DNA of 51,876 nucleotides from Methanosphaera stadtmanae (GTDB taxonomy: Archaea; Methanobacteriota; Methanobacteria; Methanobacteriales; Methanobacteriaceae): positions 64,143 to 116,018 of the forward strand of contig SUTQ01000005.1 in the NCBI GenBank assembly GCA_015062805.1, read 5' to 3'. The notes below the pieces were generated by a model. It saw nothing but the letters and a program-made list of their open reading frames with translations. It did not search any database and was not told the origin of the DNA. Shown here in pieces: positions 1-51,876 of this stretch (the stretch's first letter is position 1; every line of letters starts with the position of its first letter). A program made the position numbers and the translations under genes.

Positions 1-666
1 GTTGATGATAATACTAACACTACTGTAGATGATGTTACTAATACTACTGAAGAGGTCACTAATACTACTGAAGAGGTCACTAATACTACTGAAGAGGTTA
101 TTCCACCTACTGAGGAAGTTACTAATTCAACTGAAGAGGTTACTAACACTACTGTAGATGATGTTACTAATACTACTGAAGAGGTCACTAATACTACTGA
201 AGAGGTTATTCCACCTACTGAGGAAGTTACTAATTCAACTGAAGAGGTTACTAACACTACTGTTGAGGAAGAAAAACATAATTCTACAGTGGTTGATACT
301 TCAGATACTGGTGCAGGGGAAACTCCAAGTGAAGTAGATCCTTCTGAAAGTACTTCTGAAACTACTCCTGAAAGTACTCCCGAGATTCCACCTGAAGCTA
401 CTCCAGAAAGTAGTTCAGACAGTAGTTCACAGGATGTACCTCAATTTACAGATTCACCTGTAGTGTCTATGGCTGGAGATTCCTCTGCTTCGGGTAGTGC
501 AGGTTCATCTGCCGGTGCAAAATCAGTATATGAAGTCGTTAAGAAAAACTTAGGTAAACCGCCTTCTTCCCAATCAGAAATTGCTATTGGATACTTGTTA
601 TTCATTATTTTACTATTGGGAATATTTTTCTTCGGATTCGCTAGACCAAATGTTAGAGATAAATAA
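1..666 (+). CDS. C-terminal part of a membrane-anchored, Thr/Glu-rich repeat surface protein (5' end outside window)
   Basis: The frame is open from base 1 to the TAA at 664-666, so only the last 221 residues are seen. They start with heptads of the type TNTTEEV, interrupted by IPPTEEV, then become a Ser/Thr/Pro/Glu-rich stalk, and end with one hydrophobic segment (IGYLLFIILLLGIFFFGF) followed by a short basic tail (ARPNVRDK). That is the architecture of a cell-wall-spanning stalk with a C-terminal membrane anchor. It is the only large surface protein here with such an anchor. A GTG at 289 is internal to the open frame and is not the start. No catalytic domain is visible; the functional domain must lie upstream of the window. 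Confidence 0.85.
   Translation, partial: VDDNTNTTVDDVTNTTEEVTNTTEEVTNTTEEVIPPTEEVTNSTEEVTNTTVDDVTNTTEEVTNTTEEVIPPTEEVTNSTEEVTNTTVEEEKHNSTVVDTSDTGAGETPSEVDPSESTSETTPESTPEIPPEATPESSSDSSSQDVPQFTDSPVVSMAGDSSASGSAGSSAGAKSVYEVVKKNLGKPPSSQSEIAIGYLLFIILLLGIFFFGFARPNVRDK
13..249 (+). repeat. Tandem coding repeats: 21-bp heptad units nested in two 129/108-bp units
   Basis: The unit beginning ACTAACACTACTGTAGATGA starts at 13 and again at 142, and its first bases recur at 250. The first copy is 129 bp and the second 108 bp; they differ by one 21-bp heptad (TNTTEEV). Both lengths are multiples of 21 or 3, so gain or loss of units keeps the reading frame. Confidence 0.85.
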
Positions 667-765
667 TAGAGTATTGTACATTTACAAAAATTCAAATTCC
701 CCTTTATTTTTTTTTAATTATTTTTTTTAATAATATTCCGTATAAAAATATGTGGAGGTGAAAAA

Positions 766-3264
766 ATGAACAGAAGAAATTATATTCATATCATTTTGTT
801 ACTACTGTTTATTTTATCGTTAAATCTATCTTTCGCAACAGAAGAAAATATGGATTCAACTATTTTACATACTACAGATAATTTGGATTATCAAAGTATA
901 ACAGATTATGCAAATAAAAAACAAGATTCAAATGATGTTGTATATGTGAATTCCAAATCTAATAGTAGTATAGAAGATGGAAGTATAGATTCGCCATTCA
1001 AAACGATTAATAATGAAAATTTAGAACGAATATCTGATGATTCAATGATATATGTATCGGAAGGAGATTATACTTTAGATTTAACTAACATTAATAAGAA
1101 TTTATCAATTATTGGTGAAGATAAAAAGAATACTATATTCATTCCAATTAATTCTGGTGGATTTACAATTAATGAAGAAGTTAGTGTTGTGTTTAAAGAT
1201 TTTTCAATTAAAGATCATTCGTCAGATTTTAAACCCGCAATAATAAACAATGGAAATTTGTTCATTGATAACTTAAATTTAATAAATAATGTTGGTACAA
1301 CTATCAACAATAAGGGTGGAGCTATTCTTAACAACGGAAATTTAACGGTTAACAATAGTAAATTTGAAAACAATATGGCATCATTTGGTGCTGCAATATA
1401 CAATACAAATAATGCTGTAATCACAAAGTCTAAGTTTATAGAAAATAAAATATACAATGTGGGTGGAGCGATATATAGTTTAAAGGGAAATCTTACAGTT
1501 TTGGATTCAGAATTTTTCGGTAATAAGGCTGTAAGTGGAGCAGCAATATATAATGCTGCAGGATACTTGTATGTTGATAACACAGAGTTTTATGATAATG
1601 ATGCTGAAAAATTTTTCGGTGGAGCCATATACTCTACAGGGGTGACAATAACAAATAATTCATTTTTCCTTTTGAATCATGCATCAATAGATGGTGGAGC
1701 AATCACTACTACTAATGAGTTTACAGTAATAAATTGTTCATTTGAACAAAATAGTGCAGATCAAAATGGTGGTGCTATTGAAAACGTTCCATGGGCAACT
1801 AATGAAATTGGTAAATTGATACTATTGGATTCCAAATTTATTGAAAACACTGCAGGAATTAATGGTGGAGTAATTATTAATTATAATAAAGAAGAATTTT
1901 TAGGAGATATTCCTATAGTCACGGCAAGAAATTGTATATTTGATTCAAATTCAGCTAATGCTGGTAGTGTAATATATAATGAATTGTTTATTGATTTCCA
2001 GTATAACATATTTAATAATAATATTGCTGATGAAAATAAAGTGATATATTCAAATAATACTTTAATTAAATCTATTGAAAATAATTGGTGGGGTACTAAC
2101 ACTCCAACTGAAGATGATATAGGTGCAATGCCTGAAACATGGATTGTAATGAATTTTACAAATAAAACTGCATTGGTAAAAAATATGGCAGGCTATATTG
2201 AAGTATCATTGAATACATTAAATAATGGACAAAGTCTTGACTCAGCTATTCAAGAAAGGAAAGTTAGATTTGCAGCTGATAATACGGTATTTCCTGAAAA
2301 TTATATGAAATTCACAGATAAGGTTAATCTCTCCATTGAACCATTAGATGATGTTATCTATGCACAAATAGATGGTCAGCTTCTATCATTGGAAGTGGAT
2401 ACTGTAAATGTCTCATATTCTTTCATTAATGATAATCAGACATTACAAGTTAATTTAAAGTTTCCGGAAAATGTTAATGGAAAAGCTTCAATAAAAATTA
2501 ATTCAGTAACGATATTTAATAAAGAAAAATTAGTTGATGGTTCATTGACTGTTAACTATGATATTCCTAATGAATGGACGAGAAAATATTATAATTTAAG
2601 TATAGTTGCATTGACAACTGATAATAATTTATTTAGAATGGATGATATTCCTATTGAAATTCCTGAAAGAAACGTGGATGTTACGTTATCAGTATTTAAT
2701 TCAACATCTCTTAAAGTTGGATGTGTTGTTGAATTAGTTGCTTCTGTAGAATTAGCAGGCAAAGGTTTAAATTCTGGTAAAGTAGCTTTTAAAATCAATG
2801 GACATACTATTCAAACAAACATTAAATTAGTTGATGGCGGAGCAAGTATATATTATATTATTCCAACATCATTCACAAATAAGGAATATGTTTTTACACT
2901 TGTTTATTCAGGTGATGAAAACAAATTTTCTTCAAATGTAAATGAAACAATTTTATTGGAAAAACGTGAAGTTTATTGTGATATGCCTGATGAAATGTCT
3001 TTAAATCAAAACACGGAGTATAGTTTCACTGTTAAATTATATGATGATGAATATTATCCTATTGATATTGGGAAAGCATGTTATAAGATAAATTATATAA
3101 CTGTTCAAACAAATATTACTATAGTCGACGGTGAATTTATTGTAACATTCCTAACACCAGAAATAAAGAATAATAATGAAATTTCACAAACATTAACTAT
3201 TAAATATAGTGGAAACAATAATTTTAACTCTTTGACAAAGGATATTAAATTAAGTATTATTTAA
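766..3264 (+). CDS. Adhesin-like secreted protein: beta-helix followed by Ig-like repeats (832 aa)
   Basis: Residues 1-24 are a signal peptide ending in SFA. Residues about 55-450 are Asn/Gly-rich repeats with GGAIYS/GGAI turns, typical of parallel beta-helix (Pmp/pectate-lyase-like) folds, introduced by a DGS..SPFKTI motif. Residues about 540-832 hold three Ig-like (Big-type) domains with G.V.FKINGHTI and LVYSGDENKFSS strands. The start is fixed by GGAGGTGA at 752-759, six to seven bases before ATG. There is no C-terminal transmembrane segment, so attachment must be non-covalent or through another protein. It belongs to the Asn/Thr-rich surface-protein family of Methanobacteriales; binding partners cannot be read from sequence. 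Confidence 0.85.
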   Translation: MNRRNYIHIILLLLFILSLNLSFATEENMDSTILHTTDNLDYQSITDYANKKQDSNDVVYVNSKSNSSIEDGSIDSPFKTINNENLERISDDSMIYVSEGDYTLDLTNINKNLSIIGEDKKNTIFIPINSGGFTINEEVSVVFKDFSIKDHSSDFKPAIINNGNLFIDNLNLINNVGTTINNKGGAILNNGNLTVNNSKFENNMASFGAAIYNTNNAVITKSKFIENKIYNVGGAIYSLKGNLTVLDSEFFGNKAVSGAAIYNAAGYLYVDNTEFYDNDAEKFFGGAIYSTGVTITNNSFFLLNHASIDGGAITTTNEFTVINCSFEQNSADQNGGAIENVPWATNEIGKLILLDSKFIENTAGINGGVIINYNKEEFLGDIPIVTARNCIFDSNSANAGSVIYNELFIDFQYNIFNNNIADENKVIYSNNTLIKSIENNWWGTNTPTEDDIGAMPETWIVMNFTNKTALVKNMAGYIEVSLNTLNNGQSLDSAIQERKVRFAADNTVFPENYMKFTDKVNLSIEPLDDVIYAQIDGQLLSLEVDTVNVSYSFINDNQTLQVNLKFPENVNGKASIKINSVTIFNKEKLVDGSLTVNYDIPNEWTRKYYNLSIVALTTDNNLFRMDDIPIEIPERNVDVTLSVFNSTSLKVGCVVELVASVELAGKGLNSGKVAFKINGHTIQTNIKLVDGGASIYYIIPTSFTNKEYVFTLVYSGDENKFSSNVNETILLEKREVYCDMPDEMSLNQNTEYSFTVKLYDDEYYPIDIGKACYKINYITVQTNITIVDGEFIVTFLTPEIKNNNEISQTLTIKYSGNNNFNSLTKDIKLSII

Positions 3265-3459
3265 TATCTTCCTATTTTTTTTAGATTTTTTTTTATTCAC
3301 AATTATGATTGTCTTTTTTTGATAAAAATTTAATAAGTAACATAGATATTTTATTTTTAATATTATTATATAAGATACATAAAAAAAAGTAATTAGGAAA
3401 ATATTTAAATGATTTCTACAAAATCAAAGATTAAATAAAAAAAGAAAAATTAAAAATAA

Positions 3460-3903
3460 TTATTTTGTTGAATTAATTAGTAGTTCAACAGTATCTTTAT
3501 CGTATTTACCTTTAGCGAATAATTGATATATTTTTTCACCTTTTTGATAGAAATAATAAGTATGGACGGTTTTATTGTTATTATTTTTATATGTTAATGT
3601 TTTGACAGGTATATCATCTATTTTCATAGTGTCGTTAACTACTCTGCTGCTATCATTATGTTTATTAAAACAATCGTTAAAACATGAGTCTATACTTTTT
3701 TCTCCAACCATTTCTTGAACAGTATAATTCGTTTCACCATTTGTAATTGAAATCTTATTGTTACCCTGATTTGTTACAGTATAATTTTCAGGTGTAGTAA
3801 TTGTTGGTGAAGAAAAAGTACCATTAAGTGAAAAGTAAGCAAATATACCGGCTAATATTAAGATAACTATGAGTATCATACCTAAAATATATTTTCTTTC
3901 CAT
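3460..3903 (-). CDS. Small exported, membrane-anchored protein of unknown function (147 aa)
   Basis: A basic start (MERKY) is followed by one hydrophobic segment (residues 6-25) and an outside domain of about 115 residues rich in Asn, Thr and Tyr. Residues 40-60 alternate as beta strands (NYTVTNQGNNKISITNGETN). Two cysteines lie close together at CFNDCF near residues 73-77 and could form a disulfide or bind metal. GGAGGA precedes the ATG. It converges with the 832-aa adhesin gene across a short T-rich spacer. I do not recognise a named family; the layout resembles small single-pass proteins common in Methanobacteriales. Confidence 0.75.
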   Translation of the reverse strand: MERKYILGMILIVILILAGIFAYFSLNGTFSSPTITTPENYTVTNQGNNKISITNGETNYTVQEMVGEKSIDSCFNDCFNKHNDSSRVVNDTMKIDDIPVKTLTYKNNNNKTVHTYYFYQKGEKIYQLFAKGKYDKDTVELLINSTK

Positions 3904-4175
3904 AATCTTCCTCCATTATCATATTTATTATTTATTGTTAATAAGTTAATGGTTAATTTTTCAAAATGTGTAAAAATATTATTTAAACAATAAAATATTA
4001 TCATCTCTTCAATTGCTAAAAATTTAAATTAATTATCAGATAATGTGTGTTATTGTTTTAGAAATAGGTTAATTTTCAGGATTCTATTAAAAATAATTAG
4101 TTTGGATTTTGTTGTAAAAATATTAGTTTGAATAAGAAAAAAATAAAAAAGAGAGAATAAGATAATATTCTCATA

Positions 4176-5006
4176 TTAGGCAGTTGCCGTGAATTTTTGT
4201 GTTGTTTGTACAGGAATGTATGCAGTTGAACCGGCATATGTGAAGGTAACATTATTTGTACCAACATTAGTTACAGTATAGTTTATTGTGAAATAACCAC
4301 TACTATATGTTTTAGCCGTATAACTGTTATTGTTAACTTTTACAACAACATTTTGATTTTTCACACCTGCACCATTACTTAAGAGTTTACCACTAACTTT
4401 AATGGTTGAACCAACCTTTACCGTACTCATACTGTATAATTCTATGGTTGTAGGCTGTTTTACTTTAAGTGTAGTTGAGTTGGTTTTAGATTCATAATTG
4501 CTGTTTCCTGCAAACGTAAATTTAACAGTTTGTGGATCATAACTTGTTACAGTGTAATTTACAGTGAAGTATCCACTGCTGTAAGTAGTTGCAGTATAGT
4601 TATTTCCACCAACTGTGACAGTAACAGTTACTCCTTTTACGGCTGCACCATTGCTTAAGAGTTTACCACTGAGTTTAACTGTAGAACCTTTTGTAGCTGT
4701 GGACAGTTTGTATATTGCTATGGTTGTAGGCTGTTTTACCTTGAGTGTTGTGGAATTTTGACTTGATGCATAGTTAGCATATCCAGCAAACGTAAATTTA
4801 ACAGTTTGTGAAGCATAACTTGTAATGGTATGGTTAACAGTGAAGTATCCACTGCTGTAAGTAGTGGCAGTATAATTCTTACCATCAACAGTGACTGTGA
4901 CTGGAACTCCTTTTACGGCTGCACCATTGCTTAAGAGTTTACCACTGAGTTTAACTGTAGAACCTTTTAAGGCCGGATTAAGATTGTATAATTCAATATT
5001 GGTATT
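4176..5006 (-). repeat. Three tandem 276-bp (92-aa) Ig-like repeats
   Basis: Homologous blocks recur at exact 276-bp spacing (for example the GCACCATT strings at 4369, 4645 and 4921). The two inner copies are almost identical in DNA across the GCTTAAGAGTTTACCACT block, while the C-terminal-most copy has diverged. Such identity allows recombination in frame. Confidence 0.85.
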
Positions 5007-8000
5007 TTTCAAGTTGTTCACGATAAAAGCGTTGTTATACGTTTTTGTAGCTGATTTGAATGTGCTGTCACCACTGTAAATGAAACTGATGTTGTTGCTA
5101 CCTACTAACTGACTAGGAACTGTGAATTTAAATGTAATATTACCATTATGTATTGTACCAGTAATGTTTTTACCATTGGCATCAGTTAAAACCTTTCCGT
5201 TAAGTTTAACAGTAACATTTCCACCATCTGCACCATAATAATTAGTGCCACTTAAACCATTGTCAATTTTAAGCAATAGGTTTGCATTTTGACCAACATC
5301 CACGGTAGTTTTAACGAAACTGAAGTATGGGGTTGCCGGATTAAGCTTGAAGGTAACGGTCTTGTTGGCTGGACTTAATGTACTGTTACCATCGTAAATA
5401 TATTTCAAATTATGATTTCCCTGACTGAATGTATAAGGAACAGTATAAGTATAGACAGCAGATCCGTTAACAATCTTCTTAGAATATACAAATGTATCAT
5501 CAATGTAGATATGTACCTTACCAGAAGTAACATTCTTTCCACCAGACTTGACAGTGGCATTAAACGTCACGCTCTGTCCAATGGTTCCGGTAAGAGCACT
5601 AGCCGTTATTGCAGATACCGTTTGTATACCCAAGTGACCTGTTCCGGATGAAGCAAGATAATCATTTGTACCCTGATACACAACCTTGATTTTATGCAAT
5701 GCAGGCACTGCATTTGAAGGTATATTGTATATATAGTTTGCAACACCTGTTCTGAAACTAACCACAGCTATTTTAACATCATCCACGTAAAATTCGGCAA
5801 TACCCGTACCTATTTTTCCTCCTGAAGCTGTGGAAATGTTTGCTGTAAGAGTTGCATTAGTACCTACAGGCTGATATACATTTGCAACTTTAACAACTGT
5901 AGCCTCAGGATCTTTGCTAAAAGTTGCTTGTGACTGGACACTTGCATTCTGGAAATTAGTTCCTTTAACTGAAACCATTATAGGATATGTAGTATCTCTC
6001 CAAAATGTAGAATTAAGTTGATAACTCAAAGTAGCAACATTATTTACAACTCCAACAGTACCAATATCTGTTGATCCTAATTTGAAGGTTACCCTTAAAT
6101 TATTCAAATCAATACCTGTAGTCTCAATATGGGCAACAAAATCAACAGTATCTCCCAATTTAGCAGTAACCGAATCAGCCGTAACGTTCACAAAGTGTAA
6201 GAAATTGTTTGATACAACATTGGAAGTATGCTGATTCAATACGGCTGCATCACCAATACTAGTCTTAGTCTTTAAAGAGTTCTCAACAACATAATTATTT
6301 CTAGTCTGGTTTGTTAACTTAACGGCACATGTTGCATTTGTGTCTATTTTATTGAATGAAATGTTATTTCTTGTACTTGATGAATTGAACATTATACCTT
6401 GATCACCTGAAGGAATGGCATCGGCATGTTGTGCTGAAGAACTTGTACCATAATCGAATTTTCTCAAAGTAAATGTATTGTTTGTTATATTATTATAGGA
6501 ACTGGCATATCCTGCTACTCCGTATGGATTGGTACCTCTTGCAGTGATGGTATTGTTGAAAATTGTATTCAAATTGGAATCGAACAATTCTATACAATAT
6601 ACTGATGTACCTACGATACCAATATTGTTGTTAGTGATTGTTGAAGTTGTACTGTTTTCTAGGGTAATAGCGTGTACGTAATCTCCACGATTGGTTTCAT
6701 TTCTGTAAGTATAGACACTGAAGTTATTTGAATTAACAATGGTATTCACACTATTTTTACCGGCAATGAAACCAGTTGCGAAATAACCACCATTAACCTT
6801 AACTGTATTGAACTCAAACACGTTATCTGTTGCATTTGATGAAGTTATGGAAGTATCCCAATTACTTCCGAGAACACCCATACCATATGCAAATGGAGCA
6901 TAACTTTTAAAATCAATGGTATTATTTACGACTGTATTTCTATGACTATCAAAGTAAATGTCGATACCAACAATACTGTTTTTGCAATCATTTGTTGGGG
7001 ATGTATATTGGGTAAATCCTGAGTTTACTTTTATTGTATTCTTATTGATATAGTTGTTTGAGGAATATATTAATATTATTCCATGGTTGTGTAAAACCTC
7101 TTGAATAATACCAATTCTATCATTAAACATAATGGAATCAGCATATTGTACTGGAACACCGGATTGGTTGATAGTTATGTTGTTGTTTTCAATAGCACTT
7201 GAATCAGATGAGAATACCATAATACCATCATTGACATAGTCACTTTTGGTATTGATTTTGGAATTTGATACGTTAGTACCGTCAGCACCAGCTATGAATA
7301 TACCAAATGCTTCATATTCTGCTACAACAGCAATGTTTACATTTGAAATTTTTACATTATTCACATCTAATACTTCTATTCCATGACAATTAATTTTTTG
7401 TGCTGTGTTTCTGATTTTAACATTGGTTATTGTAGATGAATGTGCATCACCTGTAAAAGTGATATTACCATTAATTATTTCACAGTTGTTTCCAATCACA
7501 TGTACTTTTTTATTAAAGGTAAAATTAAGATTTTCAAAAGTTCCAGTAAGATATATTGTGGCATTTTGTGTTATTATAGGTTTTGCTAAACCGTTGTCAA
7601 AGTATTGATTATAAGTTTCAGATGATATAGTAATGGTTTGGTTTCCATCATCAATATCTCCACTACCGCTAGAAGTTCCTGGTCTTTTATAAGCAGCACT
7701 TAATCCTGTTCCCCTACTTGATTTAAGAACATTGGAACTTGATACTGTGATGTTAATTTCACTAGCTATTTTTGAACCAGCATCTTCAAAATCTATAGCA
7801 TATTCAGCATTTGAAGTAATTGTGTTTTTAAGTACTTTTACATGGTTTATTCTTTTGTTGGATGACTGGTATTTAAAGATTATTCCTTCTTTGGCAGATG
7901 TAATTTTATTGTCTTCTATAATTATTTGTGTGAAATTACCTTTTGAGTGAATTCCATATCCATTGGTAGTAGTAATATTGTTCTTCTTTATTGTTGAGTT

Positions 8001-9134
8001 ACAACCCATAATTTCAATTGCTGTACCATTAACAGTTGTAATGTTATTTTCTGAAATTATAACATTATCATCAATAGTTATACCTGTTGCCTGTGCATCT
8101 ACATGAACATAATTTTTAGTTACCGTAGAACCTGCAGCTGCATGTATACCGAATGCAAGTGCTGATACATCATTGTAAGAAACTACATTATTTGGATAAT
8201 CTGAAGTACATATTCCTCTGTTTCCACCAGAAACAGTATTGTAAGAAACTCTGTTATCCTCTCCCATAACTTGGATGGTATAACAAAATGATCCAAAATC
8301 TTCATGTCCTGTCACAGTGTTACCAGTTATATTGTTATGATTAGAAATACCACCCTGGAAGTTAGCCTCACCATTTGGATACCAACTTAAATAGATACCA
8401 TTAGCCCAACAGTTTACTGTATTGTTTTCTATTTTATTGTAATTTGAAGAACCTAATACAAAAGTACTGTGTGCATGACCACCATCTGGTATTGATGCTT
8501 CGAAATAGTTTGATTTTATTGTACTGTAATTGGTATTATCTGCTGCAAAGGCAAATGCGTTTTTACTTTTTACTTTAACTGTGTTATTTATAATGGAAAC
8601 TCTTGTTGTGTCTTTAATGTGAATCCCTGTTTTTTGTTCTGCAGAATTAATGATTTGTAAATTTGATACCACCGAATTGGAAGCACTGCTTCCTAATACA
8701 TATACACTTGAATTGTATAATTTAGCATCTTTGTCTAAACTTGTCAATGTAATGGATTTGTCTACCGTAAAAGTCATATTGTAAAAGTTACCTTTAAGGT
8801 TTATGGTATCTCCGGATCTAATTAAGTTAGTTGTAGCATCATTTGTAAAGAACTGACTGTATGTAGCATTATTAACGGTTATAACGTTAGTTGCACTTTT
8901 AACTGATTTTTTATCATTAGTTATCTCATTATTTTTTTCTATAATTTTATTTTGATTATTTAATTTTTCATTAGTAATTGTTTCTCTAATTTCATTATTA
9001 GTTGAAATATCATCATTTGTAACAATATCTGAAGTTTGTGACGAATCTGTATCGTTATCTACTGCAGATACCGTACCTAAAGCAACCAATAGTAAAATTA
9101 ATGTGAAAAACAAGAATTTACTTTTGGCTTTCAT
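4176..9134 (-). CDS. Giant adhesin-like protein: two beta-helix domains, Ig-like repeats, three C-terminal 92-aa repeats (1652 aa)
   Basis: Signal peptide at residues 1-25 (ends VSA). Residues about 83-490 form a first beta-helix opened by VITVNNATYSQFF; residues about 500-1000 form a second opened by TITISSETYNQYF, so the unit is internally duplicated. Both have NosD-like N-N-x-I-x-x-N repeats. Residues about 1010-1375 are four Ig-like domains, each ending near a YxGxxxx strand. The last 276 residues are three 92-aa repeats starting near IELY/IAIY and carrying the block KLSGKLLSNGAAVKG. The protein ends KFTATA with no transmembrane anchor. AAAGGTGA before the ATG at 9134 supports the start, and a T-run follows the stop. 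Likely a surface or adhesion role; ligand unknown. Confidence 0.88.
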   Translation of the reverse strand: MKAKSKFLFFTLILLLVALGTVSAVDNDTDSSQTSDIVTNDDISTNNEIRETITNEKLNNQNKIIEKNNEITNDKKSVKSATNVITVNNATYSQFFTNDATTNLIRSGDTINLKGNFYNMTFTVDKSITLTSLDKDAKLYNSSVYVLGSSASNSVVSNLQIINSAEQKTGIHIKDTTRVSIINNTVKVKSKNAFAFAADNTNYSTIKSNYFEASIPDGGHAHSTFVLGSSNYNKIENNTVNCWANGIYLSWYPNGEANFQGGISNHNNITGNTVTGHEDFGSFCYTIQVMGEDNRVSYNTVSGGNRGICTSDYPNNVVSYNDVSALAFGIHAAAGSTVTKNYVHVDAQATGITIDDNVIISENNITTVNGTAIEIMGCNSTIKKNNITTTNGYGIHSKGNFTQIIIEDNKITSAKEGIIFKYQSSNKRINHVKVLKNTITSNAEYAIDFEDAGSKIASEINITVSSSNVLKSSRGTGLSAAYKRPGTSSGSGDIDDGNQTITISSETYNQYFDNGLAKPIITQNATIYLTGTFENLNFTFNKKVHVIGNNCEIINGNITFTGDAHSSTITNVKIRNTAQKINCHGIEVLDVNNVKISNVNIAVVAEYEAFGIFIAGADGTNVSNSKINTKSDYVNDGIMVFSSDSSAIENNNITINQSGVPVQYADSIMFNDRIGIIQEVLHNHGIILIYSSNNYINKNTIKVNSGFTQYTSPTNDCKNSIVGIDIYFDSHRNTVVNNTIDFKSYAPFAYGMGVLGSNWDTSITSSNATDNVFEFNTVKVNGGYFATGFIAGKNSVNTIVNSNNFSVYTYRNETNRGDYVHAITLENSTTSTITNNNIGIVGTSVYCIELFDSNLNTIFNNTITARGTNPYGVAGYASSYNNITNNTFTLRKFDYGTSSSAQHADAIPSGDQGIMFNSSSTRNNISFNKIDTNATCAVKLTNQTRNNYVVENSLKTKTSIGDAAVLNQHTSNVVSNNFLHFVNVTADSVTAKLGDTVDFVAHIETTGIDLNNLRVTFKLGSTDIGTVGVVNNVATLSYQLNSTFWRDTTYPIMVSVKGTNFQNASVQSQATFSKDPEATVVKVANVYQPVGTNATLTANISTASGGKIGTGIAEFYVDDVKIAVVSFRTGVANYIYNIPSNAVPALHKIKVVYQGTNDYLASSGTGHLGIQTVSAITASALTGTIGQSVTFNATVKSGGKNVTSGKVHIYIDDTFVYSKKIVNGSAVYTYTVPYTFSQGNHNLKYIYDGNSTLSPANKTVTFKLNPATPYFSFVKTTVDVGQNANLLLKIDNGLSGTNYYGADGGNVTVKLNGKVLTDANGKNITGTIHNGNITFKFTVPSQLVGSNNISFIYSGDSTFKSATKTYNNAFIVNNLKNTNIELYNLNPALKGSTVKLSGKLLSNGAAVKGVPVTVTVDGKNYTATTYSSGYFTVNHTITSYASQTVKFTFAGYANYASSQNSTTLKVKQPTTIAIYKLSTATKGSTVKLSGKLLSNGAAVKGVTVTVTVGGNNYTATTYSSGYFTVNYTVTSYDPQTVKFTFAGNSNYESKTNSTTLKVKQPTTIELYSMSTVKVGSTIKVSGKLLSNGAGVKNQNVVVKVNNNSYTAKTYSSGYFTINYTVTNVGTNNVTFTYAGSTAYIPVQTTQKFTATA

Positions 9135-9478
9135 TTTTATTCACCTTTTACATTTATTCTAATGATTATTTTAAATCATAAAATAGAATGTTATATATTA
9201 ATATGAATTTACAAACTATTATATTTTTAATTAAATGAAATAAAGTTTTTTTTATTAAAAAATTAATAAAAAAACAATTTTGAATTAAATGAATGATAAA
9301 TAGTTTAATTGAATATTTTAATGGAATTAAATATTCTTTTAAATATATTTATTTAAATAACTAAAAAATAAATTAATAATACCTGTTTTAAAGGTTTTAA
9401 GATATGTTAAAATAGTGTAATCGAACAGTTTTAATTTAAAAAAGAATTTATAAAAAAAGAATGAGTAAAAAAATGAAG
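9135..9478. other. Intergenic, promoter side of the 1652-aa adhesin gene
   Basis: No gene seen. On the minus strand a TATA-like AATATATAAC lies near 9190-9199, about 60 bases upstream of the adhesin ATG and compatible with a start of transcription near 9165. The half next to 9479 carries T-runs (minus strand) suitable for ending the DUF2149 transcript. Confidence 0.4.
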
Positions 9479-9802
9479 TTAAGTCGTAGTGACAATATAC
9501 TCCTTATTGGTTTTAGGATCTTTGTAAACTATACCTGATTGGGTGTATCCTGAACTATCGGAATCGATGTTTTCCATTGAATCCGTAACTTCCTTACCTT
9601 GTTCAATTTCGACAGTTTTAGGTGTGTTCATTTGTTGTTCAGAATTTTCCTCAAGAATCATTTCCTCAAGTCCTGTGGACATTACTGCAAATATTAAAAA
9701 GCCCACGGCTAAAACCAACATAATATCAGTCATGTTGGTAACGGATGACATTGGATCCAAATCATCCCCATTTTCTCTAATTCTACTTCTTTTAAGTGAC
9801 AT
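9479..9802 (-). CDS. DUF2149 protein, ExbD-like small membrane partner (107 aa)
   Basis: A short cytoplasmic start is followed by one membrane segment (residues about 26-45: DIMLVLAVGFLIFAVM) and an outside tail of about 60 residues ending KEYIVTTT. Asp26 stands at the mouth of the membrane segment, as the proton-carrying Asp does in ExbD/TolR; that parallel is my inference. The ATG follows the stop of the ExbB-like gene without a gap, so the two are translationally linked. The DD.DP...VTN..D.MLVLAVGF signature is that of DUF2149, a methanogen family of unknown function. Confidence 0.85.
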   Translation of the reverse strand: MSLKRSRIRENGDDLDPMSSVTNMTDIMLVLAVGFLIFAVMSTGLEEMILEENSEQQMNTPKTVEIEQGKEVTDSMENIDSDSSGYTQSGIVYKDPKTNKEYIVTTT

Positions 9803-10447
9803 TTAAATCGCCTCTAATATACATTCAGCAAAATCATATAACATTGAGATATCTTGATTGTACCAGTTACGTCGAATTTTAGCTATTACAAAACAGATAG
9901 TTCCTGCAGCTAATCCTGCCGTAGTTGTGTTAAATGCAGTTGTAAGATTAGTGGTTAACGTTATCATATCTCCAACACCTAAAGCAGCTAAACCTGGGCC
10001 CATAGGAATAATTGTTCCTAATAAACCACAACCTGAACCTACTTTAGCCACAATATCAACTTTAGCTAACGATTTAATCATATTTGATTCCTGAGTTTCC
10101 AAAAGATTTCTAGCGAGAATTTCTCTAGTATTTTTATCATATTTTTCCGTATCTAATGTAGCTATCGTATTTAATAGTTCCTTGTCATGTTTATAAAGTT
10201 TTGTATTTGCAATTACTTGGCAAATCTCATCTTTATTGTTACATTCAGCTATTTTTTTAAGAATTTCTTCTTTTTCTTCACCTGTTATGTTTTTCCTACC
10301 GGTATATTCAGCTAATATGGATCCTATTTCAATAATTGAAAATATGATGAATATAATAAGTAAAATCATTACAGGTAATAGTAAACTTTGTGCTATTACA
10401 TCTAATATTCCGGTAAGTATACTTCCACCAGGTATTGTTGAAACCAT
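9803..10447 (-). CDS. MotA/TolQ/ExbB-family proton channel protein (214 aa)
   Basis: Hydrophobic segments lie at about residues 12-40, 130-155 and 170-195. The conserved MotA/ExbB core is visible at about 130-190: KVGSGCGLLGTIIPMGPGL, then TTNLTTAFNTTTAGL, then a membrane segment ending in IAKIRRNW. In bacteria such proteins form the pentameric proton channel that drives TonB, TolA or flagellar work. The SD run AAGGGGG precedes the ATG. It is the middle gene of DUF2162-ExbB-DUF2149, with 19 bases to the gene before and none to the gene after. What it powers in a cell without an outer membrane is unknown. Confidence 0.88.
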   Translation of the reverse strand: MVSTIPGGSILTGILDVIAQSLLLPVMILLIIFIIFSIIEIGSILAEYTGRKNITGEEKEEILKKIAECNNKDEICQVIANTKLYKHDKELLNTIATLDTEKYDKNTREILARNLLETQESNMIKSLAKVDIVAKVGSGCGLLGTIIPMGPGLAALGVGDMITLTTNLTTAFNTTTAGLAAGTICFVIAKIRRNWYNQDISMLYDFAECILEAI

Positions 10448-10466
10448 TTGATATTCCCCCTTTCAT

Positions 10467-11168
10467 TTAATATTGTAAAAAGTTACTTCTTTTTTTAGCA
10501 TAAACTGCTCCAATTAACATCATGGCAATTAAAACTAAAATCATCCAACCTAACATTGTTGCAGATTGAATTTGGATTGTTGACGTACTCATCAATAAGG
10601 ATATATTTGGTAAAATCATTAGACATAAAACAAAGTATACCCCTATAAATATCATAAAATTTCCTAATACTACAGGATAAGGCTTATTTACTTTTTTAAC
10701 AATTAAGCTTGATAGTAAATAGGTCAATCCCATCACAATAACTAATGTTATAGCTGAAACGGTACCTAATAGAACTGATGATACACCGGCTACCGGTGCA
10801 ACTAAAATTACCGAAGCCAGTATTGCACCAAAACAGCATGGACATGGTGCAACCACGGCCATACACGTTGCTGAACCAGTATCCTTATTAGTTACTTTCC
10901 AGTCATATATAGTTTTAAATCCAGTTATAACTATTATTATTGCAATTACTGCAAATATTGCTCCACTATAACCATATACTATGTCATAAACCTGTTGGGT
11001 GTATGGTTGGCATATATATGATAGTAGGATTAATCCAATTGCGTAACCTATTAATATTAATCCCACAGTTTTTCTCTTAATTCCCGAAAAACCTAAAGCT
11101 AAACCTATTTTAATACCAAAAACAAGTATAGCGGCAAGTATTCCGTATTGTAAAAATTGATCTAGCAT
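10467..11168 (-). CDS. DUF2162 predicted transporter (233 aa)
   Basis: About six to seven membrane helices cover almost the whole length. A cysteine motif APCPCCFGA sits at residues about 107-115, inside or beside a helix, and could bind a metal or thiol ligand (inference). This matches the DUF2162 'putative transporter' family of methanogens. It is the first gene of the operon with the ExbB-like and DUF2149 genes, so the three probably make one complex in which the proton channel energises a transport step. AAGGGG lies a few bases before the ATG. Confidence 0.82.
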   Translation of the reverse strand: MLDQFLQYGILAAILVFGIKIGLALGFSGIKRKTVGLILIGYAIGLILLSYICQPYTQQVYDIVYGYSGAIFAVIAIIIVITGFKTIYDWKVTNKDTGSATCMAVVAPCPCCFGAILASVILVAPVAGVSSVLLGTVSAITLVIVMGLTYLLSSLIVKKVNKPYPVVLGNFMIFIGVYFVLCLMILPNISLLMSTSTIQIQSATMLGWMILVLIAMMLIGAVYAKKRSNFLQY

Positions 11169-11620
11169 AAAACCCCTTTTTAATTTATTTCCTAATATTA
11201 TTTTTGATTTAATAGATGCCTATCAATATTAGCATTAATTAAAATATCTTTTAATATTATAAATAATAGTTTATTAAAAATTATTTATTAATATTATTAT
11301 AATTTTTTAGATTTTAAATAAGATTAATTGAATTTATCTTAACTTATTGGTAATAATATGATTAAAATGATAATCTTCTATAATTTAATCTTTAACTTTA
11401 AAAACGACAAATATAAAAATTTAATTATCTTAACTCTTTTAAAATACTTTAAAATAGTAAATTAAGATTAAAAATGATAAAATAAATAATAATTAGATTA
11501 AAAAAACATTGAATTTATATAATATGATTAAGATAATTAAACATATTAACGAAAGAAAATGGAGGAACTAGAATATATTGAGAAAAAATTCTCATTAGAA
11601 AAAAAGATAATGGGGGCATA
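11169..11620. other. Divergent intergenic region with repeated TTATCTTAA motif
   Basis: No gene. It separates the DUF2162 operon (minus) from the 1120-aa adhesin gene (plus). TTATCTTAAC occurs at 11334-11343 and 11425-11434. A 13-bp element TTAATTATCTTAA at 11421-11433 has a perfect inverted copy at 11528-11540. These could be operator sites in a shared control region. Confidence 0.45.
11514..11521 (+). promoter_or_regulatory. TATA box for the 1120-aa adhesin gene
   Basis: TTTATATA matches the archaeal consensus. Transcription would start near 11545, giving a leader that includes GGAGG at 11561-11565 and GGGGG at 11612-11616. The inverted TTAAGATAATTAA element begins 7 bases downstream, between TATA box and start. 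Confidence 0.5.
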
Positions 11621-14600
11621 ATAATTAACAATAGAAAAAATTCACTAATATTTTCCTTATTAACAGTTACATTTATTTTTCTAATGATTAATGCGGTTTC
11701 AGCAATTGATAATAATATTACAGAAGAAAATAATCTAAAGACAATTGATGATAATCAGGATAGTCTAGATATAGAAAAAATAAATACGGGGATTGAAACA
11801 ACTAAAAACGATTCTAAGGAGGTAACAAAAAATAATAATCTAAATATTGCAAAGGAATCATCATCCGAATCAGAAAAGATTGACCCTGATATCAGGTTAA
11901 TAGATTCTGAGATTCATCCTGGCGTTGAAAAAACGTTCATAGCAATTCTTCCTTATGATGCAACTGGGACAGCTACATTTAGAATTAGTAAAACCACCAT
12001 CTCAAATAAGATTAAAGTCGAATATGGTATGGTGATGTATACATATAAAATCCCGGAAACATATAACAAAGAAAAGTATTACTACTATCTAATATATTCG
12101 GGGGATGAAAAGTATAATGCAAAACGAGCTAATGCTACATTAACACTTACACCTGAAGGTGGAAAAGTCAATGCAACAATGACACTAAAGAATATTACTA
12201 GTAAATATTCAGATACAATACCACTTACGGTTAAATTAAATGATACTGCAACAGGTAATGTAATCTTCAAGGTGGATGGCACTCAGATTGCAAAAGCTAA
12301 AATAAATAATGGAATTGCATCTGTTAATTATACAGGAAAATTAACTCCAGGAAATCGTACATTAACGGCAACTTATATTGGAAATTATCTCTATGAAGAA
12401 ACAAGTATAAACTCTACATTAGAAATTAGGAAGTTAAATACAAAAATAAATGTTAAAAACATTGCGGCAAAAGCGGGTAATGTTACACTATTTACTGCAA
12501 ATGTAACCGATGAATTTGGAAATGTTGCAAAGAACACGAAAGTACAATTTAGACTTAACGGTAATTTCATTGGTTCAAATACAACTAATAATGAGGGTGT
12601 AGTCAATGTCTATTATTTAATTCCTTCAAAATTATATACACAGAAAAATAATATAAGTATCAATACAATTGAAACTAAAACATTATTAAGCAGTAGTAAA
12701 GATGCAACATTAACATTGAAACAATTGAAGACCAAAACAACGGTTCCTAACATTTCCACAATACCTTCAAAAACAGTTGTCATTACTGCAACCGTAGTGG
12801 ATGAGTTTAATAATTATGTAACCAAGGGTAATGTCACTTTTGTGAAGGATAACGTGACTTTGAAGACCGTAGCTGTGTCAAACGGATTTGCGAAATTTAC
12901 CTACACAACAAATTATAAGACGGCAAACCAAACCAACATTTACGCTTACTATGTTGGTGACTGGAAATATGGAAATTCCACAGGAAAAGGTACTTTCAAA
13001 ATCACCCAATTGAAAACTACAATTTCATCAACGGCCGTAGATGCAAAACCTAATTCACAGATAACGATAACTGCGACAATCAGAGATCAGAATCTTAACC
13101 CTGCAACAGAGGGTGAGGTTAAATTTACTTTGGCAGGTAATGTTATCGGAACTTCAAATGTTACCAAGGGTGTAGCAAAAATTAAATATACATTAAACTC
13201 TTATAGTGCAGGAAATTATCGTATTCAATGTGATTATTCAGGTTCAAAGGTTTATAAAAGCTGTAGCAATAACAATACCATGACAGTTACAAGGTATTCC
13301 ACTAACATTAAGGGAGATTCAATTAACGCTGTTGTAGGTAAGGATACAACTATAACCATAACAATTAGTGACGAGGAAAAGTACAATGTAAAACATGGAA
13401 CTGTGGAATATTACATTAACAATGAGTATATTGGAAGTTCCAATGTATCAAATGGTGTTTCAAAGATAACCTATAATGTTCCTAGTAAATTTGATGGAAA
13501 AATTTTAAGATATTATGTAAATTATGAAAAGAATGATATCTATGATTCAAATTCATATACTGATACCATAACGGTTTCACATCAAAAAACCGTTTATGTT
13601 AGTGTAAACGGTAGTGACAGTAATTTGGGTGATGAATTGCATCCATTTAAAACATTGGGTTATGCGGTAAATCACATTACTCTCTTTGGTACTATCAAAT
13701 TAGGTGAAGGTACTTTTTCAGCTTCAGGAATAGTTCTGAATAATTCGATAACCATTGTTGGTAGTGGAAGGGATAAAACCATAATTGACGGATTGAATAA
13801 TGGAAAAACCATATTCAATATCACAAAAAGGAATGTTGTTCTTTCCATTAGAAGTGTAACTATAAAAAACGGTAAAAGTAATAATGAGTTTAGTGCAGGA
13901 GCAATAGTGTCTTCTGGTAAATTAAACGTTTATAGTTCAGCATTTGTGGATAATACAGCAACAGGATTGTATTCTGGTGGAGCTATTTATAGCAATGGAA
14001 TACTTAACTTAACGCATTGTAAATTCGTAAACAATGTCGTAACAAATGTCAATAGTCAAGGTGGTGCAATAAGAAGTTACAATAACATAACATATATATC
14101 CAACTGTCAATTTGATTCAAATAAGGTTACAGGTAATAATTCCACCGGTGGTTCAGTGATATATAGTGAATATTCCGATTTAATAATCAATTCAACTATC
14201 TTTACAAATAATACTGCTAAAGGTAAATATGTTACTGGTGGAGTAATTAGATGTATTTATGGGGCTATGGTAATAGACAACAGTACATTTAAACAGAATA
14301 GTATAAAAGCAACTGATTATGCGGTTGGTGGAACAATTGGTTCTATTGGTTGTGGAATATCAGTATTGAACACTTCATTCAATTCAAATAATATAGATGC
14401 AATTAATTCTGCAGGAGGATGTGCAATATATGTTGAAACTGCAGCTTTGGATATCATTGATTCAAAATTGAATTCCAATAAAATAATTACAAAAGATGGA
14501 TATGGTGGAGTAATATACGGATACTATTCCGTTGTTACTTTAAAATCTAATGAAATAAATAATAATCTCATGAATACAACAAGTAATGCTATGGGTGGAG

Positions 14601-14983
14601 TAGTATATTCCAACGGAGGAAATTTAACGGTTGATAAGACCAATTTCACAAACAATCAGGTCAAATCTAAAAACATGGCATTGGCCGGTGCAATATATTC
14701 ATATTCAAACGTTACCATAAGCAATTCAAACTTCAACAAAAACAAGGTTAATGCGACAAACATAGGTGGTGGAGCAATAGCCAATATGGGTAACTTAACA
14801 GTCAAGAAAACGAATTTCATAGATAACTATGCTTATGACTGTGGAAATGCAATTACATCAACAACTACTGCATACAATAATATAAATAATAATTATTGGG
14901 GTTCCAATAATCCAGAATGGTCCAAGTTGTTGTACAGTATATCGCAACCGAGTTCATATTCTACTACAAAAATCAATAATTAG
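11621..14983 (+). CDS. Adhesin-like secreted protein: Ig-like repeats then C-terminal beta-helix (about 1120 aa), probable ATA/ATT start
   Basis: The first ATG in frame (11684) lies inside the hydrophobic core of the signal peptide. Reading upstream gives a full signal peptide: INNRKNSL, a hydrophobic core, then INAVSA. The upstream frame is open back to a TGA at 11579 but has no ATG, GTG or TTG; ATA at 11621 and ATT at 11624 follow GGGGG (11612-11616) by 4 and 7 bases. I take 11621. Six Ig-like domains cover about residues 85-655, each with strands like GNVIFKVDGT. A beta-helix of about 460 residues follows, opened by YVSVNGSDSN and HPFKTL and filled with GGAIYS-type turns. No C-terminal anchor. 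The domain order is the reverse of the 832-aa protein. Confidence 0.82.
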   Translation: MINNRKNSLIFSLLTVTFIFLMINAVSAIDNNITEENNLKTIDDNQDSLDIEKINTGIETTKNDSKEVTKNNNLNIAKESSSESEKIDPDIRLIDSEIHPGVEKTFIAILPYDATGTATFRISKTTISNKIKVEYGMVMYTYKIPETYNKEKYYYYLIYSGDEKYNAKRANATLTLTPEGGKVNATMTLKNITSKYSDTIPLTVKLNDTATGNVIFKVDGTQIAKAKINNGIASVNYTGKLTPGNRTLTATYIGNYLYEETSINSTLEIRKLNTKINVKNIAAKAGNVTLFTANVTDEFGNVAKNTKVQFRLNGNFIGSNTTNNEGVVNVYYLIPSKLYTQKNNISINTIETKTLLSSSKDATLTLKQLKTKTTVPNISTIPSKTVVITATVVDEFNNYVTKGNVTFVKDNVTLKTVAVSNGFAKFTYTTNYKTANQTNIYAYYVGDWKYGNSTGKGTFKITQLKTTISSTAVDAKPNSQITITATIRDQNLNPATEGEVKFTLAGNVIGTSNVTKGVAKIKYTLNSYSAGNYRIQCDYSGSKVYKSCSNNNTMTVTRYSTNIKGDSINAVVGKDTTITITISDEEKYNVKHGTVEYYINNEYIGSSNVSNGVSKITYNVPSKFDGKILRYYVNYEKNDIYDSNSYTDTITVSHQKTVYVSVNGSDSNLGDELHPFKTLGYAVNHITLFGTIKLGEGTFSASGIVLNNSITIVGSGRDKTIIDGLNNGKTIFNITKRNVVLSIRSVTIKNGKSNNEFSAGAIVSSGKLNVYSSAFVDNTATGLYSGGAIYSNGILNLTHCKFVNNVVTNVNSQGGAIRSYNNITYISNCQFDSNKVTGNNSTGGSVIYSEYSDLIINSTIFTNNTAKGKYVTGGVIRCIYGAMVIDNSTFKQNSIKATDYAVGGTIGSIGCGISVLNTSFNSNNIDAINSAGGCAIYVETAALDIIDSKLNSNKIITKDGYGGVIYGYYSVVTLKSNEINNNLMNTTSNAMGGVVYSNGGNLTVDKTNFTNNQVKSKNMALAGAIYSYSNVTISNSNFNKNKVNATNIGGGAIANMGNLTVKKTNFIDNYAYDCGNAITSTTTAYNNINNNYWGSNNPEWSKLLYSISQPSSYSTTKINN

Positions 14984-15352
14984 GATTATTATATAATTCT
15001 AAGTTTTTTCCTTTTTTTTAATTCTTTTAATTGAAATGATCATATATTTTTTTTTTCGATATAATTATGGTTTATGTCGATTATTTTTGTATAATTATAA
15101 TAATTTATTAAATAAATTAATAATGGTGATATTATTAATTTTAGAATTCATTATATCTTAAAATATTCTTTATTGACAATTTTTAAGCATAATGTTTATA
15201 TATTAAGCAATTTAAATAATTTAATGTTAGTTATATTATAATATTCATCTTTTTATTAGGTTTTATAATCATTTATTTGATTATTGGTGTTGGTATATGG
15301 AATCATATAATTTTTAATAATTATTTATATTATCCCAGCATTATTAAACTAA
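14984..15352. other. Intergenic, T-rich, between two adhesin genes
   Basis: No coding signal. T-runs at 15006-15019 and 15047-15056 can end transcription from the upstream gene. Nothing in this stretch looks like the missing 5' end of the remnant that follows. Confidence 0.4.
15056..15080 (+). terminator. Hairpin after the adhesin gene
   Basis: TCGATATAA (15056-15064) pairs with TTATGTCGA (15072-15080) with one G-U pair and a 7-base loop; it sits between two T-runs about 75 bases after the stop codon. Confidence 0.35.
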
Positions 15353-17760
15353 AAATATGATTATCCTGGTGTGAGTGTTGAGATTACTGTTAATGTTACT
15401 GATGTGAATACTGGTGCTAATGTTATTGGTAGTGGTGTTGTTACTATTGGTGATGAGGTAGTTAGTGTTGTTGATGGTGTTGGTAAGTATACTTTCATTA
15501 TTGAGGATACTACTCCTGTTGATGGTGAGACTCTTACTTTCGAGTTTAGTAGTGAGGATTATGAGACTGTAAGTAATTATAGTGTTGTTAAGAGGGATAT
15601 TATTCCTACCAGTACCGTTGTAAGTGATGTTGTTGGTAGTGTTGGTGTTCCTGTTACTATTACTGCTGCTGTTGCTAGTGATAATGAACGTCCTGTAAGT
15701 CAGGGTAAGGTTACCTTTAAGTTTAATGGTGAAGTTATTGGTACTGATGATACTGTTGTTGATGGTGTTGCTAGTATTGATTATACTTTTACTAGTGTTG
15801 TTACTGATGGCGTTGTTGTTGCTGAGTATGTTGATGATTGTGCTAATGTTATCTTTGGTGATAGTAGTTCCGAAAGTGAAACTGTTCAAGTGTAACTAAC
15901 ATTGGCAAAGGTGTAGCAGTGATTGTTGCTGTTGCCAATCCTGATAGTGGTATTCCTGGTGAAACCAGTACAGTTACTATCACGGTTAAAGATAAGAATA
16001 CTGGATTGCCTATTGATGGTGAAGTAAGCATTGATGGTCAAACTCTAACTTTATCTGATGGTACTGCAACGTATGAATACACTATTCTTGATACTACTCT
16101 TCGTGCCGGTACAGTCCTTACGGCTGAGTTTACTAGTCCGGATTATGAAAGTGTAAGTGCTGACGTAACTATTTACAGATTACTAATTCCTACAACCACC
16201 GTTGTGGAACCTGTAACAGGTACTGTTGGTACTCCAACTACTGTTACAGCTATTGTAACAAGTAGTAATGGTAGACCTGTAACCCAAGGTAAAGTTACAT
16301 TCACCTATAATGGTCAAGTAATTGGTGTTGCAGATGTAACAAGTGGCAGTGACGAATCAGCTTCTGATGTTAAAACGGCTTCCCCTACAGACAGTACTGC
16401 AACTATCAGTGTTGTCTTCAATAATTCAATTAAGGATGGCCTTATAACTGCAGATTATGTTGATGATAGTGTTGGTGAACTTCAGATCTTTGATAGTAGT
16501 AGTAGTTCTGCTGATATTGATGAGTCTGGAAGAACTAATGTTGTTCCTGGTGAAGCTGTAATTACTGCTATACCTGATCCTGCTAGTGGTGTTCCTGGTG
16601 TAACGAGTGTTGTTGATATTACTGTTACTGATAGGAATACTGGATTGCCTGTTGAGGGTACGGTTGCTATTGATGGAACAAGTGTTGCTGTTGTTGATGG
16701 TAAAGGTACTTACAGCTATCCTATTACTGTGGATACCAGTCTTGAGGGTACTACCCTTACTGCTACATTCACTAGTCCTGATTACCGGGAAGTTAGTGAT
16801 GAAGTAGTAATTAGCAGACAGCTTGTTCCTACAAACACCGATGCAACAGTCATTAACAACACTGCAGGTAATGTAACAGTAAGAGTTAACGTAACCGATG
16901 ATATTAACGGAGAACCTGTTCCTTATGGTGAAGTTGACATATATGTTAACGATACACTTGTAGGAAAAGGAGAAATAGAAAACGGTACAGTTGAAATTGT
17001 TATAAATATTGATGAGCCAGGTGATTATGATATCACTATCAAATATAATGGTAATGATGTCTACACTGACAGTGAAGATGTATTGGAAAATGTTGAAGTA
17101 GTTGGTTTAGAACCAAAAATTATTAAGATTGGATTCTGGAAATTAGTATGTTTCAATTCAACACCTGAAAGAAACAATACTGATAACAATACTAATAATA
17201 AAGTTGCCAGACCGTCCAAGATAATAAAACCAACTCCAAGATATAAATCATCTGTTAAAGGTGCTTCTAAATATCAAAGAGCAATTGGCAACTACAAACA
17301 TAGGAAAGCTTCATGGAAAAAACCATCAGTTAGGCCTGTAATTCCTCCAATAAGTAAAGTTCAATACCGTCTATTCATAGTATTGTACAAAGAATACTTT
17401 GAAGGGGATATCAGTTTCTCAGACTTCGTAGCAATACTTAAACTTAATGGTATTGAAATTGCAAGTTTAAACACTTGGAATGAAAACGGTGAAATCATCA
17501 TAGATTACGATAACCTTGAAGACGTACCGGATTCAATTGAAATCATTGACAACAGTGGACATCTTGAAGATTACACTCAATCAATCAACAAGAACAATGC
17601 CCCTGATAGCAATGGTGTCATTGATTCAGGAGATGTTGAAGTAAAAGCAAAAGCATCTAATACTCAATCATCTAATGTTCCTAGCAGTTCTGGTTCACAA
17701 GCATCCAGTAACGCAGAATCTTCTGGTGATTCAGGAGTTGCAGCTGCCAGTGGAGAATAA
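15353..17760 (+). pseudogene. 5'-truncated, frameshifted adhesin-like gene remnant
   Basis: The first frame begins straight after a TAA (15350-15352) in mid-domain (YDYPGVSVEITVNVTD) with no signal peptide or SD. It runs to a TAA at 15893-15895. The protein then continues in another frame: upstream of GTG 15919 this frame reads SVTNIGKGVAVIVAV, which matches TNVVPGEAVITAI at the same place in the next repeat. One base lost near 15883-15895 explains the break. Three units of about 190-210 residues follow each other (V.ITV.D.NTGLP, TVVxxVxGxVGxP, QGKVTF.(F/Y)NG.VIG). After about 17100 come a basic linker and a Ser-rich tail ending AAASGE, with no membrane anchor. The first 1.3 kb is extremely G+T-rich on the plus strand, unlike its neighbours. 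Confidence 0.75.
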
Positions 17761-18368
17761 TTGATAATTATTCCCCGGTATTGCTTCAACAATACTTCAA
17801 AAGTCATTAAAATCTACGGATAATAATCTTAGTTAAAGATTTATTTATTATTGATTAAGTCTAAAAATACACAAAAATTAATAAAATTCCTTTTTCCTTT
17901 TTTTCTTTTTTTTATAAAAAAATAAACATGTATAATTTTTCATTTTTAAAAACAGCATAAGATTAGAATATATTTTCATTTTATTTAATGCTGAAAAATT
18001 GCTGTTGATAGTTTTATTTTCGATTCATTTTAAAATAAACATTTGATTTTGTTTTTATTTTCATTTATGAACATTTGTTGGATAGTAAAGTGGTTTTTTT
18101 TCATCATACTTTTTTATTTTAATTTACATTTTTTTAACTGTTCTAAAACAATTAATGCATAGTTCAACGTTTCTTTTTGAGTTTCAATTCTCTAAAAATA
18201 TTTTATTTTAATTAAGTGTTATTTATTCAAAAAAAGTATAGTTTTAGATTTTTTAATATTTTATTTATTCTTTAGACTTAAAAAAGAGAATAAATCATTA
18301 TATTTCTAAATATTTAAAATTAGTTTTATTATCAATTAATAATACTTATGGCTAATTATATATTAATC

Positions 18369-18395
18369 AAATATAATTTATGATAAATTATATTT
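18369..18395. repeat. Perfect 12-bp inverted repeat with TGA centre
   Basis: AAATATAATTTA (18369-18380) and TAAATTATATTT (18384-18395) are exact inverse copies around TGA, about 90 bases before the adhesin ATG. All-AT arms make chance more likely than for mixed sequence. Confidence 0.6.
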
Positions 18396-18417
18396 ATTAG
18401 ATTAATTAAATAATATA

Positions 18418-18466
18418 ATATCTTTCAATAATATTTTATATCTTATAAAAACCGGTTGAAAGATAT
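18418..18466 (+). promoter_or_regulatory. Inverted repeat flanking the TATA region of the 2203-aa adhesin gene
   Basis: ATATCTTTCAA (18418-18428) and TTGAAAGATAT (18456-18466) are perfect 11-bp inverse copies. Between them lie TTTATAT (18435-18441) and TTATAAAA (18443-18450), the best TATA candidates, which would start transcription near 18468-18473, just before the ATG at 18486. The arms would therefore cover the positions where a regulator could block or help TBP/TFB. Confidence 0.5.
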
Positions 18467-18485
18467 AATTAATTAGGTAATATAA

Positions 18486-21400
18486 ATGTTAAATAATAAA
18501 ACAAAAATGTTTTTATTGCTTACATTAATTTTCTTTACAGCAGTAGGTTTATCTGCTGTATCTGCAGCTGATTTGGATGCAGATGCAACTGATATTCCAG
18601 TTGCTACACAGGAAATCGCTGATGATAGTGATTTCAGTGTAGATACTGCTCAAAGTGATTTGAGTAATAAAAATACGCAACTAAATAAAAAGACTGTCGA
18701 AAATGTAAAGAGTGAAGGCGAAGGTACTTTTGCTGATCTTGCAAATGATATTGCAGGTAGTGAAGTAACACTCGAAAAAGATTATGTACAGGGTGAACTT
18801 GAAACTAATGTAACAATTGCTGAAAATAAGGTAATTGATGCAAATGGTAAAAGTATTACCTCACATAACGGTACATTCGTAATTAATGAAGGAGTTACTT
18901 TCACGCTTAAAAATGCAATAATCTATTCACAATATGCACCTAGTATGTCCTATCCTTTAAGACAAGCATATTACTATGATATAGATAATCATGGAACAGT
19001 TTTATTGGAAAATGTTACATTCCATTATACTGGCACTGATTTAGGTTATGGTGCACCAGTATACATGTATACTAGTTCAAATATAACTGTCAAAGATAGT
19101 ATATTTGAAGGATATGTGACTAACCAGGCAATGATTTATGGTTATAATGCAGGTATTAATATAACTGTAGATAATTCTTTATTTACCAATTATAACACCG
19201 CAAATGCAGCAATCTATATGAGAACCAGTAATAGTAATTTAACAGTTACTAACACTAACTTCACAAATGCTGGTTGGGAATATACTACTCCAGCAACTTC
19301 TTACAGTGGTCCTACTACTTACCCAACACGTATTAACTATGGTGGAGCATTGTATCTAAATAATTATCAACAGAATGCAATTATTGAAAATTGTGTGTTT
19401 GATAACATTACTTCACAATACCGTGGCGCAGCAATGTATGTAAGTGGAAACACAACAGTTAAAGATTCAACATTCAAAAATCTTAAACAAACTGCTGCAA
19501 CATATAATGGTGGAGCTATATGGGTTAACAACAACAATGGAGTATTATGCCTAGAAAACAATGTCATGGAAGACATAGTTTCAAATTCTGCTGATGTTTA
19601 CTTCTATGCTGGTAAAATAAATTCAACAGTAAATGTTGTTGGAGAAAGCCTATCCGTTAATCAGGAAGATTCTGTTGTAATATCATTTAACGTTACAGAT
19701 GATAACGGTAATAGTATTGACTTCAGAACCAGTCCGTTTACTGTAAAAGTAGATAATCAAGAAGTATCCTCATCATACGGAAACGGTACAGTAACTGCAG
19801 AGTTTTATGCATCAATGGAACCGGGAGTATACGACATTACTCTAGAATATACTACTACAAATATGTTAGGTGATGTTGTAGTTACACCTGACCTTAAATT
19901 AACAGTAATTGACATTGGTTTATACAAATATGCAAACGTAACCCAACTTATAGCAGATGCCAAATTGAATGGTCTTGTTGAAATTGATTCACTTGTAGTA
20001 AGGGGATCAGATGAAGAAAGTATTCCTATAGATAATTACGTAACCGTTGATTTCAAAGGTAACACTATAAATGCTAAAGATGGAAAAGTATTTGACATTC
20101 TTCCAGGTGCAGTAGTAACCATTAAGAATGCAAATATTATAAATGTTGGAAACCCAAGTTCAACTGCAAATGCTTACAATACTGAAGGTAGGATTGCAAA
20201 TATCACTGGTGGATACTTAACCTTTGATAACGTAACATTCCAAGATTGTAATGCTCCTAACTATGGTAGCAGTGCATCCGGAAGTTTCATATTAGTATTA
20301 TTCGATGATAGTTATGTAAAATTGAATGACTGTACAATTACCAATTGTAAAGGTACATTTATTAACTTAGTTAATGGTACTGCCGATATTGCAGGTACAA
20401 CATTTGAAAACAATGTATACTCAAGTGCAAATGCACTTATTGCTAATGGTGGTATTTTAGATGTTACAGATTCTCAATTCATCAATAACACGGTAAACAT
20501 TGCAACTATCCGTGGTCAATCCAACGCACTTTTATCAAGTGCATATGGTGGTAACCACCTATGCTTCAACCAACCTTTAACTATTACCGGCACTTTATTC
20601 GAAAACAATTATGCTGGTAGTGGTAGAGGAGCTGCAGTAAACACCAACGATGATACAACAATCACAGATTCCGTATTCATCAATAACAGAATTAACCAAT
20701 ATTCTAATAAGGGTGGAGCAGTATTCTCTGAAGAAGGTGACCTTACGATTGACGGTTGTGTCTTTGTAAACAACAGTGCAAGATACTATGTATCTTACTA
20801 TGGTGATATCACTGCTAACAACGGTACAGCTATTTACAACCAAGAAGGTAATATGAACATTAAAAATTCAATTATCGTATCTAACGTAACTGAAGCTGTC
20901 GCCGTATACAACGATGCAGAAGATGCCGAAGTTGTAGCAAACGGCAACTACTGGGGTCAAGCTGAACCTAACGGAAGATATGCTTCAGGTGATGATGCTG
21001 AAGAAATCATTGTAGACAATTGGGTAGTCTTAGGTATTACAGCAACTCCTATGGAAAATATAAACTATATGGATAACGTAACAGTTAGTGTTGGACTTAC
21101 CAAAGTTTCTGATGGTGAAACCCTAAGCGATGTAACTGAAGCTTTACCAGACTACGGATATGTTGAATTCACAGCAGATGGTGGAGCAGTAGAATTTGAT
21201 ACTGTAGATGTGGTTGATGGAGTAGCTTCAGATAAAGTGACCGCAAAATACGATCCGGTTGAAGTTATCGCATCATATCTCACTGACGGAATTGGAATCA
21301 CATTAGATGTTACAATGCCAGAACCATCAGATATCACATTAAATGATGGTAACTGGACCAAATACTTCGATGAAGAAACAGGAACTATCAACGCTGAATT

Positions 21401-24400
21401 AGTTGTTCCTGACAGTACATTAAGATTCGATGGAGTATTCACGGAAAGAGATATGGTAATTGACATGCCTGTAACAATCACTACAGCAGATAATCAGGCA
21501 ATACTAAACAACTGTACAATCATGGTTGTTTCAAATAATGTAATTATCAAAGACATTCAAATGAATAGTGAAGATTATGCTGACGTATTAATTGAAACAG
21601 TGGATGCAAATGATGTTGTAATAGAAAACAACACTTTAACAATTACCAACAATGAAGCAGATCAAATTACACGTGCAATAAGAGTTGCAGGTGGAGAATA
21701 CGACATAATTAAGGATAATGTTATCAATACCGCTGGTCCGGAAGTTGACATAATATATAATCCTAGTGAATATACAATTAATACCATTTACACAACATCC
21801 ATTGAAGCAACCGCTTGTGATGGATTAACCATAACCGGTAATAAAATATACACAACTAAAAGTGATGCAGATGCAACCGATAGAGGTACACTATTCGGTG
21901 TATATGTAACCGGTGAAGATTATGATACATTAGTATATGAAGTAGATATAACCAATAACACCATTGATACCTTTGGTGATGCTTACGAATACGGTATTAA
22001 GGCAACTTTCGCACAAGAAATAAACATATCCGATAACATAATTAACAGTTTGAGCGAACACTATGCTAACGGTATAGAAACAAACTACTTGATTGATTCA
22101 GTCATTGCCAACAATACTATCGATTCTTCAGCAGAAGATCTCTCAACAGGTATCCTCCTAAACGGATTCTATATCTCCAGATCAGCCTGGGATCTTGATC
22201 TATATGATAGTACAGGAAACCTAATAGATGGAAACGATATAACTCTTAGTTCTGACAATGCATGGGCTATGGAACTATTCGTTGGTTCAGGTAACGCAGC
22301 AACAAACAACAATATCGTAATCGATTGTGATTATGGTGTAGGTATTGGTATTGCCGATTCTTCAGCAAACGATATTTCATACAACACCATTGAATTAACT
22401 GCAACAATGGAAGGAGAACCTGATACAATGGACACTATAAGTCCAATTCCTGCAGGTGTAAAAGTCCAATATTCCGGTGCTCAAATGGAATCTTCCGAAT
22501 ATAATGCAATATATGAAAACAACATTGTTGTAAATGCACCAGTTGAAACCGTACCGGCAGTTAACACAACTGTAAGGAGAACAGAAGTAACCGATAATTA
22601 CCTCATATCACCAAAAGGTGTAGGTGATGCAGCAGTTCTTGCCACAGTTAGCCAAGTAACAATCGAAGACAACGCTCCAAAAGTATACACAATCACTGAA
22701 GAAACATATGCAAACTTCTTCGATGAAGAAGGAGTATTCATGCCTAGTGCAGCAGAAAACGGAAGTTACCTCAACGTATCCGGTGAAATATTCAACAAAG
22801 ACTTCACATTTGACAATGTTGAATTAGTCATTATTGGTGACGGAACTGCAGTATTATACAATGCAACAATTACCACTAAGAATGATGCTAAAGTATCATT
22901 TGATGCTCTTGTAATTGACAATACCAACAAACAGGCAGTTAAATTCGAAAGTGAAGGAAACGAACTTAAAAACACTGAAATTACAGTAGTAAGTGATATA
23001 GCATTAAACCCAGTTGAAATAACAGGAAACAGCAATCACATTTCAAACGTAACAATTACAGCAACAGTTCCTTCAGCTGATGTAGAATACGGTCCTGCTC
23101 CAGCATATCCAGTAATAACTCCTGCTCCAGCAGCTTTACTTATAACTTCAAGCAACAACGTTGTTGAAGATATAAAAGTAACCATGGATGGTAGCGAAGC
23201 TCTTCCTGGATGGGCTCAAACGACAAATGGTATATACATACTCTCATTAGGTGACACAATAGAGGATAACACAATTACAAATGCTATCGTAAATGTTAAC
23301 GGTCCTAACTATGTATATGGTATCAACGTAGGAAATGCTAAGGATACGGAACTTGACGGTATTGATGTAGAAGTAATGTCCGATTATTATGCAGATGCAC
23401 TACAATTCTTCGATGCAGACACTATCGCAGTGTCCGGAAATTTAACAGCAGAAGCTGGTTACCAAGCTTACGGTATATACAGTACAGCTATGGGAAGTGG
23501 AATTTCACAAAACATTGTTGTCAACGAAGTAGAAATCAATGTAGATTCTTTTGTTGCAACAGGTATTCATATTGAAGGAGCAAATAACACATTAATTACA
23601 AGGTCTATAATCAATGTTGAAGGTACTAACGCTACTGCTGTAATGGCATATGTTGACTGGATGGAAAACATACCTGACAATATTGAAGTAAGTCTTTGTA
23701 CAATTACAGTAACAACCGATGGAGACCTTAATGTATTATACTTCGGTAACTGTACTAATGTATATGTACAGGGCAACGAAATTAGATCCACTGGTGGATC
23801 AGAAATATTCTTAAATATCGTACCTGGAGCACAAGTAAACAATAACTACATAATGATTAACGATGTCCTTATCGGAAATCATGCAGTAATTACAACTGAA
23901 GATGACACAGTTATTGAAAACAACACTCCAGTAAACGAAGAATACGAAGCAATGTTAGAGTTACTTAAAATGTATCAAACATCAATAATCACTATTGATG
24001 ACATTGATAATGCAGCATACCGTGATGAAGTAACCATAACCGGTAAATTAAATGATGGTATGGGTAACCTTATTCCAGATCAGACATTAACCATAACAAT
24101 CGGTGACTTGATTGATACGGTTACTACCGAAAACGGTCTATTCGAATACACTCTTGTTGCTAAACAAATCGGTTTAAACACTGTAACCATCACTTACGAA
24201 GGTACTGAAAATCATAATGAAGCAGAAGCAGAAGCAACATTTACTGTAGATAAAAAAGAAAGTGAAATTACAATAAATGACATTGCTACTGTAACCTGTA
24301 ATGATGATGTAAAAATTAGTGGATTAATCGCTTCTATAGATGGTATAGCTCTCCGTCATGTAAACGTATTTGTATACTTAAATGGCGAAGAACAACACGT

Positions 24401-25097
24401 AACTACTGATACTAACGGTGTATTCAGAGCAACATTCACAACTTCAACAGTCGGAGAACAAGAAGTATCTGTTGTATATAAAGGTAATGCAAACTATCTT
24501 GCTTCAAATGCAACAACAACTTTCACTACATCTAGTGTAAAATTAGTAATGTTCACAGTAAAACCTGTAACTTACAGAGATAATTACACTATTCAAGGTA
24601 AATTAGTTGATGCTGAAGGAAATGTTATTTCAGATGCTGAAGTTCAATTAACTATCAATGGAGAAACTGTAGTATTAACCACTGATAAAAATGGTAGATA
24701 CACATACAAAGCACAAGCTTTAGAATTAGGTAACTTTACAGTTACAGCTTCATATACTGATGAAGAAACAGGTGTTGAGTTAACAGTTACTAAAACTTTA
24801 GAAGTAACTAAACGTGAAACTACAATTTTACTTGATCAAATAGCTGATACTCAAGTAGGAAGTGAAGTAACAATAACCGGTACATTAACCGATAACATTG
24901 GAACTCCATATAAAAATTGTAACATATTCGTCACAGTTAACGGTGAACAACAACATATTACAACAGATACAAAAGGTGTTTTCACTTGTACATACACACC
25001 TACAAGTGCAGGAACACAAAATGTAACAGTAAACTACAAAGGTAACGTTAACTATTTAGGAGACAAAGTTACAACAACCTTCGAAGCAACAGCTTAG
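18486..25097 (+). CDS. Giant adhesin-like protein: four beta-helix segments, Ig-like linkers, four C-terminal Ig repeats (2203 aa)
   Basis: Signal peptide residues 1-28 (ends VSAAD) followed by an acidic stretch. Beta-helix segments lie at about 76-380, 485-830, 950-1390 and 1400-1815; Ig-like inserts fall near 380-480 and 840-945. The last two helices each begin with the capping module seen in the 1652-aa protein (DITLNDGNWTKYF and VYTITEETYANFF). Residues about 1832-2203 are four Ig-like repeats of about 92 aa. The second and fourth share NGEEQHVTTDTNGVF / NGEQQHITTDTKGVF. The protein ends TTFEATA without a membrane anchor. A weak SD (AGGT) precedes ATG. Compared with neighbours the protein is strongly acidic. 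Likely a surface adhesin or wall-associated protein. Confidence 0.88.
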   Translation: MLNNKTKMFLLLTLIFFTAVGLSAVSAADLDADATDIPVATQEIADDSDFSVDTAQSDLSNKNTQLNKKTVENVKSEGEGTFADLANDIAGSEVTLEKDYVQGELETNVTIAENKVIDANGKSITSHNGTFVINEGVTFTLKNAIIYSQYAPSMSYPLRQAYYYDIDNHGTVLLENVTFHYTGTDLGYGAPVYMYTSSNITVKDSIFEGYVTNQAMIYGYNAGINITVDNSLFTNYNTANAAIYMRTSNSNLTVTNTNFTNAGWEYTTPATSYSGPTTYPTRINYGGALYLNNYQQNAIIENCVFDNITSQYRGAAMYVSGNTTVKDSTFKNLKQTAATYNGGAIWVNNNNGVLCLENNVMEDIVSNSADVYFYAGKINSTVNVVGESLSVNQEDSVVISFNVTDDNGNSIDFRTSPFTVKVDNQEVSSSYGNGTVTAEFYASMEPGVYDITLEYTTTNMLGDVVVTPDLKLTVIDIGLYKYANVTQLIADAKLNGLVEIDSLVVRGSDEESIPIDNYVTVDFKGNTINAKDGKVFDILPGAVVTIKNANIINVGNPSSTANAYNTEGRIANITGGYLTFDNVTFQDCNAPNYGSSASGSFILVLFDDSYVKLNDCTITNCKGTFINLVNGTADIAGTTFENNVYSSANALIANGGILDVTDSQFINNTVNIATIRGQSNALLSSAYGGNHLCFNQPLTITGTLFENNYAGSGRGAAVNTNDDTTITDSVFINNRINQYSNKGGAVFSEEGDLTIDGCVFVNNSARYYVSYYGDITANNGTAIYNQEGNMNIKNSIIVSNVTEAVAVYNDAEDAEVVANGNYWGQAEPNGRYASGDDAEEIIVDNWVVLGITATPMENINYMDNVTVSVGLTKVSDGETLSDVTEALPDYGYVEFTADGGAVEFDTVDVVDGVASDKVTAKYDPVEVIASYLTDGIGITLDVTMPEPSDITLNDGNWTKYFDEETGTINAELVVPDSTLRFDGVFTERDMVIDMPVTITTADNQAILNNCTIMVVSNNVIIKDIQMNSEDYADVLIETVDANDVVIENNTLTITNNEADQITRAIRVAGGEYDIIKDNVINTAGPEVDIIYNPSEYTINTIYTTSIEATACDGLTITGNKIYTTKSDADATDRGTLFGVYVTGEDYDTLVYEVDITNNTIDTFGDAYEYGIKATFAQEINISDNIINSLSEHYANGIETNYLIDSVIANNTIDSSAEDLSTGILLNGFYISRSAWDLDLYDSTGNLIDGNDITLSSDNAWAMELFVGSGNAATNNNIVIDCDYGVGIGIADSSANDISYNTIELTATMEGEPDTMDTISPIPAGVKVQYSGAQMESSEYNAIYENNIVVNAPVETVPAVNTTVRRTEVTDNYLISPKGVGDAAVLATVSQVTIEDNAPKVYTITEETYANFFDEEGVFMPSAAENGSYLNVSGEIFNKDFTFDNVELVIIGDGTAVLYNATITTKNDAKVSFDALVIDNTNKQAVKFESEGNELKNTEITVVSDIALNPVEITGNSNHISNVTITATVPSADVEYGPAPAYPVITPAPAALLITSSNNVVEDIKVTMDGSEALPGWAQTTNGIYILSLGDTIEDNTITNAIVNVNGPNYVYGINVGNAKDTELDGIDVEVMSDYYADALQFFDADTIAVSGNLTAEAGYQAYGIYSTAMGSGISQNIVVNEVEINVDSFVATGIHIEGANNTLITRSIINVEGTNATAVMAYVDWMENIPDNIEVSLCTITVTTDGDLNVLYFGNCTNVYVQGNEIRSTGGSEIFLNIVPGAQVNNNYIMINDVLIGNHAVITTEDDTVIENNTPVNEEYEAMLELLKMYQTSIITIDDIDNAAYRDEVTITGKLNDGMGNLIPDQTLTITIGDLIDTVTTENGLFEYTLVAKQIGLNTVTITYEGTENHNEAEAEATFTVDKKESEITINDIATVTCNDDVKISGLIASIDGIALRHVNVFVYLNGEEQHVTTDTNGVFRATFTTSTVGEQEVSVVYKGNANYLASNATTTFTTSSVKLVMFTVKPVTYRDNYTIQGKLVDAEGNVISDAEVQLTINGETVVLTTDKNGRYTYKAQALELGNFTVTASYTDEETGVELTVTKTLEVTKRETTILLDQIADTQVGSEVTITGTLTDNIGTPYKNCNIFVTVNGEQQHITTDTKGVFTCTYTPTSAGTQNVTVNYKGNVNYLGDKVTTTFEATA
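23979..25094 (+). repeat. Four C-terminal Ig-like repeats of about 92 aa
   Basis: Each unit reads (V/D)(T/K)I(T/S/Q)G near its start, a TT(D/E).NG turn in the middle and a V.Y.G/Y.G strand near its end. Units 2 and 4 are closest to each other, pointing to an alternating (pairwise) duplication. Confidence 0.75.
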
Positions 25098-25412
25098 AAA
25101 AACTAATATATGATTGAATAGGATAATTTTTATTCTATTTCAATCATTTTTTTTTTAAAATAATATTGATAAATACAGAATAATTTAGTGAAAATTATTA
25201 GTCTAAAAAAACTTTTTTTTAATAAAAATTATTTTTATTATTTTCAATCTTAAATTATTCATATGAATCTTTTTTTTATTGAGAATCTATTTTTTTCCCA
25301 TAATCGTTAAACAAAATTTATTAAGGATAATATAGATAACTATCATATAATATCCTAGTATTTTAGTTATATATGAGTAACTTATTATTAAAGATGCTTT
25401 TTAGTGATTGAC
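25098..25412. other. Intergenic between giant adhesin and hydrolase-like gene
   Basis: Contains the terminator below and, toward its end, TATA-like sequences (CATATAATA near 25345, TTATATATG near 25368) that may serve the following gene. No ORF worth calling. Confidence 0.4.
25110..25156 (+). terminator. Hairpin plus T10 terminator of the 2203-aa adhesin gene
   Basis: ATGATTGAA (25110-25118) pairs with TTCAATCAT (25139-25147); after a one-base bulge the stem continues five more pairs. A run of ten T follows directly (25147-25156). The stop codon is 13 bases upstream. Confidence 0.7.
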
Positions 25413-26924
25413 ATGGAAAATATAGTAGAACGAATGATTTCAATAGATTTTGAAGATATTTCTAATTTAAAAATTAACTATTTCGAAAAAATTGGGTTGT
25501 CTGTTAATTATCAAGATTATAAATATGAATTTATAATTCATTTAGTTGATAATGATGATGATATTGTTGTATTAGGTTCAAGTTTTTCAAATAAAAAACA
25601 AAACATATTATTTAAGGGTAAAGCAGCATTTGCTCGTCATTCTTGGTATAATAGTATTGAACACAACGTTATATATTACAATGATCCTACAAAGTATGAT
25701 TTCTTAGAATTAGGTGGAGGATGGGGTATTGGTACTACCAAAACATGGCATCTTGAAAATATAGCTAAGATTGTTAAAAAATTAGCAGATTACATAGGAA
25801 ATAAAAAAAAGCTCGATATTGAAGAATACACAAACTTATATTTCTATGGAAGTGATATGGGTGGATTCATGTCTATCATGCTATCAATATTAATACCTAA
25901 TTCAACTTCTATTGCAGATTCTCCACAATTTAATATAATTACATGGTGGTATTGGAGTCAATTAAAAAAATATATATTTGAAGGATTATCCAATCAAGAA
26001 ATCTTAAAATATTCACACAGATTAAAGGTAATAGATTTAATTCATAATCAAAAAGTAATTCCAAACACACATATAATTATGGATACTACGGATAATCGTG
26101 ATTGGAGAACACAATTTAGGGATTTTTTAACCGAAATGAATTCGTTGCCATATAATTTTAATCCAAATGATAATAAAATCAACATTAGATTTGATGGAAA
26201 ACATATGGGTCATAGAATGCTATCAAAACCTGAAACATTAAGATTAATTGATGATGTTATTAAACAAGAAAAACAAAGAAAACATTTTAAACCAATTAAA
26301 ATACAGATGATAGACGAGTTTAATAAGAGAATATCTGATTTATACAGGAAATATGATACAAAAAATATATCATTTGAGACTTTTGTAAAAGAGAAAAATA
26401 TTTACTTTAGAAAATGGTCTTTAGCTAGAGTGGATGTAAAAAATATTGGCGAAGAATCAAATTCATTAGAATTGATTTCTAAAGATTCAAGATCTAAGGT
26501 TTTATTCCCTGAATTTTTAGATGATGAAGAAGGAAACGGATGTACAATTTCATCCGCACATGATATTAATGTAGTATTAAAAGCTAAAAATAAAGGTACT
26601 TTAAGATTTAAATTCAAGGGTCCTGACTTTAAAGATGAGAATAATGTTAGACTTCCGGTACCAGTTTGTTTTAAAGAATTTGAAATAAATAATGAATTGG
26701 AATTTTCAAAAAACTTTTTCGTTTGGCATGACAAGAGTTATGTTTATGAGAAAGAATTATTTGATGAAGACATACTTCACATAAAGTTTAAATTTGATAC
26801 ATTAAATAGTTATTTCCCAGAATTACGTGAATATGTTTATGCTATGGATGATTATGAACAATTAGAAGATAAGTATAAGATATATCTTGAATATATAAAT
26901 AAAATCAGAAACAACTGTTACTAA
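25413..26924 (+). CDS. Alpha/beta-hydrolase-like protein (Asp2-like?), unknown function, about 503 aa
   Basis: Cytoplasmic protein without signal peptide. The middle part looks like an alpha/beta hydrolase: FARHSWYNSIEHNVIYYNDP, a GGGWGIGT loop, then YFYGSDMGGFM, which has the shape of a nucleophile elbow (G-x-Nu-x-G-G), and a later DGKHMGHRM that could supply the histidine. The nucleophile position is Asp (about residue 148), not Ser. C-terminal 200 residues are beta-rich plus a helical end. The pattern recalls Asp2-type accessory-secretion and glycan-acetylation proteins, which would fit its place beside giant surface proteins, but this is from memory. GTG at 25404 is an alternative start; neither has a clear SD. 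Confidence 0.7.
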   Translation: MENIVERMISIDFEDISNLKINYFEKIGLSVNYQDYKYEFIIHLVDNDDDIVVLGSSFSNKKQNILFKGKAAFARHSWYNSIEHNVIYYNDPTKYDFLELGGGWGIGTTKTWHLENIAKIVKKLADYIGNKKKLDIEEYTNLYFYGSDMGGFMSIMLSILIPNSTSIADSPQFNIITWWYWSQLKKYIFEGLSNQEILKYSHRLKVIDLIHNQKVIPNTHIIMDTTDNRDWRTQFRDFLTEMNSLPYNFNPNDNKINIRFDGKHMGHRMLSKPETLRLIDDVIKQEKQRKHFKPIKIQMIDEFNKRISDLYRKYDTKNISFETFVKEKNIYFRKWSLARVDVKNIGEESNSLELISKDSRSKVLFPEFLDDEEGNGCTISSAHDINVVLKAKNKGTLRFKFKGPDFKDENNVRLPVPVCFKEFEINNELEFSKNFFVWHDKSYVYEKELFDEDILHIKFKFDTLNSYFPELREYVYAMDDYEQLEDKYKIYLEYINKIRNNCY

Positions 26925-27779
26925 AAATTATTTTTTTTATATTTTTTGTTAACGATTGATTTTTTTTGAATAATTATTGGATTTGATATGTCATAATTTT
27001 TTTTAATTTTCATAAAAAAATAATGTTTAATGTATATTTATCAATAAAATATTTTTGAAATAACTACCTGACTAATTTAATAGTTTATAACTTGAATAAT
27101 TTCATTGTTAACTTTTATTTTTCTTTTTTTTTATAGGGTTATTTTGATTTACTAATAATAACTCTAAAAGCATTTGTTTAATACACGGGTAATCTTATTT
27201 ATCTTAAAAAAAAATTCATGTTTATCAGAAATGTGTAAAAACAGATTCTACAATAATTGTTAAGCATATAAATTGTGGAAATTATCCAGTCACTTCCTAG
27301 TGTATATATGAAAATCATTAATACATCAACAGGCATTAATAAATCAATTTCCGAAGAAATTAAAATACCAACACCAGGATATCTTAAAGTAGTATTTTCA
27401 CCAGATTGACCACTTAATTCAATATTTTCTTCATTAATAATATGTTAAATTGAATTAACAGTAATCTGTATATTTTTGGATATAAATAAGATTTTTTAAT
27501 TGTTTGAAGTATTTTCAATACAATTTAGTGAAAGGATATAATTGAAGACCATAATTTTACTCCGTTCATTCAATACTTTTATAGTTCTTTAATAACTTAC
27601 TCCTCTATAATTTCATATTTTAATTTATTATAATTGATTCGAAGTATATTTATAATAATTTATGAAAAACTAGGACTTTGTTTAGATTAAATAAAACTGA
27701 TATATTTTTTTTGAATTAAGTTATAATGTTAAAATTGATTAATGAAAGATTTTCTAAAAAAAGTATTTCAAAAAAAGGT
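26925..27779. other. 855-bp gene-poor stretch
   Basis: No long ORF on either strand. It carries T-runs after the hydrolase-like gene (26931-26945, 27121-27132) and poly-T on the minus strand beyond the nicotianamine synthase terminator. One short ORF with a TATA-like box is noted separately. It may be the residue of a deleted gene; no recognisable fragment remains. Confidence 0.4.
27308..27409 (+). other. Possible 33-aa small ORF
   Basis: ATG 27308 to TGA 27407-27409 encodes a short basic/polar peptide (MKIINTSTGINKSISEEI, then KIPTPGYLKVVFSPD). CATATAAA near 27265-27272 could act as TATA box with a start near 27295. There is no SD. It may be chance or a gene fragment. Confidence 0.2.
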
Positions 27780-27804
27780 AAAGATTATATTCTATATAAT
27801 CTTT
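27780..27804 (-). terminator. Hairpin overlapping the stop codon of the nicotianamine synthase-like gene
   Basis: AAAGATTATAT (27780-27790 on plus) and ATATAATCTTT (27794-27804) form a perfect 11-bp stem with loop TCT. The TAG stop lies within it. On the minus strand T7 runs follow at 27771-27776 and 27755-27761. Confidence 0.65.
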
Positions 27805-28598
27805 TTAACAAGAACAGAGGTGTTGTTCACGTTACCTGTAGGGAACATCAGTCCTTCCTGGTGGAAACCACGTAAATCAACGTCCTTAACAGGTTCGTAA
27901 AGCATTTGTCTCATTCCAGTATATGTTCTGTAAAGTATAGGAGTATCCGTCTCCACTATTTCCCATAGATTACCGAATACCTTGCTTTTTGGAATTGCGA
28001 ATGCTGCAACCATTATAACATCATAATCCAGGTGTTTTACATATCTTTCATCACCGATTACTATTTTAATGTCATCTTCTAATCCGAGTCTTCTGATGAT
28101 GTGGCGTGATAGTTTTGCTACGCTTGGCTCAATTTCTATACCTACACATTTACATCCAAACATTTTGTTGAACATTATCAATGTTACAGGTAATGGTCCA
28201 CTTCCTATAAATACCAGTTTTGTATTTTCATCGAATGGTACCAGCTTGGACTCATTGTTAAGAAGTCCTTCATATCTTTCATAAAAGTGGAATGTATCTA
28301 ATACGCCCCAAGCATTGTTTCCACCTTCTATAATCTCATAGGCATTTTCTCTTTCAAGCCTTGCACCAATATAGATATAGAAGTCACGTATGGTTTCTAA
28401 TGAACTTACCATTCCTTCATCAGATAGTATGAGTTTTGCGGATTCATAGTCTATGGTATCATCATGTGCTATTAATTCTATTTCATCAAGCAGTGGAACT
28501 AGTTTCTCTAAACTTATTTCATCATAATGTTCTTTTCCAATCTTGTTCAATTCTATGGCTATTTCGCGTATTTTTGTCCAATAATTTTTAGAACTCAT
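27792..28598 (-). CDS. Nicotianamine synthase-like protein (268 aa)
   Basis: An N-terminal helical domain (about 1-115) is followed by a Rossmann-type SAM-binding domain. The hallmark FIGSGPLPVTLIMF lies at about residues 130-143, then GIEIEPSVAKLSRHII (about 158-173), and IVIGDERY further on. This is the nicotianamine synthase signature; the archaeal enzyme from Methanothermobacter makes a nicotianamine-like compound by joining aminopropyl-derived groups from SAM to an amino acid. Its length is close to the archaeal form. The product is a strong Ni/Fe/Co chelator, sensible in a methanogen with high nickel demand. It stands alone, with its own terminator; no exporter or opine dehydrogenase is adjacent. 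Confidence 0.88.
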   Translation of the reverse strand: MSSKNYWTKIREIAIELNKIGKEHYDEISLEKLVPLLDEIELIAHDDTIDYESAKLILSDEGMVSSLETIRDFYIYIGARLERENAYEIIEGGNNAWGVLDTFHFYERYEGLLNNESKLVPFDENTKLVFIGSGPLPVTLIMFNKMFGCKCVGIEIEPSVAKLSRHIIRRLGLEDDIKIVIGDERYVKHLDYDVIMVAAFAIPKSKVFGNLWEIVETDTPILYRTYTGMRQMLYEPVKDVDLRGFHQEGLMFPTGNVNNTSVLVKKII

Positions 28599-28841
28599 AT
28601 TAACACTCTTTTAATATTGTTGGTAAAGTATTTATTAAAAATTAATATTAATGTTTGTAATAATTATTACTTTGTAGTCATTTGTATTTATAGGTATTAT
28701 ACAAATAAAATATATAAAAAATAATATTTTTAAAATTAATCATAATGTAGTTTAACTATAGTAAAAATAATATTCAACATGTTTAAAAAAAGAATGGGGG
28801 AAAATAACTATTTTTTCATAGTTTATGGTATTATTTGAAAA

Positions 28842-29261
28842 TTACATGGTAACGTTTGCTGTGTAAATAGCATCATTCACGTCACCGTTAAATGGACTGT
28901 CTGTAATGAATATTTCTGCATATGCTGGCTGATCTTTTTGATTGGTTAGATATGCATTACCATTGACCTTGATTAACTGGTCTTTGGTAACGTCGTTCAT
29001 GTTCCATACGATAGGGTTTTTCTCTATAACTGCTCCATCACTGTCATAGAATATTACAGTCATTTCCAAGTAACTGAAATCACTTTTAGGAGTTAATTCA
29101 CAATTTACATCGTACATGTAGTACCCTTTACTAACCATTTCAAGATTATTTACTTCAACAGTATTGGAACTTAAAAAATCAAACATTCCTGCATTTACAC
29201 TTGATAAACTTAATGCAACAGTAAAAATTATTAATGCACTGAATATTAATTTCTTGTTCAT
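28842..29261 (-). CDS. Small secreted protein of unknown function (139 aa)
   Basis: Classic signal peptide (residues 1-24, ends SSVNAG) with strong SD AGGAGGAA before ATG. The mature part of about 115 residues has alternating strands (SYLEMTVIFYDSDGAVIEKN and YAEIFITDSP), reminiscent of small Ig-like FxLYD-type domains found in archaeal exported proteins. It has no cysteine and no membrane anchor after the signal. Monocistronic. No named family recognised. Confidence 0.75.
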   Translation of the reverse strand: MNKKLIFSALIIFTVALSLSSVNAGMFDFLSSNTVEVNNLEMVSKGYYMYDVNCELTPKSDFSYLEMTVIFYDSDGAVIEKNPIVWNMNDVTKDQLIKVNGNAYLTNQKDQPAYAEIFITDSPFNGDVNDAIYTANVTM

Positions 29262-29462
29262 ATATTATTCCTCCTGTTAATTCTTTGTAAATAGAAATTT
29301 CATTTACACATATATAAAAAATACTAAAATCCTTTAACAAGGTATATGGAAAAAATGAAACTTTTCCCTATTTGTAATAATAATCTAAATAGTAAGGTTA
29401 AATTTCAGTAATAAAAATATTTAACATAAGAAAATATAAATATACCAAATAGGAGACAAATC

Positions 29463-30506
29463 ATGACAACAATTAGAAATATGAAATTATTGGAAGAACT
29501 AAGTTTAACACCTGCAATATCAGGTTTTGAAAATGATATAAGAGATATAGTATACAGAGAACTTGAAAGTTGTGTTGATGAAATAGAAACGGATGACATG
29601 GGTAATGTAGTCTGCACAAAAAAAGGTGAAGATGGTGCTCCTACCGTAATGTTGGCATCTCATATGGACGAAATTGGTTTAATGGTTAAGCACATTGATG
29701 ATGACGGTTTCATCAAGTTTATTAAAATTGGAGGAATAAACGATCAGATGTTAATTAACCAAGCAGTAATTATTCACTCCAAAAATGGCAAATGTCCCGG
29801 TGTAATAGGTTCAAAACCACCTCATGTAACAAAACCGGAAGAAAGAAACAAGGTAATTAAATACACTGAAATGTTCATAGACATAGGTGCAAATAACAAA
29901 AAAGAAGCAGAAGAAATGGTTTCAATTGGTGATATGATATCATTCAGAAGTTTCTTTGAAGAATATCCAAACGATAAAGTTATGGGAAAAGCTTTGGATA
30001 ACAGGATTGGATGCTATGTTATGATGGAAATAATGAAAAGAGTGGATAGTCGTGCAACAATTTACGGTGTTGGAACAGTTCAGGAAGAAGTTGGACTTAA
30101 AGGTGCAAAAGTATCCAGTTATACTTTAAACCCAGATTATGCCTTTGCACTTGACACTACTTTATCAGGAGATCATCCTGGAATAACAACAGAAGAGGCA
30201 CCTTGCAGAATGGGTGATGGACCTGCAGTAATATTGGCAGACAGATCAGGTGACGGAGTAATAACACCAAAAGTCATGAAGGATATGATTGTTAATGCCG
30301 CCAAAAAAGAAGATATTAAAATACAGTTGGAAGTAAGTGATGGTGGAACAACCGACGGAACAGCCATACACTTAAACAGGGAAGGAATAATTACCGGTGT
30401 AATAAGTGTACCAACAAGATATATACATACTCCAGTAAGTGTTGCCAGTGCAGAAGATATAGAAAACACTATAGAATTAATGGTAGCTATATTAAATAAC
30501 ATATAA
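29463..30506 (+). CDS. M42-family metallo-aminopeptidase (347 aa)
   Basis: All expected metal and catalytic residues are present: His67 and Asp69 (ASHMDEIG), bridging Asp179 (ALDNRIG), general base Glu208 and Glu209 (VQEEVG), Asp231 (FALDTT) and His322 (RYIHTP). Length fits the TET-type aminopeptidase/deblocking peptidase family, cytosolic dodecamers that trim peptides after the proteasome. AGGAGA precedes ATG by seven bases. Surface loops for the dimerisation domain (about 70-170) are intact, including GVIGSKPPHV. These enzymes are often misnamed endoglucanase or cellulase M. Confidence 0.93.
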   Translation: MTTIRNMKLLEELSLTPAISGFENDIRDIVYRELESCVDEIETDDMGNVVCTKKGEDGAPTVMLASHMDEIGLMVKHIDDDGFIKFIKIGGINDQMLINQAVIIHSKNGKCPGVIGSKPPHVTKPEERNKVIKYTEMFIDIGANNKKEAEEMVSIGDMISFRSFFEEYPNDKVMGKALDNRIGCYVMMEIMKRVDSRATIYGVGTVQEEVGLKGAKVSSYTLNPDYAFALDTTLSGDHPGITTEEAPCRMGDGPAVILADRSGDGVITPKVMKDMIVNAAKKEDIKIQLEVSDGGTTDGTAIHLNREGIITGVISVPTRYIHTPVSVASAEDIENTIELMVAILNNI

Positions 30507-30755
30507 CTCCTATTTTTAATCTTTTTTTAATAATTATTTTTTTTCTCAATTTAGTAAAAGATATAAATGAAAGTTTATATTAAACTTTGAAAATCAATAT
30601 AAAACTATGGATAACCTTTAAAAATTGTTGAAAAAACAATTGATATGAAGAATTATAATATTAAATAATATATGAATGTTCTAAATATTTTTTACTACAC
30701 AAAGTAAAAACATTACATTTTCCAATAAATGAATAGCAGACATGGTGGGACTATA

Positions 30756-31520
30756 ATGATAATCTATTTTTCAGCTACTGGTAATAATAAGTACCTTGCA
30801 CAACGTATATCAACAGAAGATGAGGAAATAATTTCAATTACAAAGTGTATGAAAGAAAACAGGTTAAATATAAGCGTTCCTGAGGGAGAATCATTGGGAA
30901 TTATAATACCCACATATTTCTGGGGATTACCATCAATTGTAGAAGATTTTCTTTTTAGGGTAACAATAAATTTTGACAATAAATCTTATGCATATGCAAT
31001 AGCCAGTTATGGTACAACTACAGGTAATGCACTTGGTAAAATTAAACATTACTTGAAACGAAAAAATATTACATTAAATGCACAGTTTGAAGTTAAAATG
31101 CCTGATACTTGGACAGTTTTATTTGATTTAAGTGATGAAGATGAAGTTAATATACTAACAAAGAATGTTGAAGAAGAGCTGGATGCTATAATTCCAAGAA
31201 TCATAAACAAGGAAACTACTCCTACTGGAACTAATATTTTTTACAAGTTTTCATCCATATTTTCCGGGTTGATGTATGAAAATAGCAGGAAGACAAAACA
31301 CCTGCATGTACTTGACAGCTGTACCGGATGCAAGTTATGCTCTTTGGATTGTCCTGTAGATGCCATTTACATTGCAGATAATAAGCCAGTATGGACTAAA
31401 GACAAATGTGTAATGTGTTTAAGGTGCTTGCATAGATGTCCAACATTTTCAATTCAATATGATGATAAAACAGCTAATCATGGACAATACACCAACAAGA
31501 ACGTGACGAATTTTGATTGA
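30756..31520 (+). CDS. EFR1-type flavodoxin-ferredoxin fusion protein (254 aa)
   Basis: The start IIYFSATGNNKYLAQRI is the FMN phosphate-binding loop of a flavodoxin-like domain (residues 1 to about 165), with the later loops PTYFWGLPS and SYGTTTGNA. At the C-terminus are two [4Fe-4S] motifs, C-x2-C-x2-C-x3-CP (CTGCKLCSLDCP) and CVMCLRCLHRCP. This layout is the EFR1 ferredoxin family, cytosolic electron carriers of anaerobes; partner unknown. I chose ATG 30756, with GGTGGGA six to seven bases before it, over the in-frame ATG 30729, which has no SD. Confidence 0.88.
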   Translation: MIIYFSATGNNKYLAQRISTEDEEIISITKCMKENRLNISVPEGESLGIIIPTYFWGLPSIVEDFLFRVTINFDNKSYAYAIASYGTTTGNALGKIKHYLKRKNITLNAQFEVKMPDTWTVLFDLSDEDEVNILTKNVEEELDAIIPRIINKETTPTGTNIFYKFSSIFSGLMYENSRKTKHLHVLDSCTGCKLCSLDCPVDAIYIADNKPVWTKDKCVMCLRCLHRCPTFSIQYDDKTANHGQYTNKNVTNFD

Positions 31521-31525
31521 AAGAA

Positions 31526-31560
31526 TCTCAGATTTCATTTAGATATTCCAAAATCTGAGA
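31526..31560. terminator. Perfect 10-bp hairpin between the EFR1 and ClC genes
   Basis: TCTCAGATTT (31526-31535) and AAATCTGAGA (31551-31560) are exact inverse copies with a 15-base loop, six bases after the EFR1 stop. No long T-run follows, so it may stabilise a 3' end or mark a regulatory site instead. Confidence 0.4.
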
Positions 31561-31609
31561 AATATTCTATTTAAATACCATCGGGACAATAATAATCAAC
31601 AGATAGTGG

Positions 31610-32845
31610 GTGAAAACTTTGAATAAATTAAAGAATGACATGATTCGGGTATTGTATACTGTTATGATTGGTGTTATATCTGGATTAATCATTTGGACTT
31701 TTTTAAAAGTAATGAATTTAGGAATAGAGTTCATATGGGAGTATATGCCGAGTGTGATTAACTTTAAATATTATGCAATTGTAGTGTGTACAATTGGAGG
31801 ATTTTTAATAGGTCTTTGGAAACAGAAATATGGGGATGGCCCTGAAGAACTGGATAAAGTCATGAATAAGGTCAAAGAAAATCACAGATATTCATATGAT
31901 AATATATTTTCAACTATTGTTTCATCTTTATTGCCGTTAATAATAGGTGCCAGTATCGGACCGGAAGCAGGATTAACTGGAATCATTGCAGGATTATGTA
32001 CATGGGCAGGAGATAAATTAAAAACATTTAACAGAGAAATGGAAGAATTAACAAGTATTGGAATTACCGCAACTCTGGGAACAATATTTGCATCACCTAT
32101 CTTTGGTTTTGTAGAACCCTTGGAAAATGAGGAGGATATGAAATTACCGAAGACATCAAAGAATATTCTATATTTTGTTGCCATACTAAGCTCTTTTGGA
32201 ATTTTAATCCTATTGAATAACTTAACCAATACACATGTAGGATTACATTCAATGGGAACAACTACCCTAACAAATCTAAACATAACCTATGTAATTCTTT
32301 TGATATTGTTGGGAATCTTTCTAGCTTATTTCTATTTCTTAAGCAATAAGTTGGTAAAATTAGCATTTCAAAATTTCAAAGAAAATCCTATTACAAAAGC
32401 AGTTATCGGAGGATTATTCTTAGGTATATTGGGAACATTATTACCATTAACAATGTTTTCTGGAGAGGAACAGATTTATGTCTTGTTGGAAAACGGTGCA
32501 CAGCTGGGATTTCTAGTCTTGTTGTTGACAGCCATTCTAAAAATAGTTTTGACCAATATCTGTATTGAAACGGGTCTCAAAGGAGGACATTTTTTTCCTA
32601 TGATCTTTTCAGGAACGGCACTGGGTTATGCTATGAGTATTATTATTAATATTGATCCTATAGTTTCTATGTCAATACTTACAACATCTTTCATGGCCAA
32701 CATATTGAAAAAGCCACTTGCAGTTGTTTTGCTAATGATGATTATTTTCCCTGTAAATTTGATACCACTAATGTTGGTGGCGGCAGTGATATCTTGTTTG
32801 TTCAGAACTCCAAGAGAATTATTGCTTTCATCTGATACCAAATAA
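31610..32845 (+). CDS. ClC-family chloride channel or H+/anion antiporter (about 411 aa)
   Basis: Ten or more membrane helices. The ClC filter motifs are recognisable: GASIGPEAGLTG (the Glu is in the place of the gating glutamate of GxEGP), and ETGLKGGHFFPMIFSGTALG, equivalent to the GxFxP loop. Glu at the gate suggests a proton-coupled exchanger or a gated channel; ion selectivity cannot be told, and fluoride or chloride are both possible. No C-terminal CBS domains. GTG 31610 overlaps the SD-like GTGGGTGA, so TTG 31619, seven bases further on, is an equally good or better start (408 aa). Confidence 0.85.
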   Translation: MKTLNKLKNDMIRVLYTVMIGVISGLIIWTFLKVMNLGIEFIWEYMPSVINFKYYAIVVCTIGGFLIGLWKQKYGDGPEELDKVMNKVKENHRYSYDNIFSTIVSSLLPLIIGASIGPEAGLTGIIAGLCTWAGDKLKTFNREMEELTSIGITATLGTIFASPIFGFVEPLENEEDMKLPKTSKNILYFVAILSSFGILILLNNLTNTHVGLHSMGTTTLTNLNITYVILLILLGIFLAYFYFLSNKLVKLAFQNFKENPITKAVIGGLFLGILGTLLPLTMFSGEEQIYVLLENGAQLGFLVLLLTAILKIVLTNICIETGLKGGHFFPMIFSGTALGYAMSIIINIDPIVSMSILTTSFMANILKKPLAVVLLMMIIFPVNLIPLMLVAAVISCLFRTPRELLLSSDTK

Positions 32846-32919
32846 TAAAAGTTATGTTTAAAGAAAAAAAGTTTAAATCTGTTGAATTATCTGATTTAAT
32901 TTTTTTTAAAAAAAGAAAT

Positions 32920-32944
32920 ATTAAATGCTATGATAGCATTTAAT
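32920..32944 (-). terminator. Hairpin terminator of the DUF4013 gene
   Basis: ATTAAATGCTA (32920-32930) and TAGCATTTAAT (32934-32944) form a perfect 11-bp stem with a TGA loop, abutting the stop codon at 32945. On the minus strand TTTCTTTTTTT follows. It may also serve the converging ClC gene. Confidence 0.7.
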
Positions 32945-33658
32945 TTAGTTTATGTCGGAATATAATAAACCAGTTGCTCTGTTTTCAAAGAATACTAAGT
33001 AAATTGCAACAATTACTGAAACAATTGTACCTAAATCTTGATTAATAAAACCAAAGATACCGTTGAAAACATTTGTAATTACTACATAAATAACTGCTAC
33101 TGCAATTATTGTAACAACAACTTTTGTAACACCGATTCTTTGAATATCCCCAAATGCTTCATTAATTTTTAAAGCATGGTTTAAATCTTCGGTTTGTGCT
33201 AATCTACATTCACCCATAGTTTCAATAAAACCAAAGATGATGAATATAACACATGCAATAAGTGCTGTTACCCATTTAGTAAATACTAATGCACTAATTA
33301 ATGTGATTAATACTGGTATTATGAAGTAAATTATCTGAACAACAAATAATTTTACACCGTTTAATGTTTGTCTAGTGATATCTATTGAAGGAGCATCACT
33401 ACTTCTGTTAATACCTGATTTAATAATGTCTAATTCATAACCGTTGATTATAAAATAGATTATTAAACATAATATTATACCTATTAGTGAAATTATAGTT
33501 ATAGTTCCGGATGTTTGTGAAATGCCAAACATTCCAGTTACACCGGTTAATATTGCAATTAATGCAACTATAATACCTAAAACTAGATATACAGCTAAAG
33601 ATGTAATATTATTAAATGGAAAGTGTAATGCCTCCATGATTATTTCTTGTATTTCCAT
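32945..33658 (-). CDS. DUF4013 membrane protein (about 237 aa)
   Basis: Six membrane segments; the start MEIQEIIMEALHFPF is the typical DUF4013 opening and GYELDIIKSGI follows the second/third helix. The family is very common in Methanobacteriales, where its role is unknown. A GTG at 33667 overlaps the SD (AAAGGTGA), so the ATG at 33658 is chosen. The gene faces away from the binding-protein gene at 33997, sharing the upstream region. Confidence 0.85.
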   Translation of the reverse strand: MEIQEIIMEALHFPFNNITSLAVYLVLGIIVALIAILTGVTGMFGISQTSGTITIISLIGIILCLIIYFIINGYELDIIKSGINRSSDAPSIDITRQTLNGVKLFVVQIIYFIIPVLITLISALVFTKWVTALIACVIFIIFGFIETMGECRLAQTEDLNHALKINEAFGDIQRIGVTKVVVTIIAVAVIYVVITNVFNGIFGFINQDLGTIVSVIVAIYLVFFENRATGLLYSDIN

Positions 33659-33996
33659 CGTTTTCACCTTTATATTTTAATTAGAATTCTATGATAATCA
33701 ATTATATCCTTCGTTCTTACATATTCATTTATATTAATTACTTTATTTATAGTTATTTTTTGTTTTAAAGACATATTATAAATTAGAATTCTAAAAAATG
33801 ATATTTAAAATAAGCCAATTTTATTTAAAAACTTATTTATCGTTGAATAAAAATATGTTTAATGAAAATTATAATATGGATAAAATTATTATTTTTTACC
33901 TTTTGTTATTTAATTTAGATTTAATCGGGTAAACTTTATAAAATAACACATATTATTAATATTTTAAAAACATATATAAAGATAGGAAGTTTTTTT
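33659..33996. promoter_or_regulatory. Divergent promoter region of DUF4013 and binding-protein genes
   Basis: CTTTATAAAATAAC (33935-33945 core) is a good plus-strand TATA box preceded by GGTAAAC as a possible BRE, predicting a start near 33966. A second TATA-like ACATATATAAAG at 33970-33981 is close to the gene and would give a nearly leaderless message. No coding sequence. Confidence 0.45.
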
Positions 33997-34824
33997 TTGG
34001 GGGGTCAAAAAATAAAAGGTAAAATATATGCGTTACTTTTAATATTTATGATGTTATTTGTAGGTTTAGGAAGTATAACTGCAGCAGATACAAATCTTTT
34101 GACTGATGAAAATAACGTGTTTGTTGTAGGATTTGATTCAGATTTTCCACCATTTGGCTATGTAGATGACAATGGGGAGTACACTGGATTTGATATAGAA
34201 TTGGCAAAAGAAGTGGCAAAAAGAAATAACTGGTCGTTTGTTGCACAACCATTGCCAAGTTGGGATACAAAGGATACCGAATTAAATTCTGAAATAGTTG
34301 ATTGTATTTGGAGTGAATTAACAATAAACGGTAGGGAAAACGATTACACGTGGTCAAAACCATATTTCAACAATTCCCAAGTAGTAGTTGTTAGATCAGA
34401 TTCTGGAATTGATTCTTTGAGTGACTTAAGAAATAAGACTGTTGAAGTTCAAGAGGGAAATTCTGTATTCAATAATCTTGAAAACGATAAGAAATCATTG
34501 TCAGATTCCTTTAAATCTTTGGTCAAAATTAAGGATTACAACATGGGATTTATGGATCTTGAAACTGGTGTCTGTGATGCTATAATTGTTGATATAGGTT
34601 CAGCAAAATATCTATTGAAAGAAAAAGGTGCTTCTGGTCAATATAAAATATTGGATGAACCATTGGCATATGAAGTTTATGGAATTGGTTTCAAAAAAGG
34701 TAATGAAGAGTTAAGAAACCAGGTTCAGGATACGTTAGATGAAATGTATGCAGATGGAACAGTAGATAAAATTGCTCAAAAATACAGTAATTATGGAATT
34801 ACTGATGGGTTGTTAAGACCCTAA
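33997..34824 (+). CDS. Amino-acid-type ABC transporter substrate-binding protein (SBP_bac_3), orphan
   Basis: Signal peptide ending SITAAD, then the solute-binding family 3 fold: FPPFGYVDDNGEYTGFDIEL near the mature N-terminus, DCIWSELTINGRENDYTWSKPY in the first lobe, and a second lobe ending EMYADGTVDKIAQKYS. Such proteins capture polar amino acids outside the membrane. No permease or ATPase gene is adjacent and there is no lipobox cysteine. The start is doubtful. TTG 33997 follows AGGAAG by seven bases but puts GGGGGG inside the gene. Reading GGGGGGT (33999-34005) as the SD puts an ATA (34012) at the start position, giving (M)KGKIYALLL. Confidence 0.85.
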   Translation: MGGQKIKGKIYALLLIFMMLFVGLGSITAADTNLLTDENNVFVVGFDSDFPPFGYVDDNGEYTGFDIELAKEVAKRNNWSFVAQPLPSWDTKDTELNSEIVDCIWSELTINGRENDYTWSKPYFNNSQVVVVRSDSGIDSLSDLRNKTVEVQEGNSVFNNLENDKKSLSDSFKSLVKIKDYNMGFMDLETGVCDAIIVDIGSAKYLLKEKGASGQYKILDEPLAYEVYGIGFKKGNEELRNQVQDTLDEMYADGTVDKIAQKYSNYGITDGLLRP

Positions 34825-34839
34825 TACTTTTTTTTATGG

Positions 34840-34876
34840 GACTGTAATTAGTTATGGTCTCAGCAGTCTTTTTTTA
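34840..34876 (+). terminator. Weak hairpin plus T-run after the binding-protein gene
   Basis: GACTG (34840-34844) pairs with CAGTC (34864-34868), extendable by two G-T pairs, followed by T7. Distance to stop codon is 16 bases. Confidence 0.4.
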
Positions 34877-35033
34877 AATCATTTTTTTTATAAAATTAAT
34901 TCTATTTTTTCTAAAATAAGTTTAAACAAAAATTATGGCGTGATTTTTGATAAAAAAAAGTTATAAAAGAGTTTCAATTTTGAAATCATTTTAAGGATTA
35001 TTCAAGAATTAAACAAGGTTTTAATGCTAAAAA

Positions 35034-36357
35034 TTATTCATCTAATTTTTTCATAATTTCCATTGATACTTTAACAAGGGGATTAACAACCATAGCTAAT
35101 GAGGGAGTATATGAAAATTCTTTTTGAATGAGTTCTTCACATTTCAAGTTATCTGTTATAATGAATGATAAAACATCTATTCTTGAGGAAATATCAGCCT
35201 TGGATAACATTTGACAGCCAACAATAGTTCCATCCATTTTACAAATCATTTTAACAATTAACTTATTGTTTTTTGGATAATATCTTGCTTTTTGACATGT
35301 TTCAATACATGCAGAAACTACCGGCATTCCCATCATATTTGCAAATGATTCTGTTATTCCTGAAGAAGCATAATAATAATCTCCCACTTTGGAAACTACA
35401 GTGTTTACAACAGGATCAAAGGTTAGTTTATTTCCAGTTAAGTTTTTTGCCAGTATCATTGCTTGACGAACTGCTGTGGTACCTGCTGGTGAAAGGGTTT
35501 GTGTACCTGTCACATGGCTTTTTACTTCAACACAGTCACCAATAGCATATATATCTTCAACACTTGTTTCAAGGTATTCGTTTATTTTGACTGCAAAATC
35601 TCCGATTTCACACCTGCCTGTTTAGCTAAAAAAGTAGATGGCACTTTAGTGCTAGGTAATATGACCGCATCGGCAGTTATGCTTTTATTATTGTAATTTA
35701 TTTCCTTTTTAGAGCCATTGGTAGTTATACTTGTTACATCAGCATTTGTTTCGAAAGTCACACCGTTATTCAAATCCACTAGTTTACCAGATATTTCCCC
35801 ATCCAGGAATAATGGTAAAATGTCAAATGATTGTTCAAGAAATGTTACATTATATCCTTTATTGGATAATTCATAAGCACTTTCAATTCCAATAGAAAAA
35901 TTTGAGATAAATACAATATCTTTCTTATACTTAATTGACTTTTGTATCGCTCTTCCATCCTTGATGTTATTTAATGTAAAGACATTGGTCCTGTCATCCA
36001 CATCAAAATCCGGATCAATTAGTTGGGAACCTGTAGCTAAAACCAACTTATCATAGGTTATGCTTTCAGACTTTGAGTCTTTTTCAAAAGTAATTTTCTT
36101 ATTTTGTGAATCCACAGAGGTAACTGTGGTAGATAAATGAAGTTCTATGTTTTTTTTTAAGTAATGATTTGCATCATGCATTATAATGTCATCAAATGAT
36201 TCAATGCAACCTCCTAATACTAATGGGATTGCACAGGTGAATATGCAATATATTCACTATCTGTAAATATTATTATTTCTGATTTATTGTCGGTGTTTCT
36301 TATGTTTGAAGCCAAGGTCAATCCTGCAGCACCTGCACCTATAATTACTATACGCAT
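35034..36357 (-). pseudogene. FAD/NAD-dependent disulfide reductase-like gene (NADH oxidase / CoA-disulfide reductase family) with two frameshifts
   Basis: Joined across two frameshifts the gene gives about 441 aa, normal for the family. It starts with the FAD dinucleotide motif IVIIGAGAAGLTLAS (ATG at 36357-36355, with GGTGA upstream). The first shift is near 36234-36238, just before the redox Cys: SP|CAIPLVLGGC, equivalent to SPCGLPYYIGG. The middle piece carries the NAD-binding domain and LVLATGSQ. The second shift is near 35602-35605, before VKINEYLETSVEDIYAIGDC, the second FAD motif. The last piece is the dimerisation domain (GTQTLSPAGTTAVRQA). Both shifts equal one lost base. Intact homologues reduce O2 or CoA disulfide in anaerobes. 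Probably not functional unless these are sequence errors. Confidence 0.85.
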
Positions 36358-36543
36358 TCCTTTTCACCTTTTACGTTTACAAGTAAATATTTATTTTAGG
36401 TTATATAAATATGAATAACTTGATTTAGATTGTTAATATGGCAAACAAAATGGATGGGAATAACTTGAATAGAAAAATTTATCATATAATCTATCAAAGA
36501 AGATTTATTTACCATGAATTTCCACAGCATAGCTTCATAAATC

Positions 36544-36567
36544 ATTTTTCATTCATTAATGAAAAAT
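36544..36567. terminator. Perfect 10-bp hairpin between minus-strand genes
   Basis: ATTTTTCATT (36544-36553) and AATGAAAAAT (36558-36567) pair with a CATT loop, about 60 bases beyond the stop of the gene at 36628. No T-run follows on the minus strand, so a terminator role is unproven. Confidence 0.3.
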
Positions 36568-36627
36568 AATAAAATTAATTTTTAAAAAAAAGGATAATCA
36601 GGAGAAAATCGGGCAAATTGATTTTTC

Positions 36628-37446
36628 CTAATTGAAGTTTACGGTTTTAGTATATAATGGAGTATCATCGAAATTCTCAAATATCTGAATTTCAACTTTT
36701 ACAGGTTTGTAGTTGGATTCCTTATAATATGGAATATTTAATTGATATTTTTGATTTGCTTTAATATCAGTAAAAGTATTTGTATCATAGGTTTGATCTA
36801 TTTGTGAACCGTCTTCACCATACCAAACACCCTTAATCTGAACACTTTGAATATCTCTCTGTGATGAGAGAGTTCCCTGAACTCCTCCAGTATAATAGCC
36901 GTAGGAAACTTTTAAGTCACTACTTATGTTGGTTATATCAATTCCATTTGCCTTTTCCTGTAAGTCATTATTGTAACTGGCATCACCCATTACTCCTGAT
37001 AAGACAATCAGTATAAGTGTGATTACTGGTATAATCCAGTAAATATTATTTTTGTCAGCGTTTGTTGGGAAATTAGGGTAACGTTGTCTGATTTCCTGTT
37101 CATTACCATAAAACTTAATTTCATCAAATTTATCTGTTTTACTTCCGGATTGGTCACGTTCAATGTATGCTACTATTGCAGCAATAACATAAAAAATAAA
37201 TCCTGGAATTCCAACCATGCTGGTACCTATCAGTACACCAAGACCACTGATTATATACTGTGCAATGGCTATTTTATAATCCTTTTCAAATAGGTATATT
37301 CCTATTAATCCAAGAATACTGGCAACTAATGTAATGGAAGCATTTGTGGCAAGATCCGCACTTAATCCTGACCAGGAATATGCAACTAGAGAACCACCTA
37401 AACCAAATAAAAAAGCTAAAACAGCCATTATTGGATTAATTTTCAT
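36628..37446 (-). CDS. Membrane protein with C-terminal extracellular domain, unknown function (272 aa)
   Basis: Four membrane segments in residues 1-95, a cytoplasmic stretch of about 45 residues, one more segment at about 137-156, then an exposed beta-rich domain (about 110 residues) with YGYYTGGVQGTLSS. I know no named family for it. GTG 37455 overlaps the SD; GAGGTG followed by six bases (TCAAAA) and ATG at 37446 fixes the start, MKINPIMAVLAF. It follows the SHOCT protein gene after about 20 bases and is probably cotranscribed. Confidence 0.75.
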   Translation of the reverse strand: MKINPIMAVLAFLFGLGGSLVAYSWSGLSADLATNASITLVASILGLIGIYLFEKDYKIAIAQYIISGLGVLIGTSMVGIPGFIFYVIAAIVAYIERDQSGSKTDKFDEIKFYGNEQEIRQRYPNFPTNADKNNIYWIIPVITLILIVLSGVMGDASYNNDLQEKANGIDITNISSDLKVSYGYYTGGVQGTLSSQRDIQSVQIKGVWYGEDGSQIDQTYDTNTFTDIKANQKYQLNIPYYKESNYKPVKVEIQIFENFDDTPLYTKTVNFN

Positions 37447-37467
37447 TTTTGACACCTCATACTCTAT

Positions 37468-38031
37468 CTATAGCTTTAACAATTCTTTCTTTTTTTCTTC
37501 AAATTCTTCTTCAGTAATTATACCTTCTTTCATAAGGTTATAGAAGCTTCTAATTTCTTCGGAAACGTTTATGTTATGTTCTTCAACTTCATTTTCAATA
37601 TCGTCACTTTCTTCTTCTTTTTTAGAGATAAATTTTGAAATATTGTTGTCCGATAATGTTTTATTTGAAGAATTTCCTTGTAAATTTGTATTGTTGTTAA
37701 ACTGTCCCTTTTCTTTAATCTGTTTTATGTTATCGTAGAAGTTTTTGAATTCTAATTCGTTATCTGTACAGCTTATTTCAAACTGTTCGTTTGATATTCC
37801 CATGAAAATTTTATCGTTTGCTATGAAATTACCTTTGGAATATATTAGATAATCCAATCCATCTAATGATTTATTGATAACATTATTGGATTCAATTGAT
37901 TTTATAAGTAATTTATTACCTGATAATTCCAATGAAACTTTTCCAATGCCATTAACTTTAGCCGTATTTAATGATAATCCATTAGAATTGCTGTTACTAA
38001 TAGAATTTACTCTATTTTTAGATAAATCCAT
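37468..38031 (-). CDS. SHOCT-domain protein (187 aa)
   Basis: Residues 28-100 alternate as short strands (VSLELSGNKLLIKSI; GNFIANDKIFMGI), like a PH/bacterial PH-type domain. A polar, low-complexity linker (about 108-150) leads to a C-terminal SHOCT motif, IRSFYNLMKEGIITEEEFEE, which ends the protein. SHOCT segments are short helical hairpins found at the ends of many otherwise unrelated prokaryotic proteins and likely mediate assembly. GGTGGT precedes ATG. First gene of a two-gene unit with the membrane protein downstream. Confidence 0.8.
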   Translation of the reverse strand: MDLSKNRVNSISNSNSNGLSLNTAKVNGIGKVSLELSGNKLLIKSIESNNVINKSLDGLDYLIYSKGNFIANDKIFMGISNEQFEISCTDNELEFKNFYDNIKQIKEKGQFNNNTNLQGNSSNKTLSDNNISKFISKKEEESDDIENEVEEHNINVSEEIRSFYNLMKEGIITEEEFEEKKKELLKL

Positions 38032-38213
38032 ATTACCACCATAAACTAATTATTATTATACATAATAGTATATGATTTTGGAATAATTTATAGTTATTGT
38101 TTTAAAAAAAATATATCAAAAAAAATTTCAATGTTAAAGCTTTAATAATAATATATTTCAATTCAATTAAAGTCATATAATAGTATTTTTAAAATAAAAA
38201 AAGAATGTGGAGG

Positions 38214-39236
38214 TTAATAGGATCGCATAACACCATAACCGTTAGTACCATAATAAAAACCAGTCTTAGGTTTATTGTTCTGGCTTTCACTATAACTTAT
38301 GTATTCATTATATGCATCATCTTCAGCTTCATATATTGCATCGATTTCCTGTTTATGTCGTACATCACCAATACGGTTTTCATAGTTGGTTATGAAATCC
38401 TTCTGTTTCTGGATAAGATAATTGTCTTCAATACTAAATGTATCTATTTTAGTACCGTTAGGATAACATAAACCTACACCCCATGCGGTATAATAAGGAG
38501 GTTCCTTGAACTCAAGATACTCCGTATTGATACCACTTAAACCATACCTAAAATCAAAAGTCTTATCGGATACATAAGCAAGTCCGATAATATCTTCATC
38601 CAGTACGAAGTGTAATTCTTCATGATTTCCGATTTTATTGTGGGTTATTGCTTCAGTTAATCCTTCATCTCCCTCATAGGTTGTACTATTATGGTCCGTA
38701 TAAACAAATAACCATCCGTCAGGTATAATCTGTGGTTCGTGAGACTTATCATGTAATGTAAAGTTACCCAGAGACTTTATGACACTGTTATTGTCATCAC
38801 GCACTTCATGAACATAATACAAATGTGACTGATTATATATTTCTGTCTCGGTGTTGTTGTCAAATACTAACCCTACACCATTAAGATACTTGAACGTATA
38901 GTTTGTTTTTTCTCCAAGTATGTCTGTAGTAGCATGGTCCAGCATGTAACTGTTTCCTTCATTATCCGTCAACACAGTGTAATTCAAACCGTAGCATCCG
39001 TTAAATTTACTGGAATTGTGGTCATAGTATACGAAACTCATTTTATAATCATTTAATGTAACATTGGTCATGTTAATCAGTGGTAACGATTCTTCTTCAG
39101 CAACAAGATCGTTTGCAACAATGTCACTTGTACTTGAAGAGTTTTCGGAAACTCCTCCACCAAAGATAAAAACGATTATAATTAAAAGGCAACAACAAAT
39201 ACCTGCTGCACCTATACCCATACCGTTATCAGCTAT
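38214..39236 (-). CDS. Membrane-anchored exported protein of unknown function (about 341 aa), probable ATA start
   Basis: A short N-terminus (ADNGMGIGAAG), one membrane segment with three consecutive Cys (ICCCLLIIIVFIF), then about 300 outside residues rich in Tyr, Asn and Asp with repeated YYDHNSS / YTDHNSTTY motifs at about 70 and 180, hinting at an internal duplication. Ends GTNGYGVMRSY. AGGGGTG (39249-39243) followed by six bases (TTAAAA) puts ATA 39236 at the start; the GTG at 39245 lies inside the SD, and ATG 39221 is 21 bases away. The same SD-six bases-start layout occurs with ATG at 37446. No named family recognised. Confidence 0.7.
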   Translation of the reverse strand: MADNGMGIGAAGICCCLLIIIVFIFGGGVSENSSSTSDIVANDLVAEEESLPLINMTNVTLNDYKMSFVYYDHNSSKFNGCYGLNYTVLTDNEGNSYMLDHATTDILGEKTNYTFKYLNGVGLVFDNNTETEIYNQSHLYYVHEVRDDNNSVIKSLGNFTLHDKSHEPQIIPDGWLFVYTDHNSTTYEGDEGLTEAITHNKIGNHEELHFVLDEDIIGLAYVSDKTFDFRYGLSGINTEYLEFKEPPYYTAWGVGLCYPNGTKIDTFSIEDNYLIQKQKDFITNYENRIGDVRHKQEIDAIYEAEDDAYNEYISYSESQNNKPKTGFYYGTNGYGVMRSY

Positions 39237-39300
39237 TTTTAACACCCCTGATAAATAATTTTCAATTATTGATATAGATATTAATTAATGTATAGTCTAA

Positions 39301-39310
39301 TTATATAAAT
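39301..39310 (+). promoter_or_regulatory. TATA-like box upstream of a small membrane-peptide ORF
   Basis: TTATATAAAT, predicted transcription start near 39333, about 23 bases before the ATG at 39356. It lies in the divergent region between the exported-protein gene and the SpoIIM-like gene. Confidence 0.35.
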
Positions 39311-39355
39311 AGTTTAATAGAAATTTTTTATTAATTATTTTAACGTAATAGGTCA

Positions 39356-39433
39356 ATGGGAATATTTACAGAAACTACAGCACATATAATTGCATCTATT
39401 TCTGTTATTCTGTTTTTAATTATATATATCTAA
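39356..39433 (+). CDS. Candidate 25-aa single-pass membrane peptide
   Basis: ATG 39356 to TAA 39431-39433 encodes MGIFTETTAHII then ASISVILFLIIYI: a polar start and a continuous hydrophobic segment long enough to cross a membrane. A TATA-like box lies about 50 bases upstream; AGGT just before the ATG is too close to be an ideal SD. It could be a real microprotein or an AT-rich chance ORF. Confidence 0.35.
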   Translation: MGIFTETTAHIIASISVILFLIIYI

Positions 39434-39543
39434 AAAAATAAATAATATCTTGTATTTGATTAATATTTAAATAATCTATTTTAAGGAGTTAATTTAAGAA
39501 TTAATGAAATATTTAGGAAATATTTAAAAATCAGACGGAAAAC

Positions 39544-40170
39544 ATGCCATTAAATTTAAGTGAAATATTTGAAAAGGACTATTTAAATGGTTATTTTAAT
39601 AGAAATAAAAAAATCTTAGTATCTATCATACTCTTTATTGTCCTGGGTTCCATTGGAACATTGACAAATTCAGATACGATGGGTCTGGAAAATCCTAAAA
39701 ATCTGGCTGAAAGTGTTCAATCAAATGATGATTCTGGAAGTTATGAGGATATGTCCTTTATTGGTTTTTTAGTATTATTTATACACAACTTTATAAATGA
39801 TTTTACATGTATACTTGGTGGTTTATTCTTTTTTATTCCATCATTGCATCTTACGTTTATAAACACAACAAACATAATAACACTATTTACAAAAGGAGAT
39901 GCCATATTACTATTATTCGGAGTAATTCCTCATGGAATTTTTGAAATACCATCCAGTATATTTGCTATGGCCGGAGGATTAATGTTATTTTTAACAGAGA
40001 TAAATGTTATTAAAGCATTGATTTCCAGAAACAGTGTTAAGGAAGCTATTGATAATTTAAATGAATTAATTAAGGATGCCCTTATTAGTACAGCAATAGT
40101 ATTTGTTTTATTGCTCATTGCAGCATTTGTGGAAACATTTATAACACCAGTCTTATTGAACATGCTTTAA
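39544..40170 (+). CDS. SpoIIM (stage II sporulation protein M)-like membrane protein (208 aa)
   Basis: About five membrane segments. The family signature GVIPHGIFEIPSSIFAMAGG lies at about residues 126-145. In archaea this family (DUF95) is widespread and unrelated to sporulation; a role in membrane or envelope organisation is presumed. Residues about 45-75 form a soluble insert rich in Asp, Asn and Ser. Only a weak SD (CGGAAA) precedes ATG. Stands alone, with poly-T after the stop. Confidence 0.85.
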   Translation: MPLNLSEIFEKDYLNGYFNRNKKILVSIILFIVLGSIGTLTNSDTMGLENPKNLAESVQSNDDSGSYEDMSFIGFLVLFIHNFINDFTCILGGLFFFIPSLHLTFINTTNIITLFTKGDAILLLFGVIPHGIFEIPSSIFAMAGGLMLFLTEINVIKALISRNSVKEAIDNLNELIKDALISTAIVFVLLLIAAFVETFITPVLLNML

Positions 40171-40355
40171 TTATATTCAATATTTCACCCCCAGTAAACT
40201 TTTTTTTCATGCTTAAAATAATATATCAAAAGCCTTTAGGTTAAATTGGGTATTGCTCTAAAGATTTAATTATAATTATCAAGAGTATTGATTTATGATA
40301 GGATAATATTATTATTAAAGAGTATTTTTTTTAAAAATAAGATAGGGAGGTGAAA

Positions 40356-40733
40356 TTATACTGTTATATTTGCAGTATAATTGTTTGTATTGCCAGCTTT
40401 ATCTGTAAATACTACTTTTATTTCATGATTTCCAGATATCAAATCCAGTAAATCATATATAATCAATGATAAATCATCAGTTGTTGTACCATTAAATACT
40501 AATTTTCCATCAATATAAACCAATAATGTTCCATTTATAAAGTTTTGATTAAATATTTCATTCAATCTTGTTAAATTCAAGTAATTTACTTTTTTAGTTG
40601 GTACATTATATTTTAAGATATGTTCTACTTTTTTAAAGTTTTTAATTGTTTTTTGATGATTTCTGTTGTAATTGGATACTTTTATGTCATCCTTTGTATT
40701 TGCTGGTTCATCTTCAAAATCTATGTAATCATA
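40356..40733 (-). pseudogene. C-terminal Ig-like tail of the protease-adhesin, cut off by an in-frame TAA
   Basis: Same frame as the protease gene and open from the codon after its TAA (40736-40734) to a stop at 40356. It reads YDYIDFEDEPANTKDD, a basic linker, then an Ig-like domain (GTLLVYIDGKLVFNG, then GNHEIKVVFTDKAGNTN). Translation would resume only by read-through of TAA or weak internal starts. Full-length product would be about 1061 aa. Confidence 0.7.
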
Positions 40734-43541
40734 TTAGTAAGTTTCTTCAGTATCAGGATTAAAGATTTTTATCTCGTATTTGTCATCTTTCAATGGAGTA
40801 TTTAATGTTGCTACTCCCAATTCATTTGTTTTCAGATAGTATTCCTGATTGTTAACTGTTACAGTCACATCCGAGTCTTTAAGATTCTTACCTAGTTTGT
40901 CGTATAATGTAACAGAGTAACCAATTCTTGAATTTTTATTATTGTTTGTTTTTATGGAAGATGAATCTACCGTATATAGTTTTATACAAGTTGTTTGATC
41001 TTTACCTGCCAAGTCATACCAGTTTCTATTATTTGTTGAGTAAGATGTTGTCTTATCTTCGATGTATTGTCTGCATTCTAATTGTAGTGGTGCTAAGTTA
41101 CTTCTTATTTTAACTGTGACTAAATCATTGGTTTTTACTGGAATGTATCTGTTAAGTTTAATTGTTGTGTATCCGTTGAAGGGACTTGAACCTGATTGGG
41201 CGTGTTTTAATTGTCCGTTTACGTATATGTAGATGTCATATTTTATTCCTTTATTGTTAAAGTATGTTCCAACTGCAGCTAAAAGGTCATTGTCAACCAT
41301 GGTATATCTATTTAAATAATATATTTCCTTTTTGTTATTAGGAATTAGATAATCATCTGCACAACCCAATATATCGTTTTGATAATTTTTGTTGTAGTTT
41401 ATGGTATTGTTTATTATATAGACAATTCCATTTTGTTTTAAGAGTGTATGATCATAATAGGATATGTAATAGTATCCTCTATCTCCCCAGGTTGTTCCAT
41501 AACTATTTTTTACAATCCATGCTCCATTACCTGCAGGTGTCGTTGCAAAATTGTATCTGCTGTAATTATCATTCCAGCCTACTATTGTTACTGCATGGTT
41601 AGGAGAATTGATTGAAGTATCATAGAATGCAGCTGTTTTTGGATTATATTTAAATTTATTATTATAATCTGCATTAATGACTGTATAAACTCCACCATAT
41701 TTGTAAATAGCTTCTTTAATCGGTCGGATATTTCTAACGTTTTCAGCAGCTTTTAAAATCATCATGTCCTGTATATGTACAGTTTCTTCAATGTTTGAGA
41801 AATCCGTTACTTTAACATATTCATCATAGCTATCGTATTCGGATGGATATGTTCCGAGCCAACTCAATAAACTTCCTGTTGGAGTATTGAAGTGGGAAAG
41901 TTCACTATCTTTTAAAGAACCATATTTTGAATATTTAATCATACTATTGAATATTATGTTCTCGCACAAGTCATAATTCATTTTTGTAGTTTTTAGAATT
42001 GATGATTCTATAGCTGCACAAGTTGCAAAGGCCCAGCATGAATTTTTTGAACCCTGGTTTTTGACTTTAGTTACATAACCTAATTTACGGTAATCATAAC
42101 TGCTTGGTAGGCTGTTGCCTTTTGGAATAGGATTAACAATATTGAACTTAATTCCTTCACCGATAACGTATGTTGAATAATCACTGTTTTTCAATGATAT
42201 TTTATCATTATTTAATCTGTTGTTATTGTAGAAATTACCTGGACTGAAAACTGCATGAACAGCAATTTTATTTGATTTAAAGTTATTTGATCCAATATTA
42301 TATTTTGAATCATAAATTTCAACAGCACTTTCTCCCGTATTGGAGTTAAATGTTGATGAATAAAGATCTAAATATCCTTCATCAAAATATATTGCTGATC
42401 CACTATAACCTGATATGATATTTTTATTATTATCAAATAAGGAATTCTTTACATTTAATGTAGCATATGAAGTATAAATTGCTCCACCATCATATATTGC
42501 CCTATTTTTTATAAATTTACAGTTATCAACAGTTAATTTTCCATCTAACTGAAGTATAGCTCCACCAAAACCACTTAAACAATCTGTAAAGTTGGAATTT
42601 CTAATTACGGTGTAACCATTGTGTTTACCCACACCATTAATATCAACGAATATAGATCCACCATTGTTTTGGCTAGTTACATTTTTGAATAAACAGTTAT
42701 TTACTTCGAATTCATTGTCGAGTTCTTTTACTATTATTGCTCCACCAGTAAAATCGCTTTTTAAATTAATGAATTTACAGTTTTGAATATTCAATTGATT
42801 GTCAGCAAATATTGCAGCGGAATATTTTGAGGATATATCCTTAAATGTTGAATCAGTTACCTTTATTGAAGAACTGCCTAAACTTGATATAACACCCTTT
42901 TCCAATTTGTGTTTAGTCTGTACATAAACCTGTTTCACATTGATTTTGGATTTATAAGAACTGATTATACCTTCAGAGTTACTTTTACAGTTTATGAACT
43001 TATCATAATTACTGTTATATGTGCATTCATTTGCAAATACAACACCTGCATTGGATGTTTGACAATTATTGAATGTAACGTTTATTGTTGTTACACTAGA
43101 ATTCGGATTGATATAAATTGCTGTTCCACTATAATGGTTTGCATTGTTCAATACCATATTTTTTAGAACGACATTTGTACCATATATATCAAATATTCTG
43201 GCTTTACCATCAGCGTCAATGGTATGACCTTTTCCATCTATAACATAATTACTTTTCTTTACAACTATTCCGTTTCTATCGTCTTTGCGGGAGTACTTGT
43301 AATTTTTATTAAGTACGAGAGTTCTGCTTGTACTATTAATCTCTTTACTTAATTTTGTTAAACTGTTGTCATCATATCTATTATAATTTGTGGAACCAAT
43401 TACATCAGATTGACTACTTTTTGATAAGGTAACGTCGCCCGTATCATTATTGGTCGCAAAAGTTACTGTTAAACTTAAAATTAAGATAATCATAAGCATT
43501 AAAAATAAAATTGCTTTATTAACAATTACCTTTTTTCTTAT
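40734..43541 (-). CDS. Secreted papain-like (C1A) cysteine protease fused to an N-terminal beta-helix (about 935 aa), truncated at the C-terminus
   Basis: Numbering from ATG 43499. Residues about 50-405 form a beta-helix with GGAI/GGSI turns. The C1A domain follows at about 450-690: oxyanion Gln482 and Cys488 (NQGSKNSCWAFA), His635 (SPNHAVTIVGW), Asn665 (WIVKNSYGTTWG). A lectin-like module comes next at about 700-830 (YDIYIYVNGQLKHAQSG), then the start of an Ig-like domain cut by TAA. ATG 43499 lies inside the signal peptide; codons upstream add RKKVIVNKAILFL, and the only start-like codon there is ATA 43541 (GGAGGT is 15 bases before it). Likely acts outside the cell on wall or host proteins. 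The triad is complete, so activity is plausible despite truncation. Confidence 0.85.
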   Translation of the reverse strand: MRKKVIVNKAILFLMLMIILILSLTVTFATNNDTGDVTLSKSSQSDVIGSTNYNRYDDNSLTKLSKEINSTSRTLVLNKNYKYSRKDDRNGIVVKKSNYVIDGKGHTIDADGKARIFDIYGTNVVLKNMVLNNANHYSGTAIYINPNSSVTTINVTFNNCQTSNAGVVFANECTYNSNYDKFINCKSNSEGIISSYKSKINVKQVYVQTKHKLEKGVISSLGSSSIKVTDSTFKDISSKYSAAIFADNQLNIQNCKFINLKSDFTGGAIIVKELDNEFEVNNCLFKNVTSQNNGGSIFVDINGVGKHNGYTVIRNSNFTDCLSGFGGAILQLDGKLTVDNCKFIKNRAIYDGGAIYTSYATLNVKNSLFDNNKNIISGYSGSAIYFDEGYLDLYSSTFNSNTGESAVEIYDSKYNIGSNNFKSNKIAVHAVFSPGNFYNNNRLNNDKISLKNSDYSTYVIGEGIKFNIVNPIPKGNSLPSSYDYRKLGYVTKVKNQGSKNSCWAFATCAAIESSILKTTKMNYDLCENIIFNSMIKYSKYGSLKDSELSHFNTPTGSLLSWLGTYPSEYDSYDEYVKVTDFSNIEETVHIQDMMILKAAENVRNIRPIKEAIYKYGGVYTVINADYNNKFKYNPKTAAFYDTSINSPNHAVTIVGWNDNYSRYNFATTPAGNGAWIVKNSYGTTWGDRGYYYISYYDHTLLKQNGIVYIINNTINYNKNYQNDILGCADDYLIPNNKKEIYYLNRYTMVDNDLLAAVGTYFNNKGIKYDIYIYVNGQLKHAQSGSSPFNGYTTIKLNRYIPVKTNDLVTVKIRSNLAPLQLECRQYIEDKTTSYSTNNRNWYDLAGKDQTTCIKLYTVDSSSIKTNNNKNSRIGYSVTLYDKLGKNLKDSDVTVTVNNQEYYLKTNELGVATLNTPLKDDKYEIKIFNPDTEETY

Positions 43542-43869
43542 ATAAAAATTATATCAACCTCCTTATATTTATAATAATGATTATGAAAATCATTTATAAT
43601 AATTTTATTTCTATAATAAAATGAATTAATGAGGTATTTTTGGGAATTATTTTTTAAAACTTATTTTTTTATAAAAAAAAGAATTTAAACACTTTAATTA
43701 AAAAATTTTTAATAACAATATATATATATATTCATATAGAAATTGTACAAATTATATGAATTGGATTTAAAAAAATTTTGGATTATTCATAAAAAAATAT
43801 TATATTTCAATTATTAAAAAAATAATTAGATTAAGTTATTTAACTTAAATTAGTCAAATAAATTCACAG
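43542..43869. other. Intergenic upstream of the protease gene
   Basis: Contains the SD GGAGGT (minus, near 43562-43557), AT-rich promoter sequence including an (AT)n run near 43720-43730, and the terminator of the SLC13-like gene. No ORF. Confidence 0.4.
43825..43854 (-). terminator. Hairpin plus T-run after the SLC13-like gene
   Basis: TTAAGTTA (43831-43838) pairs with TAACTTAA (43841-43848), and the stem extends outward with one mismatch and two G-T pairs. On the minus strand a T-run (43816-43822) follows. Confidence 0.55.
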
Positions 43870-44883
43870 TTAACTTAACGCATTAACGCCTAACAATATT
43901 AAAAGTAAAACAACATTTAGTACTGTGAATATGATAAGATATCTGAGTTTAAATTCGTTGCACTGGCGTAAAATAACGTTGTAAGATATGAGATTGGCCA
44001 TGGAAGCTATGAGAGTTCCAAATCCACCTATATTTATTCCAATGATAATGTCTTCAATGTTGTTGCTGAAACCTGTGAGTAACATTGCGGCCGGTACATT
44101 TGAAATAATTTGTGATGCAATTACTCCACACAACACTTCATTTCCGATAATCATTTTCTTAAATAACATATTGAAGAATGTGATGTTTTCCAGGTTTCCT
44201 ATCAGAATAAAAAGGGCAATGAAAGTCAATAGCAGAAAGTAGTCAACGCCCATGAATACCCTTTTCAGGAAACGATTTCTGTTGAATTCGACTTCGCCTA
44301 TATAATGTAACTCAATGTCATTTTTTGGAATGAAAAAGAGTATTGTCAATAAAAACATCAGGGAAACAATCACATACGGCAACAGCAGCAGGAAAAATGA
44401 TATGAATGATATGTTTGATGATGTGTACATGACAATATTGTGAGGGGCACCTGTTGGAAGAAGCATGCATCCAACATTTGCTGCTATAGTTTGCAGACAA
44501 ACAGTTATCACTATTAAATCTGCACGATAAACTTTTTTCAATGCCATGATTGAAAAGGGTACAAATATAATCAATGAAACATCATTGGTAATAAAAATTG
44601 AACTTAGAAAACAGATTAAAACCAGTATGAATACAAGTCCCCGTGTATTTCTGATTTTTGTCAAGAGTTTACGTACGAGTATTTCAAATACTGCAAGATT
44701 TTTTAAAACTTCTACAATAACCATTATTACAAAGAGTAATATGAGGGTTTCCCAATTAATGTAATTTAAATAATTGTAATTTGGTTTAACAAAAAAACAG
44801 GAAATAATAGCTAATATTAACGATATTGATAATACGCTTTCATCCTTAAAGAAATTGATGCTTTTTTCCAGTAAGTTAGCCAT
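43870..44883 (-). CDS. SLC13/ArsB-type anion transporter (337 aa)
   Basis: Nine or ten membrane helices in two homologous halves. The paired family motifs are present: ITNDVSLIIFVPF in the first half and QIISNVPAAMLLTGF in the second, with GAPHNIVMY and GGFGTLIASMANLIS near the substrate loops. This is the ion-transporter superfamily containing ArsB, NhaD, citrate and dicarboxylate carriers; substrate is open. At 337 aa it is shorter than usual (about 400), the difference being in the first helices and central loop. No arsenic genes are adjacent. No clear SD before ATG. Confidence 0.8.
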   Translation of the reverse strand: MANLLEKSINFFKDESVLSISLILAIISCFFVKPNYNYLNYINWETLILLFVIMVIVEVLKNLAVFEILVRKLLTKIRNTRGLVFILVLICFLSSIFITNDVSLIIFVPFSIMALKKVYRADLIVITVCLQTIAANVGCMLLPTGAPHNIVMYTSSNISFISFFLLLLPYVIVSLMFLLTILFFIPKNDIELHYIGEVEFNRNRFLKRVFMGVDYFLLLTFIALFILIGNLENITFFNMLFKKMIIGNEVLCGVIASQIISNVPAAMLLTGFSNNIEDIIIGINIGGFGTLIASMANLISYNVILRQCNEFKLRYLIIFTVLNVVLLLILLGVNALS

Positions 44884-45323
44884 AATATTATATTTGATTA
44901 AAAAAGTTTATTATCTTTTGTTATATTTTTATTCTGTTTATTGGATTCTATGGAATCCTTACGAAGTTTTATAATTGTTGTATGTTCTTATTCCTTGTTC
45001 TAATAATGGGTTGTGGATTAACAATACATCGTGTTAATAATTGGACTATATTATAAGTACTCTTTTGAAATAGTATTATTATTAAAAAATAGATATTTTA
45101 TATTAACTAAAGCTTCAAAAAAATACTAATATAAATTAATAACTATTGGAATTTTAATGATTATTTGCATTAAATGATAGATGTTAAAAAATGAATAAAT
45201 GATTGGTAGTAATGGTATATCACACAATATAAAAATACATTTTTAATCATTTTAATTTTTAGAAAAAAGGTATAATTGAAAAAATCGTACAAAAGTATTA
45301 ATGAAAAAAAAAGTTATGAAGAA
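44884..45323. other. Intergenic, AT-rich
   Basis: Promoter side of the SLC13-like gene (minus) and 3' side of the permease gene, whose minus-strand T-run lies at 45304-45312. No ORF, RNA or repeat recognised. Confidence 0.4.
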
Positions 45324-46502
45324 TTATTTCTTCAAGATAATTCTTACATAAGCAAGAACTGCTGATACGATAAAGGATAGCAGTGTAGGTCCCAGGAATA
45401 TTGAGTTATATGTGGATACAAGTTGATAAACAATAAAACCAATGAACCATGCAAAAATGTTCCAACGCCAAGTCCAGACATTATCGTCAGCATCAGATTT
45501 GGAATAATAGGAAACAATTAGTACTGCTGCCATAGGACCAAAAACTGATGTAATCAAGTATAGAAAACTTATAAAATGGTCCATTATTCCACTAATGGCA
45601 ATAACTGCACTCAGGGCACTAACTACAATGCCAGCAACCTTTGGGTCAACACTATTGACAATTGTCTTTGCTGATTCACCTGCAGAGTTGGTAGCCAAAA
45701 AGTTGGTAGTAATTGTAGAAAGTACCAATATTATTATACCCGTTACACCAAGGCCTGCTAATAGAATAGCTTGTGCTACATCATTATTGGCACCAATTCC
45801 AACTACTTCTATACCAATAAAATACATCCATAAACTGGCAATTGTATATGCAACGGCAGATACTAACGTAGCTTTAACAGGTTTTTCTGCATCTTTGGTA
45901 TAATCAGATATTACCGGTAACCAGGAAACAGGCATTGCAATGGAAATCTCAAATATATTCCAGAAACTAAGTGCTTGCATGTTATCCGTAAGAATAGCCG
46001 TGTTATATGAACCCATTGTAAACAATTTTACAGTTAAAATCGTTAGCAACAGGGTAAGTATAATCATAACAGCAGAGGTAATTTTTGAAGAACGTTTCAA
46101 TCCGATGTAAACCCATACTGCAACAATGGATGCAAGAATTATGCAGGTCATTGAAAAGGAAATAGGTAAATTCAAACCTTTCAGGGCTAATGCACCTTGA
46201 GCATATAGAACGGCTACCCATGCAACCAACTGCATCACGTTTAAAGTGGCAAAAAACTTCGAACCATAGTTACCAAAAGCTAATTTTGTGGTATTCATGG
46301 CATTCTGGCGAATACGTGCACCAATAAGACCAACTAAAAATAGCAAAATTCCACCAAGCAAATGTCCAAGAACCAGGGGAAGCCACAATGATTTGATTGG
46401 AGACATAGCACCAATCTGAACACCTGCTTGAATTTCAGAAACCGAAATAGCTACTCCGAACCATATCACAGCATTGGAAAAAAGTCCAGTTTTATTTTCC
46501 AT
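45324..46502 (-). CDS. NCS1-family permease, CytX-like (hydroxymethylpyrimidine/cytosine transporter, 392 aa)
   Basis: About twelve membrane helices over the whole length. The first helix region WFGVAISVSEIQAGVQIG and the loop MPVSWLPVISDYTKDAEKP are features of NCS1 nucleobase and vitamin-precursor carriers of the CytX branch. AGGAGATA before ATG fixes the start. It is the second gene of a unit with a pyridoxamine-kinase-like gene 59 bases upstream, which points to uptake of a pyrimidine or pyridine vitamin precursor that is then phosphorylated. Methanosphaera is reported to need thiamine, so the thiamine precursor HMP is an attractive substrate (inference). Confidence 0.82.
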   Translation of the reverse strand: MENKTGLFSNAVIWFGVAISVSEIQAGVQIGAMSPIKSLWLPLVLGHLLGGILLFLVGLIGARIRQNAMNTTKLAFGNYGSKFFATLNVMQLVAWVAVLYAQGALALKGLNLPISFSMTCIILASIVAVWVYIGLKRSSKITSAVMIILTLLLTILTVKLFTMGSYNTAILTDNMQALSFWNIFEISIAMPVSWLPVISDYTKDAEKPVKATLVSAVAYTIASLWMYFIGIEVVGIGANNDVAQAILLAGLGVTGIIILVLSTITTNFLATNSAGESAKTIVNSVDPKVAGIVVSALSAVIAISGIMDHFISFLYLITSVFGPMAAVLIVSYYSKSDADDNVWTWRWNIFAWFIGFIVYQLVSTYNSIFLGPTLLSFIVSAVLAYVRIILKK

Positions 46503-46561
46503 ATTATCTCCTAAAAAAATAAAAATTATTATTAAAATAAATTGTTTAAGATTATTAATTA

Positions 46562-47431
46562 TTATTGATGTTTTAAATTATTATCAAAATCTTTTAATAA
46601 ATCATACAACTTTGGAATTGCTTTTTCAAATTTAACTCCGTAATTATGTTTAGGGTCATCAATAGTGTATTCAATAGCTTTTTTAGTAAATTCACCAGCT
46701 ATTTTAGCTGAAGCGGATGGACTTTTTCCAATTAATGAAGCCCCTACAAAAGATGAAGCAAAAACATCTCCTGTTCCATGTGTTACATAATCTATTTTAT
46801 TGTTGTATACTATATTTACTTCAGAGGGGTTATCTTTATCTATAACAATCATTCCTATTTTGCCTTCTTTATGAGTATCACCCTTTAAAATGACATATTT
46901 ATTTGTAAATTTACAAAGTTCCCTTGCCATTTCAATCATTTCTTCTTTGGAGAAGTTTTCTTTCCATTTCTTATGCAATAGATAACAAGCTTCTGTTGTA
47001 TTTGGGAGAATGAAGTCTCCTAATTTACAATGTTCACCCATCTTATCAGCAAAATCCTGGTCAAATCCATAATAAAATTCTCCAAAATCTGCCATAGCAG
47101 GATCTACATAAACTTGCCCTTCAGGTTTTAGTCTGGAATTTATAATGTCTTTAATGTATTTTAATTGTTTGCTTGATCCAATATAACCAGTATATATTGC
47201 ATCAAAAGAGATGTCCTCTTTTTCCCAATGTCTTAATATTGCGGGAAAATCTTCTGTTAAATCTCTAAAAGTATAATCTGTAAATCCTGAAGTATGTGTG
47301 GATAACACAGCACTTGGTAATATTGCTGTTTCTATTCCAAAAGCAGATATAATCGGCAATGCAACAGTTATCGAACATTGTCCAAAACAGGAAATATCCT
47401 GGATAGTTAAAATTCTTATACTTTCACTCAT
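46562..47431 (-). CDS. Pyridoxamine/pyridoxal kinase-like protein of the ribokinase family (289 aa)
   Basis: N-terminal TIQDISCFGQCSITVALPII and AVLSTHTSGF fit the pyridoxamine-kinase group; DPAMADFGEFY binds the nucleotide side; the C-terminal anion-hole motif HGTGDVFAS carries the catalytic Asp. Reaction: ATP-dependent phosphorylation of a vitamin B6 vitamer, or, in this superfamily, of hydroxymethylpyrimidine. First gene of the unit with the CytX-like permease. AGGT precedes ATG by seven bases. Context leaves it open whether B6 or the thiamine pyrimidine is the true substrate. Confidence 0.85.
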   Translation of the reverse strand: MSESIRILTIQDISCFGQCSITVALPIISAFGIETAILPSAVLSTHTSGFTDYTFRDLTEDFPAILRHWEKEDISFDAIYTGYIGSSKQLKYIKDIINSRLKPEGQVYVDPAMADFGEFYYGFDQDFADKMGEHCKLGDFILPNTTEACYLLHKKWKENFSKEEMIEMARELCKFTNKYVILKGDTHKEGKIGMIVIDKDNPSEVNIVYNNKIDYVTHGTGDVFASSFVGASLIGKSPSASAKIAGEFTKKAIEYTIDDPKHNYGVKFEKAIPKLYDLLKDFDNNLKHQ

Positions 47432-47853
47432 ATTTAAAACCTAATTTTGTATTTTTGAATATTATTTTTAACATTGTTATATAATACTATGTCAGCAATA
47501 TGATATATAATTAAGCATTAAATTGTTTAATTGGATAATATTTAGACATAAACTAAATTTTAATATATCATTATTTGTCTTATTCTTTTATTATATAAAA
47601 TTGTAAATTTATTTGAATAATAGCTTTTTGATTTTTAATTAAATTTTTCTACAATAATATAACATCAATGAAAAATTTTAAAACCGTTTAATGTAAACTC
47701 CATCTTGTCTTTAAAATTCCAGGAGTATACTAAGGATAATAAGATAAATATGTTATGATAGACAATCATATAGTAATAATTTAATAAGAATAAAGAATAA
47801 CCTGTTTCTATGCAGGTAGTATTTCTTTATGAAAAATTTTTGAGGTAATTAAA
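47432..47853. other. Divergent intergenic region between kinase and TfoX-domain genes
   Basis: No gene. A small hairpin ACCTG-N8-CAGGT (47800-47817), whose A/T-rich flanks AAAGAATA and TATTTCTTT extend pairing with bulges, lies in the presumed leader of the TfoX-domain gene. No thiamine-pyrophosphate riboswitch signature was seen on the kinase side. Confidence 0.4.
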
Positions 47854-48108
47854 ATGGGGGAACTGTCTAAGCTGCCAAATATTGGTAAAGTACTTGAAGA
47901 ACAGTTAAATGATGTTGGAATAAATACTGTTGATGAACTGATTGAGATGGGCAGTAAAGAAGCATGGCTGAAAATTAAAGAAAGAGATGATAGTGCATGT
48001 ATAAACAAGTTAATGGCACTTGAAGGAGCTATACAAAACATTCGTTGGCATGACTTATCGGATGAGGATAAAAAAAATTTAAAGGATTTTTATAATATTT
48101 ACAAATAG
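47854..48108 (+). CDS. TfoX C-terminal domain protein (84 aa)
   Basis: The whole protein is a TfoX/Sxy C-terminal domain: LSKLPNIGKVLEEQLNDVGI opens with a helix-hairpin-helix-like turn, followed by TVDELIEMGSKEAWLKI and a closing helical stretch with ALEGAIQNIRWHDLS. Stand-alone versions of this domain are common in bacteria and some methanogens; function unknown, possibly nucleic-acid or protein binding. TGAGGT sits seven bases before ATG. Monocistronic. Confidence 0.88.
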   Translation: MGELSKLPNIGKVLEEQLNDVGINTVDELIEMGSKEAWLKIKERDDSACINKLMALEGAIQNIRWHDLSDEDKKNLKDFYNIYK

Positions 48109-48273
48109 TCATGTTTAGAATAATTTCAGAAAAGAGAATAAAATCACACATAAAATTGAATAGATGTTAATAATTAGTAATGTAACAGTTCTAAAAAAAT
48201 TCATATATGAAAATATTTGAATATTGATTTTCAAAGATAATTATTGAAAGAATAGTTTATTGGGGGTGATATT

Positions 48274-49158
48274 ATGTTTAATCAACTGGAAAATTTTAAA
48301 AAAACATCAGAAACGCTTAAAGAAGCGGTTCTAGCAGAAAATAGGTATTCTCCATTAATTGAAACTTATATTTTCATTTTTTCATATATAGCACTTATGC
48401 TTATTCTGGCATTGATTACATTAGTTCTGACAGAAGGAGTGCCGGCTGGAAGTGATTTATATGTACTGTTAACGCTGGGAGCATTTATTGTCCCGATAAT
48501 GGTAGCACTTTTTGTAATTATAAAAGTGGAAAAAAGAAATCTTAGAGGTATAGGTTTCAGTCGGGGAAATATTGTATCATCATTACTTAAGGGATTTATT
48601 ATAGGCTTTGTAATGTTTGTCCTGGTAGTAATTATAGGTATGGCATTAGGCCAATATTCCTTTGCAGGATATGACTTTTCATCACTAAACCTGGCAGTTC
48701 CATATATTATAGTGTTTATTATTCAACCATTTGCAGAAGAGATATATACTAGAGGATGGATAATTCCATTATTTTCCAAAAACTACAGTGTTTTTGTAGC
48801 AATTCTTGTTTCAACACTATTTTTTGTAGTGGGACACATGGGAAACAATGGGTTCAATCTTGTTTCAATAATCAGTTTAATACTCTTTAGTATATTGTTG
48901 TCAATATTGTTTTTAAAAGCAGATAATATATGGATTTGTGGAGCATTACATTCAGCATGGAACTTTACACAAAGTTATCTCTTAGGATTTAACGTAAGCG
49001 GTATCGAAACAAGTTCAATTCTACACTTCAGTCAGACAACACCAAACATAATTAATGGTGGTGTTTATGGTCCTGAAGCAGGGCTGATATCATTATTGGT
49101 TACCTTTTTGGCAATAATCTTTGTATGGAAAGTGGATTTCAATAAAAAACTTTTCTAA
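48274..49158 (+). CDS. CPBP-family intramembrane metalloprotease (294 aa)
   Basis: Seven to eight membrane helices. The catalytic motifs of the CAAX/bacteriocin-processing family are complete: Glu155-Glu156 and Arg160 (FAEEIYTRGW), His188 (VVGHMGNN) and His226 (GALHSAWNF). Such enzymes cleave peptides inside the membrane, in eukaryotic Rce1 after prenylation and in bacteria in peptide maturation or immunity. The N-terminal 28 residues are soluble and charged. GGGGGTGA with six bases after GGGGGT precedes ATG, a strong SD. No peptide-substrate gene is recognisable next to it. Confidence 0.9.
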   Translation: MFNQLENFKKTSETLKEAVLAENRYSPLIETYIFIFSYIALMLILALITLVLTEGVPAGSDLYVLLTLGAFIVPIMVALFVIIKVEKRNLRGIGFSRGNIVSSLLKGFIIGFVMFVLVVIIGMALGQYSFAGYDFSSLNLAVPYIIVFIIQPFAEEIYTRGWIIPLFSKNYSVFVAILVSTLFFVVGHMGNNGFNLVSIISLILFSILLSILFLKADNIWICGALHSAWNFTQSYLLGFNVSGIETSSILHFSQTTPNIINGGVYGPEAGLISLLVTFLAIIFVWKVDFNKKLF

Positions 49159-49519
49159 TTTCTTTTTTTATTTAAAATTAATTCGAAATTAAAAACAATA
49201 AATTGGCGGTTATTTTTCTTAAATATAATATATTATTTAATTTTTTCTAATTTAGACCTAAATCAATAATATTTGCAGTATATTGGGGTAATGTTAATGT
49301 GAAGTATGTTTGAGCAGATAACATTATTAAAATCAATATTAAATATTTATATTTTTTAAAAAGTAATGAAATTAGTTCATTTATTTATATCCTTTTGTTT
49401 TGAAAAATTAATATTTTACTTTCTTAGTTAATCAAAATATTTTTTTCCAATTCAATAGCAATTATATTTGAATTTCCGGTAATATAAATCAATAAAAAAA
49501 AGAAGTTGAAGAAGAATTG
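49159..49519. other. Intergenic between converging CPBP and YhgE genes
   Basis: AT-rich, with T-runs on both strands (plus after 49165; minus T8-9 near 49493-49501). No ORF or structure recognised. Confidence 0.4.
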
Positions 49520-51773
49520 TTAATTGAAAAGATTGGATTCCTCTAATTTTTCTTCAAAATATTTTGTTCGTTTATCCCAGTGTTGTTTAAGCATTATGGA
49601 TGCAAAAACAACTCTGCAGTCAATACTAAAAGGAATACAAAGGACAATAGATAGTTTGACCATATCAATCCCAGTTGGGCTTCACGAACCATTGTAATTG
49701 CATGAGTCATTGGCAGATATGGATAAATGACTCCAAAGATACCATTCATAATCTCTATAGGATATATTCCTCCGGAACCGGATATCTGGAATACCAGCAG
49801 TAAAATTGCCACTCCTTTTCCGACTTCACCAAATAGGGAACTGAGGGAATATATTATGGCCATGAATACTATCGCTACAAAGTAGCATGAAAGCACAAAC
49901 ATCAATGGATTTGAAACATCAATTCCCATGATGAAAGATCCAATTAATGTTACTGTTGTCTGCAGTATTGCCATGATATTAAAAAGCAGGAGTTTACCGT
50001 TGTATACTTCATGCGGCTTATATTTTGTTCCTACACTACTTCCCGTTTTTAACATTACTGTGTTGATGAGTGCACCTACCCACATGGACAATACAAGATA
50101 AAATGGTGCTACCTGTGAACCGTAATTGCTTGTCGGGAACTCTTCATGTCTTTTCAGTATTACCGGAGAATAGAAGTAATCTCCAATATCCTCCTGATTT
50201 GCATCGGTAATGGCCGACAATTGTTCGGCGGCAAAACCTATTTCATCTGAAGCATTTCTTAAAGCGGAAGCTGATGAATATCCCAGCAGTTCTGCACCGT
50301 CGGCCAATTCTATTGTACCATCTGAGAGAACATGAATTCCATTTGATAGTTCATTTGCACCACTAGCCAGTTTTGATGAACCTTCTGCTAATTCGGAAGA
50401 ACCATCGGAAAGAGTATGCAAACCATTTGCCAAAGTTCCTGAACCTTCGGATACCTGGTGAGCTCCAGTATTTAACTGACCAAGTGACTGATTTGTATTA
50501 TTCAATTCAGTGTTAATTTTTTCGAGCAATTCATGTATTTTTGGACTGTCATTGTTTTTTATTGCTTCATTGAGCTGTGACATATCTTGTGAAATATTAC
50601 TAAACCTATTGGATAGGTTATGTGTTCTTCCTGAAACAGCATTTGCATAATTTGCCATATTGGCTGCATCATGGGTCAGATTGTAGGATTCACCGAAGAG
50701 TTTATATGCATCTGATGATACTTCCGACGATTGATTGTCAACATTACGCATATTTTCGGCAAGACTGGAAGTTTGCGAATCAAGGTCATCTACATCGTCT
50801 CTTATTTTGTAAGTGTTTCCACCACCCTCGATAACATTTTTGATTTTCAGGAAAATACTGTAGATATCACTGCTTTTATCGGCAATTTGTTGCGTACCAT
50901 CAGATACCTGACTGGCACCACTGGCAAGTTCATCAGCACCATTGGCTAATTTAACTGAACCTACAGACAATGAATTTGCTCCGCTGGACACTGCATTTGC
51001 TCCGGATGCTAATTGATTTGAACCACTTGAAAGCGTATTTGCTCCTGCAGTCAATTGGTTTGCACCATCTTTCACTTTATCGGCACCGGCAGATAACTTA
51101 TCCGCACCGGCATCCATTTTATCGGCACCACTAGCCAAACCTTCCTGTAATTCTCCTAGTTTACCGACGGCAGCCACATCAATAAATGAAACAATTTTTG
51201 CGTTGAGTTTGTTATAAACTTCCTTTGCGGCAGCATCTGTAAGCTTAGCAGCTACCGGATTGGATTTCTCATTGACAATATATTCCAGTTCAGCAGAATG
51301 TGGATTACCATTTACTATTGATACGACCGATTCACTGAAATTATGGGGTATGATTATACCGGCATAATATGTTCCATTATGAACACCTGTACGCAGTTCG
51401 TCGGGCATGACAAAAACCCACTCAAAATCAGTATTTTCCTTCAAAGAAAGAACCAATTCTTCCCCTACGTTAATTTTCTTACCGTCATATGTTGTTCCGT
51501 TATCCCATTGGCTATGGCAAATTGAACATGATTCGTATTTTCATAAGGATCCCAACATGCATATATATTAACCAGCCCATACAATGAGGGCAGTATAATA
51601 AGACCCAATAACAACAATATTACTATAGGATTTGAGAAAGCTGACCTGTAATCCTTCTTCATTATTTCCAAAATATTGTTTTAGGATTCCTCTTTTCTTT
51701 GGGATAAGTTAGCTTTATTTAAAATAGTGCTTCGATTATTCTCTTCCTTTTTTCCAAGGTCTAATTTTTTCAT
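49520..51773 (-). pseudogene. YhgE/Pip-family membrane protein gene with an in-frame stop and two frameshifts
   Basis: Reconstructed product is about 750 aa. ATG 51773 with GGGAGAG upstream starts MKKLDLGKKEENNRS; after 31 codons a TAA (51683-51681) interrupts the frame, which continues as NNILEIMKKDYRSAFSNP and a membrane segment. A frameshift near 51505-51511 splits FAIAN from WDNGTTYDGKKINVGEELV. The central part has long heptad-like SGA/A(D/N)xLxxGA repeats (residues about 180-470, coiled stalk as in YhgE/Pip), then six membrane segments. A third lesion in a T5 run (49604-49608) moves the true end, KQHWDKRTKYFEEKLEES, out of frame. Both shifts equal one lost base. Family: phage-infection-protein/ESX-like exporter relatives. 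Translation could begin at TTG 51671, yielding only 68 aa. Confidence 0.85.
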
Positions 51774-51876
51774 TATCCACTCTCCCTATGAAGTCAATTT
51801 AAGAAGAATCTATCTTTTAGTAATCAACATCATATAGTTTAATTATTCTAAAGAAGGCTTCTTGACTTAAATGAAT

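Follow-up and report, generated by a model that had tools for sequence, protein, structure and literature searches.

Why would several genes for exported or surface proteins, lying close together in one archaeal genome, appear to begin at an isoleucine codon? The question was raised by a stretch of 51,876 nucleotides, here called the window, which sits on contig 17 of a 50-contig, 2.1-Mb genome (99.9% complete) of Methanosphaera (Archaea, Methanobacteriaceae) and has a G+C content of 30%. The original prediction had proposed ATA starts for four genes of this region, referred to below as genes A to D, and had explained them by deliberate low-efficiency initiation or by a lineage-specific tolerance. 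All four odd codons and the G-runs that precede them are present exactly at the positions given. Few events in prokaryotic gene evolution are as rare as the rise of an AUU start: across 36 genome groups, a switch to AUU was found for 1 of 61,358 ancestral AUG starts (PMC5622118). We compared the window with 19 further Methanosphaera species, whose genomes are partly MAGs, and used one genome of the same family (G022) as an outside-genus control.

Gene A (11624..14983, plus strand) encodes an exported protein of 1119 aa with bacterial Ig-like repeats (Pfam Big_3_5) and has orthologues in about 18 Methanosphaera genomes. Its frame is open from 11582 and, as had been predicted, lacks a canonical start upstream, the first ATG, GTG or TTG being ATG 11684, within the hydrophobic core. 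The SD, GGGGGC (11612..11617), would pair with the anti-SD through one G-U and occupies the same place as GGAGGT in the orthologues L111-L119. The call of an isoleucine codon stands, but the proposed ATA 11621 is one codon too early; the orthologous and probable start is ATT (11624..11626), at 6-nt spacing. Orthologue leaders carry GGAGGT, or a version of it with a G-U pair, followed at 6 or 7 nt by ATT, ATA or ATC (collectively AUH). This arrangement recurs in 13 orthologue loci beyond the window (11-13 species), 11 of which read clearly, with ATA in L105, ATT in L111-L116 and L119, and ATC in L117, L118 and L120; ATG occupies the start position in none of the clearly read orthologues. L104 and L109/L110 follow the same pattern, yet also carry an in-frame ATG or GTG upstream (ATG at -5 in L104, GTG at -2 in L109). 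In L112, L113 and L119, an in-frame TAA is followed by one codon and then by ATT, and the next ATG, GTG or TTG lies 98, 123 and 90 codons downstream, respectively, beyond a complete signal peptide that has AISA or VSA at its end. Because of the upstream TAA and the lack of any canonical codon before the signal peptide ends, non-canonical initiation is unavoidable in these three genes if their proteins are exported.

In most pairs, the codons right after the gene A ATT showed the most third-position changes or shared the top value; some close-pair leaders are equally conserved, and this synonymous-substitution signature weakly favours a start at that codon. The leaders of L112-L120 contain GGAGGTTAA, and in several of them an in-frame stop codon immediately adjoins the SD; in the close pairs L117/L118 and L115/L116, conservation is higher in the leader than in the opening codons of the gene. 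A common leader hairpin is not supported, as folding z-scores were mixed (0.1 to -3.2) and the structures differed. Downstream of gene A, a pair of neighbouring Ig-like adhesin ORFs (15353-17757, plus strand), each in its own frame, join near 15880-15892 without a convincing start, and this segment looks like a broken surface-protein gene.

Gene B (34012..34824, plus strand) encodes a signal-peptide-bearing solute-binding protein of family 3 (Pfam SBP_bac_3), whose best named match, at 86% identity, comes from a Methanosphaera MAG. The predicted layout is exact, with the SD GGGGGGT (33999..34005) followed by 6 nt and the putative start ATA (34012..34014). The orthologues L021 and L002 retain the ATA within GGGGGT TAAAAC ATA AGA, whose in-frame TAA, two codons before the ATA, makes a start further upstream impossible in both. 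TTG 33997, which had been named as a real alternative, is in frame in the window but blocked in the sister L021; there it cannot be the ancestral start, because the in-frame TAA follows the SD before ATA. Two further orthologues (L022, L023) have GGAGGA, 6 nt and ATT, and the more distant L024 has ATG. Near gene B, a pyridine nucleotide-disulphide oxidoreductase (35037-36253, minus strand) is split over two frames, its N- and C-terminal Pyr_redox parts overlapping near 35585-35621, and represents either a frameshifted gene or an assembly error.

Gene C (38214..39236, minus strand), coding for an N-terminally anchored protein of 340 aa with no Pfam match, probably starts at ATA (39234..39236). 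The prediction had overlooked an in-frame GTG three codons upstream (39245-39243), which overlaps the SD GGGGTG (39243..39248). Relative to the SD, ATA 39236 has a better position than this GTG, and it aligns with TTG in the relative L044, and L046 has an ATG nearby; set against this, GTG 39245 is an ordinary alternative that is shared by L045, where both the ATA and the upstream GTG are present.

Gene D (40734..43541, minus strand) encodes an exported papain-like cysteine peptidase (Pfam Peptidase_C1 and Lectin_like). As claimed, canonical starts are absent upstream and ATG first occurs in the hydrophobic core, 14 codons further on; the 15-nt distance between its SD, GGAGGT (43557..43562), and the candidate start ATA (43539..43541) was also correctly described and departs from normal SD spacing. 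At 6 nt from the SD stands an in-frame AAT (43550-43548). The closest relative, L083, shares the SD, the GGAGGTTGATATAATTTTT and the 15-nt distance, and has ATT exactly at the position of the window's ATA; a twofold palindrome in the gene D spacer is not conserved in L083. Among the other relatives, a G-rich SD is followed at 6-8 nt by ATC in L075 and L076, L077 has ATA and then ATG, and the gene in G006 carries a stop codon.

TTT at the start position was seen in L166:5649-9020 (minus strand, G009), an intact gene for an exported Ig-like protein of 1124 aa with a perfect SD, whose leader reads GGAGGT GCAATAA TTT with TAA directly upstream. The gene A orthologue L122 has lost its spacer, and TTT now stands at the normal spacing. 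UUU starts are possible in both genes.

The statistics draw on 20-kb stretches that add up to about 1.77 Mb for four Methanosphaera genomes and to 0.4 Mb for a genome of another genus in the family. We counted in-frame codons lying 5-8 nt downstream of a six-base SD and took shifted spacings of those SDs as the control. In the exported-type ORFs of the four genomes, ATT was observed 16 times against 2.5 expected and ATC twice against 0.25, and the canonical codons behaved similarly (ATG 41 vs 3.25, TTG 8 vs 0, GTG 4 vs 0.5). ATA, whose SD-spaced count had been proposed as a check, occurred 5 times against an expectation of 5.5. In other ORFs, SD-spaced ATT was found 14 times where 31 were expected. 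The excess of SD-spaced ATT is hence specific to exported ORFs, and ATA as a general start is unsupported statistically, leaving individual conserved ATA cases only. On a stricter reading, 11 of the 23 SD-AUH matches in exported-type ORFs are free of canonical codons ahead of the core; several of the remainder, including an ATT directly before ATG, look like chance. What had been observed in the window is sound as to the codons themselves and extends to an excess of ATT in the four sampled genomes, but not to ATA, which is not above chance, and for gene C the GTG competes.

A second test ignored the SD and collected ORFs of at least 400 codons in which the stretch from the preceding stop to the hydrophobic core is free of canonical codons. 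Of these 20 ORFs, 13 carry AUH at a distance of 4-9 nt from an SD that is 5 or more bases long. The other seven comprise gene D, L166:5649-9020 and five ORFs (L212, L214, L162, L177 and 45327-46577 of the window) that, by inspection, resemble cytosolic genes whose leaders contain a core by chance. A six-base SD was present in 12 of the 20, compared to 20 of 82 canonical exported ORFs (Fisher p 0.006). The forced set from the 0.4-Mb sample of G022 contained no AUH case, and the candidate L190 of G022 does not establish the same habit there, as an upstream ATG is present and its context was not found in any other genome of the family. A genome-wide count of GGAGGT-6-ATTAAR proved too noisy for comparing genera; it exposed, however, the family described next.

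Family E consists of exported proteins with Ig-like repeats and a transglutaminase domain (L147, L238), with the start context GGAGGTTTTATAATTAAG. When GGAGGT-6 nt-ATT was searched with the third start base left free, 17 matches were obtained in 16 of the 20 genus genomes, every one of them with ATT. A leader element, TATCCAAATTAT, lies just upstream of the SD in seven genomes, and at L147:16534-16572 and L238:3791-3830 it is followed by the identical 18-mer GGAGGTTTTATAATTAAG; leader and 18-mer together suggest a constraint at the RNA or DNA level beyond the start codon.

The original prediction had described the unusual starts for surface or exported proteins, but the class is wider: an LEU1-type isopropylmalate/citramalate/homocitrate synthase (TIGR02090), a ferredoxin/nitroreductase fusion and a HycI-type hydrogenase maturation protease also have AUH. 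Over 15 genomes, the synthase start reads ATT in 11 and ATA, ATC, TTG and ATA-ATG in one each, G015 and G009 having been seen in full context and the rest being pattern matches; the window's own genome has ATT. ATG follows ATA in G017 and adjoins the same residues in G009. In G015, the start is ATC and the first canonical codon comes at 116, so that this gene, like L112, L113 and L119, has no usable ATG, GTG or TTG. AUH takes the place of a canonical start of orthologues in the synthase (ATT or ATC against TTG) and in the ferredoxin fusion, which reads ATT AAA CAT TTA in G003 and ATG AAA CAT TTA in G000, the proteins being 75% identical. In the HycI-type protease of G009, ATA directly follows a stop codon. 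For family E and gene A, a non-AUG codon is conserved across species, and this conservation suggests that AUH starts are kept on purpose. Taken together, the proposed lineage-wide use of isoleucine-codon starts is backed by conservation over about 20 Methanosphaera genomes, with two corrections: the genus samples and the orthologues show AUU, not AUA, to be the preferred codon, and the genes concerned are not those of surface proteins only.

We also inspected the initiation machinery. The initiator tRNA anticodon loop, GGGCTCATAACCC, is unchanged in all 10 Methanosphaera genomes searched, ruling out a changed initiator anticodon; a differently built second initiator would fall outside this search. 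In another genus, G152:C77:5089-5101 is an initiator-loop match with AAU for CAU (GGGCTAATAACCC) that exists besides a normal copy and may be due to chance. In E. coli, the AUU start of infC serves autoregulation by IF3. An infC-type autoregulation of the archaeal fidelity factor was rejected, because aIF1 itself, present as one ordinary copy, begins with ATG in G015, G003 and G022; neither extra aIF1 copies nor a non-AUG aIF1 start were seen there.

On balance, we think it likely that AUU, and less often AUA and AUC, are real start codons in a set of genes, mainly for large exported proteins of the surface and cell wall, whose output is kept low by selection. In such a mechanism, a strong SD about 6 nt upstream would place the 30S subunit on the AUH codon, where the ordinary initiator Met-tRNA (CAU) would pair with A and U and tolerate the third-base mismatch, the protein still beginning with Met. 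Selection would hold the start codon sub-optimal, yielding a low production rate despite the strong SD. From the sequences we infer all three elements of this account, namely initiation at AUH, its inefficiency and the benefit of low output. In S. aureus, the output from AUU and AUA starts that have extended SDs is about 10% of that from AUG (PMC13009471). Considering this value, and that AUU persists at sites where a single substitution would turn it into AUG, deliberate low-efficiency initiation appears plausible. The weakness of the start is read as selected because ATT, one base away from ATG, is maintained without exception in family E, and low output is probably what AUH starts are for. 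Restraining peptidases and transglutaminase-type proteins, which may cut the pseudomurein wall and one of which carries pseudomurein-binding repeats (Pfam), would protect the cell. As a counterpoint, the strong SDs could signal a drive to high rather than low output. Against the account also speak the background level of ATA, the exported-type matches that look like chance, the AAT or TTT found at normal spacing behind strong SDs in gene D and L166:5649-9020, and the lost spacing of L122.

A further-reaching idea, which we put forward tentatively, is that AUH starts form a translational regulon, in which surface, cell-wall and some metabolic genes would be moved together by initiation fidelity, the supply of aIF1, Met-tRNAi or aIF2 jointly raising or lowering AUH use. 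Archaeal aIF1 destabilises complexes on non-AUG codons (PMC6237735, PMC8211752), and AUH genes should therefore be sensitive to it.

Doubtful, in our view, is a passive origin, according to which relaxed recognition in an AT-rich genome would allow ATG to erode into AUH at any gene whose initiation is rescued by a strong SD, without any benefit. Variation of the same gene between AUU, AUA, AUC, TTG and ATG, as in the LEU1-type synthase and genes B and C, would fit such drift, as would the involvement of cytosolic genes. Yet the commonest expected decay is the transition from ATG to ATA, whereas ATT dominates and ATA stays at background, and neither the unbroken series of ATT within an identical 18-mer in family E nor the lack of ATG in clearly read gene A orthologues is expected from decay. 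It is far less probable still that the true starts lie elsewhere, at an internal or upstream canonical codon or beyond a frameshift, with AUH being incidental. In-frame options do exist, among them GTG 39245 for gene C, TTG 33997 for gene B and the upstream ATG and GTG of L104 and L109, but the TTG of gene B meets a stop in its sister, L112, L113 and L119 offer nothing before codon 90, internal initiation would remove the signal peptide, and SD and spacing point to AUH in 13 of the 20 blindly selected ORFs. Errors in sequencing or assembly, or surface-protein genes in decay, for which the broken window neighbours at 35037-36253 and 15353-17757 and the stop in the gene D relative of G006 might speak, are a negligible explanation, as the same starts recur across species in independent genomes, including the near-complete one- or two-contig G003, G009 and G015, before intact long ORFs.

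The proposed low output from AUH starts has counterparts in Bacteria. The staphylococcal genes cvfC1, ccpN, citZ and infC likewise combine AUU or AUA with a strong SD and are conserved among relatives (PMC13009471); that system is bacterial and comprises a handful of genes, whereas Methanosphaera is an archaeal genus with many, mostly exported, candidates that use AUC as well. In E. coli pcnB, an AUU start limits expression, according to a title cited in PMC13009471. The AUU start is common to E. coli infC and pcnB and the Methanosphaera set; limited expression is known for the former and would be expected for the latter. The E. coli cases are single regulatory genes under IF3, whereas Archaea have aIF1 instead, for which no autoregulated start was seen. 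In the open-licence literature we found no natural archaeal gene class with AUH starts, though an earlier report is possible. Most of the AUH genes encode proteins of the adhesin-like kind known from Methanosphaera and Methanobrevibacter (PMC11532034), with an N-terminal membrane anchor, Ig-like or beta-helix repeats and transglutaminase domains; we found no mention of unusual starts in that paper's passages on them.

Gene finders limited to ATG, GTG and TTG would clip the signal peptides of these proteins, or misplace the start of an enzyme such as the LEU1-type synthase. This matters for studies of methanogen surface proteins as targets for vaccines or in host interaction. A genus that keeps AUU in many genes offers a natural setting in which to study the purpose of weak starts and the way the archaeal ribosome selects its start. 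Should the regulon exist, the choice of start codons would let the cell alter its envelope together with part of its metabolism.
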